From: Hermatobates lingyangjiaoensis
Lineage: Eukaryota > Arthropoda > Insecta > Hemiptera > Hermatobatidae
Direction of reading: 5' to 3'
Assembly (NCBI GenBank): GCA_026182355.1
Contig: JAPFBL010000119.1
Coordinates: 392,501-456,500 of the forward strand
DNA: 64,000 nt
The notes under the pieces were generated by a model. It was given only the letters and a program-made list of their open reading frames with translations, was not told the DNA's origin and did no database searches. Below, piece by piece: positions 1 through 64,000 of this stretch; the first letter of the stretch is position 1; each line of letters opens with the position of its first letter. Position numbers and translations under genes: made by a program.

Positions 1-53
1 ATATATATATATATATATATAAAATTAAACATAAAAGGAATAGCATATAAAAG

Positions 54-272
54 TTAACGCTTCTGATTTAAACCAGGATCTGATCGGGCCCCAAATAACC
101 ATGTGTGGGCCTCCTCAGACGCTCTTAAGGTCAAACTACGGTCATCAGTGGTCACTAGCTTAATTATTTGAACACTAAAGCAGTCATTAAAAGAAAGGTT
201 ATGACTGTTAGCATGGATAGCTACAGGAAGCTTTTTGCGCTGACCGACTGAAGCTCTATGGCCGTTCATACG
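54..272 (-). pseudogene. PLE GIY-YIG endonuclease, C-terminal fragment
   Basis: About 71 codons of the C-terminal part of a Penelope-like element endonuclease remain. The reading begins at the NGHRASVGQR segment, continues through HANSH.LSFNDCF and ends RASEEAHTWLFGARS...NQKR then stop. The same order occurs in the fuller copies at 15.8 and 44 kb, so family assignment is by internal comparison and by the known YVG-R-H layout of PLE GIY-YIG domains. The N-terminal half, with the YVG signature, is missing because the copy is cut off at a CA/TA-rich stretch. No ribozyme-like motif survives downstream, where (TA)n closes the window edge. It cannot encode an active enzyme. Confidence 0.8.
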
Positions 273-315
273 CTATATACATATAGGCCGTTGATATATA
301 CACACACACATATAT

Positions 316-516
316 ATAATCAATGATCAAACCACAATAAGAAATGGGAAAACAAGACTAAGTTCTAAGAGTTGTGTTTTTGACTCTGACGAAGACCGCT
401 TGTTACGGTTGAAAGATCTTAGTCTTGTTTTCCCATTTCTTATTGTGCTTTGATCATTGATTGTTATTTCACGTGTTTATGTGAAATCTTTATATATATA
501 TATATATATATATATA
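316..516. repeat. Family A PLE-derived foldback with (TA)n cap
   Basis: The left arm (about 316-355, ATCAATGATCAAACCACAAT...) is the reverse complement of the right arm (about 420-465), with a ribozyme-like motif in the right arm. The right end runs through TTTCACGTGTTTATGTGAAAT, itself a small inverted repeat, into (TA)n at 490-516. The same terminal sequence recurs at 2.7, 14.3, 15.1, 18.7, 42.7 and 53.9 kb. Confidence 0.8.
382..424 (+). ncRNA. Hammerhead-like motif, family A
   Basis: Order: stem I GACT, CTGACGA, stem II (AGACCG with CGGTT, one bulged G), GAA, self-complementary AGATCT as stem III, T as residue 17, then AGTC pairing with the leading GACT. All core residues of a hammerhead are present. 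Hammerheads of this short-stem-III type are known in PLE terminal repeats. Activity is inferred only. Confidence 0.65.
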
Positions 517-1159
517 CTAAACTTAACCTGCACAACTTCTCTTTACCTAATATTCTTACTTAAGCTAAAGTTATTGGTTTACGTTGCATGATACAAGGAA
601 GCAAGGATCACATAGAGTATGTAAGTAACTCTATTTTGACTTTTTTCATCATTGCGTTTTACTTAATGTGTCACATATAATAATTTAGAAATGTGATATA
701 CAGGGATGACCCTATATGCCAACAGCTTAGGTTAATCATATTAGTAGGCAGATTATTCTATATACATGCAAGTAACAAATTTTTCAAATGGTTCTTTCTC
801 AATAATCAGCGAGCCCTATTAATTTGGGACCAATGGCATCCATAACTTGTCTTCCATTCAAGTAGCAACCACGTCAAATATTGATTAACTTTTACCAAAT
901 AATAATTGGTATAAGTTAACTTGATATAAAATCATTAAATTTCATTAAGCAGGGGACCATTTTTTCAAGTATATTTTTAATTAATTCCCTGAAGGTAAAA
1001 GGATTACAAAGTTTCAGGGTTATGTTTGATTAAAAAAAATTTATTTTATTAAATGAGTCTAAATTAAGTAGTTATTTACTGAAATCTTAATAAAAAGCCA
1101 GTGTTTATTCTGTTGATAAAATTAAAACTAAGTTTTAATCCAGAGCATAATTAACTACC

Positions 1160-1340
1160 TGTATAATATAAAGCGATTACATTGGCTGGAATATTGGGAG
1201 GCTTTAGTGGAAGATTACCCATCTCGGTTAGGATGGTAATACCTAAGGGTGAACTGTTTATAGCCCTATAGGATCCAAGATGCAGGAATAGCGGGCTTTA
1301 GCCCAAGTAAATCCTCTAGCCATTTCACAGCTTGCCTTTA
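1160..1340. other. Less AT-rich unassigned segment
   Basis: This stretch is noticeably richer in G and C than its surroundings and holds a small hairpin (GGGCT-TT-AGCCC at 1293-1304). It has no open reading frame of note. It could be part of a dispersed repeat, but no second copy was seen here. The rest of 520-1670 shows nothing I can assign. Confidence 0.3.
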
Positions 1341-1678
1341 AAAACCTAATAACCATTCCCATTAGATGGGATTCCTATTTGTTCCTTAATACCAAACCAT
1401 GAAATTTCATTTGTTCCCTTAATTACTTCTTCAAGGAATTAACTCCGTAATTATTATGCATCTCTCTCAAAAGGTGTCAAATCACTTATTGAACCTTGTT
1501 TAAAAAGAGATCAGATGAAACTGATGAATGTTATAGTAATAATATTTAATAACATATTTCTTTCTACCACAGAAACTTACAGAATTTTTGAAATACTACT
1601 GAAACTACTAAGAGTTACCAAAAAAGTATATTAGATTTATTTACTTTAAAAGTTGGAAGCAGTTCTTCATTTAAACAT

Positions 1679-1912
1679 ATATTGTTAAATAACGCCCCAT
1701 ATTTGGCTTGTATCTGTTTCTTACACAATTTCTCCAATTTCCAGAATTCCTTCCTAGTATATGGTGGACTTTTACATTATTTGTCGACTAGGAATGTCGG
1801 TCATAAGCTTTATAGTTTTAATGAAGAGACAAGGAAGGAATTTCAGAAATTGAGGACATTATGTAAGAAACAGATACAAGCCAAATATGGAGCGTTATTT
1901 AACAATATACAT
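1679..1912. repeat. Foldback derived from a PLE-like ORF N-terminus
   Basis: Arms 1679-1758 and 1829-1912 are inverted copies (TTAAATAACGCCCCATATTT against AAATATGGAGCGTTATTTAA, with further matching through the TTTCTTACA/TGTAAGAAA segment). The right arm reads EFQKLRTLCKKQIQAKYGAL then FNNI. That spacing of KL, KK, A and FNNI matches the N-terminal-like reading in the family E element at 4.1-4.3 kb. I infer a foldback of the start of a PLE ORF, without a visible ribozyme motif. Confidence 0.5.
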
Positions 1913-2239
1913 TTATATACTAAACTAATGTATAAGAAATACATATTACACATAACAGTATGAAAACTAAGAGTACTAAGCAAAAAATCAATTTTCAGAA
2001 TTCAGAATTTTATAATTCAATATTAAAAAATAATAACTATATTAAGTTGATAAAATTACTAATTATGACAACTGATTGGCATTAAAAACAAAGCAACAAT
2101 TAAGTACAACAGATAATAGTCTTCACAATGGGACTTTTTCAAAGCAGTTTATAATGATAATTATATAATAATATTATAGAATTATGTAGTTCTTGATGTA
2201 ATGTCTACAACATCTAATTTATAATCCATCATCAGGAAA

Positions 2240-2370
2240 TTATAACATACATTTATAAGAAAATCATAAATACATTGAAACCAAGTTAAGAACTAATTTC
2301 CTCTACTGTTTTCTATTTGCTTATAAGACTAGGAAATAGTTGATGACCGTAGAAGAGTCGAATAAAATAG
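2240..2370 (+). repeat. Dispersed repeat, copy 1 (pair with 5440-5590)
   Basis: AGAAAATCATAAATACATTG, the TATTTGCTTATAA..ACTAGGAAAT segment and TGATGACC.TAGAA.AGTCGAATA are shared with 5440-5590. The last part looks like a decayed ribozyme motif (GAAA changed to GAAT), so this may be the end of a further PLE family. Confidence 0.55.
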
Positions 2371-2719
2371 AGACTCTCCCGTCAAGAATTTAAGTTAATT
2401 TATATATATATATGACAAATAGCTATGTGCTTTTTCATTAAAAGTCCTTGAAAACAATTAAAGGGACCTTCAATCATTTTTAAAAAACATTTAGGTATCA
2501 ATGATTTGGGAATAACTTGCTCTGAGAGGCAATCATTAAGAAACTTTAATTTTAGTTTAGTAATATAGTAACATAGTAGCATAGTAACAAGCACATAGCT
2601 ATTTGTCGTAAAGAAGTAAAGCAAGCTTTTGCAGATTCTTCTTTTAAGAAGAGAGATATGGATATATATATATATATATATATATATGATCAAACCACAA
2701 TAAGAAAATGGGAAAGCAA

Positions 2720-2762
2720 GACTAAGATCTTTCAACCGTAACAAGCGGTCTTCGTCAGAGTC
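2720..2762 (-). ncRNA. Hammerhead-like motif, family A, left arm
   Basis: On the minus strand: GACT, CTGACGA, stem II, GAA, AGATCT, T, AGTC. It is identical in core to the copy at 382-424. It is transcribed away from the foldback centre, towards the left (TA)n cap. Confidence 0.65.
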
Positions 2763-2792
2763 AAGAACCCAACTGAGTTGGGTTACGTTTGG

Positions 2793-2835
2793 GACTCTGA
2801 CGAAGACTGCTTGTTACGGTTGAAAGATCTTAGTC
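2793..2835 (+). ncRNA. Hammerhead-like motif, family A, right arm
   Basis: Mirror of 2720-2762: GACT, CTGACGA, stem II (one base differs, AGACTG for AGACCG, leaving a G-G or shifted pair), GAA, AGATCT, T, AGTC. The change in only one arm shows the arms mutate independently. Confidence 0.65.
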
Positions 2836-2929
2836 TTGCTTTCCCATTTTCTTATTGTGGTTTGATCATTGATTGTTATTTCATGTGTTTATGTGAAATC
2901 TTTATATATATATATATATATATATATGT

Positions 2930-3076
2930 GTTATTAAAATAAGCAGCAGCTTCTGCATTGACCAGTTTCTTGTTGACACTCTCTAGTTTTCGTATCACTC
3001 TGCGGTGAGACTCTGGTAGCTTCCAAAGAAGGTTAGCAAAAGACATTAATACACACATTAAACATAGGTCAAACAC
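2930..3076 (-). pseudogene. PLE-like ORF N-terminal fragment, left arm of family E
   Basis: Reads SFANLLWKLPESHRRVIRKL, then ESVNKKLVNAEAAAYFNN, on the minus strand. The basic, helical character and the FNN segment resemble N-terminal regions of PLE reverse transcriptase ORFs; this is an inference from general family character. It is cut off by (TA)n. It mirrors 4108-4292. Confidence 0.45.
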
Positions 3077-3135
3077 GAAAAACTAAATTTAATCACTGTT
3101 TTAATCACTAAATTAACAAACTAAATAAAATTACG

Positions 3136-3171
3136 TACAAGCTTTCGGCTCTCATTCGCCATCTTCAGGTA
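3136..3171 (-). ncRNA. Hammerhead-like motif, family E, left arm
   Basis: Minus strand: TAC, CTGAAGA, extra T, stem II GGC/GCC with loop GAATGAGA, GAA, AGCT as self-complementary stem III, T, then GTA pairing with TAC. It lies between the ORF end (3342) and the N-terminal fragment (3076). Confidence 0.65.
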
Positions 3172-3341
3172 TAAACTAAAATTAATCAAGTCTAATAAAC
3201 TATAGTTAAAATAAAATAAAATAAAATACTTGAACAATGTCTACAAAATTACTGTACTTTAGGAAGTGAATCTAAGGTGGGAGTGAGGGGAGGGGGAGGT
3301 ATGCATGGCGACAGGGTCGGCCAAAAACTACCTGCGGTCCG

Positions 3342-3584
3342 TTCACCTCGCCGTCTCCCTTACAAACTTGAAAGTATTGTCAAAATTCTTAAGACTAGGC
3401 ACAGAGTTGAAATCATTGCTTTGGATATTTAGACTAGGGTTGCAATCCTTAATATATAGAGCTTCCAGTATATGTAATCTGCTAGGCTCGTGGTGCACTT
3501 GTAGAATGGAAGTGCCCTCAATCAGGGCCTGCCTTGTCAGTTTTACTCGGTGGGCGTCCTCCGTATGGTTTTTAGGGGCCCCCG
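3342..3584 (-). pseudogene. PLE ORF C-terminal fragment, left arm of family E
   Basis: Mirror image of 3600-3842 and with the same reading: RLHILEALYIKDCNPSLNIQ near its middle. See that entry for the family argument. The fragment begins at the palindrome centre, so it is 5'-truncated. Confidence 0.55.
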
Positions 3585-3599
3585 TGCTCAGGTGGACAG

Positions 3600-3842
3600 T
3601 TAGGGGCCCCTAAAAACCATACGGAGGACGCCCACCGAGTAAAACTGACAAGGCAGGCCCTGATTGAGGGCACTTCCATTCTACAAGTGCACCACGAGCC
3701 TAGCAGATTACATATACTGGAAGCTCTATATATTAAGGATTGCAACCCTAGTCTAAATATCCAAAGCAATGATTTCAACTCTGTGCCTAGTCTTAAGAAT
3801 TTTGACAATACTTTCAAGTTTGTAAGGGAGACGGCGAGGTGA
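3600..3842 (+). pseudogene. PLE ORF C-terminal fragment, right arm of family E
   Basis: About 80 codons read GAPKNHTEDAHRVKLTRQAL, then a segment with RLHILEALYIKDCNPSLNIQ, ending FVRETAR before TGA at 3840-3842. The EA.xI...xPSLN pattern is what follows the GIY-YIG core in many PLE endonucleases, where it forms the end of the nuclease fold. The YVG part is absent because the copy starts at the palindrome centre. The ribozyme-like motif at 4013-4048 lies 170 nt downstream in the same sense. I am fairly sure it is PLE-derived; exact family is unknown. Confidence 0.6.
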
Positions 3843-4012
3843 ACGGACCGCAGGTAGTTTTTGGCCGACCCTGTCGCCATGCATACCTCCCCTCCCCTCA
3901 CTCCCACCTTAGATTCACTTCCTAAAGTACAGTAATTTTGTAGACATTGTTCAAGTATTTTATTTTATTTTATTTTAACTATAGTTTATTAGACTTGATT
4001 AATTTTAGTTTA

Positions 4013-4048
4013 TACCTGAAGATGGCGAATGAGAGCCGAAAGCTTGTA
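4013..4048 (+). ncRNA. Hammerhead-like motif, family E, right arm
   Basis: TAC, CTGAAGA, extra T, GGC...GCC, GAA, AGCT, T, GTA. All core positions are intact, and stems I, II and III are each paired with bases different from those in family A. Confidence 0.7.
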
Positions 4049-4107
4049 CGTAATTTTATTTAGTTTGTTAATTTAGTGATTAAAACAGTGATTAAATTTA
4101 GTTTTTC

Positions 4108-4291
4108 GTGTTTGACCTATGTTTAATGTGTGTATTAATGTCTTTTGCTAACCTTCTTTGGAAGCTACCAGAGTCTCACCGCAGAGTGATACGAAAACTA
4201 GAGAGTGTCAACAAGAAACTGGTCAATGCAGAAGCTGCTGCTTATTTTAATAACATATGCTTAAGGGAAGACCTGCTGCCTTTGTACACAA

Positions 4292-4292
<1 letters not shown>
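4108..4292 (+). pseudogene. PLE-like ORF N-terminal fragment following the ribozyme motif
   Basis: Starting 60 nt after the motif, an open frame reads MCVLMSFANLLWKLPESHRR then VIRKLESVNKKLVNAEAAAY and FNNICLREDLLPLYTNI before running into (TA)n. PLEs are known to carry partial tandem copies whose shared part (pseudo-LTR) leads into the next ORF; the order ORF end, motif, ORF start fits that. The true start could be either ATG within the first eleven codons. The right arm continues about 40 nt past the palindromic homology (after 4254). Confidence 0.5.
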
Positions 4293-4323
<31 letters not shown>

Positions 4324-4639
4324 TATATTATTTAATATGTTTTTCTCAATTTTTTCATATAACACTCTCATTTTATATATATATGAGAGTGTTATATGAT
4401 TCAAAGTATGCATGTAAAATAATAATGTCTAAATTGCAGTAAAATAGTTAGAAATGGGGCTAAAATGTTAAAAAAAAACTGTTTTTTCATAGTTACAGTT
4501 CGATTGTGACTCCGACCAAGACCAGTTGTTTTGTTTGAACATCTTGTTTCAATTATTGAATTTTTTACTGGTTCAGTAGTTGACATACATGGTATAATTG
4601 CAATACACATTATAATAACACTGTCTATTATAAACATAT

Positions 4640-5430
4640 AGGTTCGTAATATTAGTGAGCAGATTCTTCAATGTGCATACAAGTAACAACTTTTTTAAAA
4701 AATGTTTTAAATTGCTGTGGAATGTTTTTATTTCAACATATGTGATTGCAAATAATATCTATGTAGTATCCTTAACAAGTACATTAGTGATTAAGGAATC
4801 AACATTGAACATCACTAGGATATTGAAGGATTCAACATACTTCAGGTACCATATTTCTTACAATGCACAACAATTCATGAGTTGATTGTATTAAATTTTA
4901 CTAGCTTATAGGGTGACATAGCTTTATTAAAATATTTTTAATAACTGATAGGTGGGGCAAGTAACCTGGAAAATAATGAGCCTGCCGGGCGTTTCCTTCC
5001 TGGTGAAGTTTTATTCTTCCATTGAGATAAGGAGGACTAAATTCCTTCGATAAGGGTTCTAAATCTTTTCTGATAATATTTCGTAAGTAGCTGGTATTAT
5101 TTTACATACTTAAATTTTTAATTTTTTCCTGGGATTTAATGTTAAATTTTCTATTCCGTGAGAGTATTTCATCAGAACTAGCGCATCGTTATCTTCATAC
5201 GATGGAAACAGAAGGAACACACGGTTATATTTGACAATTTCCTGGGTACTGAGGTTTTAATTTTTCATTTTCAGTGTTCAAATCAAATAAATTATAACCA
5301 TAAGTGCAAGAGGGTTTGATTTTTTTGCTTTTGTTAAAATAATAATTGTTTCTTAATATGTTTTTCTCAATTTTTGTATATAACATTCTCGTTACTTCAA
5401 CTAAACAATATTTCAATTATTCCATAAACA
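4640..5430. other. No assignable feature
   Basis: AT-rich single-copy-looking DNA. Short open frames here have no recognisable domain and composition like the surroundings. The same holds for 5600-6430. Confidence 0.4.
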
Positions 5431-5439
5431 TCATTAGAA

Positions 5440-5590
5440 ATTATACCATATTTTCATTAGAAAATCATAAATACATTGAAGCCAATTTAACAACGATTTT
5501 CCTCCAGTGTATTCTATTTGCTTATAAAACTAGGAAATTGAAGCAGGACTCATCCACGTCTTGCTGATGACCATAGAACAGTCGAATATG
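5440..5590 (+). repeat. Dispersed repeat, copy 2 (pair with 2240-2370)
   Basis: Shares several blocks with 2240-2370. Its end contains CTGATGA at 5564-5570, then a stem-like GAC/GTC and GAAT in place of GAAA at 5584-5587, consistent with a decayed hammerhead-like motif of unknown family. Confidence 0.5.
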
Positions 5591-6432
5591 CAAACTAATG
5601 AAAAATTGTTATATTTGTAGACGAAGTAATGAGAATGTTATAAAAAGAATTAAAAAAATTCTTAAAAAACTAAATACACACAAAGAAAACATAAAAATGG
5701 TCACAAACATCCACAACTATATTTTGACTACATTATAATCATATAGTAACCCACTGCAAAGACAAGTAAAGACAAGAGTCTGTCTCAATCAAGAGGCACT
5801 CATTTAGTGTTGCCAACATATAAAGAGAAAGAATACAAGGAAAATTACATGAATAATTACAAAAATAAATAATTAAAAGCAACAAATTCTCATCCCAGAG
5901 GACAAATATGTTCTTCTTTTGAAGCTCTTAAAATGATATTACCGTTGCGATAAGGAATTTTTCTTGATTAATTAACTTTTTAAATATTTCAGTCGTTACT
6001 GTGATCGTAATCAGGAGAAGGATACGTTTTAAGAGTTGACCATCAACTGATTAATCAGTTTCATATACTAATCCATAACACGTTTATATGGTAGTATAAC
6101 ACCGCATTTTATATTACTCGTATTTTACCATCAAGAAATGATATTAAATTAATTAAGTATATTATAATAAATTACTGGTTCAGTTCAGTGTACTTATTCA
6201 TCATTCAAGAATAATAATAGTTCTGCATTTATTAGCAATAAATTGTTTATTTTATGTAGAATCTGGTTGCTACAGTTACATGCAGTAGACGTGATATATA
6301 CGAGGTTTGGCTGGAGTCAGATTCAGTTGCTATGGATTCAATGTAATCTGCATATGTCAGATGGAATATTCTAGAACAATATCACCCCCCAACACGACAC
6401 GAATGTGTCAAATGTATATATATAGAAAAGTA

Positions 6433-6435
<3 letters not shown>

Positions 6436-6478
<43 letters not shown>

Positions 6479-6490
6479 CGTGTGTATGTG
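6436..6490. repeat. (GT)n microsatellite
   Basis: About 25 GT units with a few interruptions. Confidence 0.95.
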
Positions 6491-6766
6491 TCCTATAATT
6501 TTATATATATATATATTAATAATTTTATAATAATTCATAAATATTCAAATATATATATTATGTTATTTGAATTGTTGTATTATACTGAAAGCAATAATTA
6601 AGGATAATACAAAAATACAAAAAAAAATACAAAAATAAAAGTGACTAATTTATAATACACACACACACAAATATATACACTCATCCTGATTTGCTTTCTT
6701 GACCCAATATTTATATGATGTAATTTTTGTAGGGTTGAGGTCTAATGATTTTAAACTAGTCCTTTT

Positions 6767-6804
6767 GCCAACGTTTGGACATATATTTATGTCATCTTCA
6801 GGGC
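6767..6804 (-). ncRNA. Hammerhead-like motif, family C, left arm (G12 to C)
   Basis: Minus strand: GCC, CTGAAGA, extra T, GACATA/TATGTC stem II, CAA in place of GAA, ACGT stem III, T, GGC pairing with GCC. The conserved G12 is replaced by C, so self-cleavage is not expected. Confidence 0.6.
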
Positions 6805-6864
6805 TTGGAAGAGCTCATGTAACAGTAGTAAATTAAGGTCTGCTGCACATAAGCAGATTTCTAA

Positions 6865-6902
6865 GCCCTGAAGATGACATAAATATATGTCCAAACGTCG
6901 GC
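6865..6902 (+). ncRNA. Hammerhead-like motif, family C, right arm (G12 to C)
   Basis: GCC, CTGAAGA, extra T, GACATA/TATGTC, CAA, ACGT, C, GGC. It carries the same G12-to-C change as the left arm. Confidence 0.6.
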
Positions 6903-6974
6903 AAAAGAACTAGTTTAAAATCATTAGACCTCAACCCTCAAAAAATTACATCATATATATATAATAAATTCTTT

Positions 6975-7200
6975 TTCTTCTTCTCGGAATTTGGTTAGAG
7001 TTAATTATTTGAAATCACCTTTTTGCCAAAATTTCGTCTTTATTTTAAGACATCCTCAGGTCTAGAAACAATCAATAACAATGGACATTTGTCATATCTA
7101 CATTACATTCAACACAAAAATTCAAATTAAAAATTCATCACTAAAATAACGTTGGCAAAAAGGTGATTTCAAATAATTAACTGTGACCAAATTTGGCGAA
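6975..7200. repeat. Family D PLE-derived foldback
   Basis: The left arm contains TTAATTATTTGAAATCACCT followed by TTTTGCCAA, and the right arm (7150-7190) contains the reverse complement. Only the left arm keeps a ribozyme-like core; the right arm ends before it. Confidence 0.75.
7032..7059 (-). ncRNA. Hammerhead-like core, family D, decayed
   Basis: Minus strand CTGAGGA, extra T, GTCTT/AAGAC stem II, GAAA. Stem III reads ATTT where the other arm keeps ACGTT, so this copy looks CpG-mutated, and stem I is poor. Confidence 0.45.
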
Positions 7201-8550
7201 GAAGCAAAAGTATTTATTAGTAATTATGGTCAAGAAAACAATATCTTTATATATATTTTATATGTTAATCAATAATAATTAATTTTTCCAATTGTATTAC
7301 AGCTTAAATGTTCAAAGCATCATAAAGCAAACTAAGTGGTCTGAATTGCATACAGTGATTTTTAGAATGAAACATTTTCCCTTTGCATACTATTATAGGC
7401 TTTCACATTTAGCTCTGTTCTCGTGTGGCTCATTTGTTATTTATCAATCATTTCAGTAATGGGTGAGCCTCAATACTAAGTTGATTCTACATTCCAAGTT
7501 CTAATTTTTTCATAAAACAGGTTTACTCATAGTATGAATATTGCACGAGTATCTGACATCAAATCAAGTTGCAACCTCTTTGAGGGATGTGCTCAGGTGT
7601 TTTCACCTCAAAGAATGCAGAACTTCAAGTCATGGTGAGGTAGAATCGGGTATCTACTACTCCAAATGCGAGTATACAAGCCGCTAGGCTACCCTGGTCT
7701 CACATGTAAGAACTTATTGTATATAAACTTCTTGATTTGGGAGTTACTTAAACGAGGGGAAAATAGTACAATTAATTATACTAAAATTTTGATATGTTGT
7801 TGGCATTGTGGGTCTAAATATAGCCTTTTTTTTTTGAAGAAATCCAAATCAAGCTTCAAACTAGACTAAAATACATAATTTACTTGAAATTGGTTATTTT
7901 GTGGTATATCCTTTTAATGCCATTCAGACAAAAGGATAAAGCAACTTCTCAACTTCATTAATCATAATTTACCATTCATTCTACGTTACACATTGAAATG
8001 ATAATAACAAAAGAATGAAACAAATAATTCAAATGCGATGTTGAATCATAATAATCATAATGTTGCTTTTAAAAAAAAATTTTTGGTTATAATAATAAAC
8101 TGTTGACTTAATTTTCAACAAGTTTTTTTTTATGGAAATTGTGAATACGAAGTATGGTATTAATAGTTGTTAAGTAGGTTTAGTGGACTTTTATTATCTG
8201 AGTCAGAGAATCAAAATCTTTATTTAGCTCAAGGTTCCTTTAGGAATCTTTAATATTTCTGGGCCTCCCCTGAATGAAAGATCAACACTGCAGAGAAACA
8301 ACAGCACCTTCTTGTAATATTGAATATCAGCACTCCGCTTACACATCGCGAATAGAAAAAACAAACATAATTAACAGTTTTTTTTAAAAACAGTGATGCA
8401 AGTCTTTTGTCTTTTATATATTGTAGCTATAACAACTAATTTTCAACTGACTAAAAATTTGTTAAAATTAAATTATCATATGAAATAAATATAATTCATG
8501 TTGATTGATAAAAGGTTACTGTGAATTCATGGTTATAAGGATCAATCTAT
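7200..8550. other. No assignable feature
   Basis: AT-rich DNA with homopolymer runs and short open frames without recognisable domains. Nothing supports a gene. Confidence 0.4.
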
Positions 8551-8557
8551 AAATGAT

Positions 8558-8634
8558 ATTAGAACTATAATACACAATCTTAACTCGTATAAAATTGTTG
8601 TATACGAGGTAAGACAGTGTATTATAGTTCTAAT
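8558..8634. repeat. Inverted repeat forming a two-step hairpin
   Basis: ATTAGAACTATAATACAC (8558-8575) pairs with GTGTATTATAGTTCTAAT (8617-8634); inside, CTCGTATA (8585-8592) pairs with TATACGAG (8601-8608). No ribozyme-like core is present, so it may belong to a different foldback or be a small MITE remnant. Confidence 0.8.
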
Positions 8635-8699
8635 ATTAATAATACTAACTTCAGTGGAAATAATAAGATCCTTGCATCTATAAATGACTAATTTTCAAC

Positions 8700-9355
8700 A
8701 AATACCATTAAATTAAAAGGCAGTTCATCATTTCTCCAAAAAAAATAAATGAAATATTCTTCTACCTTAAAGGTACAAAGTATAACACAACCTTTGTTTA
8801 GGTTATCTATTCATATTCACACCGACTCGTAAAAATAACAATTCACTGATTGGTAAAGTTTAATGTAAAGCAAATTAGAAATACTGGTCCTGCATTTATC
8901 AGTTTTTTTTTAGATGTGCAGGCTTATGATGACTTCAAACAGAAAAGTGACTCGAATAACAGTTAGATAGAATAATGTTTGCTTTTAATTATACGTGTTT
9001 AGGTTAATTTTAAAGGAATTTGATTATAAAATATTTTAAACTGTATATTACGTTATAATTTCATGCATATTGTTAGTGTCACTGAGGTTAGTATGATTAA
9101 TATTAGAAATAGAATCAACCGTCTTCATCGTATACTGCCTGTTTCAGGCGACAACCATCATCGAAAGGAACTGACCCAATGAGTCATTATCAGTGTTATG
9201 CAACCTACCTATAACAATTCTACCTAGATTCTTCTATTATTAAATTAGTTAAAAATTTTCTATCTGGTTCTTTTTTACTATTTTCGTCGTTGCCAAGTCG
9301 TTTCATTTTTCTTAAAGGTTTAAATGGTTTATTTTCTCGTTTATTAAATTACCAG
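8700..9355. other. No assignable feature
   Basis: AT-rich DNA. A segment at about 9130-9170 (CCTGTTTCAGG, then GACAACCATCATCGAAAGG) loosely resembles a scrambled ribozyme end but has no coherent fold. Confidence 0.35.

Positions 9356-9357
<2 letters not shown>

Positions 9358-9434
<77 letters not shown>
9358..9434. repeat. Compound (CT)n(TA)n microsatellite
   Basis: About 18 CT units followed by about 20 TA units without spacer. Confidence 0.95.
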
Positions 9435-9439
<5 letters not shown>

Positions 9440-9443
<4 letters not shown>

Positions 9444-10380
9444 ACGTACACTTATAATGCATAATTGAAACATGTATATCTGAGTAGTTATATTTTTGTG
9501 GTTTCAGAATGTATTTTGTTATGGAGGTCTATGTTTTAAACTGAAGGTAGAGTTGTATTGCTCTAATTGTTAATAAATAATTAAGAGCATTATTCATAAA
9601 AAATTTTAATATAAAAGCTGTCTTATACACTTGCAACAATATTTATTTTAATTTTAACCCAAAACGCTGGATTTTAAGTGAAATCAGGTATCTTCTTTTT
9701 TTTGACTCCACTTTAAGGTTTGTTACCTATTGATATTTTTAGAGCAAACATTTTTTTTTAGGAACTGTGAGTTTATGCAAAGGTTGCTATTAATTATGAG
9801 CTGAGTCTAGAAGTTATTCAGTTAGCTTAATTGTGGCACTATATATTATAAGAGACCCATACTGTAGAAGTAATCACATTTATTTAACATTTTTTACAAT
9901 ATCTGCTACCTTGCTAAACCATTCGGTTACTGATATAGTAAGGACTGGAGGATACTAGATCTAAGCTCCAAAAATTTGCGACTTCAAGAAAATTGATTAT
10001 TAACGATCCTTAATCTAAGAAGAATTCCATGACAAGAATGATTCTTTTAAGATTTTAATATTTAACATTCACTGATAGATAAATCCAACATGTATGTTAA
10101 GGCAGACAGATTATAGTAATACTGAGAAAGGTATAAGACAAAAAAATACTACCAATGAGTATAGAACGAAAAATGAAATTATAATATGTTATTATTCAAA
10201 GATGTTAATGTATCAAAATATATATAAAACTAAGATAGATAACAAGAATTGAATATATCTTGTAATACAGGCAAGGGATATACCTGTCTGCGAATATCAA
10301 AGAAAAATATCAATAAATATAAGGCACAAAGAAATTAATTGATAAAAGATAAAGATAAAATGTAAAGACAAATAGGAACA
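9440..10380. other. No assignable feature
   Basis: AT-rich, no convincing open frame, repeat or RNA signature. Confidence 0.4.
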
Positions 10381-10383
10381 AAT

Positions 10384-10445
10384 AGGTGGATTTGAACTTG
10401 TGAATTCCGACTCTGCACCGCCAAGAAACGGCTGAGCTAGAGTTG
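10384..10445 (-). repeat. tRNA-derived fragment (SINE head or tRNA pseudogene)
   Basis: On the minus strand a box A-like TAGCTCAGCCG (10429-10439) and a box B-like AGTTCAAATCC (10388-10398) lie 30 nt apart, the spacing of internal RNA polymerase III promoters. Cloverleaf stems cannot be closed, notably the T-arm, so it is not a working tRNA gene. A truncated SINE is the simplest reading. Confidence 0.55.
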
Positions 10446-10534
10446 CTGTTGGTAGAGTTTCAAATTTTGGAAATAAGCTGAAATTATAGTAATTTGTTGA
10501 ACTTATAAACCAACCTACACATTGGTTTTCTCTG

Positions 10535-10592
10535 TGGTTGTGTGAGTGTGTGCGTGTGTGTGTGTGTGCATGTGTGTGTGTGTGTGTTCGTC
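10535..10592. repeat. Imperfect (GT)n microsatellite
   Basis: GT units broken by GC and TC steps. Confidence 0.9.
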
Positions 10593-10599
10593 TGCGAGT

Positions 10600-11440
10600 A
10601 TATATATGTTCTTTAATATCACCTTTAGGTAGATCTTCTTCACTTGGTATTGGACAAGTAAGGTGAGAACATGTTTTTAGTGCTGCATATCGAGTAGTTT
10701 CAGACTAATGATAATTCCTGAAAATTCATTCTTAATATGTTAGTACCTACACTTTCACCACTGGAGCAATGTTCCAATATCCGCTCAATAACTCCGCCGC
10801 ATCAAATTCCCACAGTAAAATAGGTGAGTAATATCACCAAGGTTTAAAACCGGAAAAAGAAGTAGTAGAGTAATTAGTGGTAAATGATCCTAAACTTCTT
10901 TTGCAGCAAATGTTTGATAATTTTGGTCAAGAAGTACAAAATTTATTCATATTAAATATGAAAACATGAATGTGGAAAAAATACACTCTTTTAATGTATA
11001 ATGTCTACACCACAATTTATTTGCTACTAAGATGGTTTATCCTTTACCTAATTCTCTTAAATTTACTGAATATCTGAAAAATTGCGTTTTTCTCTAGTTC
11101 ATCAATGACAAGTAAGAAATATTGAAGTTTATAAGTTTAATATTTGTGTTTATTCATAAACAGTTTTCAATTTCTCTTGGGTTGTTGGTATTAACTATTT
11201 ATTAAATTTATTTAAAAACTCTTTTTTGTTAATGATGAATAAATTGTAAGATATAAACAAAAAATATTTAATTTGTTTGCGCTATTTAACCTGACCACTG
11301 GACCACATGAGCTTGGTAATCCTGACCCTTCCTCAACCACAAAAACCCTTTCTATAAACCATCAAAGCAAATTACCTAAACTTTCAAGCAATCTGAATGT
11401 TATTATTATTAACCAATAAGCTAACGTCATATCTCTTGGT
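10600..11440. other. No assignable feature
   Basis: AT-rich DNA; the short motif with CTGACC/GACCAC near 11300 recalls the start of the repeat below but is too short to call. Confidence 0.35.
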
Positions 11441-11454
11441 CACGAAGCGTATTA

Positions 11455-11790
11455 TACTTTACTAGACTACCCGTGACCCTTTGTGTCACTCAGAAATTAT
11501 AGAAATGGTTATTGAAATAAATTCACTGAACATGAATGAAAGGGATAATTTTAATTGTTGTTTCTTGTTATTAAGGTATTGAAACAGATTCTTATATGAC
11601 CTAAACTTTTGATATAGTATTCTTAACATGATTCAAGATATATACACAGTAAGTATATTTAGCGAAATAAAAATAATTTATAAGTAAAAAAAAATTGATT
11701 TAGTTTATGACAAAAATAAACAAAAGATCAATTCAACTTATATACACAATCAAATCATATTTAAAACAAACAAAACTTGTAAATTGAAAT
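11455..11790 (+). repeat. Dispersed repeat N, copy 1, 5' part
   Basis: This block matches 61725-62055 in order: GTGACCCTTTGTGTCACTCA, GAAATTATAG, CACTGAA.ATGA, a run near ACACAATCAAA and CTTGTAAATTGAAATA. No coding potential. Copy 1 is interrupted after AAATTGAAATA by the hAT-like element that follows. Confidence 0.75.
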
Positions 11791-12455
11791 AGGGGGTCTA
11801 TGGGACTTCATGGGGGGGTCTATGATCACCAAGGGGTCTATTGGGGGTCTATGTATGTCTTTTTAGTAAAAAATAAATTTATAAATAAAAAATAAAAATA
11901 ATAAAAATAAATGAATAAATAAATAAAATGAACATAATAATATTAATAATAATAAATAAAATAATATTTATAAATGAATATTAAGGTATTCGTATTGTAA
12001 TAAAAATAATAGTAAATATAAACTATATTTGGGGAGGAAGTGAGCATGAGTAATGAAAAAGTATGTTTTGATGACTTATAAAATATGTCCAATGTTTTGA
12101 TATGAGAGTTTAATTCTGAAATTAAAACCCCCCACCATACCACCTACTAGATTTGGGAATTAGTCGATTGAAATTACGGTAATATTATTTCTTTATTTAT
12201 TATTATTATTATGGTTTTTATGGACTTTAAAATATAGATATAATTATTGATATTTCAGTTTCTTTCTTCTTTACAATTTCCCCTCATTTTCCTATACTAT
12301 GTGTTTTAAAATGAGTCGTCTGTGGGAGCCATTGCACACACACACACACACACAATTATATGTGTATATTTATATATATTCCTTAGGTAGGGGGTCTATG
12401 AAAAAAATAAAATTCCTACAGGGGGTCTATGGAAAAAAGTTTGAGAACCCCTGCC
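11791..12455. mobile_element. hAT-like nonautonomous element, 5'-damaged
   Basis: The right terminus, read on the minus strand, is CAGGGGTTCTCAAAC then TTTTTTCCATAGACCCCC, a terminus typical of hAT-type MITEs. GGGGGTCTATG-type motifs recur at 11791-11850, 12390 and 12420, as expected for subterminal repeats. No matching CAGGGGTTCTC is visible at the left end, so that end is deleted. The interior is AT-rich with ATT runs, a short (CA)n at 12338-12354 and no transposase. Comparison with the uninterrupted repeat at 62.1 kb places the insertion within repeat N. Confidence 0.6.
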
Positions 12456-12560
12456 ATAGAACATTCGAATTTTATCTGACAGTTGTGTTCAAGTTCGTTT
12501 CTAAGACTATTCATTTTTAACCTCTAATATAATAGTTTATTATATTTTATAGGCTACCCT
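12456..12560 (+). repeat. Dispersed repeat N, copy 1, 3' part
   Basis: TAGAACATT, TTCATTTT.AACCTCTAAT and AATAGTTTATTATAT match 62110-62205, continuing copy 1 beyond the inserted element. Confidence 0.7.
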
Positions 12561-12599
12561 GACCCCCTAATGAAAAATATTATTAAATAATATTGTAGA

Positions 12600-13850
12600 T
12601 TGTCGAGGCGAGTACGCAAGCACTGGGCTACCCGGACCACTTAATACGATTTGTTATTATGTAATATAACTACAACAAAGCCAATCACAACAAAAGTAAA
12701 TATTACAATGATTTCAGGTCGCTATCTCCACGGAAAAAGAGTGAACAAACAAACAAACAAACTCACGAATGTTATATATATATATTAAAGATTAAATATT
12801 ATATATATATAAAAGATTAAAGATACCCACGAGATACCCACCTCGGTTCATAATGAATCATGAAATGGATATACTCACAGTTAATTTGAGTAAATAAAAT
12901 TTGATAGTTGAAACAGATCAAAGATAATGTTAGGTCACATCTTGACAATCGTATTATTTATTTGACAGAATAATAATAAAACTTTATTACGTTAAAAAAA
13001 AGAACATTAATTTTCTATTTTTTCTAGAAAAAAAATTTAGGAAAATAAAACTTCAATGTAGGATGACTCCGTTTAAGATGTATACTTGAAGAAGAAGGTA
13101 AATAACCGTTCTTTCCTAGTGTTTGCTAAGCAAAGCTCTTAGCATGTAACTGGTTTCCTTTCATGTATTGAAATCATATGGCTTCAAAAATCGGAGTTGG
13201 TTAAACTGATCAATGTAACGATGATTATTAACGCTCAAAGAAAATTATTGAAAACCACTCATCCTAAGTATAAATAAGTAATTTAAATGCTTGCATATTT
13301 CATTCATTATTACTTTTTTTACTTGTAGTCGCCAATAGTTGTTTTATCTCTGAAGAAGAAAAAAAAAAAGGTTGAAATTCGCAAATATAATTTCATTTTG
13401 TTTTACTAATAAAACTTTTGTTATTATGAATTAATTGATATATTTAGAAAATTTTGAATAATTTACATATACTTCATCTTTCATTTTCTGAAACACACAA
13501 AAAATGGGTGTCTGAAGATTTAACAGGCTGAATCTTTCAGCAATAAAATTGTCGGGTATAGCCTTTTATTCAAATGAACCAAACTATACTGCTGTAAAAG
13601 TGTTGTAAACAGAACTAGTTTAGAAGATTTTGCTTATTCAAGTGAAATCATTCGTCAAAACTAGATTTATGTCTCTATTTTTGGACATAGATAACATCAA
13701 CTAGTTTTTCATTTCTTTTAATTCGTTCGTCTGAGAATGCACAAGCAAGAATATGCTTGTCATTCCACTTGTTCACATCTGCAGGGGACCGTATGCAAAA
13801 TCCTGTGAGTTTCACAATGTTCCTGTCCAGATTGAGTTGCTCTTTCTGTA
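12600..13850. other. No assignable feature
   Basis: AT-rich DNA. GCTACCC..GACC motifs at about 12550 and 12630 are repeated locally but are too short to classify. Confidence 0.35.
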
Positions 13851-13859
13851 AATTCTACC

Positions 13860-14151
13860 TATGTTGTGGAGGGGGGCACTATATATTAATATGTAGTATT
13901 TGATAACTTTTTTGAGGGGTAGGTCTTGGAAATGAACTTCTCCTGATTACGAGAACGTTTCGATGTATTTATACATCATTATCAATCAAAACAAAAATAT
14001 TAAATATATTATAGCCTTATAATGTTCTGTTGCCCTGATGATGATGTATAAATACATCATAATATAAATACATATAAAATTTATCAAATACTGTGTTAAA
14101 TTAAGAGGTCAAGAACATATTGATAAATATATATATATATATATATATAGT
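13860..14151. repeat. Family J PLE-like foldback, decayed
   Basis: Left core (minus strand, 13950-13985) reads TTGATAATGATGTA...TACATCGAAACGTT and right core (14035-14060) reads CTGATGATGATGTATAAATACATC then ATAA. GATGTA/TACATC is preserved as stem II in both; the left has lost CTGANGA and the right has lost GAAA. (TA)n at 14131-14151 closes the right side. Confidence 0.6.
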
Positions 14152-14158
14152 TAAATGT

Positions 14159-14285
14159 ACATAAAGAAACATAGAGAAATCAAAAATACACACTAACAGT
14201 CTCTAATTTTCGGTTGAAACGTCTTCAGGAGAGATAAGAGAGGGAAACCAAGCGCACTGGTACAGAGACGGTTAGAGACACTCCT

Positions 14286-14287
<2 letters not shown>
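14159..14287 (-). repeat. Family F PLE end, solo copy
   Basis: Shares GAAACATAGAGAAAT, CAGTCTCTAATTTT and ACCAAG/AGAGACGGTT segments with 51.4-51.7 kb. It holds one motif and is bounded by (TA)n on both sides (14131-14151 and 14288-14328). Confidence 0.7.
14200..14232 (-). ncRNA. Hammerhead-like motif, family F
   Basis: Minus strand: TCTC, CTGAAGA, extra C, short stem II (GTT/AAC with one extra C), GAA, AATT stem III, A, GAGA pairing with TCTC. Stem II is the weakest part. Confidence 0.6.
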
Positions 14288-14332
<45 letters not shown>

Positions 14333-14506
14333 GATTTCACATAAACACGTGAAATAACAATCAATGATCAAACCACAATAAGAAAATGGAAAAACAAGAC
14401 TAAGATCTTTCAACCGTAACAAGCGGTCTTCGTCAGAGTCAAAAACCCAACTGCAAATACTTGCTCTTAGTCTTGTTTTCTCATTTTCTTATTGTGGTTT
14501 GATCAT

Positions 14507-14543
<37 letters not shown>
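14288..14543. repeat. Family A foldback between two (TA)n tracts
   Basis: (TA)n at 14288-14328, then the family A terminal sequence, one motif, a short loop and an incomplete right arm (TCTTAGTCTTGTTTTC...TTTGATCATTGAT), then (TA)n at 14511-14543. Confidence 0.85.
14398..14440 (-). ncRNA. Hammerhead-like motif, family A
   Basis: Minus strand GACT, CTGACGA, AGACCG/CGGTT, GAA, AGATCT, T, AGTC, all intact. The facing arm has lost its core. Confidence 0.65.
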
Positions 14544-14544
<1 letters not shown>

Positions 14545-14574
14545 CAAATTCAATAATATATCAACCGTTGGATA

Positions 14575-14732
14575 GAATAGGTGTAAATGTAATCGGGATT
14601 CGGTCAATTTTCTAGGATCAAAATCAAACTCTCAATGCCGACGTTTCGGCAAAAAACCGAAACGTCGGCATTGAGAGTATGATTTTGATCCTGGAAAATT
14701 GACCGAATCCCGATTACATTATACACCTATTC
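14575..14732. repeat. 158-bp near-perfect palindrome
   Basis: GAATAGGTGTAAATGTAATC at the left mirrors GATTACATTATACACCTATTC at the right; the centre is AACGTTTCGGC..CCGAAACGT. The GAAACGTCGGCA.TGAGAGT part matches the inner end of family G, so it is probably a foldback of a PLE end that lacks the rest of the core. The right end meets TA-rich DNA. Confidence 0.8.
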
Positions 14733-15038
14733 TGTATATAATAATATATAATATATATGTAAAGAAAATGGTTAGACGACACGACGGACACGATAACATA
14801 AAGAACTGAATAGTCGCAGTCAAACTCACTTTGACCATATTTATACTTTTAACATACGTTTACCCTAGAAGAAAAACTGCTCCAATTGAGAGGTACTGAG
14901 ATAGAACTAAACAGGGCTGCTGATTAGGCTAATACTACTTAAGTTGAGCATTTCTTCTGATAAGATTAACGGATATCGAAATACTGAAAAGAGTTTCGTC
15001 TGCAGCAGTCTCTTTTCTTTTCTTTATATTAACATGTA

Positions 15039-15223
15039 TATATATATATATATATATATTATATAAGATTTTACATAAACACGAGAAATAACAATCAATG
15101 ATCAAACCACAACCACAGTTGGGTTTTTGACGCTGACGAAGAGCGCTTGTTACGGTTGAAAAATCTTAGTCTTTTTTTCCCCATTTCATTTTGTGGTTTG
15201 ATAATATATATATATATATATAT
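15039..15223. repeat. Family A foldback, diverged, between (TA)n tracts
   Basis: Left arm is short (ACAATCAATGATCAAACCAC), then a right arm with motif. (TA)n flanks at about 15039-15064 and 15205-15223. Confidence 0.75.
15129..15171 (+). ncRNA. Hammerhead-like motif, family A, damaged
   Basis: GACG, CTGACGA, stem II region with one change, GAA, AAATCT, T, AGTC. One stem I mismatch and the loss of stem III self-complementarity suggest decay. Confidence 0.5.
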
Positions 15224-15465
15224 CTTAGGTGTTACTGGTCTGAATACTGGGCGGTGACTGAGTGTCGGCTTGGCGAGTAGCTGGTGGTTGGTCACCTAGT
15301 AGCTGCAGTGTGCGTGAAACCCCCGTGTGTTGATGATTAATTAATGGGTTGTACTTCATGATTTTCATGGCTTCATATATTTGTAGTCTGGCTGGATCAG
15401 ATTGATATATATATATAACAATTAAAATAAGCAGTGACACATAAACAGAAACACAACAAAGACTC

Positions 15466-15510
15466 ACTTTTCAATATTTCGACCGTAATGGCGGTCGTCC
15501 TCAGGAGAAG
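15466..15510 (-). ncRNA. Hammerhead-like motif, family B
   Basis: Minus strand: stem I CTTCTC, CTGAGGA, extra C, GACCG/CGGTC stem II with loop CCATTA, GAA, ATAT stem III, T, then GAAAAG. Stem I pairs CT with GA and TTC with AAG around one mismatch. Confidence 0.7.
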
Positions 15511-15744
15511 AAGTGAATTGACGGAGGGACGACAGTCAACTAAAGAACTCACTGGGTGAGGGCTAAAGCAGTGCTGCCGCAAAGGAGACAAATAAAAAAG
15601 GAACTAGGATGTCGAGAGCAAAAATAAAAAAAAATGTTTTTGAAAGGTAGAAAAAGGTTAAGAAAAGAAAATATAAAGAATATATATAAAACAATTAAAA
15701 AAAATTTTAAAAAAAAATAAATAAATAAAAAATATTAAAAAAAA

Positions 15745-16075
15745 CTAACGATTTAAATTCAAGCCAGGTTTCGAGCGTGCCCCCAGGAGCCAAATGTGGG
15801 CTTCCTCAGAAGCTTTTAAAGTAACTTGTCTGTTATCACTGGGGACTTGTTTAAGAACTTGGACTGTGAAACAATCATTGAAGCTGAGGTGGTGGGAATT
15901 AGCGTGAGTGGCGACAGGGAGACTGCTGCGTTTACCAACCGAAAGCCTGTGATTATTCATCCGAAGGTTCAGCATCGTAGATGCTAAACCAACGTAAAAA
16001 GGATCACATTGGGTGCATTTCAAGAGGTAAACACAGTCAGTGGAGATACAGGAGGAAGGACTGTGAATAGGGTAA

Positions 16076-16078
<3 letters not shown>
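15745..16078 (-). pseudogene. PLE GIY-YIG endonuclease, partial
   Basis: About 110 codons on the minus strand read SSCISTDCVYLLKCTQCDPF then YVGLASTMLNLRMNNHRLSV, through HANSHHLSFNDCF and ending LKASEEAHIWLLGARSK...LNLNR. The VY...YVG pair and the R..NNHR segment are the GIY-YIG signature region in PLEs, whose nuclease nicks DNA for target-primed reverse transcription. The upstream cysteine motif and the reverse transcriptase are missing. No frameshift is seen inside this stretch, so the insertion may be fairly young. Confidence 0.8.

Positions 16079-16125
<47 letters not shown>
16079..16125. repeat. (TA)n microsatellite joining two PLE units
   Basis: About 23 TA units between the truncated end of the family B element and the family C foldback. 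Confidence 0.95.
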
Positions 16126-16129
<4 letters not shown>

Positions 16130-16340
16130 TAATTTTTGTTTAGGCTTCAGGTCTAACGATTTGAAACTATCCTTTTACCAACGTTTCGACATATATTTAT
16201 GTCATCTTCAACAAGAATGTTGTAGCCCTGAAGATGGCATAAATATATGTCGAAATGTCGGCTAAAAGACTAGTTCCATTCGTTAGACCTCAATCCTCAA
16301 AAAAAAATACATCATATAAATATTGGGTCAAGAAAACAGA
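16126..16340. repeat. Family C PLE-derived foldback
   Basis: Left arm TGATGTAATTTTTGTTTAGG..., right arm ending CATCATATAAATATTGGGTC. The loop is only about 20 nt. The right arm has a nearly intact motif; the left has lost C3 (TCTTCAA for TCTTCAG). Confidence 0.85.
16225..16262 (+). ncRNA. Hammerhead-like motif, family C
   Basis: GCC, CTGAAGA, extra T, GGCATA/TATGTC stem II (one G-T wobble), GAA, ATGT (mutated from ACGT), C, GGC. G12 is intact here, unlike at 6.8 kb. Confidence 0.6.
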
Positions 16341-16392
16341 TCAGGGTCAAGAACAGATTGGGTCAAGAAAACAATAAGAAATGGGAAAACAA

Positions 16393-16435
16393 GACTAACA
16401 TCTTTCAACCGAAACAAGCGGTTTTCGTCAGAGTC
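16393..16435 (-). ncRNA. Hammerhead-like motif, family A, variant
   Basis: Minus strand GACT, CTGACGA, AAACCG/CGGTT (fully paired stem II), GAA, AGATGT, T, AGTC. Stem III self-complementarity is partly lost. (TA)n follows at 16452-16476. Confidence 0.55.
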
Positions 16436-16820
16436 AAAAACCCAACTGATGTATATATATATATATATATATATAATGTATGGCCATCCACTTCGCTTCT
16501 TTGTTATTTCATTCTATGTTTCTAACTAACTTACAGTATTTTTATGATATTTTCCAATTTAAAATGTTCCTTAAATTAAAAAAGAATTAAATTACTGTAC
16601 TAGTTTCTTTGTTTCCTTCTTTTAAATTGCATTTATATGAAGCGTACTTTAGGTTCTCAATTTTTATTATATTCCTATGATAGAGTTCTGGAATGGAAAA
16701 CGTCGTAAGTGCTTAAGAGTTCACTAGCCTAAACAATGTTTTGTATTTAGATGCATAATCAAATCGATGATGAATATAAATAATACCAACAAATCTTGAA
16801 AATATTGAAATAGTCTAGTA

Positions 16821-17186
16821 TTAAAAGAAAATTCTGTTATTAAAGGAGAACTGACGTCCGTAGAAGAGGTTGAATGCATCTTCGTCCATTAAACCCAAGC
16901 GCAAAGGTAGAGGAAGAGTTTGTCTTGGCAGGACATCAGCACCTGTCCGGACGAAGAACGGAATGACCGAGACAGAGTACACTCGTCTGATGGGGTCTGG
17001 GGGGGACTTGAGAACACAGTGATCTGCCTCATTTAACTGATCTCTGCATTCTTTTGATTCATCTTCCGTACAGTCAGTACTTTCTTTGAGTTCTCTGACC
17101 AAATTAGAATGACTTGAATTGTTGAGTCCTTCAACACTACTATTATACCTTACGGTCTTCAATTCAGAACTGTCATTGTCACCCAT
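16821..17186 (-). CDS. Candidate first coding exon of an unidentified gene
   Basis: A 121-codon open frame starts at an ATG in the context ACATATGGG. It is less AT-rich than its neighbours, shows no repeat similarity here and has a protein-like composition: an acidic, Ser-rich N-terminal half (MGDNDSSELKTVRYNSSVEG), then a more hydrophobic part (RRVYSVSVIPFFVRTGADVL, later LRLGLMDEDAFNLFYGRQFS). There is no signal peptide or membrane segment. I do not recognise the family. The frame closes at a TAA after FNNRIFF; the true exon may end earlier, for example at the weak donor GAC|GTCAGT within the codons for YGRQF. Promoter-like elements lie upstream at 17330-17400. It could still be an old element fragment. 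Confidence 0.4.
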   Translation of the reverse strand: MGDNDSSELKTVRYNSSVEGLNNSSHSNLVRELKESTDCTEDESKECRDQLNEADHCVLKSPPDPIRRVYSVSVIPFFVRTGADVLPRQTLPLPLRLGLMDEDAFNLFYGRQFSFNNRIFF

Positions 17187-17329
17187 ATGTGTTAGGTTTT
17201 CAAACGCTTAATCATATATAGATAAATTGTTCCTGATAAACAACGTATATGTAGCACAAACAACCCATATGGATAACAAACACGAAAGCAACACACGAAC
17301 TGTTCTATGGTTCTCGTCCCAATATACCC

Positions 17330-17400
17330 AACCGCACACTCACCGACTTCAACTGACGTGAAATCGCTAAATATAGACTCCACCCCACCTTCTTTTCCTT
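17330..17400 (-). promoter_or_regulatory. Promoter-like cluster upstream of the 17.2 kb exon
   Basis: Read on the minus strand: GGTGGGGTGGAG (GC/GT box-like), CTATATTTAG (TATA-like) and CACGTCA (CRE-like half), followed by about 150 nt to the ATG. The order and spacing would suit a transcription start near 17330-17350. This is a motif argument only. Confidence 0.3.
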
Positions 17401-17614
17401 AACGCCTGGCTCATATCTATCGAAAATATACACAAAAAGCAAAATCAAATATCATTCAGGTTAAAAATATTTTTTGCTTACTTGAGTGTTAGAACTCAAT
17501 GTGAACAGTAACTAACCAATATTAATATCAATATTAGTTTCAATTATTTAGCATTCTCATATTATAATATTCTTTGTTATATTTGTGCGATTGTTTATCA
17601 TTTTTTAAATGTAA

Positions 17615-17716
17615 AATTTAAAAAATAAAACGACTTTTGGGACCTCGAAACATATCAGTTCGTCAAAATCTCGAGATCGAATTATTTCACGACCACTATA
17701 CTTTACTTATAGTAAA
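17615..17716 (-). repeat. Repeat X, 5'-end fragment
   Basis: Minus strand begins TTTACTTTACTATAAGTAAA then TATAGTGGTCGTGAAATAAT and CTCGAGATTTTGACGAA, matching the start of repeat X copies at 28.9, 34.7, 38.6 and 47.3 kb. Confidence 0.8.
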
Positions 17717-17939
17717 GTAAAAATGTATACAATTTTACTTATCTGGTGTTGAACTAAAAATTGGATAGTGCAAGAGTGTATTTTTCTTTTTTAAGTATAA
17801 TTTACTTAAGACATCTCTTAATATACAGATGTTAACATATACTTTCGTAGTTTTCTCCTAATGATAACTAAACTGTTCATTAGACCAGTATATGTTTCTT
17901 CTTTACTTATGAACTTATATATGTATACATAATATGATT

Positions 17940-18195
17940 TCACAATAAAGACGTGAAATAAAAATCAACGTCTAAACCACAGTAAGAAAATCAGAAAAAT
18001 GCCTAAGATCTTTCAACAAAAACAAGTGGTTTTTGTCTTCGTCAGAGTTAGTCAGTACCAGTATTCAAAATCTGACTCTGACGAAGATGACGTCAGAGTC
18101 TAACTGATACTGACTTGCCCTGACGAAGACCACTGGTTTTGGTAGAATGTTCTTGGTCGTTTTTCTTAATTCTTGTTGTTTAGTCGTATATTCAT
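17940..18195. repeat. Diverged family A foldback
   Basis: TTTCACAATAAAGACGTGAA at the left and GTTGTTTAGTCG at the right frame two inverted arms with CTGACGA-type cores (minus 18011-18045; plus about 18115-18145 with GAAA lost). An internal run of CTGACTCTGACG/CGTCAGAGT adds secondary structure. A fragment of this subfamily also sits at 32125-32165. Confidence 0.65.
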
Positions 18196-18591
18196 AACTA
18201 GAAAAAAAGAATCGACCGTAGAATGAAATAAAAATGATTTAAAATTTTTTTTAGGCAGAAATTGTTAAATAATGTACTACTACAGTAGAGATTTAAAATG
18301 GTTCAATTCAGGAATTTCGAGCGGACTACTACTATTACTGATGGTGACGATATTCACAATTTTGAAGTGAATTGTGACAGTTCTCTTATGTGCTCTTTTT
18401 GATATACAAATATATATATATAATTACAGTTGGCTGTTACTAATTACAAATATATTTTGGTGGTAACACTGGATTAGAGTACTTCTACCTGAAACCGACC
18501 AATGGCGAAATATTGTAGTGAGTCTTGTTTGTAATTGTCTGTGTTCTAACATACATGTTATTGGGGTTTGTAGTCATTTGTAGTATTATAA

Positions 18592-18795
18592 TATATATAT
18601 ATATATATATACAATAATTATAAATATAAAATAAAGTAAAAATATTTCACATATACATGTGAAATAACAATCAATGATCAAACAACAATATGAAATGGGA
18701 AAACAAGACTTGAGTTGGGTTTTTGACTCTGACTAAGACCGCTTGTTACGGTTGAAAGATTTTAGTATAATTTTCCCGTTTGATATTGTTTTTGA
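18592..18795. repeat. Family A foldback, core mutated
   Basis: (TA)n at 18592-18611, then TTTCACATATACATGTGAAA and the two arms. The right-arm core reads CTGACTA in place of CTGACGA (G8 changed), so it is not expected to cleave. Confidence 0.75.
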
Positions 18796-18796
18796 T

Positions 18797-18930
18797 CATT
18801 AAAATAAAGTGTGACACATAGAAAGAAACATGTCACACATGGAATGACCGTTATGGCGGTCGAAATATTGAAAAGTGAGTCCTTTGTTACGTTTCTTTCT
18901 ATGTGTCATAGTTTATTTCAAGTGTTATCT
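18797..18930. repeat. Family B end, foldback without the CTGANGA box
   Basis: AAAATAAAGTGTGACACATAGAAAG at the left mirrors CTTTCTATGTGTCA at the right. The right arm keeps GACCG/CGGTC, GAAATATTGAAAAGTGAG, but CTGAGGA is missing at the foldback centre. Confidence 0.7.
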
Positions 18931-19099
18931 GTCCTTTTAGATCACATTTCCTTTTCACATATATATTTTTTTTTAAAAAAATGAGAAAGCAACATGAATG
19001 TAAACTAGACACCAAAAATCACTTTCAATGTATTTAGACTCTTTTAATGGTTACCCTTAGGACTGAAAGTAGTGAGAAAATGAAGCTAACTCATTCATT

Positions 19100-19486
19100 T
19101 TATTCCACTTATTTTTACACTAACTTGTTTGTTATCTAATACTTGCTATTAATTTATAATTACACTTAACTACTTAAAAACGATATATTTCGGCCCTTCA
19201 AAAGACCATCATCAGGTTTATGTTTTTCAATATAAACTAATACTAACGCACGGAGATAATTATACTAGGGTGGTAACACGATAACGCGTTTAAAGTTTAC
19301 ATTTCACTGAGGGTTTTTGGAGGGTGGCTAGTGGCATCTCTGGTGGAGGGATATCCAGGTACTCGGTCACTGCACTCTGCTTCTCTTGGCTGGAAGTGTG
19401 TTCTGCCTAAATTGTATTCATTTCTTTTTTCGGCTGTGGGTGGTTGAGCATTTACAAAAAGTTTTAGCTTTTATATATATATATAT
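19100..19486 (-). mobile_element. PLE 3' end, family K, solo
   Basis: On the minus strand, from the (TA)n at 19474-19486: a possible short ORF tail (QSAVTEYLDIPPPEMPLATL, then QKPSVKCKL and stop), an untranslated part, the motif at 19219-19178, and an AT-rich tail. Order and (TA)n boundary match the other PLE ends; the ORF tail itself is not diagnostic. Confidence 0.5.
19178..19219 (-). ncRNA. Hammerhead-like motif, family K
   Basis: Minus strand: AAAC, CTGATGA, extra T, GGTC/GGCC stem II that can extend to seven pairs with wobbles, GAA, ATATAT stem III, C, GTTT pairing with AAAC. Every core position is intact. Confidence 0.7.
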
Positions 19487-19519
19487 AATAGAATTCCATC
19501 CAAAATAGAAGTTGATTTC

Positions 19520-19750
19520 TTATATTGTAACTCTCCATAAAATTCCAGGAAGTGCAGGCATATCACATTCTTTCAAACCACTATGAACGTCACAATAATA
19601 TTTCATTGGTACACGAACCATTGACTGGCACAGCGACCACTTCGAAACAAGAAAATGAACAAGCCTATACTTAAATGAAGTACAGATAATAATTCTTTTG
19701 TAATAAGGATACAAGTCAAAGAACGTGATTGGACACATGCATTGGAACAC
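19520..19750 (-). other. Unidentified 76-codon open frame
   Basis: Minus-strand frame reading MFQCMCPITFFDLYPYYKRI at the start and DVHSGLKECDMPALPGILWR near the end. Composition is less AT-biased than the flanks, and it has the look of a decayed transposase or an exon, but I recognise no domain. No splice sites are convincing. Confidence 0.25.
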
Positions 19751-19799
19751 TATTTAAAAAAACTATTTGTTGTTATTTACAAAAACAATGACTCAAAGA

Positions 19800-22700
19800 A
19801 GTGAGGATAATATTAAATAAAGCTAGGAAGGAGGCTGAAATGATAAAGGCGTATTTGTTTATATTGCTGAGGAAAAAATACTCTTAGCGATACTAAGAAA
19901 CGAGGGGCTATGATTCACTTCCAAGTCAAGAAATCATTGCCTCCTCGTAAACCTGATTCTAGGATCAATATAACTTTACTAGTGTTTTGACAAAAGAAAT
20001 AATTCTTTTTTTCAAAAAACATCCAACTGATATTTAACTCTAACAGATTATTTCTAACTAATGTGAGAATTAACTACTTTACAGTTTCGTAAAGATAAAC
20101 AACATTAAGCTTAACAAATACGCTCACATTTACTATTTTAACAGGATAAATAGTAAAACTTGTGAAACTTCTGTTTAAACGTTGTATACCAAATACATCA
20201 AGGCCTCATGCCTAGAAGTTTCATCTTTTCAGTAACTAACTTTTATTTGTACAAATGTACTAACTACTATGTAGAAAATAGTAATATTTGGTATTGCATG
20301 GTATAGTGGTATTGCATGGCGGAATACAACAGAAGATCACATTTCAGCTCATCTGTTAGTGAATTAGGATATTTCTCTAAGATATCATGCCTACAAACAG
20401 TTCTTGCTGTAAAGGCTATATAGTTATTGAACAATAAATACATTATGAGAAAAGTTACCTTATTGGTAATTTTATTTAATAATTTTAATCAAAATAGAAC
20501 TGAATTAGCATTATTAGAAAAAAATCACAGTTATTCAAAAGGAAAAAGGATAATTATAAATAAAATTTTAAAAATTTAAACTTAGGATTAATTCTGAATA
20601 AGTGTTAACGCTATACTGATTACACCATTTGAAGAATGATAATTAAATTAAACACAAAAATAACTCATGCAGAAGAATTATTATCTGTATCAGTTTTTTG
20701 GCCAGAATTACTTTGCAGTAATGTGTATTATAGCACAGTTTGTGAATTCAGATTTGTTTTTTATTTGCAGAACTCCTGACTTGAAATATTAAAATGTTGC
20801 ATACAGAATCGATTTAAAATCAGTACATAGAAATTATGGGTTATAGACGTATTATGAGACTTGAAATGCTATGAATGCTAGACCTTGGAGACGTTAGCTG
20901 GATGATGACAAAGTTGTCATCAGTTCATTAGAAGTCATTAACTGGATTGAAAAAGAATTTGACTTGGAAGGTCTGGGAATTAGTGTCTGGGAAATCCAAT
21001 AAGGAGAAAAAAAATCAGATTGTGACACGAACTGGATTTCCCAGTAACAGTAGCAAACTCGCTATTCACGGTCAACTGAATTAATATGAGGCGGAGTGAG
21101 ACAAAACAACTTTTGTTACCACTATAGCTAGTGCTATTTGTATGCTATAAACAAATATTTGTTATAGCATTCATTTGAGCTATCTTCTCCTCTCAAACCA
21201 TTTTGCCATGTGGCTATGGCTTGGAAAAGAATATTTAAAATTTGTTCACAACTGATCACCAACTTCATAAAATAACTTATTTAACCTATATTATTACTGA
21301 ATACTGATTATTCATCAGTCTTTCATCCTTAAGTGGTCTATCAATGTTCATTAAAGGCATAATTTCTATAAATAGTCTGAAAAATTGAAAATACAGTTCC
21401 TCTTTTATCTATACTACAGAAGAAAAAGATATCGAATTTTAGTTAATATTTTTATACATTAAATTTATTGAAGACTGTTTCGTTATAAAATTCATAAGGT
21501 AATTATCATTTTTATTTAAAAGACACTTATTCAACAAAATATAATCGTAAAGAAATAAAATCAATGTGTGAACATATGTTCTTGAATGTAAAAAATGTAT
21601 TATATTATCTTACTTTTTACTTAGGTACTGGACCAAACCTCGATAAAGAAAAATCGTGTTGAATACGTGTAGAAGAGATAATAAAATATTTTGAAAATAT
21701 GTGATAATTATTATACACTGTTAAATATTTAAAGAAAATTAATACTCTTTAATTAATTAGTACTCTTTACTTCTTTAAATAGATATTTATTATTAAAATA
21801 TATGTTAATTATAAATTGATATTTATAATTGAAATATATTTTAATTATGTTCTTTTAATTAATTAAACAAAATACATTTATGTATAAATAAAGTAATTTA
21901 CATTATGCTTCAAGTTAGTAAAGAAAACGAAATAAAAAAGGTACAACATAAATTAATTTTTACAGATTAACCTTCATTGAAATGAAACTTAGGTAATTGC
22001 TGACAAAGTTTTTTTTTTGGATGAACTCAATCAAGAAGCAGATGAGATTTGCAATGTTATCTAGGGAATACTCACAGAACTAGAAATAACCAGGCTATAA
22101 AAGCTCCAGAATATTATTACTAAGTAATTAATATGATGAAATATAACTAATGACTAGTGTTAATTAGTGTATCAATGACTATATTAATATGTTACATACT
22201 TATATATTATATTTTAACGCGGTGAGCTTATAATTAAAAACGTTATTACGTTACTATTAATATGAAATGATTATAATGTCTACATAAATGAAATAATTCA
22301 ATTGCTAATAATTGCAATTGTATTTTATTCCATAGGAGTTCTATTATTTAATTGAATTCACCGTTAAAAACTCAATACCATATGTAAAGAATTTTCTAAT
22401 AAAGTAATATGAATTTAACCTATTCAAATGACTTAGAAGATGTAAATTAGACTTATTATTGTAGTTAAGCTTAATTTTCCCATTTGTGATCTTAATAAAT
22501 CCACGATCAATTGTTCTGATGTACTTTTGTGTGCATACAATTAATTTTAATTGAAAGGTTTAGTATCTTAATTTGTTTATCGAAGATTTATTACTACATT
22601 GTTACTGGTTTTCGTATTTACAATACACAGGTATATACCATTTAATCTAATCCAAATTTACAAATCATTAAGCTCTCATTTTATTAGTTGATAAAAAAAT

Positions 22701-23420
22701 GAATTCTTACCTTGGAAACAAGAATCAGTTCTACTCAAGGTATTGAAATTAGAGATCCTGCTTCTAATCTGAAAACATACAATGAAATATATGAATAAAT
22801 ATTAAATCGAAACAAAAAGAAACTTAACAAATAAATTAGCATATCCTATAAAGATTCAATCAATTTATTATTTTAAAATATGTTCACGATTCTAGAATAA
22901 AGGTTTTAAAATGAAATAAGAATTATTGACATTCAAGAAATAAAGCAGTATTGCTTTATTATGCTTAACATATTTTCTGCTTTCTAAAATTTAAGAAACA
23001 ACTTCTTTTGTAGAAACCAATTTGAATTAAGTTCATTACTCTCTATGTAAGATAAGCAAAGCATTACATTAGTGTTGTTCATCAAGAATGAATAGATTTG
23101 TGAACATAGACAATGAATTTAATTGTCATTAAATTATAAATTAATTGTTAATTGCAGTTAACTGCATAGGGAAAATAGCAAAATTAATAATATATCCCAA
23201 TTGGCCTACACTCATGCTTACTATAGGTAAATTTATTGTTAAGTTAATTGACAGTATATTTCATTACTTCATTTATTTCATTGCATCAATCAACGTATTA
23301 TCAAACTCATGGATAATTAACTTATGCCTTCATTTATTTTAATGTAGGTATCAAGTTGTCAGTTATAATAAAAATGTTATCACAGTTGGACACAATCTGA
23401 TAAATTACCGTACATACATG
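19800..23420. other. No assignable feature apart from a small inverted repeat
   Basis: AT-rich DNA. The only structure noted is CTGGGAAATCCA (20987-20998) facing TGGATTTCCCAG (21033-21044). Confidence 0.4.
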
Positions 23421-23429
23421 CAACTTAGC

Positions 23430-24045
23430 AGGTGTCATGTGTAATGTTTCATCTTTCAATATTCTAAATTTAGTAAATTGTTATCCTGTAACATTCGTAG
23501 TAAGCAATATTTAATGGCACATTTAAAGTTTCTATAGTGACCGGATAGAGGGTTGAAATTAGCACCTCTTTTGTCACATTGAAAGATGAAATATTTTCGA
23601 AATGTATGTTTAAATATTACTATAACAAATAAGATTATTTTGGAATTTTGAAATTCAGTATGAGTAGTTTAGCGAAGAAGAATTTTCTGTAAACTTACAA
23701 CCAATTGCTTATCAAGTGTCAATAAGATTTGTCGATCTAACTAAAAAAATAAGCATGTTGCGATGTGTTAAGAAGCAAAAAGTTATAATTTAACTGTATA
23801 GGTTCCTGCAAATAATTATCTATCATAAAGTTCATATGATATCTTTAGGATACTCACTTGCAAGTACATAACCATATATCTGTGGTCACGGGGAATATTT
23901 GAATGTAAAATGATAACTTCCCAGGGTAACCGTTTTTCATTATTAAATTATTGCAAGTAAATTCAGTTTTTAAAAATATAATTAATTTTGACTTAAAAAT
24001 TAATGAAAAATTTTTTGGTTTTAAAAGAAAACATTATTTCTTTTT
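23430..24045 (+). repeat. Repeat Y-related and inverted-partner fragments
   Basis: 23430-23560 (CTAAATTTAGTAAAT, TTTCTATAGTGACC.G.A) resembles 32755-32870 in the same orientation. 23840-24040 (ACATAACCATATATCTGTGG, CACGGGGAATATTT, TTGCAAGTAAATTCAGTTTT) is the reverse complement of 34235-34420. Confidence 0.65.
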
Positions 24046-24059
24046 ATTTTTATTAAAAA

Positions 24060-25560
24060 CTAGCTAATCTACCAGGCTTTACCCGGGAAACAATTTAATT
24101 CCAACTCTAATAATAAATTACATACAACTTTAAACAATTTAAATTTTCTATAGTTCCGTTACACTTAACTTTTTTGAGATAAACGAAATTAATACAGAAT
24201 TAAAATTATATTATACGCAAAAAAGATATAATCTAACACTGATTATAAATTGCGCACATTGTCTAATACAATTGCTAGTTGATAGATTAGATTAAACAAA
24301 TAATAAAAAATTATTTGTTGCCAAACAATACATCAAGAAATGTTGAAAGAAGTCTAAGCTCATTAAATGTGATATGTCTTATCTGTTAAATATAATGATA
24401 GGAATTTTAAACCCACAAATCGTTTCAATTAGGAACCTGTTAGTTAAAGAGGCTAAACCATATCACATTACATTTCATTCATAATTTCAATTTGAAGACT
24501 TCACAGTTTTAAATGTTTAATTAAAATTATATCAGTAAACAAAATTGTCTCTTAAAAGTTTGAATAACAATATTTTGATGGAATATTATTTGTTTATGAA
24601 GAAGCATTGTATCGAAAAGTATCAATTGAATTCCAAATGTTAAATTCTAGATAGCTTTTTCATTATGTAATGATAAGAGTTATTATGTTAAGAACTGTAT
24701 TTATACCCACAAATACATACAGTGATTAAGTTTTATACATGTAAATTTTGATTGAATATTTGTTCATCCATTTTTTATGCTGTATATATAACCCTTATAA
24801 GTTTTACTGATTTAGACATTCATGAACGTCTTCTAGTTAGATATCATCGATATATATAATAACTTATCATTTTGCCTATATGGAGTAGAGCCGGATACTA
24901 ATTACTAATAATTAAATATTTTAAACAAAAGAATTAATCAATCAGGAATAAATAAAGAAGCCTTACATCCATTAAACTTAAACAAAATACTTTAACTCTT
25001 CTTTTAAGTTTAGAATTAATGGTTCAAATACTATCATTATTATTCGTAGTACCATTATGCATACTTAAAGTTAATAAGTTATTATTTAATGCATAACTTT
25101 CTTTAATGCTTAAAGCAAATTAAACCAATTAGATATGAAAAGTTAATGGTAAACTATTGGTAATAACTAAAGCTTTGTTAAAGTTAATAAAAAACCCATA
25201 TAAAATTACAATAATTGTCTTTAATATAAATCTGAGAACAATAATAAAATTACTGGTACCTGGTTATTTTCAATTAAACAAAGCATGTGGAAATGTGATC
25301 ATAAAGAATAACCTACCTGCAGCCACCAATACCAATTAAAGTCAAAATTTAAACAAACAGGTTATACAACAAACCTTATCTATAATAATATTTTTGGGAT
25401 ATTACCTGAAATACAACTCTGTTTTTAAAAAACTGTACATAAACCTTTCCGGGGGTATACCTAATAATTTCCTAAATTTTCACGGCGATTGTACGTATGA
25501 TTTTTGAAACTATCGAGTACAAACACACAGACATACATTCATTTATATATATATATATAT
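24060..25560. other. No assignable feature
   Basis: AT-rich DNA ending in a short (TA)n at 25543-25568. CTACCAGGCTTTACCCGGG near 24070 recalls a common repeat motif but is isolated. Confidence 0.4.
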
Positions 25561-25569
25561 ATATATATA

Positions 25570-26722
25570 GAGATGACTAGAATGATTAAAACAATTTTTA
25601 CACTAAAGAAACCGATATGGGAAGGGATAAACAATTCCTCTAATTAATTTATTCATTGAATGAATTACGGTTACAACATTTTGTTGATTATGGAGAATAT
25701 TCAATAGGGTTGATTATTTAGAACAAATTCGGAATGTATGATGATTCTGAATAACTGTAATCAATAAGGAGAAAGAAATGGCTCCATTATCATATCTTTA
25801 AATCATATGATCTGTTAAATAAACTGGCCAATTATAAGATTAGTCAAGAAACCTGAACTAATAAACTATGAAATGTACAACTCTCATTAAAACCTATTAT
25901 TAATCAAATCATTAAACGATTCTAAAGAAATTGGTCTTAGTATCTTATGAATGATCAAAGCGTGAACTACAGTTTAGATAGCTAATGACATAGAAAATTG
26001 TTTTATTTTAGCATACATTTGAGTGATATTTAAAAAAAAACAAGATAAAAGGTCCAAATTATTATAAATAATTATAATTTGATTGTTTAGTTTTTTTATT
26101 AATGATTTCAATTGATACTCAGTAATTCTTTCATATCTTAATTAAGAAAAGAAGGTTACTTTTAACAAATTTTATATACAAAAATGTATTGATATAATTA
26201 AAGTAATGAAATACAATAAATCGCTATCAGCAACTTTGTAATTTTTTTTGTATTTCATTACACTATAAAATAATTAATACTTATTGAACTTTTTATAATG
26301 AACGACTGAAATAAAACACAAGCCTAATCCATAATTTCACCTCTCTAAGATAACCAGAAGGGAGAGAAATAAATAATTGATTAATGTAAATTGCAATAAA
26401 TTGTCCCAAATAACATTTAGAGTAATATTCAAAGGGAAATATATTTTAACCTTCAATATATCCAAAGGAGACCTAAAAAAAAATTTCCATTCTAGTCACT
26501 ATAAAAATTTTCAATTTTGTATTGAATAATAATTTCTAGGATAATTCTTAATAAGGATTTACTAAATTTAGGATAGTGAAAGAGAAAATATTACATAGGA
26601 CAACTTTAATAATAAGTTTCATAATATTAAATTTGACAGCAAACCACTCGAGATTATTTTATTAATATGTTATTGTTAATATAAATGTTAAATGCATTCA
26701 ATAATGACAGACATAATCTTTG
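25570..26722 (-). repeat. Repeat Y, left inverted copy
   Basis: Noncoding, about 1.15 kb. It is the reverse complement of 32627-33607 over its length, with small indels; shared blocks include ATTTCACCTCTCTAAGATAA, GGAGACCTAAAAAAAAATTT and ACAGCAAACCACTC. Confidence 0.8.
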
Positions 26723-26979
26723 TTCACAAATTTAATTTGATTCAACAAAAGAAGATGTTCTTTAAACGTTCTAAAGCAGAAAAATAGATAAGAATAACTC
26801 AGCAATACTATTTTAATTATTGATTGTCAATAATTTTTAATTATTTTTTTAGGTCCTTAAAGCTAGAATCATAAACTTATTTTAACATCCCACATTTTTG
26901 TATGTCTAGGTGATACACCAATAGATTGAATTTTGAATAGAAATCACAAACAAAATTATGACTGCATTATCTATTTTAT

Positions 26980-27230
26980 TTGTTTACCACATCTTTCAAT
27001 GAATCAAATTTTAAAATGCATTCACAATATTTTTTTTCAACTCTCATTCTTTATGTTCTGCGGTATTCACGCTCTTCAATAAGTGGGCAGTTTTTCTTTC
27101 TTGAAAGTGATTATTTATTACTTAGCACCATTTTTATTTTACAGGAGTCCAGTTCACTTAACCAAGATTATTTTACACTAAAGATGCTAAACTTTGCTCC
27201 ATTCAAGAGCAGTAAGAGAAGAGTTCTTTA
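26980..27230 (+). other. Open frame without recognisable domain
   Basis: An 83-codon frame with Ser/Phe/Leu-rich composition expected of AT-rich noncoding DNA. I do not support it as a gene. Nothing else is seen in 26750-27370. Confidence 0.15.
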
Positions 27231-27378
27231 AGAAGTACCTGACATTGTAGGGGCTTGTGACCTGCTTCTTCCCCTCTCATAATTACTTCTATCTTCTTCT
27301 TTTCTTTTATTCGACTTTCTAAGATTTAAATAGAAAATAAATTCAATTTTTTACGAATTAATAGCTGTTTTACAATTT

Positions 27379-27869
27379 TTTATAAATACTCGTTTTAAAA
27401 GCAACTGCTATGTTTGAATGAACACACTACAATAACAACTGACATTACCACAGAAAGCGTTTTATAAATACTCGTTTTAAAAGCAACTGCTATGTTTGAA
27501 TGAAGACACTACAATGACAACTGACATTACCACAGAAAGCGTTTTATAAATACTCGTTTTAAAAGCAACTGCTATGTTTGAATGAAGACACTACAATGAC
27601 AACTGACATTACCACAGAAAGCGTTTTATAAATACTCGTTTTAAAAGCAACTGCTATGTTTGAATGAATACACTACAATGACAACTGACATTACCACAGA
27701 AAGCGTTTTATAAATACTAGTTTTAAAAGCAACTGCTATGTTTGAATGAAGACACTACAATGACAACTGACATTACCACAGAAAGCGTTTTATAAATACT
27801 CGTTTTAAAAGCAACTGTTATTTTTGAATGAACACACTACAATGACAACTGACATTAACACAGAAAGCA
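27379..27869. repeat. Tandem array, six copies of an 82-bp unit
   Basis: Unit starts recur at 27381, 27463, 27545, 27627, 27709 and 27791, exactly 82 bp apart (TATAAATACTCGTTTTAAAA, GCAACTGCTATGTTTGAATG, ACACTACAATGACAACTGAC, ATTACCACAGAAAGC). Copies differ by single bases, with the outer copies most diverged. No open frame is conserved. Confidence 0.95.
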
Positions 27870-27879
27870 ATTATTATTC

Positions 27880-28900
27880 AACAATGATATATTCCTTCTA
27901 CAAGAAAAGATAACCAAGCTTTATTTAACACAGCTGAATAAATACTTTTAAAGTATGCACTACACATACTCATTTATATTTCTAACCTAATATTTTATTA
28001 TTTTCTAGATTTAATGCTTCAGTAAGATTTTGCTTTTAAATTGGAATATTTACATTTATGACATTTTTTATTTTGATTTCTTAAATTTTCTTTTGTATTG
28101 TAAGCCTATGAATAATGCTTAAAAGGACCATAATTTGTCATGAATTATATTTACTTCTTTACAATTTATTTGTAATTTGATATTATTTCATTATGGTATG
28201 AAAATATTTATCAAAACAATTACTCAAAAACAATGCACTTAATCAATGGTTTGTTAATGCAAACACTTATTAAGGGTGCAATTCAGAAGAAATCAAATAT
28301 TTAACTGATATATTGTCTTTTTGGATCACTGTGATTGATTTCTCACAATTGTTATTACCTGCACTTTCCAAAACAAGCACATGGAGATTTTTTTTTATTT
28401 TAATTGGTTCTTTTACTATTTGATAATATTTGACCAAATACATTCTAAACTAGTTGTAGAAGTAATGTGTGATATTTAGTGTAGATAGATGTCAATATGT
28501 TATGTTAATAGTTCTGCTACTGACCGCAAAACTGAGAAGCAGCACTAAGCAGAAGGATTATTCTTGATGATTTTATGAACACCTTAAAATAATTTTAAAA
28601 TCTCAAAAATAATCCGTTTATAAGGTTTCACCCATTCCATACCTTCTAAGGTAGACATTCTGTAACCAAACACAAAGTATCACCTATCTAACCGCATCTA
28701 AACTATGTGATCTGATGGAGATCTAGGGCATATATTGCCCTTGGACGATTAAAATGTATTGGTAAATATCTTGGATATTCATATCAACTATATGCATAAT
28801 AAGAATAATCGCACCAATTGAAAGTTGCATTAGGAATTCATTGATTTAAAATAGAACAAAAACATATATTAATTTATGCACTATTAATATATTGAGAGTA
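27880..28900. other. No assignable feature
   Basis: AT-rich DNA without repeat or coding signal that I can support. Confidence 0.4.
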
Positions 28901-28911
28901 TGTTTACATTT

Positions 28912-31762
28912 TTTACTTTACTGTAAGTAAAGTATAGTGATCGTGAAAAAATTCGATCTCGAGATTTTGACGGAATTACATGTTTTGAGGTCCCAGAAGT
29001 CGTTTTATGAAGTTTTTTCGATTATGTCTGTGTGTGTTTGTGGGTGGGTGGGTGGGTGAGTGTGTTAGCATTCCTTGTTACCACGCTACGGTCGAGAATA
29101 TTTGATGGATCAAGTTGATATTTTACACAAAAAAGGGCCTCATAGGGCAGAAGATCCCTACTGTTTGGGAAGAATTATGCATGATGGGAAAGTCACTTTT
29201 TTTTACCAAAAACCGTTTTTTTAGAAAACATTTTTTTCTCCTAAACTGATAACCCTAGAGTTCTGAAATTTTAGCATTATTTTGGAGATTACAAATGAAA
29301 CAAACGAAAAATATATTCAGAATTTTAAAACAACGAGAAATATTTTTTTTCAATAAAATGTAAAAATTTTGACTTATAATTCAATCTCAAACCTTGTGAG
29401 AGCGATACAAGCGATACTGTTTGACGGATCAAAAAAAAACTATGCCTAAACATAGAACATTATGTGGAGAATGAGTTGAAATATTTTTTTTCAAAATAAC
29501 ATTCACCAGAGAGGCGTTAAAGTACGATTTCTGTTTTCAGAAAATGTTTTTTTGACGCTAAACGGCTCAATAAAAAAATAATGAAAAAATGAACAAAAAT
29601 GGAACAAAAATTAGCAATTCATAAAAAAAATTCATGAAGTTTCAATTACAGGAAAGAGCAATAATGGTATAAAAACTGTTTGTTTATCCTAGACTAAGAG
29701 ATCACCTGTTATACTTGTGGACTTTTTGATATTTTTTGTACAATGTTTACATTGACTTAGAAATTGTTTAAGAGTATCCACTGAGATAAAATTGATATTT
29801 ATAAAGGAACAATATAAATAGTTAATTGACTTATACGAGATGTAAGAGGAATAATATTTTTACATGTAAAAAAATCACCGCCAATAAACATAAATAAATT
29901 AACTTTGTCTTTCATGGCATGATGGATTTGTCTCATAAAATGCTATTAATAAATCTATATATTGCACTCTTGAGCAAAACTTAATATCAGTTAGAATTAC
30001 ATTATCATTGTGGATTGTAGTACCTTTCCATGATATTGAAATGTGACGAATGGACTCTTTCCTCAAGAAAGAGGACTTATGTTTGTTGAGAAATATTCAT
30101 TTTTTTTTACAATTCTAGTCTAATAGTTCATATTTATTAATTTCAAAAATTAGAAGCTCCCAACTATAAAAGATTTAAATTATATTGAATAGGCGGCTTG
30201 GACTTCGATTTGAGTATGTAAACTGGCTAATTACTAATATATTTTTTCTCAATATACATTTATAGCAAACTTAAAACAGAGTACAGGAGGCAGGAAAAGG
30301 ATAACACTCACTCAGAAAAAATTTGTATATATGATATTTGACAAAGAGGAAGGAAAATGATCTTATTAAATACTAAGAAGCCATAAAATTCCCAGTATAA
30401 TAATTCTATAAAAGACCAAAAATGTAAAAGATAATTCAAAATTGAAATCTTTCGTTTGGAGATTAATAAATGTAATTATCGTACATCTTTAATTATAAAT
30501 CATCTTCAAACAACATTTTTTCTTCGATGTTTATGATGTTTTTCAGAGAAAATAAGGGAATTTTCCTGTTTTAAGTTTGAAAATTTTACTTTAATATTCA
30601 ATGTAGAATGATGTCAAGTAAACGATGTAAGAAATGCACTGGCTACTTGAACAAAAGCCATGTTCTCTTGTAGGAGAATATTTCATATCAAGAAATGTTC
30701 ACTTTGGTTTTTCAAAAATAGCAATTCATAGAAAAAAATTCATGAAGTTTCAATTACGGGAAAGAGCAATAAAGCTATAAAAATCTGTTCGTTTATTTTT
30801 AGACTAAGGGATCACCTGCTATACTTGTCGAATTTTTTATATTTTTTTACAATGTTTACATTGACTTAGACATTTTTCGAACAAAACCACTGGGTTAAAA
30901 TTAGAATATTCTAGTCTAATAGTTCATATTTATTATTTTCAAAAATTAGAAGCTCCTAACTATAAATGATTTAAATTATATTGAATTGCTGGCTTCGACT
31001 TTGAGTTGAGTATGAAAACTGGCTAATTACTAATATATTTTTTCTCAATATACATTCATAGCAAGCTTATAACAGAGTACAAGACGCAGGAAAAAAGATA
31101 ACACTCACTCAGAGAAAATTGGTATATATGATTTTCGACAAAGGGGAAGGAAAATGATTTCAATAAATACTAAGAAGCCATAATATTTCCAGTGTATTAA
31201 TTCTATAAAAGACGAAAAATGTAAAACATAATTCAAAATTGAAATATTTTGTTTGAAGATTATAAATGTAATTATTGTATATCCTTAATTATAAATTATC
31301 ATAAAGCGATATTTTTTCTTCAATGTTTATGATGTTTTTCAGAGAAAATAAGAGTACTTTTCTGATTTAAATTTGACTTAAATATTCTTTGTAGAAGGAG
31401 GTCAAGTAACCGATATAAGAAATCCTCTAGCTATTTGAACAAACGCCATGTTCTCTTGTAGGAGATTATTTCGTATCAAGAAATTTTCAGTTAGGCTTTT
31501 TCAAAAATGTTATTACTTCTATAGTTATACCAATTAGATTATTTGTATCAGCTGTGGGATGTACAAAAATAAGCTTATATATTGATAAGTCGATCAATCA
31601 CTATCTGTACCACCTCAGAAATGAAAGACTAATAAGCATCTTCCATTTAAATGTTTATATTATGCTTAAATGAGACATTATATATTATATACCCAAGAAC
31701 ATTGATATTAAGTTTACTTATAGTAAAGTTGAGTGCAGGCCACTCCAGATTTTTTTAACTAG
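28912..31762 (+). repeat. Repeat X, copy 1, with internal duplication
   Basis: Starts at the hairpin ACTTTACTGTAAGTAAAGT (28915-28933), then TAGTGATCGTGAAAAAATTC, and ends at TTTACTTATAGTAAAGTTGA, GTGCAGGCCACTCCAGATTT. It contains long T/A runs and no ORF. About 1.1 kb (from about 29590 to 30640) is repeated with divergence at about 30715-31450, so this copy is longer than the 1.7 kb copy at 34.7 kb. Class is unknown; nonautonomous DNA transposon is possible. Confidence 0.8.
29042..29056 (+). other. G-quadruplex-type motif inside repeat X
   Basis: Four GGG runs separated by single T. The copy at 34.8 kb has three runs only. Confidence 0.6.
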
Positions 31763-31769
31763 ATTTTTT

Positions 31770-32620
31770 TTTTATTATATTAATATTTATGTATTAATTA
31801 TGTTTCAAAATTGATGCATTTTTATTACTAAACATTACTTACGTATAGTAATAGTATCAGAAATACAATGACTGCATAGTGGCGCCGCCATAGCAACACG
31901 GCTATTCCTAGAACTACACTCCTATTGTTCAATTTAGTTAATTTAACTGCCGCTTCAATTCCAGTACATTAAGAGAATGGATGACTTATTGTGAATTGTA
32001 TAGGTAATTAGAATTGTGAGTAAATGCAAATTTATTTTCTTTTTTTCTGAGGTTCTATAGGCTTCTGAAATATTATATATTTTCCTCTTTGCTACTGTTC
32101 ATTTCTGTATACCGATATGATACATTTCAAATAAAAGTCAATGTCTAAACCACAGTAAGAAATTAAAAAAATGGAACAAAGATTCCCCATTCTATTTAAT
32201 TACTTTACTCTTAAACTTATATAAGGTTATATAAATGACATTGGCTAATAAGATCAAGAGCATATTAATAATCTTTGTAGAATCTAATTCGTAAAGTACT
32301 ATCGCACATTATATAAAATTAATACTCATTACTTGTGGGTTAATATGTCATTACGTGAAATGATAGTACAAACTTATATTAACGTATATCAATTTTAAAT
32401 ATCTAAGAATGTCTTGACAATAGATAAGGAATTCCTTTATTATATTATAACCTCACCTATTGGTCAGGTTATTGATGAATCGTATCCTTAGCAAGAAACA
32501 TTTCATTTCATCTCATTAATCAGGTTAGTTTTAAAAAGTATCTTTGGTGAAGAAAAAAGCTGCATAAATTTCATTTAAAACAGTATATAAAAGAATGACA
32601 AACTATACCACCAATTAAGT
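31770..32620. other. Mostly unassigned; short GC-richer island
   Basis: 31870-31930 (AGTGGCGCCGCCATAGCAAC) stands out in GC from its surroundings but has no supported function. 32125-32165 is a fragment of the diverged family A repeat. Confidence 0.35.
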
Positions 32621-32626
32621 TTGTTA

Positions 32627-33607
32627 ATAAAGATCATGTCTGTCATTGTTGGTTGTATTTAACGATATAGAGACAATAATACATTAATAAAATAATCTTG
32701 AGTGGTTTGCTGTCAAATTTAATATTATGAAACTTATTATTAATGTTGTCCCGTGTAATATTTTCTCTTTCACTATCCTAAATTTAGTAAATCCTTATTA
32801 TGAATTATCCTAGAAATTATTATTCAATACAAAATTGAAAATTTTTATAGTGACTAGAATGGAAATTTTTTTTTAGGTCTCCTTTGGATATATTGAAGGT
32901 TAAAATATATTTCCCTTTGAATATTACTCTAAATGTTATTTGCGACAATTTATTGCAATTTGCATTAATCAATTATTTATTTCTCTCCCTTCTGGTTATC
33001 TTAGAGAGGTGAAATTATGGATTTAGGCTTGTGTTTTATTTCAGTCGTTCATTATAAAAAGTTCAATAAGTATTAATTATCTTATAGTGTAATGTAATAC
33101 AAAAAACAATTACAAAGTTGCTGATAGCGATTTATTGTATTACATTACTTTATTTATATCAATAAATTTTTATATATAAAATTTGTTAAAAGTAAACTTC
33201 TTTTCTTAATCTTAATGAATCAATTAATGAGTTATTAACCTAAATATAATTATTTATAATAATTTGGAACTTTTTAATTAATTTTTTTTTAAATCTCTCT
33301 CATATATAAGCTGAAATAAATCAAATTTTCAATGTCAATAGCTATCTAAACTGTAGTTCACGCATTGATCATTCATAAGAAACTAAGACCAATTTCTTTA
33401 GTAACGTTTAATGATTTGATTAATAATAGGTTTCAATGGGAGATACATTCCTAATTTGTTTTAAATAATCAATCCTATTGAATATTCTCCATAAGCAACA
33501 AAATGTTGTATCCGTACCTCAATGAATGAATTAATTAAAAGAATTGTTCATTCCATCTCATATAGGGTTCTTTAGTGTAAAAATTGTTTTAAACATTCTA
33601 GTATTTA
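32627..33607 (+). repeat. Repeat Y, right inverted copy
   Basis: Reverse-complement partner of 25570-26722, lying about 6 kb away, with repeat X copy 1 and the 82-bp array in between. No coding potential. Confidence 0.8.
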
Positions 33608-33609
33608 AG

Positions 33610-34230
33610 AAAAATAAAAATAAATAATGTTTTAACACTATTTAAATCCAGGTGAATAATAGAATAAATATTTGTAGAATAATAATAAATATATATGTCG
33701 TATTTATTAGTGTCTTATATGAGTGTATACAAACTCTGAATTATGAGTCAAACATTGGCTAACATTAGTGGTCAGTACTTTTACATAGCTGCTATACACA
33801 TAATGTAGTGTAAACGCCCATGACTCACAGCTCTAATACAGTTTGAGGTATGTTATAATCTTGTGGTTATTTTTAGTTAAATAATGATATAAATAACATA
33901 ATTAAAGACTTATAGAAAGAAACAGGCAAATTGTATTTAATTAACTTTTATTTGACTACTTAAGTTGTAGAAAGTTTTTTATCATAAGTTTTTATAATAA
34001 GAATATGAATCAGTTACTGATTAACAATTTAAATCATTAATACTTCACCTTCTAATACATAAGACATAAGAAACAAATAAAGATAGGTTACTTAGTATTA
34101 AAAAATACATGGTTATGATAAGGGAAATGCGAATAAAATTAGATAAATATGGTAAATAATTTGTTAAATTCTGGTGAAGAATCAAGTAATTAAAACAAAA
34201 TTAGAAAAGGTTTTTAGAAAAATAGTGTTT
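33610..34230. other. No assignable feature
   Basis: AT-rich DNA between the two inverted-partner blocks; shorter than the corresponding left interval (24.05-25.56 kb). Confidence 0.35.
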
Positions 34231-34234
34231 TTTT

Positions 34235-34420
34235 TAATATTTAGGATGGCATTTGAATTTCATTGATGTCAAAATGAATTATATTTTTAAAAACTGAATT
34301 TACTTGCAATAGTTTAATAATGAATGTCGGATACCCAGGGAAGTTATTATTTTACTTTAAAATATTCCCCGTGACCACAGATACGAGTATATGGTTATGT
34401 ACTTAGAAGTCAGTATCCTA
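34235..34420 (-). repeat. Inverted partner of 23840-24040
   Basis: AAAAACTGAATTTACTTGCA, ATATTCCCCGTGACCACAGA and ATGGTTATGTACTT are reverse complements of blocks at 23.85-24.0 kb. Confidence 0.7.
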
Positions 34421-34434
34421 TCCTCACTTTAGTT

Positions 34435-34654
34435 AGTGAAATTATTATATGCATCAGTGGAGTGATATACAAAAGTAAGCATATATATTGATAAGTGAAT
34501 CAATCACTATCTGTACTACCTACAGGAATGAAAGACTAATAAACATCATCCACTTAGACATTCATATGATACTTAAATAGAACATTATAAATTATATACC
34601 CAATATATATGACATTATGGTTACTTATAGTAAAGTTGAGTGTAGGCCACTACA
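34435..34654 (+). repeat. Repeat X, 3'-end fragment abutting a full copy
   Basis: Matches the last 220 bp of copy 1 (ATATATTGATAAGT.GATCAA through GTTACTTATAGTAAAGTTGA and GGCCACTACAG) and is joined directly to the start of copy 2. Confidence 0.8.
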
Positions 34655-36392
34655 GATTTTTACTTTACTATAAGTAAAGTATAGTGATCGTGAAAAAATT
34701 CGATCTCGTGATTTTGACCGAATTACATGTTTTGAGGTCCCTGAAGTCGTTTTATGAAGTTTCTCGATGATGTCTGTGTGTGTGTGGGTGGGTGGGTGAG
34801 TGTGTTAGCATTGCTTGTTACCACGCTACGGTCCAGAATCTTTGATAGATCAAGTTGATATTTTACACAAAAATGGGCTGTGTTCAAACAGAAGATCCCT
34901 ACTGTTTGGGAAGAATTTTGCATGACGGGAAAGTCACTTTTTTTTTACCAAAAACCGTTTTTTAAAACACTTTTTTTCTCCTAAACTGATAAACCTTTGG
35001 TTTTGAAATTTTGGCATTATTTTTCAGGTTACAAATCAAACAAACAAAAAATATATTTAGAATTTTAAAACAACGGGAAATATTTTTTTTCAATAAAATG
35101 TACAAATTTTGACTTATAATTCAATCTCAAAGTTTGTGAGAGGGATACAAGACATACCGTTTGACGGATCAAAATGAAACTATGTTTAAAAATAGAACAT
35201 TATATGGAAAATTATTTGAAATAATTTTTTTTTAAATTACACTCACCAAAGGGGCGTTAAAGTACGATTTCTGTTTTCAGAAAATGTTTTTTTGACGCTA
35301 AACGACTCATTAAAAACTCATGAAAATTTGACCATAAATGGAAAAAAAATTAGTAATTCATAAAAAACATTCATTTAGTTTCAATTACCGGAAAGAGCAA
35401 TAAAGTTATAAAAACTGTTTGTTTATCCTAGACTAAGGGATCACCTGCTATCTTGTCAAATTATTGATAATTTTTTACGATGTTTATATTGACTTAGAAA
35501 TTTTTCGAGCAAAAACAGTGAGATAAAATTAGACTATTCTAGTCTAATAGTTCATATTTATTATTTTCAAAAATTAGAAGCTCCCAACTATAAATGAATT
35601 AAATTATATTGAATAGCTGGCTTCGACTTTGATTTGAGTATGTAAACTGGTTAATTACTGATATATTTTTGCCCAATATACATTCATAGCAAGCTTATAA
35701 CAGAGTACAAGACGCAGGAAAAAAGATAACACTCACTCAGAGAAAATTGGTATATATGATTTTCGACAAAGAGGAAGGAAAATGATTTTAATAAATACTA
35801 AGAAGCCATAAAATTCCCAGTATAATAATTTTATAAAAAACCAAAACTGTAAAACATAATTCAAAATGGAAATCTTTCGTTTGAAGATTAATAAATGTAA
35901 TTATTGTATATCCTTAATTATAAATTACCTTAACACACGACATTTTTTCTTGGATGTTTATGATGTTTTCAGAGAAAATAAGAGTAATTTTCTGATTTAA
36001 ATTTGAAAATTTGACTTAAATATTCAATATAGAAGGAGGTCAAGTAACCGATATAAGAAATCCACTGGCTATTTGAACAAACGCCATGTTCTCTTGTAGG
36101 AGATTATTTCGTATCAAGAAATGTTCACTTTGGCTTTTCAAAAATGTTACTACTGCTGTAGTTATACCAATGAGATTATATGGATCAGCCGTGGGATGTA
36201 CAAAAATTAAGCTTATATATTGATAAGTCGATCAATCACTATCTGTACTACCTCAGAAATGAAAGACTAATAAGCATCTCCCATTTAAATGTTTACATTA
36301 TGTTTAAATGAGACATTATATATTATACACCCAAGAACATTGATATTAAGTTTACTTATAGTCATGCTGAGTGTAGGCCACTCCAGATTTTA
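34655..36392 (+). repeat. Repeat X, copy 2 (about 1.7 kb)
   Basis: Starts at hairpin ACTTTACTATAAGTAAAGT (34662-34680) and ends with GAGTGTAGGCCACTCCAGAT. It is colinear with copy 1 but lacks the internal duplication. No coding potential. Confidence 0.85.
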
Positions 36393-36399
36393 TTTATTA

Positions 36400-37080
36400 A
36401 TTCTGAGAGGAACCATTTTGGATAAGTTGAAGTATTATTTGTTTTAATTAGCTATGCAATGGTCTATGATGAGTGAAAAGGTAATATAGAAATAATTAGT
36501 GAATTAATTTATACTCGAGAATGAAAATATAGTGGCTCAACTAAATTCCGGTAAATTCGATAATAATGAAGCATAATCGCCCTTCGAGAAATTGTATTTA
36601 ATATTATGAAATTCAAGAGGTAGATCTTAAGGATGTACATGTGTAGTAAGAGAAGGTTGGTGTCATTTGTTATGCTATTTGATAATATAATATCAAAATT
36701 CAATATTTCTAGTAACGTATTTCTTTTTACACTTTTGTGACTATTTATAATAAATTAAAAGGAAACCTCATAATACAGAGTTTATCAAATTAAATTATGC
36801 CGGTAAAACAAAGTTACTTTTAGTTGTTATAATAATATGAAATTCAATACATGTAGTAACTTCTTTATATTTGGCATTATTATCATCACTTATAATAAAA
36901 AAAAAAAGAAATCTTATAATATGGAGTTTACATGTTCAATAAAGGTAGTAAAACAAAGTTATTTTATCAAAGTTAAAACGGATTAGAAATGATTTTTAAA
37001 ACGTTGAATGGAATTCAATGCAGGTTCATAGGTCTCCAGTTAGTGTATAAATAATTACTATCCAGCCAGAATACGGTTAG
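36400..37080. other. No assignable feature
   Basis: AT-rich, no repeat partner recognised. Confidence 0.4.
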
Positions 37081-37084
37081 TCCC

Positions 37085-37155
37085 TTCATTTCCCGCCAAC
37101 GTTACACATAATGCGCATGTCTTTTTATCGTATTATCATTTCAACCAATCATAGC
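37085..37155. promoter_or_regulatory. Promoter-like cluster: E2F, NRF1-half and CCAAT motifs
   Basis: TTTCCCGCC (37089-37097) fits an E2F site, TGCGCATG (37112-37119) an NRF1-type half site and CCAATCA (37145-37151) an NF-Y CCAAT box, all within 65 bp of otherwise AT-rich DNA. Such a combination is typical of animal promoters, often bidirectional. No convincing exon is visible on either side within this window, so the call is tentative. Confidence 0.35.
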
Positions 37156-37159
37156 TCTC

Positions 37160-38040
37160 ATTTTTTTCCAAGTCCTTTTCATATTTTTCATAATAGCGTC
37201 ACTTTTATTTGTAATAGTTTTAAACGAATTCAAATGTGTTCTGATTGAAAAATTTATTTCAATATATCTGTTTTCAATTAGTTTTTACGTTGATTGAACG
37301 ACAATGCAAGAATTCAGATGATATTCATCATAGTTACGGTCAGTGGAAACAAGATATTAATTTTCTTTTCTATATTACGAGTTGGATTGATATTTCTTCA
37401 GACTTTTCACTTTTATGTGTAGTAATATATTAATAGTAATAGTATATTTTGATCACCATTACACTTCACCTGGAAAATAGAATATTTAATATGATTACCA
37501 CCATATATATCATACAAAAAATCACGTTGTAGTCATATTCAAGGCTCAGGGAACTTATCAACTGAGTCAAAATAGTTTCTTCTATAAAAATATTGAAAAA
37601 CCTTCTTTTAATATCATTGTAAACAGTTCTTTAGTGTATTAGTTGTACCTATTTTCCAACTTTCAATTAGTAATTTTGGATCTTGAACAATGTTATTCTC
37701 ATATGCTGTATTGTTACATTAAAATTTATTATTTTCTAAAATATTATTTTACTTTGCCTAATCTATACTTTATTAAAAAATCCTTCTAACAGTGTTTCAA
37801 TTATTCTACAATATTGTTTTACTATATTTGTACTATTACACTATTTTTATTGTACTATTGTAGATTCTCCTATTTTATTTCTTCATAGTATTATTTTGTT
37901 ATATACCATGCTCTTAGTGTGAATGGATTTTAGTCAATGAATATCAATAAATATATAACACAACAAATATCTCATTGAATAATTGGTGAATATCAATTGC
38001 TTAATTAGATGTATTAACATTATATTTTATGTACCAACTA
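37160..38040. other. No assignable feature
   Basis: AT-rich DNA; a 62-codon frame near 37245-37433 has no recognisable domain. Confidence 0.35.
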
Positions 38041-38080
38041 CAACTTAATTTAAAATAATCCAAGTTTCGTTTTAAATAAA

Positions 38081-38388
38081 GGGGTCAGATTAGTCCAGAG
38101 GTAACATGTTTGCCTCGGGACTGTTAGATCTGAAGTTCAATACCCACTCTGGTCCTCAATTTATTTACGTGGAATGTGAAAAAAAATCTGATACATCGTC
38201 CTCGGGAGTGGGCGTTAAGTGGTTGGCCCCGAGCCTGTACTTTGTCAAGTATATGTGCGTTATAGGCCCGTACTCTAAATAATACACTTCAGTTAAGACT
38301 CCCAATGTAGAATCATTGTGTAGTACCTCAAAGGGCCAAAGTTCGGCCTATGTCTGTTCTCTTGTGAGACTGCCACTGCAACATAACC
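38081..38388 (+). repeat. tRNA-derived SINE
   Basis: A box A (TTAGTCCAGAGG, near 38090-38101) and box B (AGTTCAATACC, 38134-38144) 33 nt apart form a polymerase III promoter in a tRNA-like head. The body, with CGTCCTCGGGAGTGGGCGTT and TGGTTGGCCCCGAGCC, is much richer in GC than the flanks. Near-identical stretches TAATTTAAAATAATCC.AGTT before and TAATTTCAAATAATCCTAGT after may be a target-site duplication, although the left one is separated from the head by about 13 nt. Orientation is plus. Confidence 0.75.
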
Positions 38389-38639
38389 TAATTTCAAATA
38401 ATCCTAGTTTAATTTAAAATATTCCAAGTCTATTTTAAAAATTCCAATAATTTAAAATTTATTTAAAATATTCCAAATAACCATTGGTTATTTTAAATTA
38501 ACCCGAAAGACTAGTATATTAAGGCAAAAAATATATTCCTGGTGGTTAATATTACTCCAATCGTATATACATTAAGTTTATTGTGAATTGTAGGAAATGT
38601 TTCCACATAAAGTTGACTTGTAAACGACAATAAAACTTG

Positions 38640-39276
38640 TTACTTTACTATAAGTATAGTGATCGTGAAAACATTCCATCTCGAGATTTCGACCGATTTA
38701 CATGTTTTACGGTCCCAAAGTTATTTATAACGGTTTTCAAATGATGTCTGTGCGTGTGCGTGCGTATCTAAAGTTTGTGTAGACGTTACAGTCTATAATC
38801 TTTCATAGCTGAGGTTAATATTTTCCATAAGAATGGTCTTCAAAGTGTACATAGTGTTTATTACATTTAATTGCCGAATGTAAATAGAAATGCATTAAAC
38901 CATTTGATTTTGTAAATTAATGTCTTTACTTAAGTAATGAAATTTTTCCTCATTTGAATTTTTAAATAGTGATAATAATCAATTAAAATAAGATTTAGAG
39001 AATAAAATTCAATGATTTGGAACACCACTACATTGGATAAACAGATAGGACTCTAAGACAGTGGTATAAAGTACAGATTCATGATTTAATCAGAAAAAGA
39101 TAAGGGATTTCAAAATTTTTAAAACAACAAGAAAGTTTTTTTTTTCAACAGACATTGAAATTTTGACTTATGATTGAATGTGAAAGCTATTGAGAAGACA
39201 AAAATCTTTATGTTGTTAACCGGTTGATACTTTTTTTACTTATAGTAAAGTTGAGTGTAGGCCACTCCAGATTTTT
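38640..39276 (+). repeat. Repeat X, copy 3, internally deleted
   Basis: Starts ACTTTACTATAAGTATAGTG then ATCGTGAAAACATTC and ends TTACTTATAGTAAAGTTGAG with GTAGGCCACTCCAGATTTTT. About 0.64 kb, so roughly 1 kb shorter than copy 2. Confidence 0.8.
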
Positions 39277-39289
39277 TATTTAACCTTTA

Positions 39290-40650
39290 TTAATTGACGT
39301 TTGTTTTTCTTGTTACATAATGTTATTCTTAATTTAGAATTCATGAATACTTTAATACAACAAAACTGGATCGCACATGAGTATTACACATAAATATACT
39401 TCAGCCTTTCTAGTAAAAATTGTTAGTACAAAAATATATGTTGCTATATGTGAATTATGTAATTATTTATGATTAAATAAACAATGTGACATATAGGAAG
39501 CTAAAAGGGAACCCTCATATAGAATACCGATACCTATTTTAGTACCGCTTCATTTTCTCTTATGATCTTCTCCAGATAATGAACTGTTGCTGGAAATATC
39601 AATCTAGGTGACTTTTTTTGTTCTGAATAATCTGTTAATGTAATAAATAAGGTCGTTTTGACGAAATGTTTGAATATCATAGTCAGGTTGATTCAGTTTT
39701 ATTTTAGAATGATGAAATCTCAACATAACTGATATTTTAAGTTTATTTATATTGGTTTCCATAATTTGAGAAAAAAAATGGAAAACAAAGATTATATTAT
39801 GAAGAAGTTATAATAAATAATAGAATATACGTGCCTCTCTGTTTCAGTAGTTTTTAAATTCTAGTCATACAGTTTCTAAAGCTCTTTTATTTAATATTTT
39901 CAGGCCATCACTTGCTCTAGTCCCTATTGTTTTGATTCCTTTTTCTTGAATTTTCAGAGTTTCACTTCAAACACTTTTTCATACAGTCTTTCTCTTTGAC
40001 TCAAAATTCTTTTTTTTCTTCATACATTCAAATGAAAGTTTTCAATTAATGAATGTTCAAGGGGTGGGGGGTAACATCTAAACTTCATAAAAGAAACTTT
40101 TTTCTAAGGCAAAAATAATAAAAATAAAAGAAACTTTGTTTAAAAGGTAAAGAAAGTCAATTGAAATAAGTATATTCTACTTATCATCGTCCTTGGTTCA
40201 GGGATCATTTTAGGAGACTAAGATAGGGTGCTTGAAATCTCTTTCTTCCTGGCTAACCCGGGTTGTCCTGTTTGAAAACAGCTTTATTATTTTATAAGAA
40301 CTATAGAGTTAGATATTTATTATTAACTGTTTTTTCTGACTCATAATTGATTATATTAATTACAATTTAAAATGGTTATTTTCTCTGTCAATAATTTTCG
40401 TAGAGTTGTTACTGCGTAACATCTCCCTTGTTCATTTTAACTTAAGAACTGCTTCAGTGTAACATCTTGGGGCACTGGAGGAAAGATTTATAGTTATACT
40501 TCTGGACAAAGAAGTAGTTTTCATTCTTACATACAAGTTTTTCTGGTCTCACATCTGTCGATGTAGCATGAATACACATGACAAGATCGGACTCTTTCGA
40601 CTTCTTAACATTTGATCTGTTCCTCATAACCGCATTACTTATTAAAGGAC
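39290..40650. other. No assignable feature
   Basis: AT-rich DNA without coding or repeat signal that I can support. Confidence 0.4.
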
Positions 40651-40688
40651 TTTGGTAATAACTTATCAGGACCAATGTATATATATAC

Positions 40689-40996
40689 AAAAACTAAAGT
40701 TTATCGGAACTTGGTCAGTTCATCATGTTCAAATTAAACTCTCATTGCCAACGTTTCGGTCTTTATTTAAAACCTTTTTCATTGGCAGAAGTATAAATTT
40801 TGAAACAGAAAAACTAAGCATTACATTACAAATTATTTTACAAAGAAAATAATTTGTAATGTAATGCTTAGTTTTTCTGTTTCAAAATTTATACTTCTGC
40901 CAATGAAAAAGGTTTTAAATAAAGACTGAAACGTTGGCAATGAGAGTTTAATTTGAACCTGAAGAACTGACCGAGTCCCGACAAACTTTAGTTTTG
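40689..40996. repeat. Family G PLE-derived foldback
   Basis: The arms meet near 40842 (ACAAATTATTTT / AAAATAATTTGT). Read outward, each arm gives CCAATGAAAAAGGTTTTAAA, TAAAGAC, GAAACG, TTGGCAATGAGAGTTTAATT, TGAACCTGAAGAACTGACCG. A hammerhead-like stem II and GAAACGT are kept but the CTGANGA box reads CAATGAA or CTATGAA throughout the family. Confidence 0.85.
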
Positions 40997-40999
40997 TTT

Positions 41000-41410
41000 C
41001 TATTTCACGGTGAATACTTCTATCAATATATATAAATATATATATTTGGCTAAAGAAATGTTGTAAAAAAGGCCCCAGGATGAAGCAATCTTGTAAATTC
41101 TCTGCATGAGGGATCTGATAGCAAAGTCTTTATACTGTTTCGTGTATTCACTCTTAACATTAGTTACGATGCTGAAATAAATATAAATATGTATATAATA
41201 AATTGAATAATACGATTTCACGAACTAAGAAACTCAACAAAAAATAGTACCTTAAGTTTAATAGTTGTCATCTATTCCATTTAAGGAAGACCATACCGAG
41301 ATCCCTGTCAAGTCTTCATCAAATTGGTAGCAATTTAAATAATCGTTGATTCCAAATTGAACAATAAAAAAAATGTTGGTATTCTTCTAACTTTACTGTT
41401 AATCATATAG
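41000..41410. other. No assignable feature
   Basis: AT-rich DNA between PLE fragments; TA-rich runs at 41026-41047. Confidence 0.35.
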
Positions 41411-41416
41411 TCTCTG

Positions 41417-41930
41417 TTGATACCAATCACACTTCTGGTCCTAGGAGGGATTGTAGTGTTACTACTTTTCTCACTACTACTTATGAAGGAGTTTTGCTTT
41501 TACTTTCTTCATGCTCCTGTATTTATTCTGTTTTTACGGAGGAGGATTCCATCTCCTGCCACAAACCTGCTAATCTCAGATCTATTTTTCCACACATATC
41601 GTCTTCAAAGCGTCCTGACACTACCTGTGGTAAGGTTCACTGTTGTTGTAGCAGCTGTCTTACTTGCCCTATCATCAATCCTGTTGATTTCTTTACTTTC
41701 TCCCTTAGCGATCTGACTTACACTATTTTTCATAAGACTTCCTGTACTTGTGATTGCGTTTATCGGTTGGTTCCCTGCACCCAATATGAAGCTTTTAATT
41801 TGGGTTTGTCTTCCTTCAAGCTAAGCTTGCGTTTGAATCATCATAGGTCTTTCATAGACAAGCGCAGTGACCTTCCCGTTGACATTCATGCCAATTTTTA
41901 TTTTTTACATATTTTTGTTATTTTTTATAC
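41417..41930 (+). pseudogene. PLE cysteine motif plus GIY-YIG domain, decayed
   Basis: In one frame from 41494 the reading includes SCHKPANLRSIFPHISSSKR, a cysteine cluster (CGKVHCCCSSCLTCPIINP), CDCVYRLVPCTQYEAFNLGL and LSLRLNHHRSFIDKRSDLPV, then DIHANF. This parallels the 44 kb copy position by position (KPANLKSIFSHIS; CGRRGCQTCLIVNP; NCVYRLDCTQCDSFYVGLTS; LSLRMNGHR). YVG has become NLG, and homology stops at HANF, after which the DNA is T-rich with a poly-C run. It is inactive and older than the 44 kb pair. Confidence 0.75.
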
Positions 41931-42178
41931 TATCATTTCCTTTTACTTGCCATCCCCCCCCCCTCCCCTCAGTATTTTGACTACTCTTCTTCAGATCCTT
42001 GTGAATAAGATAAACTTCAGTCTTCCCTTGCCTTTGAAGTGGCTCATTACTTTCTACCTGATAACGAGGCAGTTGAAATATACATATGAGTTTTAAGTTA
42101 CACAAATAGCTTAATTAAAAGTTATATAGTTACGTTATATATATGAATGTTGATAAAAGTGTTGATAGTGAAGTAGAA

Positions 42179-42540
42179 CCAAAATTAAAGTTTATCAGAA
42201 CTCGGTCAATTCTTCTGGTTCAAATTAAACTCTCACTGCCAAAGTTTCGACTTTTAATGAAAACCTTTTTTTATAAATATAGGCAAAACTATAACATTTT
42301 TTGAAAAAAAAACTCACTATTACTTTAGAAATTATTTAACAAAGAAAAACGGTTTCTGAAATGTACAAACTGTTGTTTTCTCTGTAAAATAATCTCTAAT
42401 GTAATGGTTAATTTTTCTGTTTCAAAAATTGTATACTTCTGTCTATGAAAAAGGTTTCCAATAAAAACCAAAATGTTGGCAATGAGAGTTTATTTTCAAC
42501 CTGAAGATCTGACTGAGTCCTGATAAATTTTTTTTTTGTA
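42179..42540. repeat. Family G PLE-derived foldback, diverged
   Basis: Outer arm sequences AAAGTTTATCAGAACTCGGT and CTGACTGAGTCCTGATAAAT mirror each other; inner parts keep TTGGCAATGAGAGTTTA and GAAAAAGGTTT. A short (TA)n follows at 42540-42552. Confidence 0.8.
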
Positions 42541-42734
42541 TATATATATATAATAAAATCGTTAGCTTTAGCTTATATACGGCTTTAGCTAAAAATTAAA
42601 ACTAAAGTAACACAATGGTAATATACATATTAACATATATGGATATATTGCGGTAACAATCAGGTCATTTAACAGATCATATATTAATGAGGATTGATCC
42701 CCAAATATACAAATATATGTATATACATATAATA

Positions 42735-42832
42735 GAAAGATTTCTCATAAACACGTGAAATAACAATCAATGATCAAACCACAATATGTAATGGGAAAAT
42801 AAGACTAAGATCTTTCAACCGTTTGATCATTG

Positions 42833-42837
<5 letters not shown>
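42735..42837. repeat. Family A fragment, short foldback
   Basis: CACGTGAAATAACAATCAAT, GATCAAACCACAAT and AAGATCTTTCAACCG, then directly TTTGATCATTGAT. The core is lost at the fold. (TA)n at 42838-42874 follows. Confidence 0.75.

Positions 42838-42874
<37 letters not shown>
42838..42874. repeat. (TA)n microsatellite, left cap of the family H pair
   Basis: About 18 TA units immediately outside the left arm. Confidence 0.95.
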
Positions 42875-42876
<2 letters not shown>

Positions 42877-42960
42877 CACAATTAAAAGAAACGGTCCAGC
42901 GGACTTTTTTACAATAAAATAAAAAACGAAGGAAACACACAGAAAGACACAGACATAACT

Positions 42961-42998
42961 CACATCGATATTTCGACAATCGTCGTCATCAGGAGGTG
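42961..42998 (-). ncRNA. Hammerhead-like motif, family H, left arm
   Basis: Minus strand: CACCTC, CTGATGA, extra C, GAC/GTC stem II with loop GATT, GAA, ATAT stem III, C, GATGTG. Stem I pairs CT with GA and CAC with GTG, split by a C-T mismatch. Confidence 0.7.
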
Positions 42999-43279
42999 CG
43001 AAGAGCGAAGAGTCCCGCAGGAAGTCAGGGCGGTACTGAACTCGGAAACCGCAGCCAGTACCCCACCAATTACCACCAAGCAGGGGAAGGGAGGGAAGGA
43101 AATGAAGAGCCAAATTAAGACGTAAAAGGAACGAGTAAAAATTATAACTATAAAAAATTATAAAAAAGTAGATAAATCAAATTAAAATTAATAAAAATAA
43201 TAAATAAAAAGTAAAATAAAAAATAATAAATAAATAAATAAATAAAAAATAATAAATAAATAAATAAATCATAAATAAA

Positions 43280-43925
43280 TTATCGGTTGAGGTTGAGTCC
43301 GGGGAAGAGCGAGCATCAAGTAAGCATATGTATGCCTCCTCTGAAGCTCTTAGGGTAACTTTATTGTTGGATTCGGGGATCTGTTTCAGGATCTGAACCC
43401 TGAAACAGTCATTGAAACTGAGTCCATGCGAGTTCGCATGGATGGCTACAGGATAGTTACTGCGTTGACCGACTGAAGCCCTATGACCATTCATACGAAG
43501 GCTCAACTTATTAGAAGTTAAGCCAACGTAAAAGGAGTCACACTGAGTGCAATCCAGTCGGTAAACACAGTTGCTCGAGGTACAGGAGGAATTGACCTGA
43601 ACCGGGTAGGAACTATGGTGGAGAGGGGAATCGAAGGAAGGATTAGGATTTACAATCAGGCAAGTTTGACAGCCACGGCGTCCACATTGTTTCATTCCAG
43701 GAACAGGATTGGAAGGCTGAGGGGAAATATGAGAGAAAATGCTTTTTAGATTGGCAGGTTTACGGTAGGAAATAGAAGGGGGGTGATTAAAGATGGAAGA
43801 AGTAGAAGTAGACAGAATCGGAAAAGACTCCTTAATAACAGCACGAAGCTTATAAGCGCCAGGGAAGTAGGTTGTCAGGAAGAAGGAAGTGTTACTTCTA
43901 TCCCTCTTGGGTCTGGGTTGGTGGG
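43280..43925 (-). pseudogene. PLE GIY-YIG endonuclease, left arm, frameshifted near its end
   Basis: Same protein as the right arm (see 43960-44612), from RRKCYFYPSWVWVGG-adjacent sequence at the centre to LLDARSS. The run of C that reads five in the right arm is four here, so the last codons shift to SPDSTSTDN and the reading runs on into the untranslated region. One copy of a repeated Thr-Ser pair is also missing (STSTSSIF for STSTSTSSIF). Confidence 0.75.
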
Positions 43926-43959
43926 AGATGTCAGCCGGTAAAACACGAACCCAGTAAAA

Positions 43960-44612
43960 CCCACCAACCCAGACCCAAGAGGGATAGAAGTAACACTTCC
44001 TTCTTCCTGACAACCTACTTCCCTGGCGCTTATAAGCTTCGTGCTGTTATTAAGGAGTCTTTTCCGATTCTGTCTACTTCTACTTCTACTTCTTCCATCT
44101 TTAATCACCCCCCTTCTATTTCCTACCGTAAACCTGCCAATCTAAAAAGCATTTTCTCTCATATTTCCCCTCAGCCTTCCAATCCTGTTCCTGGAATGAA
44201 ACAATGTGGACGCCGTGGCTGTCAAACTTGCCTGATTGTAAATCCTAATCCTTCCTTCGATTCCCCTCTCCACCATAGTTCCTACCCGGTTCAGGTCAAT
44301 TCCTCCTGTACCTCGAGCAACTGTGTTTACCGACTGGATTGCACTCAGTGTGACTCCTTTTACGTTGGCTTAACTTCTAATAAGTTGAGCCTTCGTATGA
44401 ATGGTCATAGGGCTTCAGTCGGTCAACGCAGTAACTATCCTGTAGCCATCCATGCGAACTCGCATGGACTCAGTTTCAATGACTGTTTCAGGGTTCAGAT
44501 CCTGAAACAGATCCCCGAATCCAACAATAAAGTTACCCTAAGAGCTTCAGAGGAGGCATACATATGCTTACTTGATGCTCGCTCTTCCCCCGGACTCAAC
44601 CTCAACCGATAA
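43960..44612 (+). pseudogene. PLE cysteine motif and GIY-YIG endonuclease, right arm
   Basis: This is the best-preserved PLE endonuclease here, open for about 215 codons. Order: KLRAVIKESFPILS, RKPANLKSIFSHIS, a cysteine cluster CGRRGCQTC that in PLEs precedes the nuclease, then NCVYRLDCTQCDSFYVGLTS as the GIY-YIG core, LSLRMNGHRASVGQR, VAIHANSHGLSFNDCF and TLRASEEAYICLLDARSS, ending LNLNR and TAA. PLE endonucleases nick target DNA to prime reverse transcription. The reverse transcriptase is absent, so it is a 5'-truncated copy. A stop-free frame and near-identity to the left arm suggest recent origin. Confidence 0.85.
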
Positions 44613-44895
44613 TTTATTTATGATTTATTTATTTATTTATTATTTTTTATTTATTTTTATTTATTTATTATTTTTTATTTTACTTTTTATTTATTATTTT
44701 TATTAATTTTAATTTGATTTATCTACTTTTTTATAATTTTTTATAGTTATAATTTTTACTCGTTCCTTTTACGTCTTAATTTGGCTCTTCATTTCCTTCC
44801 CTCCCTTCCCCTGCTTGGTGGTAATTGGTGGGGTACTGGCTGCGGTTTCCGAGTTCAGTACCGCCCTGACTTCCTGCGGGACTCTTCGCTCTTCG

Positions 44896-44933
44896 CACCT
44901 CCTGATGACGACGATTGTCGAAATATCGATGTG
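44896..44933 (+). ncRNA. Hammerhead-like motif, family H, right arm
   Basis: CACCTC, CTGATGA, extra C, GAC/GTC with loop GATT, GAA, ATAT, C, GATGTG. It is identical to the left-arm motif. It lies 284 nt after the endonuclease stop and about 50 nt before the (TA)n cap at 44980-44991. Confidence 0.7.
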
Positions 44934-44999
44934 AGTTATGTCTGTGTCTTTCTGTGTGTTTCCTTCGTTTTTTATTTTATTATATATATATATTTGTAT

Positions 45000-45400
45000 A
45001 TTTAGGGATCAGACTTTTTTTGATAAATATCTTTGATTGTTGCTTTTTATGTACAAATAAAAGAGTTTGTATTATTCCTTGCCATTATTACAGGGTTGAT
45101 TGTTATAGAAAAACTGGCGAAGATCAGGAAACACGTATTAAATAGATTAAAGATAGTATAATAAGGTGGAAATCATAGAACACTTATTTCCTGGATACAA
45201 GTAAATTTAAAAATTGTATAAACTGGGAACAAGTCAAAATATTTTTTCATAAAAATTCATCAATGAAAGTAATATTACTGAAGCCTGTTTCATAAAAAAA
45301 ATAATTATATATCCTGATCAACATCAACTCTGGTTCAGGAAAAATGGATTGGCATTTGGTAAAGAAGGTTGGTTTACAAGTTGTCACCTAACAGCTTTCT
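45000..45400. other. No assignable feature
   Basis: AT-rich DNA; a possible intron if the exon at 45420 is real. Confidence 0.3.
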
Positions 45401-45419
45401 GTTTCTTTTTGTTCACCAG

Positions 45420-45538
45420 GTGTTATCGGTCGGAATCATTCTTTCATTTACAAGACCAACGCATACTCACTCGTCTTCTGCTTCGGTAAAGATTCAGACG
45501 GGCGCAGCAGGTCGGCTGTCTAAACAACAATTCCCAAG
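45420..45538 (+). CDS. Candidate internal exon of an unidentified gene
   Basis: A pyrimidine tract ending TTTCTTTTTGTTCACCAG precedes position 45420, and AAG|GTATGG follows 45538, so both splice borders fit animal consensus. The 119-nt interval is far richer in GC than its flanks. One frame is open throughout (VLSVGIILSFTRPTHTHSSS, then ASVKIQTGAAGRLSKQQFPR). Another gives VIGRNHSFIYKTNAYSLVFC then FGKDSDGRSRSAV and a stop, which would suit a last exon. I recognise neither. Alternative donors (CG|GTAAAG at 45485, CAG|GTCGG) exist. Confidence 0.35.
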
Positions 45539-45609
45539 GTATGGCCTATTGATAATATCATGTTTACTAACCTCTCTGGTGCTGACAATATATGTATGTA
45601 TTTAAATCT

Positions 45610-46330
45610 CAAACAGTTTATGAAAACATTTCGAACATATTCTCAAGGCTGCATCAAATTCTGACTTTATTCGGGTAACATAAATAAAACCAAATATTGC
45701 CATTCCTTTTTATATGGATACAAACCTTGTTATCTTGATATTTAGATTCATCTGATTGAACAATTATTTACATAGTTTACTATTTAATCTAATAACTCTC
45801 TAATCTACAACAGTCCTGCTTCTGATGATATCCCAACATATCCAATGTACTAAATTTTAATTTCTTAAAAAATATCACACACATGTAAACTATAGCAAAT
45901 ATTCACTTATTAACCTAATTACTTGAAATATTGCGAGGGCTAACCATTTAACTGATAAAAATTGAACTATATATTTCATTAGTCATCTGTATATTGCTTG
46001 CAATTTTATTAGGATATGAATTTCTTTTCTGTGCATCTTGTTTTAAAATAGTTCATAATATATAATCTTAGTGATTTTTAAATCTTTAGGGAGTGATTGG
46101 TTAAGGCCACTATGTTTTCTGGATTTCATATTGTAATACTGTAAAACCGGTATATTTTCTAAATATTGCTTTGGTCTGCTTAGAGCAAATTACATGAATA
46201 CAACAGTTGAGGATTTAAAAATAAAGTCATTAATTACTCCAATTAAATATCAATTAGAAAATCAGTATACCAGGATTTTAATGAAATTTATGTAGTCAGA
46301 TTTCTCCAGAATAGAAAAAAAGAAATTTTT
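45610..46330. other. No assignable feature
   Basis: AT-rich DNA. CTGATGA near 45825 lacks a downstream GAAA and stem. Confidence 0.35.
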
Positions 46331-46339
46331 TTACAGTTA

Positions 46340-46751
46340 CAGTGGGATCTCGTCTTTTGCTCAAAATTGGTTCCTGAAAGTGTGTGCAAATGTGGAATGT
46401 TCAAAAATATATAGAGGAATATAAAAAAAATTGCTCCAAAAACCGCATTTTAAAGTATTTATTTAGGAAATACTTTATTAAGGTTTATACAGATTTTTCA
46501 AGGAAAGTATTTATTTATCCATATGTATACACAAGGAAGTTTAAGAGGCGTGTTAAGTACTTTTGGCAGTTTCGTTAGATAGTTGAATAACACCCATTTT
46601 TTTTCTTTTTTTGATAATGATTTCTATAACATGCTGTGTCATTATCAATTGCTCTACGTACATTAGTTATACTTTCTCCACTGAGGATTAAAAAGTTGAA
46701 TTTCTTAAAATGTGCAACATGGTGAATTGTGCGAAAGTCGAGGTCCACCTG
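46340..46751. mobile_element. Tigger/pogo-like MITE with TA target duplication
   Basis: The left terminus CAGTGGGATCTCGTCTTTTG and the right terminus, on the minus strand, CAGGTGGACCTCGACTTTCG are imperfect inverted repeats, and each is flanked by TA. TGGTTCCTGAAAGTGTGTGC after the left end is the kind of subterminal sequence seen in Tigger-type elements. Length 412 bp with no transposase, so nonautonomous. Confidence 0.7.
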
Positions 46752-46799
46752 TAAAGTATTGCAAAAAATTATTTATTTTTTTTATTATAACTTCGTCAT

Positions 46800-47280
46800 G
46801 ATTATGCATTACAATTATTATTTTAAGAATTCATTTTATTTAATTTTCACTATAATTATTCAAATGATTTAATTTATTTATTTATTCTAATAGCCTGATT
46901 AGATGCTCAGTCAGCTGAAGTCTAACAGGTATCCTTCTTGGCTCTAAACATGAAGAATCCTGACCATGACCCTAAACTTTTTTTTTTAAGTGAAAGGTAG
47001 TTTTTATGTTGAATACGCCATCCCTTGAAGCGTGTGTAAAGCTAGCTGTTGGTCTCTAGCCGGTACGGTGTCAGGTACTCGTTAAAAAACCCTTTTCGAA
47101 TAAACTCTTGTAGAATCAACTCCCTATTGTGCTTACTCGTAATTTAATCGGGTACCAAATGATAAATTAGCACATTTTTCACCTTTAAAACAGCACTAAA
47201 GGTGAAAAAAAAAGAAAACATTAGAATAGTTTTGTTGTTATTTACTTGGAATTCAGTTGAATATACCAGTATGATTTTCC
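46800..47280. other. No assignable feature
   Basis: Mixed AT-rich DNA; 46900-47110 is somewhat richer in GC but no repeat or exon is supported. Confidence 0.35.
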
Positions 47281-47287
47281 ATTTTTT

Positions 47288-48445
47288 TTTACTTTACAGT
47301 AGGTAAAAGGATAGTGATTGTGAAAAAATTCGAACTCGAGATTTTGACGGAATTACATGTTTTAAGGTCCCCAAAGTCGTTTTTTGAAGTTTTTTCGATG
47401 AAAAAATGTGTCTGTGGGTAGGTGAATGTGTATCCAAAAGATTGTTTAGCTGCAACAGTCCACAATCTTTGATAGATCAAATAATTATTTTTTACAAAGA
47501 TGGACCACATAGTGTAGTACAGTTTGGGTAGTACATAGTGTACTACATGCTGTACAGTTTGGGAGCAATTATACATAATGGAAAAATCACTTGTTTTGGG
47601 GCAAATTTTGCTGTTAGATAACATTTTTTTTTCCCCTACACTATGAATTTTAGAGCCTTAAATTTTGGCATTATCTTTGACTGTATAAAATGAATAACTA
47701 AAAAAAATCTTTACATTTTTAAAACAACTAAAAATATTTTGGTTGTATAAAATGTAAAAATGTTGACTTATGATTAAATCTGAATGCCTGTTAGAACGAT
47801 AAATCAAAAAGAATAGTTCTAAAGAATATCAGGAACAGCCGGGTTCAACTTAGTTTGAAGAACATTCCAACTGTACTTACATTTGTAAAGAAAACTATAT
47901 ATTTAAAAAGAAGATTTAAACATATATATACAACATGGGTTTTAATCTGTTTATTTGACTACTATGAATCGAAGCTGTATTTGGTATCATAGAAGAATGC
48001 AAACTCTATGTCTAGAAGAGGTGGAAACCTTTGATAACATTGTATCTACTCGTATATTAAAGACAATCATCTCCGAATGTACAACGCTTTCTGTCCAACC
48101 ATACTAAAACTATACTTCTCTATCTACATTTAAAAAGGTTATTAATGAACGTAAAATCAGATGTTGAATTTAGTTACAACAATATCATAGACAGTATGAC
48201 AGTTATGGATGCGGAGCCTACGAGTCCCATGAATTCCAGGTCCTCAGTTTAATCATTTAAATAAGATGTCATATTCATCAGTGATTCAACTATTCTTATA
48301 ACTAATAAAATTATTGCAGCCAAATGTAAACAAATGATGCATATTGATTTTCATGTAAAGAACTCAGAACATCAGTTGGTGTTTAACGAGTTTGATATTA
48401 TGTTTACTTATTATTAAGTTGAGTGTAAGCCACTCAAGATTTTTT
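47288..48445 (+). repeat. Repeat X, copy 4, diverged
   Basis: Starts ACTTTACAGTAGGTAAAAGG then ATAGTGATTGTGAAAAAATT and CGAGATTTTGACGGAATTAC; ends ATTAAGTTGAGTGTAAGCCA, CTCAAGATTTTTTA. Its middle differs from other copies. Confidence 0.75.
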
Positions 48446-48449
48446 ATCA

Positions 48450-49250
48450 TAAGGGAATTATTTCTTACTAGTTCACTATTAATTAAACAAAACATTTAAT
48501 ATGTATACAAATAATTTAATTTTTATAAGTCCAAGGGGACAGTCATATTAATCTGCTCTGGAATAAGGTCATGTCCACAATTATCTTGTCTACATTAACA
48601 GTCTAAAATCAGATAACAGATATCTAAAGAAACAGCCGAAACATCTGATTTTTTAACATGTACATATAAAGAAATCAACTACCAGGCATTCAGTGATATT
48701 TGAAAGATTACTTGAAACCTCAATTATATATGTAGATATCTGTCAAAGAGGAGGGTTTGAGGATTGTTACAATGCCCTAAGAGGATTGTTAGCATAGAAC
48801 CATAGGAGAATGATGCTTTCTCTCTCATACTTAGCGGCATTATATCATTTCTTGCATCATGCATTCCTTTGAGAAGACGCCCTTGAAGAATACGGTTGGC
48901 TTCAACATAACCCCCTCCCTCTTATTATTGGGTGATGAATAACTTGACGGACGAAATAAACTCGGAATTCACAAGGTTATCTTGCATAATGATAATATCT
49001 CTCTCTCCATGGACCACATACTTACATAGTTTGCAGGTAATAGATAAACGTAAAACATCCAAAATATACAAGCAGTATATAATTATTCCTTTTATAATGC
49101 AGTCAAATAATGTCAGGCTGATAATGACAGACATTTTTTAAAGTACTTTTCAGCTATAACAGTCCAGAAATCAAAATATAAAAGTACCTCTAATATAACA
49201 ACTACTGTCAACTAAATAGTTATAATTCAATAAATGAAATGCTTATTGAA
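48450..49250. other. No assignable feature
   Basis: AT-rich DNA. Open frames on both strands at about 48925-49140 are antiparallel, noncoding-looking sequence. Confidence 0.35.
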
Positions 49251-49259
49251 GGTAACAAA

Positions 49260-49993
49260 AATCAAGGACGGTGGAAGATACAGGAGCTGGAGTATTGTGG
49301 CCTAAGGCCAAGGATATAAGAACAAACATATAACAGTTATATCTGATAGTCAAGCAGCAATCAATGCATTGAGCTCAAATTTTATCGGCTCAGAGGTGGT
49401 TCTGAACTGCAAAAATAAACTCAATCTCCTGGGTATGAGGAACAGGATCTCTCTCTACTGTGTGCCAGGACACACAGGAGTAGAGGGAATTGAACGAGCA
49501 GACCAACTTGTTTGGGAAGGTGATCGTAAACCACATATTGGTCCAGAATCATATCGTGGTATAGATCAACACACTATAGAAGAACTTCTTAGGAAAGAGG
49601 GTAGAGAAAACAGGAAGCAATGTTGGGATTCTCTTCAAGGACACAGACAATGAAAGATACTTCTCAATAAGTTTGTATTGTTTACACATCTTGTATTGTA
49701 TAGAAAGAAACAGTAATAATCTAAAATCTAAGGATTTTAGCGGGTCACTTCTAACGGGTCACTGACAACTCAATGACCATCTGCGAAGAATGGGCATTGT
49801 CAATGGTTTGCACAGATTCAGCAAGGAGGAGGAAGATACACCGTTGCACCTGCTGGCTGACTGTCAAGCCACTTTCCTGCACAGAGGCAGGTGCTTCGGG
49901 ACACCCAACAAAACTATAGAAGAACTTTTACCGTTGTACCCAGCAAAAGTGCTGAACTTCTTTGAGGCGTTGAAGATAACTGGAGTACTGTAG
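49260..49993 (+). pseudogene. RNase H domain and C-terminus of a Jockey/R1-type LINE, decayed
   Basis: One frame reads ISDSQAAINALSS, NCKNKLNLLG, VPGHTGVEGIERADQLVWEG, then GPESYRGID...: the SDSQAA and PGHTGVEG.E.AD blocks are RNase H active-site regions of non-LTR retrotransposons. After a stop at 49651, further blocks GSLLTGH, LNDHLRRMGIVNGLHRF, EEEDTPLHLLADCQA and LNFFEALKITGVL match the usual C-terminal tail, where normal copies have cysteines in place of some residues. At least two in-frame stops and the absence of the reverse transcriptase make it inactive. This tail type is common in arthropod genomes. Confidence 0.75.
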
Positions 49994-50049
49994 TACAGAA
50001 AGGAGGAAGTACAATAGTTCTTAGGACGGAGTGCTATAATAACCCTAAA

Positions 50050-51400
50050 TTAAAAATTAAAAAAAAAAGGTAGCAAATGAAAAAAAGTCTAGCTTAGATG
50101 TTTAGTTACATAGGAATTCAAAGTGTTGAAATGACTAGCTGAGGAGAAATCTTGGCTTAGAGTTTTTAAACGTGGATTCTGTGCTTATTATACCAGTTTT
50201 TTTCAAAAGAACTGGTTGAATACGTTTACAAGGGCTGGAACAGTGAATAGCTGCAACAACAACCCAGATGTAGAGAATCGTGAAAGAATAGTGTATGATG
50301 GTAAAAATATTGAAAGTAAAGCTACATGTAACTGTTTCAAGATCTTAGTTATCTAGAATCGTTGCTAATGACTCAGTTTTTCAGAGGATAATGATTGTCA
50401 TATGTTACTTTAAGTTTATTTATATTAATGATTTTTTTTTAAATTCACTCTTTATTATCTTAATGAACTTATTATTATTGTTATGAAAGGTATGTGTATA
50501 TTAACTTGATTTTTCTCATTCTTCTAGAAAAAGTTATTTGAAAAATGTTATAATATCCTAAGGCATCTAATGCACTCTAAGGGAAAAAAATATAAATATA
50601 CCTTAATACACTAAAAGTACATAAAACTGAGGAATACGAGTACGTTACACTGGTCAGAAATATGCTTATAAATAAAATGCTAACAGGTAGTTTGAAGCTG
50701 TTTTTCAATCAGCAAAGTTGTTGGTTTTTTTAGTAAGGAGTACGAGGTGGTTGGCAATAGTGCACCAATCGTCCAGTAAAACACGTATGTATTCCGCAAG
50801 ACTGCAAGTATCTTTTCCTCCAACCAATATCACCCTAACACCTTTCATCATGGCACTATTTGATGGTCCTAAAAGCCCTGTGTAATTAGCAAATTATATT
50901 ATTGCTCTTAATATTTTCTAGAAATGTAAGTCATAAATGGTCATGCTTACTCCATTTAGTTTTTAACAGTATGCAACAAATAAGGTATTTTGAAAATAAA
51001 TATACATAAAAACTGATTACACACAACTTTCAAGTTTGTTTCTGGTCTTCTTTGTAATGAAAAACCCATTGATTTAAGACTATGTCAGAGATTAATTGCA
51101 GACTCCTACTCTAATATACTGAATAATTCCTAATTAAAAAATACTATATAGAATCCACTAATCTCTGTGTTTTAATGAATTAAAACAATGTTCGTTAATA
51201 AAAAATCAGTATATTTATAGAATTGATTGAAGTGCAGAGAAATATTTATAATTAAAACTCATTATATAGAAAAATATAGTTATGTTTTGGTCAAAAAATT
51301 TTAACCATTTTTCTTACTTAGGATTAGACGTTCATATATAAAATATATACGTTTTCGATAAAAATACTATCCGAAACGGACAAATAAAGTTCAATGCAGA
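50050..51400. other. No assignable feature
   Basis: AT-rich DNA without repeat or exon that I can support. Confidence 0.4.
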
Positions 51401-51405
51401 TTAAG

Positions 51406-51690
51406 AAACATAGAGAAATAAAAAGTACACACTTACAGTCTCTAATTTTTGGTTTGGACCGTCTTCAAGAAATATAAGAGAAAGAACTCCTTATCTTTTT
51501 TTACCAAGCGCCTTTTTTTACCAACTCCTTATCTTTTTTTACCAATTGTTTACCAAGAGCTCTTGCTCAGAGACGGTTGGGTCTCTAAACCTTGGCTTGA
51601 TTTCCATCTCTTATCTATCCTGAATGCAGTTCAAACCGAAAATTAAAGACTGTAAGTGTGTGCTTTTGATTTATATATGTGTCTTTTGAT
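51406..51690. repeat. Family F PLE-derived foldback, degenerate cores
   Basis: AAACATAGAGAAATAAAAAG and CAGTCTCTAATTTTTGG at the left, CCGAAAATTAAAGACTGTAA at the right. The left core has TTGAAGA and CAAA for CTGAAGA and GAAA; the right has GAAAATTA but CTGAATG. An internal CTCCTTATCTTTTTTTACCA is repeated twice. Confidence 0.7.
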
Positions 51691-51704
51691 ATATATATAT
51701 ATGG

Positions 51705-51835
51705 AAGTTTACCAGGACTCGGTCAGTACCTCAGGTTCAAATTAAACTCTCATTTCCAACGTTTTGGTTTTTATTTAAAACCTTTTCCATAGGCATACAA
51801 CTTTTTATTCTATTTCACAGTCGATACTTTTTTCA
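51705..51835 (-). repeat. Family G PLE end, single arm
   Basis: GGAAGTTTACCAGGACTCGG, TTCAAATTAAACTCTCATTT, then CGTTTTGG...AAACCTTTTCCATAGGC, the same order as the left arm at 40.7 kb; ends at CACAGTCGATACTTTT. Confidence 0.75.
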
Positions 51836-51964
51836 AAATGTATAAATAAAATGTAAAATTATTAAAGTTATATGTGATATAAATATCCAAATAACTCACT
51901 ACATACTTAGAATTGCAGGGGCATATTCATCATTCAAATTTACTATGTAGGAAAAACAAGAACA

Positions 51965-52060
51965 ATAGTAAGAATTATTGTAACAATAACAATAATAATA
52001 ATAATAAATAAGATTAATATTAATTAATAATAATAACAATAACAATAATAATTGAAAATT
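51965..52060. repeat. ATT/AAC-type microsatellite
   Basis: Runs of AATAAT and AACAATAAC units on the plus strand. Confidence 0.9.
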
Positions 52061-52170
52061 TTTAATTTTTTTTTTCATTTTTACTGCAGAGTATATTAAC
52101 ATTTTGTATCCTTTATTGTACATTTTGTCAGAGACCATGTGGATTGAAATAGCAAAGAATGAAAAACAGG

Positions 52171-52640
52171 TTACGTAAATTGGTTTAATGTATTATGAAA
52201 ATTGGCAGCATCATTGACTGTGATTATCCTTATTAAATTAGAACTGGTGTTAATCTCATTGACGAGTCCTTCAATTGCATTTTCATCCAATATATAAAAG
52301 GGCTGGGCTATGGTTGACTAAATTCTTATAACAGCTCTTTTTGATGGTAGGGTTGGTACTTTCAAGAATGTTTGTTTTTCTTTCAGACAAAATAAATACC
52401 AATTATTTTGTATCTTGCCAGGTGATTAAATGATTTTTGTTTTGAATGTATGAACAAAGCCTTAAATCATCTTCTCTTCCAGCACAATACTTATCTTGCT
52501 TTCTCCTGGTGAGAAGACCTTTGTCTGTGTATCCTATGTTAGCTAATCCACAATCACAGCGTGGAAATCTGTACTTACAACAATTGTTATGGCTTCTGTT
52601 AGAGTTATGGACAAGTCTATAAATAAGTCATCACCACTAC
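52171..52640 (-). pseudogene. PLE GIY-YIG endonuclease, family M type, decayed
   Basis: Minus-strand reading, with frameshifts: HNSNRSHNNCCKYRFPRCDC, GLANIGYTDKGLLTRRKQDK, LRLCSYIQNKNHLITWQDTK, then, after stops, ENAIEGLVNEINTSSNLIRI and TVNDAANFHNTLNQFT before TAA (52171-52173). NIGYT...L..R is a GIY-YIG YIG-type segment and LITW...ESW-like spacing fits PLE nucleases, of a lineage distinct from the 44 kb family. The C-terminus matches the fragment at 56960-57090 (LIKGIVKQIKT...TVNDANLNPTLNQNS). Confidence 0.65.
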
Positions 52641-52659
52641 TAAATACAACTAATATGCC

Positions 52660-52880
52660 TAACATTTTCATAAAGGATGGTATGTCTCTTAAAGGAAGAC
52701 TACAGGGGAATAATTAACAAAAATATAGTAGTGAGGTTTTGTGACTTATGTGTGCTGTTTCTATAAACTGAGTTCATTTAGTTCGTAGAATCGTTTTGTT
52801 TAATAAACCAGAATCGATGATTTACGAAGGAATGTTGGCAAAAACTCTTTGAGTTTAATAAACGAAGAAATTCACCCAAG
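52660..52880. other. No assignable feature
   Basis: AT-rich DNA between the PLE fragment and the following motif; may be PLE-derived too. Confidence 0.3.
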
Positions 52881-52887
52881 TAGTTAT

Positions 52888-52925
52888 GTCCTGAAGATGA
52901 TTAATGATCATTTGAAACATGTCGA
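52888..52925 (+). ncRNA. Hammerhead-like motif, orphan
   Basis: GTC, CTGAAGA, TGAT/ATCA stem with three extra T after it, GAA, ACATGT self-complementary, C, GAC pairing with GTC. Stem II is offset, so probably a decayed copy; stem III matches that of family I. Confidence 0.45.
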
Positions 52926-53104
52926 CTATAGAAGATATGCTTTACTGTGTAGACAAAGTAATGAGAGAAAAATTGTTTATTTAGGAAAATTGCAATGCTT
53001 GTTAAGAAATAGTTATCAGCTAATTTTGGTGTTATTTTAAATATATATATAAATATATATATAAACACTAATAACTTCTCGACCGTGTGACAGATATACA
53101 ACTA

Positions 53105-53548
53105 AAAAATGATTGATCGGGATGCGGTCAGTTTCTTCCACTTTTTAATTCAAACTCTCATTGCCGACGTTTCGATTTTATTCAAAATCTTTTTCATAGG
53201 CCTACGATTGTCTTCATAGTTCAGAAATGAAAATGTAATAGTTCCTTCAATTACCAATACTCCTACTTATGTAAGTACATTGTAAAAAAACTTTGTTTTT
53301 ATAGTTAGACTCCATCTTTTTCTCTTTTTTATTATCTGTCATTGTTATCCTAATACTTAAGATTGTATTTAATGTTCATAGTGTACTTCTTTTGTTTGTG
53401 TTTTAAAAATGTACGTATTAAAATTCTTGTTTTCCTCTGTTTGTAGGCCTATGAAAAAGATTTTGAATAAAATCGAAACGTCGGCAATGAGAGTTTGAAT
53501 TAAAAAGTGGAAGAAACTGACCGCATCCCGATCAATCATTTTTTAGTT
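53105..53548. repeat. Family G palindrome, about 440 bp, near-perfect outer arms
   Basis: AACTAAAAAATGATTGATCG at the left mirrors CGATCAATCATTTTTTAGTT at the right. Outer arms of roughly 105 bp match closely; a central 240 nt is unpaired. Cores: minus 53170-53199 and plus 53449-53478, both with CTATGAAAAA, GATTTT/AAAATC and GAAACGTC. Confidence 0.9.
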
Positions 53549-53560
53549 GTTAATATATAT

Positions 53561-53572
<12 letters not shown>

Positions 53573-53599
<27 letters not shown>
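53573..53599. repeat. (TA)n microsatellite
   Basis: About 13 TA units following the family G palindrome. Confidence 0.95.
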
Positions 53600-53639
53600 G
53601 AATGAAACTGTCAAGCAAACTTTTAAATAAAAACGAATT

Positions 53640-53805
53640 AAAACAAAGGTAACAGACAGATAGATACATGAATAACTCACTTTTATATTTCGACGATTGT
53701 CTTTATGAGGACATCACCCTGCCTTCCTTCGAAACTCTTCGCCACCTGATGACGTCGATCATCGAAATATAGAAGCAAGTTATTCCTGTTTCTATCTATT
53801 TACAA
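53640..53805. repeat. Family H-related foldback, diverged
   Basis: AACTCACTTTTATATTTCGA at the left mirrors TCGAAATATAGAAGCAAGTT at the right. The right core has CTGATGA (53746-53752) and GAAATATA but a poor stem II; the left core is lost. Confidence 0.65.
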
Positions 53806-53829
53806 TATACATAAATATATATACATATA

Positions 53830-53960
53830 TAAAAAGATTTCACATAAACACGTGAAATAACAATCAATGATCAAAAAACAATAAGAAAATGGGAAACAAG
53901 ACTAAGATCTTTCAACCGTAACAAGCGGTCTTCGTCAGAGTCAAAAACCCAACTGAGTTT
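53830..53960 (-). repeat. Family A end, single arm
   Basis: TTTCACATAAACACGTGAAA, TAACAATCAATGATCAAA and the motif, ending AAAAACCCAACTGAG; no facing arm is present. Confidence 0.8.
53900..53942 (-). ncRNA. Hammerhead-like motif, family A
   Basis: Minus strand GACT, CTGACGA, AGACCG/CGGTT, GAA, AGATCT, T, AGTC, all intact. Confidence 0.65.
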
Positions 53961-53969
53961 TATTTGTTT

Positions 53970-55120
53970 TATTTATTTATTTATAAAAGAGTTCTAATTA
54001 ATCGTTTTAGAATAATTTAATTTTCTTTCAAAATTTTGGAGTTTTTTTTTTATATATTTATATGGTGACAAATTATGATTGTATTGTTTTATTATTTTAT
54101 GTTCTCCAGAAATGAAGGTGATTTAAAAATGGTTGAGAAATGTTTTTTTGGTGTGTGTTTCTGTGATTTAAATTCCATTTGTTTCTTTTTATTCGAATCT
54201 ATGTTTTATTCATTCCATTTGTATTTGTAGGAATGACAATAAAATATGTATTTTATAATAGTTGTATATAATAAAATACGTTTCATTTTCAAGGATCATT
54301 TCCTATAAGGAGAAATGATAAGAAGAAGGTGAAACGGGATACATTTCTTGACGGGGTGTGCCGAGAAGTTAAAATTTATTTTAAACTGTATTTCTTGCTA
54401 ATTATATAGGAAATTTCAAAGAATTCTAACACAAGTAAAACATTTTGATTGTTTTATTTTATTTTTTTTTTTTTAATTCAATCGTGTCATTGTGAAACCG
54501 ATTACATAATAGTACTAATTGATGCTCTGGCAAATCATGCACGTCCATAACTCTTTTAGTTAATTGGAAGCTGCTGCTGAGGGGGATAGTTTTTAATGGA
54601 GGTTTTTAGCGGGCGAGAGGGAAGGTCGTTTTGCGACCAATAGGAAAGAAGGGGGCGGTGGGAGGTGGTCCCTTGACTCCAGTCCATTGAGTGCGTGCTT
54701 TCGGAATGGACCAACCACCAATCTCGCCTCAAACAGAACTCGATTCCTCTCTTAAGAGCTTCTTCGAACAACAGGACATCCTTTTCCCATTAATAAGTGG
54801 TTAGTATGCGACATCATCTCTACGCCAATTCTGCGCAAAAAGATAAATATGCCACATCCTTTATTATTCCGAAAGATTAATCTCATTATTTACTTTCATA
54901 GCTTTTAATGATACATAAGATTATTAATTATTTCCAAACATAATATTCAGTCAACTTATTAATTAAATAACTTATAGAAACTAAGCTAGACAATTTACAG
55001 AAATATTCTGTTCCCTACTGACAGGTTTAAGTATCTACCATCAATGAGGTGTCCTGACCTACAATAGAATTATTGATATTCTTATGATTTTTTAAATATC
55101 TTCTTTATTTCTTCCACTTA
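53970..55120. other. No assignable feature
   Basis: AT-rich DNA with one less AT-rich stretch at 54560-54780 that is open on the minus strand for 71 codons without a recognisable domain. Confidence 0.35.
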
Positions 55121-55124
55121 AATA

Positions 55125-55327
55125 TATACCTTTCTCTGAAAATATACCAGAAATGACTAAGACCTTTCAACCAAAACAAGTGGTCTTCGTCAGAGCGCCA
55201 CTGGTGGTCTCATGAAAACCACTTGTTTTGGTTTGATGACGAAAGTCATTTTTCTGATTTGCTACTGTGACTTAGACGCTGATTTTTATTTCACGAGTCA
55301 ATTGTAAAATGTTATATATATATATAT
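55125..55327. repeat. Family A-related foldback, diverged subfamily
   Basis: Left arm with motif, right arm AAACCACTTGTTTTGGTTTG without an intact core, then TTTTTATTTCACGAGTCAAT and (TA)n at 55318-55327. Confidence 0.7.
55155..55196 (-). ncRNA. Hammerhead-like motif, family A variant
   Basis: Minus strand CTGACGA, AGACCA/TGGTT stem II (changed on both sides relative to AGACCG/CGGTT), GAA, AGGTCT (self-complementary with a G-T pair), T, AGTC. Stem I keeps two to three pairs. Confidence 0.55.
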
Positions 55328-55359
55328 AAGTGTGACATGTTCATTCAAACTGGACAGTT

Positions 55360-55571
55360 GTTACTGAAGTCCACAGACTGTTTTCTTTGTAAAGCAATCT
55401 CTAATGTAATACTTAGTTACATGTTTCAAAATGTTATACTTCTGCCTATGAAAAAGGTTTAAAAAAAAAACGAAACTTTGTCAATGAGAGTTCAATTTGA
55501 ACCTGAAGAACTGACTGAGTCCTGATAAACTTTTATTTTGTTTCTACTTCACGGTCGATACTTTTATCAAC

Positions 55572-55574
<3 letters not shown>
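55360..55574 (+). repeat. Family G PLE end, single arm
   Basis: CCTATGAAAAAGGTTTA, GAAACTTTGTCAATGAGAG, AACCTGAAGAACTGACTGAG, then the tail TTTCTACTTCACGGTCGATA and (TA)n. Confidence 0.8.

Positions 55575-55619
<45 letters not shown>
55575..55619. repeat. (TA)n microsatellite
   Basis: About 22 TA units joining a family G end to a family H end. Confidence 0.95.
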
Positions 55620-55621
<2 letters not shown>

Positions 55622-55757
55622 CAATAAAATAAAAAACGAAGGAAACACACAGAAAGACACAGACATAACTCACATCGATATTTCGACAATCGTCGTCATC
55701 AGGAGGTGCGAAGAACGAAGAGCGAAGAGTCCCGCAGGAAGACAGGGCGGTACTCAT
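55620..55757 (-). repeat. Family H PLE end, single truncated arm
   Basis: Nearly identical to 42900-43035 (GAAGGAAACACACAGAAAGA, CACAGACATAACTCACATCG), broken off at GGGCGGTACT where (TA)n resumes. GAGCGAAGA is duplicated relative to the 43 kb copy. Confidence 0.85.
55671..55708 (-). ncRNA. Hammerhead-like motif, family H
   Basis: Identical in core and stems to the motif at 42961-42998. Confidence 0.7.
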
Positions 55758-55875
55758 ATATATATATATTCGTATATTTGGGGAGCAGGCCTTCATTGAT
55801 ACAAGTTCTATTAAAACCTATGCCTATTCTATTTCAACACATTTTCGAATTAATTTTTCTAATTTCCTGACCTCT

Positions 55876-56175
55876 GGCTTTCATAAGTTTGAGACAAGAT
55901 ACATCAGTTCTCCAAAATTTTTATTTCTGTATACCGACATGTTTCGGTCTTCATCGACCATTTGTAAGGATGTTATTTACAAAAGTTGTTTCACAATTTA
56001 CTTAAAATTGTATTAGTTTTAAGTAAATTGTGAAACTACGTTTGTAAATAACATCGTTGAAAATGGTCGATGAAGACCGTAACATGTCGGTATACAGAAA
56101 TAAAAATTTTGGAGAACTGATGTATCTTGTCCCAAACTTATGGAAGCCAGAAATCAGGAAATTTGAAAAATTAAT
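55876..56175. repeat. Family I palindrome
   Basis: ACAAGATACATCAGTTCTCC at the left mirrors GGAGAACTGATGTATCTTGT at the right. The arms carry GGTC-GATGAA-GACC, GAAACATGTCGG in the left copy and GTAACATGTCGG in the right. It keeps a GAA-ACATGT-C stem III end but not a standard CTGANGA with stem II. Confidence 0.8.
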
Positions 56176-56221
56176 TCAAAAATGTGTTAAAATAGAAATA
56201 GGCATATATAGGTATATATAT

Positions 56222-56330
56222 GAGCAAACCACAAAATGAAATGGGAAAAAAAGAACAATATCTTTCAACCGTTACAAGTGGTCAGAGTCAGAGTCAAAAA
56301 CCGAACTGATATTATATATATATATATATT
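56222..56330 (-). repeat. Family A fragment, core deleted
   Basis: GCAAACCACAAAATGAAATG, ATCTTTCAACCGTTACAAG, then GTCAGAGTCAAAAACC; the TCTTCG part of the core is missing. (TA)n follows at about 56314-56330. Confidence 0.7.
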
Positions 56331-56349
56331 CAAATATTAGGAAGAGTAA

Positions 56350-56545
56350 GAAACAAACTAAAGAAACACACTAATTCAATTTTCTAGAAAATCCGTCTTC
56401 AGGAGAAAAGAAAGAAGGAGACAAAGAACGCCGGAGACGCCACCTGTGGTAACCTGTTACCGGTACCTGTCGTTGCGTGTCCGGCATGCTTGGTCTCCGT
56501 CTCTCTTTTCTTTTCAAGAGAGTATTTTCCAAAAATTTTAATTAG
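56350..56545. repeat. Family F-related PLE end, foldback-like
   Basis: Left core (minus 56381-56402) has CTGAAGA and GAAAATT but a G at residue 17 and poor stem II. The interior (GGAGACGCCACCTGTGGTAA, GTTACCGGTACC) is unusually GC-rich, and GGTCTCCGTCTCTCTTTTCT mirrors AGAAAGAAGGAGAC. Confidence 0.6.
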
Positions 56546-56599
56546 CTAGTTTGTTTCATTTCATTGTGTGATTTTCTTATTTACGCAACTGAACTGATG

Positions 56600-56824
56600 T
56601 TCAGTGTCACGTGTTCATTCAGACTACAGTTGTTGTTCAAATCCACATACTATTTTTCTTTGTAAGATAATTTGTAATGTAATACTTAGTTTTTCTGTTT
56701 CAAAATTTATACTTCTGCCAATGAAAAAGGTTTTAAATAAAGACCTAAACGTTGGAAATGAGAGTTAATTTGAACCTGAAGAACTGACTGTGTCACGATA
56801 AAATTTAGTTTTGTATATATATAT
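56600..56824 (+). repeat. Family G PLE end, single arm
   Basis: TTCTGCCAATGAAAAAGGTT, TTAAATAAAGACCTAAACG, ATGAGAG and CTGAAGAACTGACTGTG, ending at TA repeats (56815-56824). Confidence 0.8.
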
Positions 56825-56892
56825 ACAAAATTGTCACAATAACACGTGATATAAATATTCAGGTAACTCACCACAAATGAATGAAGATAGTC

Positions 56893-56928
56893 GCTCTGAC
56901 GCCTTTCGTTTTCACGTCGTCAGAGAGC
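56893..56928 (-). ncRNA. Hammerhead-like motif, family M
   Basis: Minus strand: GCTCT, CTGACGA, extra C, GT/AC stem II closed by a GAAA tetraloop, GAA, AGGCGT (one change from AGGCCT), C, AGAGC pairing with GCTCT over five bases. Confidence 0.65.
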
Positions 56929-56959
56929 AAGTGAATACAAGTTGTAGGCAGGTTATGAA

Positions 56960-57090
56960 TTTTGATTTAATGTTGGATTAAGATTGGCATCATTGACAGT
57001 ATTTTTTCCTATTACAGTCGAAATAGTCTTGATTTGTTTAACGATTCCTTTAATTAGAAATTCATCTAATTTAAACACTAGTCCAGGCCT
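56960..57090 (-). pseudogene. PLE ORF C-terminus, family M
   Basis: About 43 codons read RPGLVFKLDEFLIKGIVKQI then KTISTVIGKNTVNDANLNPT, LNQNS and stop. It matches the end of the 52.2 kb fragment. Only the tail of the endonuclease module is present. Confidence 0.65.
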
Positions 57091-57092
57091 TT

Positions 57093-57124
<32 letters not shown>

Positions 57125-57168
57125 GAAAACAAACCACAAGGAAAAAAAAGAAAACAGATAGAAAAAAT

Positions 57169-57203
57169 GCTCTGAGGCCTTTCAATTTATGTCATCAGAG
57201 AGC
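57169..57203 (-). ncRNA. Hammerhead-like motif, family M, left arm
   Basis: Minus strand: GCTCT, CTGATGA, extra C, weak stem II (ATAAATT), GAA, AGGCCT fully self-complementary, C, AGAGC pairing with GCTCT. Only stem II is doubtful. Confidence 0.6.
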
Positions 57204-57883
57204 AAACAAGGTAAGAACTAGAAGGTAACATCAAAGGTGTGTACAAGGAAGGTAACTAAACAGCTGGGAAACCAAAAGTCGAAGAGGCATAATAAGAGAA
57301 AAAACAAAAAATACCCAATACAATTAAACAATGCAAAATGAACAATAAGAAAATTAATTAAATTAAAAAAAATAAAAATATAAATAGAATAAGAAACAAG
57401 TGTTATATATAATTCCTAACTATAAACAATATATAATAAATATAAACAAATAGATACAAATTAAATTAATGCAATATCAAAAAATAAACAATAATAAATG
57501 ATTAACAAAACAAGAATACATGAGAAAGTAAATAAGTCTCATGTATTCTTGTTTTGTTAATCATTTATTATTGTTTATTTTTTGATATTGCATTAATTTA
57601 ATTTGTATCTATTTGTTATATTTATTATATATTGTTTATATTAGGAATTATATATAACACTTGTTTCGTTAATTCTATTTATATTTTTTTTTTATAATTT
57701 GAATTAATTTTTTATTGTTTCAAATTTATTTGCATTGAAAGTTTTAAATAAGTCAATTGAAGGATTTTTTGTTTTTCTCTATTAATGCCTCTTCGACTAA
57801 TTTGTTTCCAGCTGTTTAGTTACCTTACAAATTGTACAAACACGTTTGATATGTATACCAATTCTAGTTCTTACCTTTGTTTT

Positions 57884-57919
57884 GCTCTCTGATGACATAA
57901 AATTGAAAGGCCGTCAGAG
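57884..57919 (+). ncRNA. Hammerhead-like motif, family M, right arm
   Basis: GCTCT, CTGATGA, extra C, ATAAAATT, GAA, AGGCCGT (one inserted G), C, AGAG. Slightly decayed mirror of 57169-57203. Confidence 0.55.
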
Positions 57920-58015
57920 ATTTTTTCTAATCTGTTATTGCTTTTTTTTTTCCTTGTGAATGTTTGTTTTTACATTGATTGTATCAGAATGTTTATTGTG
58001 ATTCATCTGCATGCA

Positions 58016-58018
<3 letters not shown>

Positions 58019-58056
<38 letters not shown>
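58019..58056. repeat. (TA)n microsatellite
   Basis: About 18 TA units between the family M and family F palindromes. Confidence 0.95.
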
Positions 58057-58060
<4 letters not shown>

Positions 58061-58157
58061 TATTCACTGATAAAACGAAATACGATCCAAACTGGACACA
58101 ATACGAGTTCGAGATTAACAAAGAGCAACACACAAAGTAGGGAAACACACTTACAGA

Positions 58158-58188
58158 CTCAAATTTTCGGGTAATCCGTCTTCAGGAG
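58158..58188 (-). ncRNA. Hammerhead-like motif, family F, left arm
   Basis: Minus strand: CTC, CTGAAGA, extra C, GG/CC stem II with loop ATTAC, GAA, AATT, T, GAG pairing with CTC. Confidence 0.65.
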
Positions 58189-58286
58189 AAAAGAGAATGG
58201 GAGACCAAGCACGTTGTAGGCGCAACGGCAAGAAACCCGTTACTTGCCCTTGCGCCTACAACGTGCTTGGTCTCCCATTCTCTTTT

Positions 58287-58317
58287 CTCCTGAAGACGGA
58301 TTACCCGAAAATTCGAG
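58287..58317 (+). ncRNA. Hammerhead-like motif, family F, right arm
   Basis: CTC, CTGAAGA, extra C, GG/CC, GAA, AATT, C, GAG. Residue 17 is C here and T in the left arm; both are allowed in hammerheads. Confidence 0.65.
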
Positions 58318-58399
58318 TTTGTAAGTGTGTTTCTCTACTTTGTGTGTTGCTCTTTGTTAATCTCGAACTCGTATATATAAATATATATATATTGAATTC

Positions 58400-58482
58400 T
58401 GCATGAGTGGTCCGGATCTCGAATATAATTGGCTATTTTTTTTTGAAAAGCAACAAACTATTGGTTAAAAAGATAGCCAATC

Positions 58483-58517
<35 letters not shown>

Positions 58518-58665
58518 TATATACATACATTTGCACATAAGAATGAACAGAGAAAGTCACTACAGAACTCACTTCGATATTTTGACATCTGTCGTCATTA
58601 GGAAGAAGTACGGACTACTGGCGTTAAGAAGCAAACCCCAACCAGTGGTGACTCCTGACCTTTTT
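58400..58665. repeat. TA-rich DNA with a decayed family H-like end
   Basis: AGCCAATTATATT and ATTGGCTATTTTT / AAAAAGATAGCCAAT form a small inverted repeat, (TA)n lies at 58487-58514, and 58555-58610 (minus) reads CTAATGA, extra C, GAC/GTC, AAAATATCGAAGTGAG, a family H motif with C3-T4-G5 and G12 damaged. Confidence 0.5.
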
Positions 58666-58890
58666 CTTTAGGCATGCAATTTTCAAAGAATAAAAGAAAT
58701 ACAGAGAAATACCCTTCTAATTCTCATGTTCAGTCTTTTCATGTTGCACAAAAGGATAATGATGTATTAAAAACATTTTATGGGGATTTGAATCAGGTTT
58801 TATTTGGAAATACTTTTAACATTAACTTTTATTAACCAATACAATAAAAATAGGCAAAAAATGTTTTTATTAAAGAAAGAGATACACAAT

Positions 58891-59286
58891 ACATTATTTG
58901 AATAAAAACTTCTTGCAAAATTCTTCGATAACAAAACCATAAAACTTCTCTCTATCTGCCATGAGATCTTTAAGTAAATGTCTTTCAATTGAAATTAGGG
59001 ATAAATTAGACAATCGCTCTTCACTTTGGGAGCTTCGTAAATAACTTTTAATTCTTTTGAGGGCAGAAAACGATCTCTCAACACTTGCTGTTGTTATGGG
59101 AATAGTCATAACCAAATTCATGAGTTTATAAATTTCCGGAAGACCTGTGTGCAAATCACTTTCCAGTATGTATTTGAGGAGCTCAGCAAGCCTGAGTTGC
59201 AGTGTATGCAAACTTCGTTCTTGTTTCTCTTGGCAATTAAGACCATTTTCATTAACCAGAAATGATAAGAGTAAACCCCTGCATTG
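58891..59286 (-). pseudogene. hAT transposase, C-terminal dimerisation region
   Basis: Minus-strand open frame of about 130 codons. The segment VMTIPITTASVERSFSALKR then IKSYLRSSQSEERLSNLSLI is the highly conserved hAT C-terminal dimerisation domain, which holds hAT transposases together and includes part of the catalytic fold. Just upstream, LRLAELLKYILESDLHTGLP and LNLVM-type residues are also usual. The frame is closed upstream by a stop near 59287, and the DDE catalytic parts are not seen, so this is a 3' remnant. The family resembles zinc-finger MYM-type-like hAT proteins widespread in animals. It is not related to the hAT-like MITE at 11.8 kb by anything visible. Confidence 0.8.
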
Positions 59287-59299
59287 GGAAGCTTAGCGC

Positions 59300-60050
59300 A
59301 ATCATAGAAAATGGTTCCTTAGCGTGTAGAGGAATAAAAAAAAGGGGTTGCTTTAAATATTTCGAATCTCGAACATTTTGGTTTCTTTAAAGATGAATTC
59401 TATGCATGCAATGCATGTGGTGCATTCCCTGAGAAATCGCCACTGACCCCAACTATATATATATATAAATCAGAAAGTAGGTTGAGATTTTTCTACTAGA
59501 ACAAATATATCTTATCAGAGTAACACTAGAACAAGAAAGTAAAAGTAGACACATGGTGTTCTTTTCAGGGAGGTGGGAGCAGTGTTTTAAATTTCTTAAA
59601 CGGGAAGATAAGTGCAAGCCAATATTAACGAAGAAGTTCAGGAAGAAATAACTAAAACAAAATCTTTTAGTTGTTAAGTGTAATAAACAAGGATATGGAA
59701 CTCCCAATTATCTATTTTAATTAGAATAATGTACTGCTAATATCAATGGTATAATTATAATAAAAATTAAAATTAAAATCAAGATTTAAAAAATCATTTC
59801 ATCAAATTCGGTCATGACCTTGAAGTAGGATTAGTATTATTGCTGGAAGTAGTTTCAAAATAATTGGGAGGAGGGTAGGGAAGAATGTAACAAACAGGTT
59901 ACAGTGCTTGTCGACGGATGGTCTGCAATATTTCATAGGGCTACATGCGTATCTGGAAGCCCGAGAGAATCAGTGCAGTGTTATCCAGAACATAATCATA
60001 GGTGCCGGAAAAAGTTGTATTTTAACATATATAGACAGAGCAAGAGTACG
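59300..60050. other. No assignable feature
   Basis: AT-rich DNA with a short TA run at 59455-59467; no domain in the open frames. Confidence 0.35.
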
Positions 60051-60059
60051 AGTGAGCGA

Positions 60060-60098
60060 TAGAGAGACAGACAGAGAGAGAGAGAGAGAGAGAGAGTG
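60060..60098. repeat. (GA)n microsatellite
   Basis: GAGAGACAGACAGAGA-type run. Confidence 0.9.
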
Positions 60099-60279
60099 AG
60101 AAAGAAAGAAACGAAAAGATATTCTTGAGCTGTGATGTAAATTAAATGCCTTGACATTTTATCCTTGGTTCTGATTAATTGAAACGAAGATTAATAAAAT
60201 TAATTTAATTAAGAAATTAAATAAGTTAAAAGTGTAAATGAGGTCGTTATTGAAAGATCTGAATCTCTTTGACATGGCA

Positions 60280-60345
60280 TTCCCTGATGGTGATGACAAA
60301 AAAGGTCGAAATATTGAAAACTGTTTGTGTTTTCTATGTGTTTCA
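60280..60345 (+). repeat. Decayed family B-like ribozyme end
   Basis: CTGATGG (for CTGANGA), GAC/GTC, GAAATATTGAAAACTGTTTG and TTTTCTATGTGTTTCATTG resemble the end of family B, with the last core A changed to G. Confidence 0.45.
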
Positions 60346-60854
60346 TTGTATGTAAGTAATTTAAATTCAAAAGCCCTAAATAACAAAAAGAAGTCCAACA
60401 ATCAAATTTCTCAATAATTTTTTGAATTAAAAGTGGTTATTAAAGATAGAGCAGAATAGGTATTTAGATCGACGGGTACATTGCATAAAAGTTGGCAGTT
60501 GACTGCCAAGAAGAACTCTCAAAACTTGCGATTCACTGAGGATATTGCCAGTTCAGAAAAACTATAGTGTAGGAGCTGTTTTGTTATTAGTTCTAATGTA
60601 TTTACTATTACAAATTGTAAATTAAAAAAGTCGAAGTAACAAAGCAGTTCTGTCGTTAGAATTCTGAGAAATATGAGGCGTATGATAAATATATGTCATA
60701 ATTATATTATGTCAGCTCAGTCTTAATGAGAGAGAAAAGGCTTTTATTAAATTCTCCTTAGTTTTATTTAATAACACTGTTTGGCTAAAAGGAAGTTTCT
60801 AGTTTAATTTTTTTTTAGTTTTAGCTTTTTTTGCTAGTTTAATATATATATTAA

Positions 60855-61045
60855 TAAAAGTATCGACCGTGAAATAGAAACAGATTTAAAGTATTAAACT
60901 CTCATTACCAATGTACCGTTGTCAACTTCTTCCTATGAAAAAGGTTTTAAATAAAAACTGAAACAATGGCAATGAGAGTTTAATTTGAACCTAAAGAACT
61001 GACTAAGTCCTGATAAACTTTAATTTTGGTTCAATTTTTGGTTTA
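60855..61045. repeat. Family G PLE-derived foldback, short
   Basis: TAATAAAAGTATCGACCGTG at the left is the family G tail in reverse; the right arm has CCTATGAAAAAGGTTTTAAA, TAAAAACTGAAAC, GGCAATGAGAGTTTAATTTG. Confidence 0.8.
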
Positions 61046-61443
61046 ATTTTGACATATTTTAAAGAAAAATAAAAGAAATAGTTAAAACATTACTTTATTT
61101 GTAATTACTATTACCATTAAATTATATAAGCATGTGTTCAAGAAATTTCTTGTTTTTACTCGTGCTGTAAAATTGACAATTTAATTTCGTTATATATAAT
61201 AAAATTGTAATTATATATTATTATATTTTTCTGTACATAAAATTTAGCAAAAAAATACGCTCTATAGCTAATAAAAAACAACAGAAAGTAGTGAAAACTG
61301 TTTTATAAAATATGCTAAGCTTTTATGATGAATTTCGTCACCATGTATCAAGGTGATATTTAGTAAAAGATTCTGACTTTCTTTTTTTTTGGTTTATTGT
61401 TGTTGAGATATTTGTACGAAAGGTAGATAGATATGGTGAGTCA

Positions 61444-61565
61444 AGAAGGAGAGGGAGGGAGAGAGAGAGAGAGAGAAACAGTGAGAATTATGGAGAGTAA
61501 AATAATAATTGAGATAGTAAGATAGAGGAAAAGAAAGAGTATTAGAGAGAGTAAGTGAGAGAGAG
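61444..61565. repeat. GA-rich low-complexity run
   Basis: GAGAGGGAGGGAGAGAGAG and later AGAGAGAGTAAGTGAGAGAG. Confidence 0.9.
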
Positions 61566-61724
61566 AATCCTGAGCTTGTGATATGAATAATTCTTGACAA
61601 AGCACTAGGTTTCAGTTATCTAAATCCTTTAAGAACCATTTGTTCAGAGATTTTAACGCTAGAGCAGCTCGTAAGTTTATGTTAATGATTCGATACACAT
61701 TTTTAAAAAGAAATATATATATAT

Positions 61725-62210
61725 TAGACGTTCCGTGACTCCTTGTGTTACTCAGTGTTAAGAAATTATAGCAACAGTTAATAATATGCTATCACTGAAT
61801 GTGATTGACAGGAATAATATTATTGTTATGTCTTGTTTAATCCATGATAACAAATATTCTATATCGTCCAAGCACTTGATATAGTATTACTTACATGAAT
61901 CATATATAGACACAATATGTATATTTAATAAACCAAACAATCATTTAAAAGAAAAAAAATCGTTTATTTTTTTACATAATTAAATGAAACATCAACTCAA
62001 GGTAATACACAATCAAACATATTTAAAAATAACAAAACCTGTAAATTGAAATATTTCATCTCTTTTACGCAACATAAAATAATATTAATGAAAGTCGTTA
62101 TATTATTACCTTAGAACATTTGTATTTAAGCTGACATTTGTTTTGAAGTTTATATTCCTAAAATAATTCATTTTAAACCTCTAATGTAATAGTTTATTAT
62201 ATAATCTTTT
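61725..62210 (+). repeat. Dispersed repeat N, copy 2 (uninterrupted)
   Basis: Colinear with 11455-11790 plus 12456-12560, without the hAT-like insertion. Noncoding. Confidence 0.75.
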
Positions 62211-62219
62211 GGAATTTCG

Positions 62220-64000
62220 TACATCTGTTTATTTTACGGTCATTGAATTCAGAGAATAACTAACTCTTACTGCAACTGAATATTCGACATTGTGCTGTAT
62301 CTATCAGAAAGAGGTTAATATTTACCCATGATATCTAGGCTCATCAAATAGATAGAAACAGACAAATTCCTTATTTAATGTCCTGTATTGGAAAAGAACT
62401 GTATCCATTGTTTTTTAAAACTTAAATATAAATAAACTGAACTAACAAGTAAGGAAAAAGCAGTAAATAATGAATAAGACAATATTATTGTTGTCAAAAT
62501 TACACAATTATTGCTAACAGTAAGTTATATATGCATGTGTTTTCAAAAAAGTTTTATTTTTACTTTTTTCAATTTTAATTTTAAATTTAAATTTTTATAA
62601 TTATTGCCATAATTGTATAATTGTATATAGCAAACAATAGACAATTTACTCATAGAAATGCCAAACATAGTTTGTAAATCTTTATATAATTAAATCTGCC
62701 CATTTATAAAAACGACTATTTTTTAAAAAAAAATTTTAAATGACATATATATGTGTTTAACATTATATCTGACAACATTTTTTACACGATTGCACTATAT
62801 ATAAAAATGACTACTTCAATTAAATAAGTTTTTGAAGTGATTTTATTTCAAAGTTTAATATTATATCTGAACAAAGTTTTTACGTGAAGTCGTCACCTTA
62901 TATTGTGTTATGAATTTTTTAAAAAATTTCATCCCATATATAAGTTCACTGTTGGAGTCGGAATGAACTCTATGTGTTTAAGTGGTACTAAGTCACAATA
63001 TTAGGTAAAAAAAAATCACTCGGAGTAGTAAAGCTATTGAATGTGTTCAGCTTTAATCTGACTTAAGCAATTTTTTTCTCGCATTCCCTCTTGTGGACTT
63101 TTTTTCTGTCTACAAAACGACCATTCTGTATTCAATTAAGATTAAACTTGGACACTAAAGCCCAGTTTTATTAGTGGATTTCTATTTACTGGTAGTCTGT
63201 AAGAAAAATGAAACGAAGAAAAAAAAATTACCTTTAATGCAATCTGATGTTTGCAAGGTCAGTAAAATTTATTTTTATATAAAAATTATTTCTTTTGAAA
63301 ACCTGAAATTTATTCCATATGCTATTTAATAAAAAAAAATAAATTGGTACAGATTTACAATAGGTACATTAAAAATTTGCAAAAATAAATTGCTGATCTT
63401 GTAAATGATGTGATTACTCCTGGTTTTGAATGTTTGCCAAATCATTAATAAGCCCTCTTTGCGTACCTTATAAAGGCAAAATCATTACAAAAATCTGTTC
63501 ATCCGCTATTAAGGTAGGTGTTAAAAAATTAAAAATGCAAAGGGTTTTTTTTTCATTTCAATTGTAAATTTTTTTTCCTAATAATTTTTATAAGAACATT
63601 TAATTAAGTAGGATAGATGTTGGTTTTTATATTAATTAAAATGCATAAATCAATTGAAAATCGAATTCGTTCAGAGATTAGGCTAAAAATAAAGTCACAT
63701 ATTTCATCAATGATTTAATAATCCATTCTTCAATTCACACATTATCTACATTTTTATGAGTTTTTTTCTATTCATTAATACAGTGTTACCTCTAGATATG
63801 AAGTTAATTTGTTCAGGATGAGTTTTCGTGTCTTGATTTTTTTTTGTAACGGGACACGTTATGTATAAACAGCTTCATCTTTTTCAGGCCTCCCAAAAAC
63901 TTTCCAGTATAATTTTAATAGTTTAAAAAACCTGAAAAAATACAGCATGATCGTTTAAATAAATGTTAATGAAACAATGGCAAAATAATCGATAATGGAA
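62220..64000. other. No assignable feature
   Basis: AT-rich DNA with homopolymer T and A runs. No repeat partner, RNA signature or exon is supported. Confidence 0.4.

What the first reader, a model, noticed from the sequence alone, without database searches (positions are those of the whole stretch)
382..58317. At least eight families of hammerhead-ribozyme-like motif with compensated stems in one window
Families A, B, C, E, F, H, K and M all fit one pattern: stem I strand, CTGANGA, one extra base, stem II, GAA, a self-complementary A...T stretch as stem III, a residue that is never G in the intact copies, then the other stem I strand. The pairs differ by family. Stem I: GACT/AGTC (A), TAC/GTA (E), GCC/GGC (C), CTC/GAG (F), AAAC/GTTT (K), GCTCT/AGAGC (M). 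Stem II: AGACCG/CGGTT, GGC/GCC, GACATA/TATGTC, GG/CC, GGTC/GGCC, GACCG/CGGTC (B), GAC/GTC (H). Stem III: AGATCT, AGCT, ACGT, AATT, ATATAT, AGGCCT, ATAT. Changes that keep pairing in all three helices are strong evidence for a selected RNA fold. Hammerheads in PLE terminal repeats are established at class level; the diversity side by side is what stands out.
Basis: partly seen in the sequence, partly recalled or inferred. Interest (0 to 1): 0.9.

Follow-up and report, generated by a model that had tools for sequence, protein, structure and literature searches.

The report
Hammerhead ribozymes flooding an animal genome
The window carries many families of tiny RNA motifs of the self-cutting hammerhead kind that belong to Penelope-like jumping genes; the genome holds more than a hundred thousand matches to the motif, nearly all with one extra base in the core, and in some families the motif contains the jumping gene's own start codon or sits right beside a splice-like signal.

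Summary
A full type-I hammerhead grammar finds 14 motifs in the window, none in 30 shuffles, and 0-1 for each of 18 one-letter-altered cores. Genome copies not chosen for the tested pairs covary in stems I, II and III. They are the known minimal hammerheads of Penelope-like elements (PLEs), not a new ribozyme class.

Genome-wide, 142,220 pattern matches have it (reversed-pattern control 545), 1,032 have none (control 389), 3,786 fit two (control 407). Family A adds 33,667 exact copies. (2) In family N the inserted U makes A9-U-G10.1 the start codon of an 856-aa reverse-transcriptase ORF; a second identical hammerhead core starts 59 nt after its stop. (3) In the extra-C class the 5'-splice-site hexamer GTRAGT lies 3-9 nt after the cleavage position in 11 of 12 loci.

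Against a simple processing role: family A 5' ends peak about 53 nt upstream of the cleavage position. Cleavage was not tested. A viroid has a base at the same place. The two founding papers on PLE hammerheads could not be read.

The parts
382..424 (+). Family A hammerhead, intact (GACT/AGTC, extra A, GACCG/CGGTT, AGATCT, T17)
   Evidence: exact 39-mer 16,843 + 16,824 copies in own genome
2720..2762 (-). Family A, intact; tail-less arm of a divergent pair with 2790-2838
2790..2838 (+). Family A, intact; tailed arm of the pair
14398..14440 (-). Family A, intact; tailed arm
53900..53942 (-). Family A, intact; tailed single copy
55156..55196 (-). Family A variant, stem II GACCA/TGGTT (compensated against GACCG/CGGTT)
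3136..3171 (-). Family E hammerhead, intact, in one arm of a long inverted repeat
4013..4048 (+). Family E hammerhead, intact, other arm
16223..16264 (+). Family C hammerhead, intact (TAGCC/GGCTA, GGCATA/TATGTC, ATGT)
19178..19219 (-). Family K hammerhead, intact (AAAC/GTTT, GGTCTT/AGGGCC, ATATAT)
52888..52926 (+). N-like hammerhead (GTC/GAC, stem III ACATGT, stem II only 2 pairs)
58158..58188 (-). Family F hammerhead, intact; inverted pair with 58287-58317
58287..58317 (+). Family F hammerhead, intact
58321..58326 (+). GTAAGT (5' splice-site hexamer), 6 nt after the family F cleavage position
44896..44933 (+). Family H hammerhead 3' of the 43839-44612 ORF; one C/T mismatch at stem I pair 3
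44931..44936 (+). GTGAGT, 3 nt after the family H cleavage position, overlapping the stem I strand
42961..42998 (-). Family H hammerhead, inverted partner copy
55671..55708 (-). Family H hammerhead copy near (TA)n
15467..15510 (-). Family B hammerhead 3' of the 15745-16146 ORF; one C/A mismatch at stem I pair 3; GTGAGT 5 nt after the cleavage position
56893..56928 (-). Family M copy, stem III broken (AGGCGT)
   Evidence: M with all stems in L038 and L044
57169..57203 (-). Family M copy, stem II broken
14200..14232 (-). Family O copy, stem II damaged (GTT for GGT)
43839..44612 (+). 5'-truncated PLE ORF, C-terminal GIY-YIG-like endonuclease
   Evidence: PF01541 at E 0.01, below its cut-off; relative P0002 at 4.6e-4, also below cut-off
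43177..44046 (-). Head-to-head inverted copy of the same ORF
15745..16146 (-). PLE endonuclease-like fragment upstream of hammerhead B
   Evidence: motif C..C...YVG...L..R...H; no Pfam match at 0.01
1592..1963 (+). Fragment resembling the N-terminus of the family N PLE ORF; a decayed N-type motif in it is my reading by eye
   Evidence: 38% over 53 aa, E 5e-8 in a single comparison

Best explanation
These are minimal type-I hammerhead ribozymes of several lineages of Penelope-like retroelements. Where an intact tandem was read (lineage N) the motif sits in the direct repeat between the stop codon of one unit and the coding start of the next; in others (H, B) it lies 3' of truncated PLE ORFs. 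Stem III is mostly a 4-6 nt palindrome, too short alone, so cleavage probably needs two copies pairing as a double hammerhead, or help from the element's protein. Nearly all matches carry one inserted base (A, C or U) between A9 and stem II. In lineage N the inserted U completes the element's start codon (A9-U-G10.1), so the ribozyme also encodes the first 9 amino acids and cleavage would cut the start codon off the ORF. In the extra-C lineages the cleavage position lies a few nucleotides before a 5' splice-site hexamer. Many genomic copies are 5'-truncated head-to-head pairs at AT-rich sites (32 of 49 family A copies) and probably dead. Shown here: anatomy, covariation, match counts, start-codon overlap, GTRAGT adjacency. 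Inferred: cleavage, dimer action, splicing, and that the ribozyme tunes how much tandem RNA stays translatable rather than defining cDNA ends.
For: Grammar against shuffles and altered cores. Genome matches 142,220 (control 545) with one extra base, 1,032 (389) with none, 3,786 (407) with two. Covariation: stem II pair 2 66/71 (permuted 41.2), pair 3 51/66 (25.4), pair 4 41/45 (23.8), stem III pair 2 62/71 (29.3), all 0/5000; stem I 49/60 (32.2), 0/10000. Offset test on 10 families: one extra base 29/30 stem II pairs, none 13/30, two 12/30. One tandem of 2,635-nt offset with hammerheads at both ends and an 856-aa ORF starting at A9-U-G, RVT_1 E 3.3e-12, 2,198 relatives at E<=1e-10 among the 7,992 candidates scored. 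GTRAGT 11/12 extra-C loci vs background 0.003. 14/16 divergent family A pairs have exactly one tailed arm, as reported for PLEs (PMC3846280 passages, PMC11167929 section).
Against: No cleavage data. Stem I has 3 or more consecutive pairs in 12 of 20 loci, fewer in 8, so many genomic copies may be inactive. Family A 5' ends peak 50-53 nt upstream of the cleavage position (20 of 51); 1 weakly placed copy ends at -4 and 4 had no usable anchor. Only 2 of 85 relatives have N-termini that can be written as an overlapping hammerhead, so start-codon overlap is not general. Many extra-U families (C, K, E, several of L027-L038) meet stops soon after the A9-U-G. Splicing is not shown; no acceptor was established. 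GIY-YIG support for the window ORF is below Pfam's cut-off, and Pfam found none in the 856-aa ORF.
Confidence: 0.85

Rival explanations
1. The motifs are relics: only common ancestry of abundant PLE copies keeps the pattern, and no ribozyme function is maintained at present.
For: Many single copies have broken stems. PAc inserts in vitro without hammerhead cleavage (PMC11167929). Family A 5' ends ignore the cleavage position.
Against: Different families change both sides of stems I, II and III while the core stays fixed; inheritance alone does not compensate pairs. Position 17 is 0 G of 43. The one tandem N pair read shares flanks identical over about 356 nt.
Confidence: 0.12
2. The motifs belong to retrozyme-like non-autonomous circular RNA elements rather than PLEs, at least for family A, which has 33,667 exact copies.
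For: No ORF was seen in family A copies, which are short and very abundant. Metazoan retrozymes carry type-I hammerheads (PMC7229834 passages).
Against: Family A is not in short tandem arrays here: 16 divergent pairs, 2 convergent and 1 same-strand neighbour pair within 800 nt. It has PLE-type tailed and tail-less ends, mostly at AT-rich sequence, and copies starting upstream of the hammerhead. Families N, H and B are joined to PLE ORFs.
Confidence: 0.1
3. The extra base is not inserted: it is position 10.1 in a mismatch and stem II is otherwise canonical.
For: A U10.1-U11.1 mismatch is reported in natural hammerheads (PMC3088659 section 8).
Against: Without the one-base offset, stem II pairs fall from 29/30 to 13/30. 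The motif with G10.1 directly after A9 is under 1% as frequent.
Confidence: 0.03

Closest known systems
Minimal type-I hammerheads of Penelope-like elements (Cervera & de la Pena 2014; Lunse, Weinberg & Breaker 2017; neither could be read, known here through citing passages in PMC7761336, PMC7229834, PMC6466107)
   Same: Minimal type-I layout, little or no stem III, location in PLE pseudo-LTRs, tandem copies, proposed dimer cleavage
   Different: Here nearly all matches have one extra base after A9; whether those papers report it could not be checked. 175,887 pattern matches in 0.91 Gb (summed; a motif can be counted twice)
PAc hammerhead of the Poseidon PLE in Anolis carolinensis (PMC11167929, main-text section read)
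   Same: [quoted passage not shown] Tailed and tail-less copies, AT-rich targets
   Different: It concerns one PLE and calls no base extra; no splice-signal class is described in that section
Plus-strand hammerhead of chrysanthemum chlorotic mottle viroid (PMC3705267 passages; de la Pena & Flores 2001 seen only as a reference)
   Same: One unpaired base directly after conserved A9
   Different: A single viroid with an extra A; here C, U or A in about two dozen motif clusters, and A9-U-G10.1 can be a start codon
Metazoan retrozymes and their hammerheads (PMC7229834 passages)
   Same: Type-I hammerheads in very high copy number, weak stem III, dimer action
   Different: Those lie in short tandem repeats; here three families are joined to PLE ORFs and family A is mostly in head-to-head pairs

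Membership tests
Hammerhead ribozyme, type I | Conserved core CUGANGA ... GAA with A15.1-U16.1 and position 17 not G | tested here: met
   14 and 32 hits; changed cores give 0-2 each; 0 G of 43
Hammerhead ribozyme, type I | Three helices with compensating pairs, open end at stem I | tested here: met
Hammerhead ribozyme, type I | Stem II starts directly after A9 | tested here: not met
   One inserted base: 142,220 vs 1,032 matches. A natural exception is known in a viroid (PMC3705267), so this makes it a variant
Hammerhead ribozyme, type I | Self-cleavage after position 17 | not testable with these tools
   Needs transcripts
Hammerhead ribozyme, type I | Match to a curated Rfam hammerhead model | tested here: not met
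   window only: none at E up to 1
Penelope-like element | Single ORF with a PLE-type reverse transcriptase | tested here: met
   RVT_1 E 3.3e-12 in the 856-aa ORF; 2,198 relatives at E<=1e-10, nearly all of the 120 listed with PF00078 and PF26215. That the type is PLE rests on my recall of PLE RT/EN motifs and on the element layout
Penelope-like element | C-terminal GIY-YIG endonuclease | tested here: inconclusive
   PF01541 E 0.01 in the window ORF and 4.6e-4 in relative P0002, both below cut-off; none in the 856-aa ORF; among 120 listed relatives seen for P0074
Penelope-like element | Tandem units with pseudo-LTRs, head-to-head partial copies, optional tail on one arm | tested here: met
   one 2,635-nt tandem, about 356 identical nt; 7 same-strand pairs about 2,630 nt apart; 14 of 16 pairs with one tailed arm
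Metazoan retrozyme | Short tandem repeats of 150-450 bp carrying the hammerhead | tested here: not met
   1 same-strand neighbour pair within 800 nt among 49 family A copies; the N unit is coding. Other families not tested

The most novel reading that the evidence does not exclude
The hammerhead is a gate shared with a host machine. In lineage N the inserted base turns the catalytic core into the start codon (A9-U-G10.1), so a ribosome initiating there melts the ribozyme, and only RNA that is not being translated cuts its own start codon off. In the extra-C lineages the motif abuts a 5' splice site, so U1 docking and ribozyme folding exclude each other. The inserted base would then be kept because it reconciles the fixed core with these signals, and PLEs would sort their tandem RNA into mRNA, template and self-destroyed RNA by who docks first.
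Probability: 0.22. Interest if true: 0.8.

Novelty: new variant of a known kind. Interest (0 to 1): 0.56.

Why it matters
The activity and role of PLE hammerheads are called still a mystery (PMC7761336 passage). Here one genome offers about two dozen motif clusters, intact tandem units and a repeated placement rule (start codon in the core, or a 5' splice-site hexamer beside the cut), which makes the question directly testable. The inserted base, described for a viroid as going with weak cleavage (PMC11014351 passage), becomes the rule across many retroelement families, which matters for search models: Rfam found none of those in the window.

Tried and rejected
Scan without an inserted base found 6 family A copies only, with a short wrong stem II; allowing 0-2 bases solved it. 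Rfam at E<=1 gave 20 matches, none a hammerhead, most of them microRNA models on inverted or simple repeats, none at its gathering score.

MAFFT alignment A1 of 11 families could not align stems III and I of different length, so pair counts were done in Python; no covariance model was built.

Idea that family A 5' ends mark the cleavage position: rejected (51 anchors, 20 at -53 to -50, 8 at -81 or further up, the rest spread, 1 weak at -4, 4 without a usable upstream match).

Idea that every extra base makes a working start codon: rejected as general. The count for two extra bases was unanswered 11 times and came: 3,786 against 407; many of the 100 listed look like one-base families whose G10.1 has become A or T. 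Viral-contig scan for PLE relatives: none. PDB search with the 856-aa ORF: none at 0.01. Organism: COX1 has TGA inside the frame and was judged to read best in mitochondrial code 5; 'arthropod-like' is recall, not a test. The GIY-YIG protein search of the own genome did not complete.

Papers: PMC11167929 main-text section in full plus passages; PMC3088659 section 8 in full plus passages; passages only of PMC6155905, PMC7229834, PMC10085705, PMC7761336, PMC6466107, PMC8490949, PMC3705267, PMC9608096, PMC11620745, PMC11722881, PMC11014351, PMC3846280. Not held: Cervera 2014, Lunse 2017 (one search used a wrong DOI), Arkhipova 2017, Schostak 2008 and one 2021 paper asked for by a recalled DOI.


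Full report
CHECK. The window lies in an unnamed 909.9 Mb assembly. CTGANGAN{3,25}GAAA occurs 35 times against 3.0 expected. With the whole grammar there are 14 motifs, 0 in 30 dinucleotide shuffles, and 0 or 1 for each of 18 altered cores; replacing GAA by nine other triplets gives 2 for CAA and 0 for the rest. In L001-L022 (206,078 bases) there are 32, with 0 in one shuffle of each locus and 0-2 per altered core; 3 of the 32 are in L001 and L002, which were fetched for family A, and the other 20 loci are 10-kb stretches at one fixed position in each of 20 contigs. 28 of the 32 fit best with one extra base, 4 with none. Allowing G at position 17, 43 motifs in window + L003-L022 hold no G there.

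COVARIATION. Ten family representatives: stem I 28 of 30 pairs (permuted 17.4; 0/5000), stem III pair 2 10 of 10 (4.2; 0/5000), stem II with one inserted base 29 of 30 (24.0; 4/5000), with none 13 of 30 (11.6; 271/5000), with two 12 of 30 (12.4; 3582/5000) (two near-duplicates, H2 and N2, were left out). These were chosen partly for pairing, so less biased tests followed. The 100 motifs listed, all on contig C1, were fixed only at the core, the first stem II pair and the ends of stem III. Among their 71 unique sequences stem II pairs 2, 3, 4 are formed in 66/71, 51/66, 41/45 and stem III pair 2 in 62/71, each above all 5,000 permutations; the same holds for 26 clusters (24/26, 19/23, 17/19, 19/26). 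For stem I, 20 loci taken without regard to it give 49 of 60 pairs against 32.2 permuted, 0/10000. Permutation does not remove relatedness of families, but the pair types differ on both sides.

THE INSERTED BASE. One base then a G...C closing pair: 69,061 + 73,159 matches (reversed-pattern control 313 + 232). G directly after A9: 437 + 595 (control 220 + 169); some of the listed ones look like deletions of known families, and some places are listed more than once. Two bases, the second not G: 1,818 + 1,968 (control 258 + 149); many of the 100 listed look like one-base families with G10.1 changed. Variable gaps can count a motif twice, so these are matches, not copies. Family A closes G-U and is outside the first pattern; its exact 39-mer occurs 33,667 times. 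In the 100 listed motifs the inserted base is C 53, T 35, A 12, G 0. A plant viroid has an unpaired A at this place (PMC3705267 passage).

ELEMENTS. On the motif's strand, PLE-like ORFs lie upstream: window 43839-44612 with H, window 15745-16146 with B, and in L008 an open frame ending about 30 nt before N. L049 shows a tandem: hammerhead, 856-aa ORF, a second identical hammerhead whose core starts 59 nt after the stop, then a tail ending at (TA)n; offset 2,635 nt, about 356 identical nt within the stretch fetched. The ORF has RVT_1 at 3.3e-12. Its N-terminal peptide gave 150 matches scored out of 40,947 candidates, the rows listed all 100% identical, 7 of them in open frames of 799-871 aa, and 7 same-strand pairs about 2,630 nt apart. 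The start codon is A9, inserted U, G10.1. PAc of Anolis has its ORF starting at stem II, C3 and G8 before the start codon and the cut 26 bp downstream (PMC11167929); family N cuts 27 nt counting from A9, so I infer the same architecture there. Of the 120 listed relatives, 85 are 700 aa or longer and start with M; 2 of these 85 can be written as such an overlap (0.3 expected from shuffled peptides). Many of the others begin MSLGxLI-like further in; some starts may be artefacts of fragmentary records. The overlap is thus confined to some lineages.

SPLICE SIGNAL. GTRAGT occurs within 0-12 nt after the cleavage position in 11 of 12 extra-C loci (the exception, M in L044, at +26), 2 of 18 extra-U loci (both stem III AGCT, at +0) and 0 of 2 extra-A loci; further downstream in the same loci it occurs once, 0.003 per 13 positions. 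The 32 loci include more than one copy of H, F, O and of the GAAC family, so they are not 32 independent cases. PLE pseudo-LTRs are reported to hold introns (PMC11722881 passage). Splicing here is inferred.

INSERTION. Of 16 divergent family A pairs (window, L001-L022), 14 have one tailed and one tail-less arm, 2 neither by my criterion. Both the optional tail on one inverted repeat and head-to-head order are described for PLEs (PMC3846280 passages), with two RT start sites and cutting of both strands in vitro (PMC11167929). Family A 5' ends peak at -53 to -50 from the cleavage position (20 of 51), so cleavage does not seem to set them.

MECHANISM AND NOVELTY. Best reading: PLE hammerheads, acting as dimers or with protein, that limit translatable tandem RNA. 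New relative to what I could read: the near-universal inserted base with its genome-wide contrast, its identity with the start codon in lineage N, and GTRAGT beside the cut in the extra-C class. In the listings of seven paper searches in an open-licence library, and in the passages I read, I saw no statement of these, but the two key papers are not held, so priority is open. A coral with 16 families and an axolotl with 126,247 motifs (PMC7229834 passages) show that diversity and abundance as such are known.

Noticed in passing
window 27378-27868: 82-bp tandem repeat, six copies at 97% matches; no link to the hammerheads was looked for.
   Followed up: no
window 58894-59292 (-): hAT transposase C-terminal dimerisation region, PF05699 E 3e-11.
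   Followed up: no
L016 1622 (+): Single family A copy truncated at the core, flanked by about 60 nt of similar AT-rich sequence on both sides, like a long target-site duplication (by eye).
   Followed up: no
G000:C161:900933-918687: Two equally scoring mitochondrial COX1 copies 16.4 kb apart inside a 1.3-Mb contig: a tandem mitogenome in a nuclear contig or a mis-assembly.
   Followed up: partly
G000:C1551:981-2314: A second COX1 without internal stops under the standard reading, in an 11-kb contig: possibly another organism's DNA.
   Followed up: no
window 40846-41045, 42388-42587, 55391-55589, 56664-56771, 60878-61077: Another dispersed repeat family, also found inverted; not classified.
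   Followed up: no
window 26326-36399: A cluster of long direct and inverted repeats (D6, D8, D12, D13, I3) with no match of the pattern.
   Followed up: no
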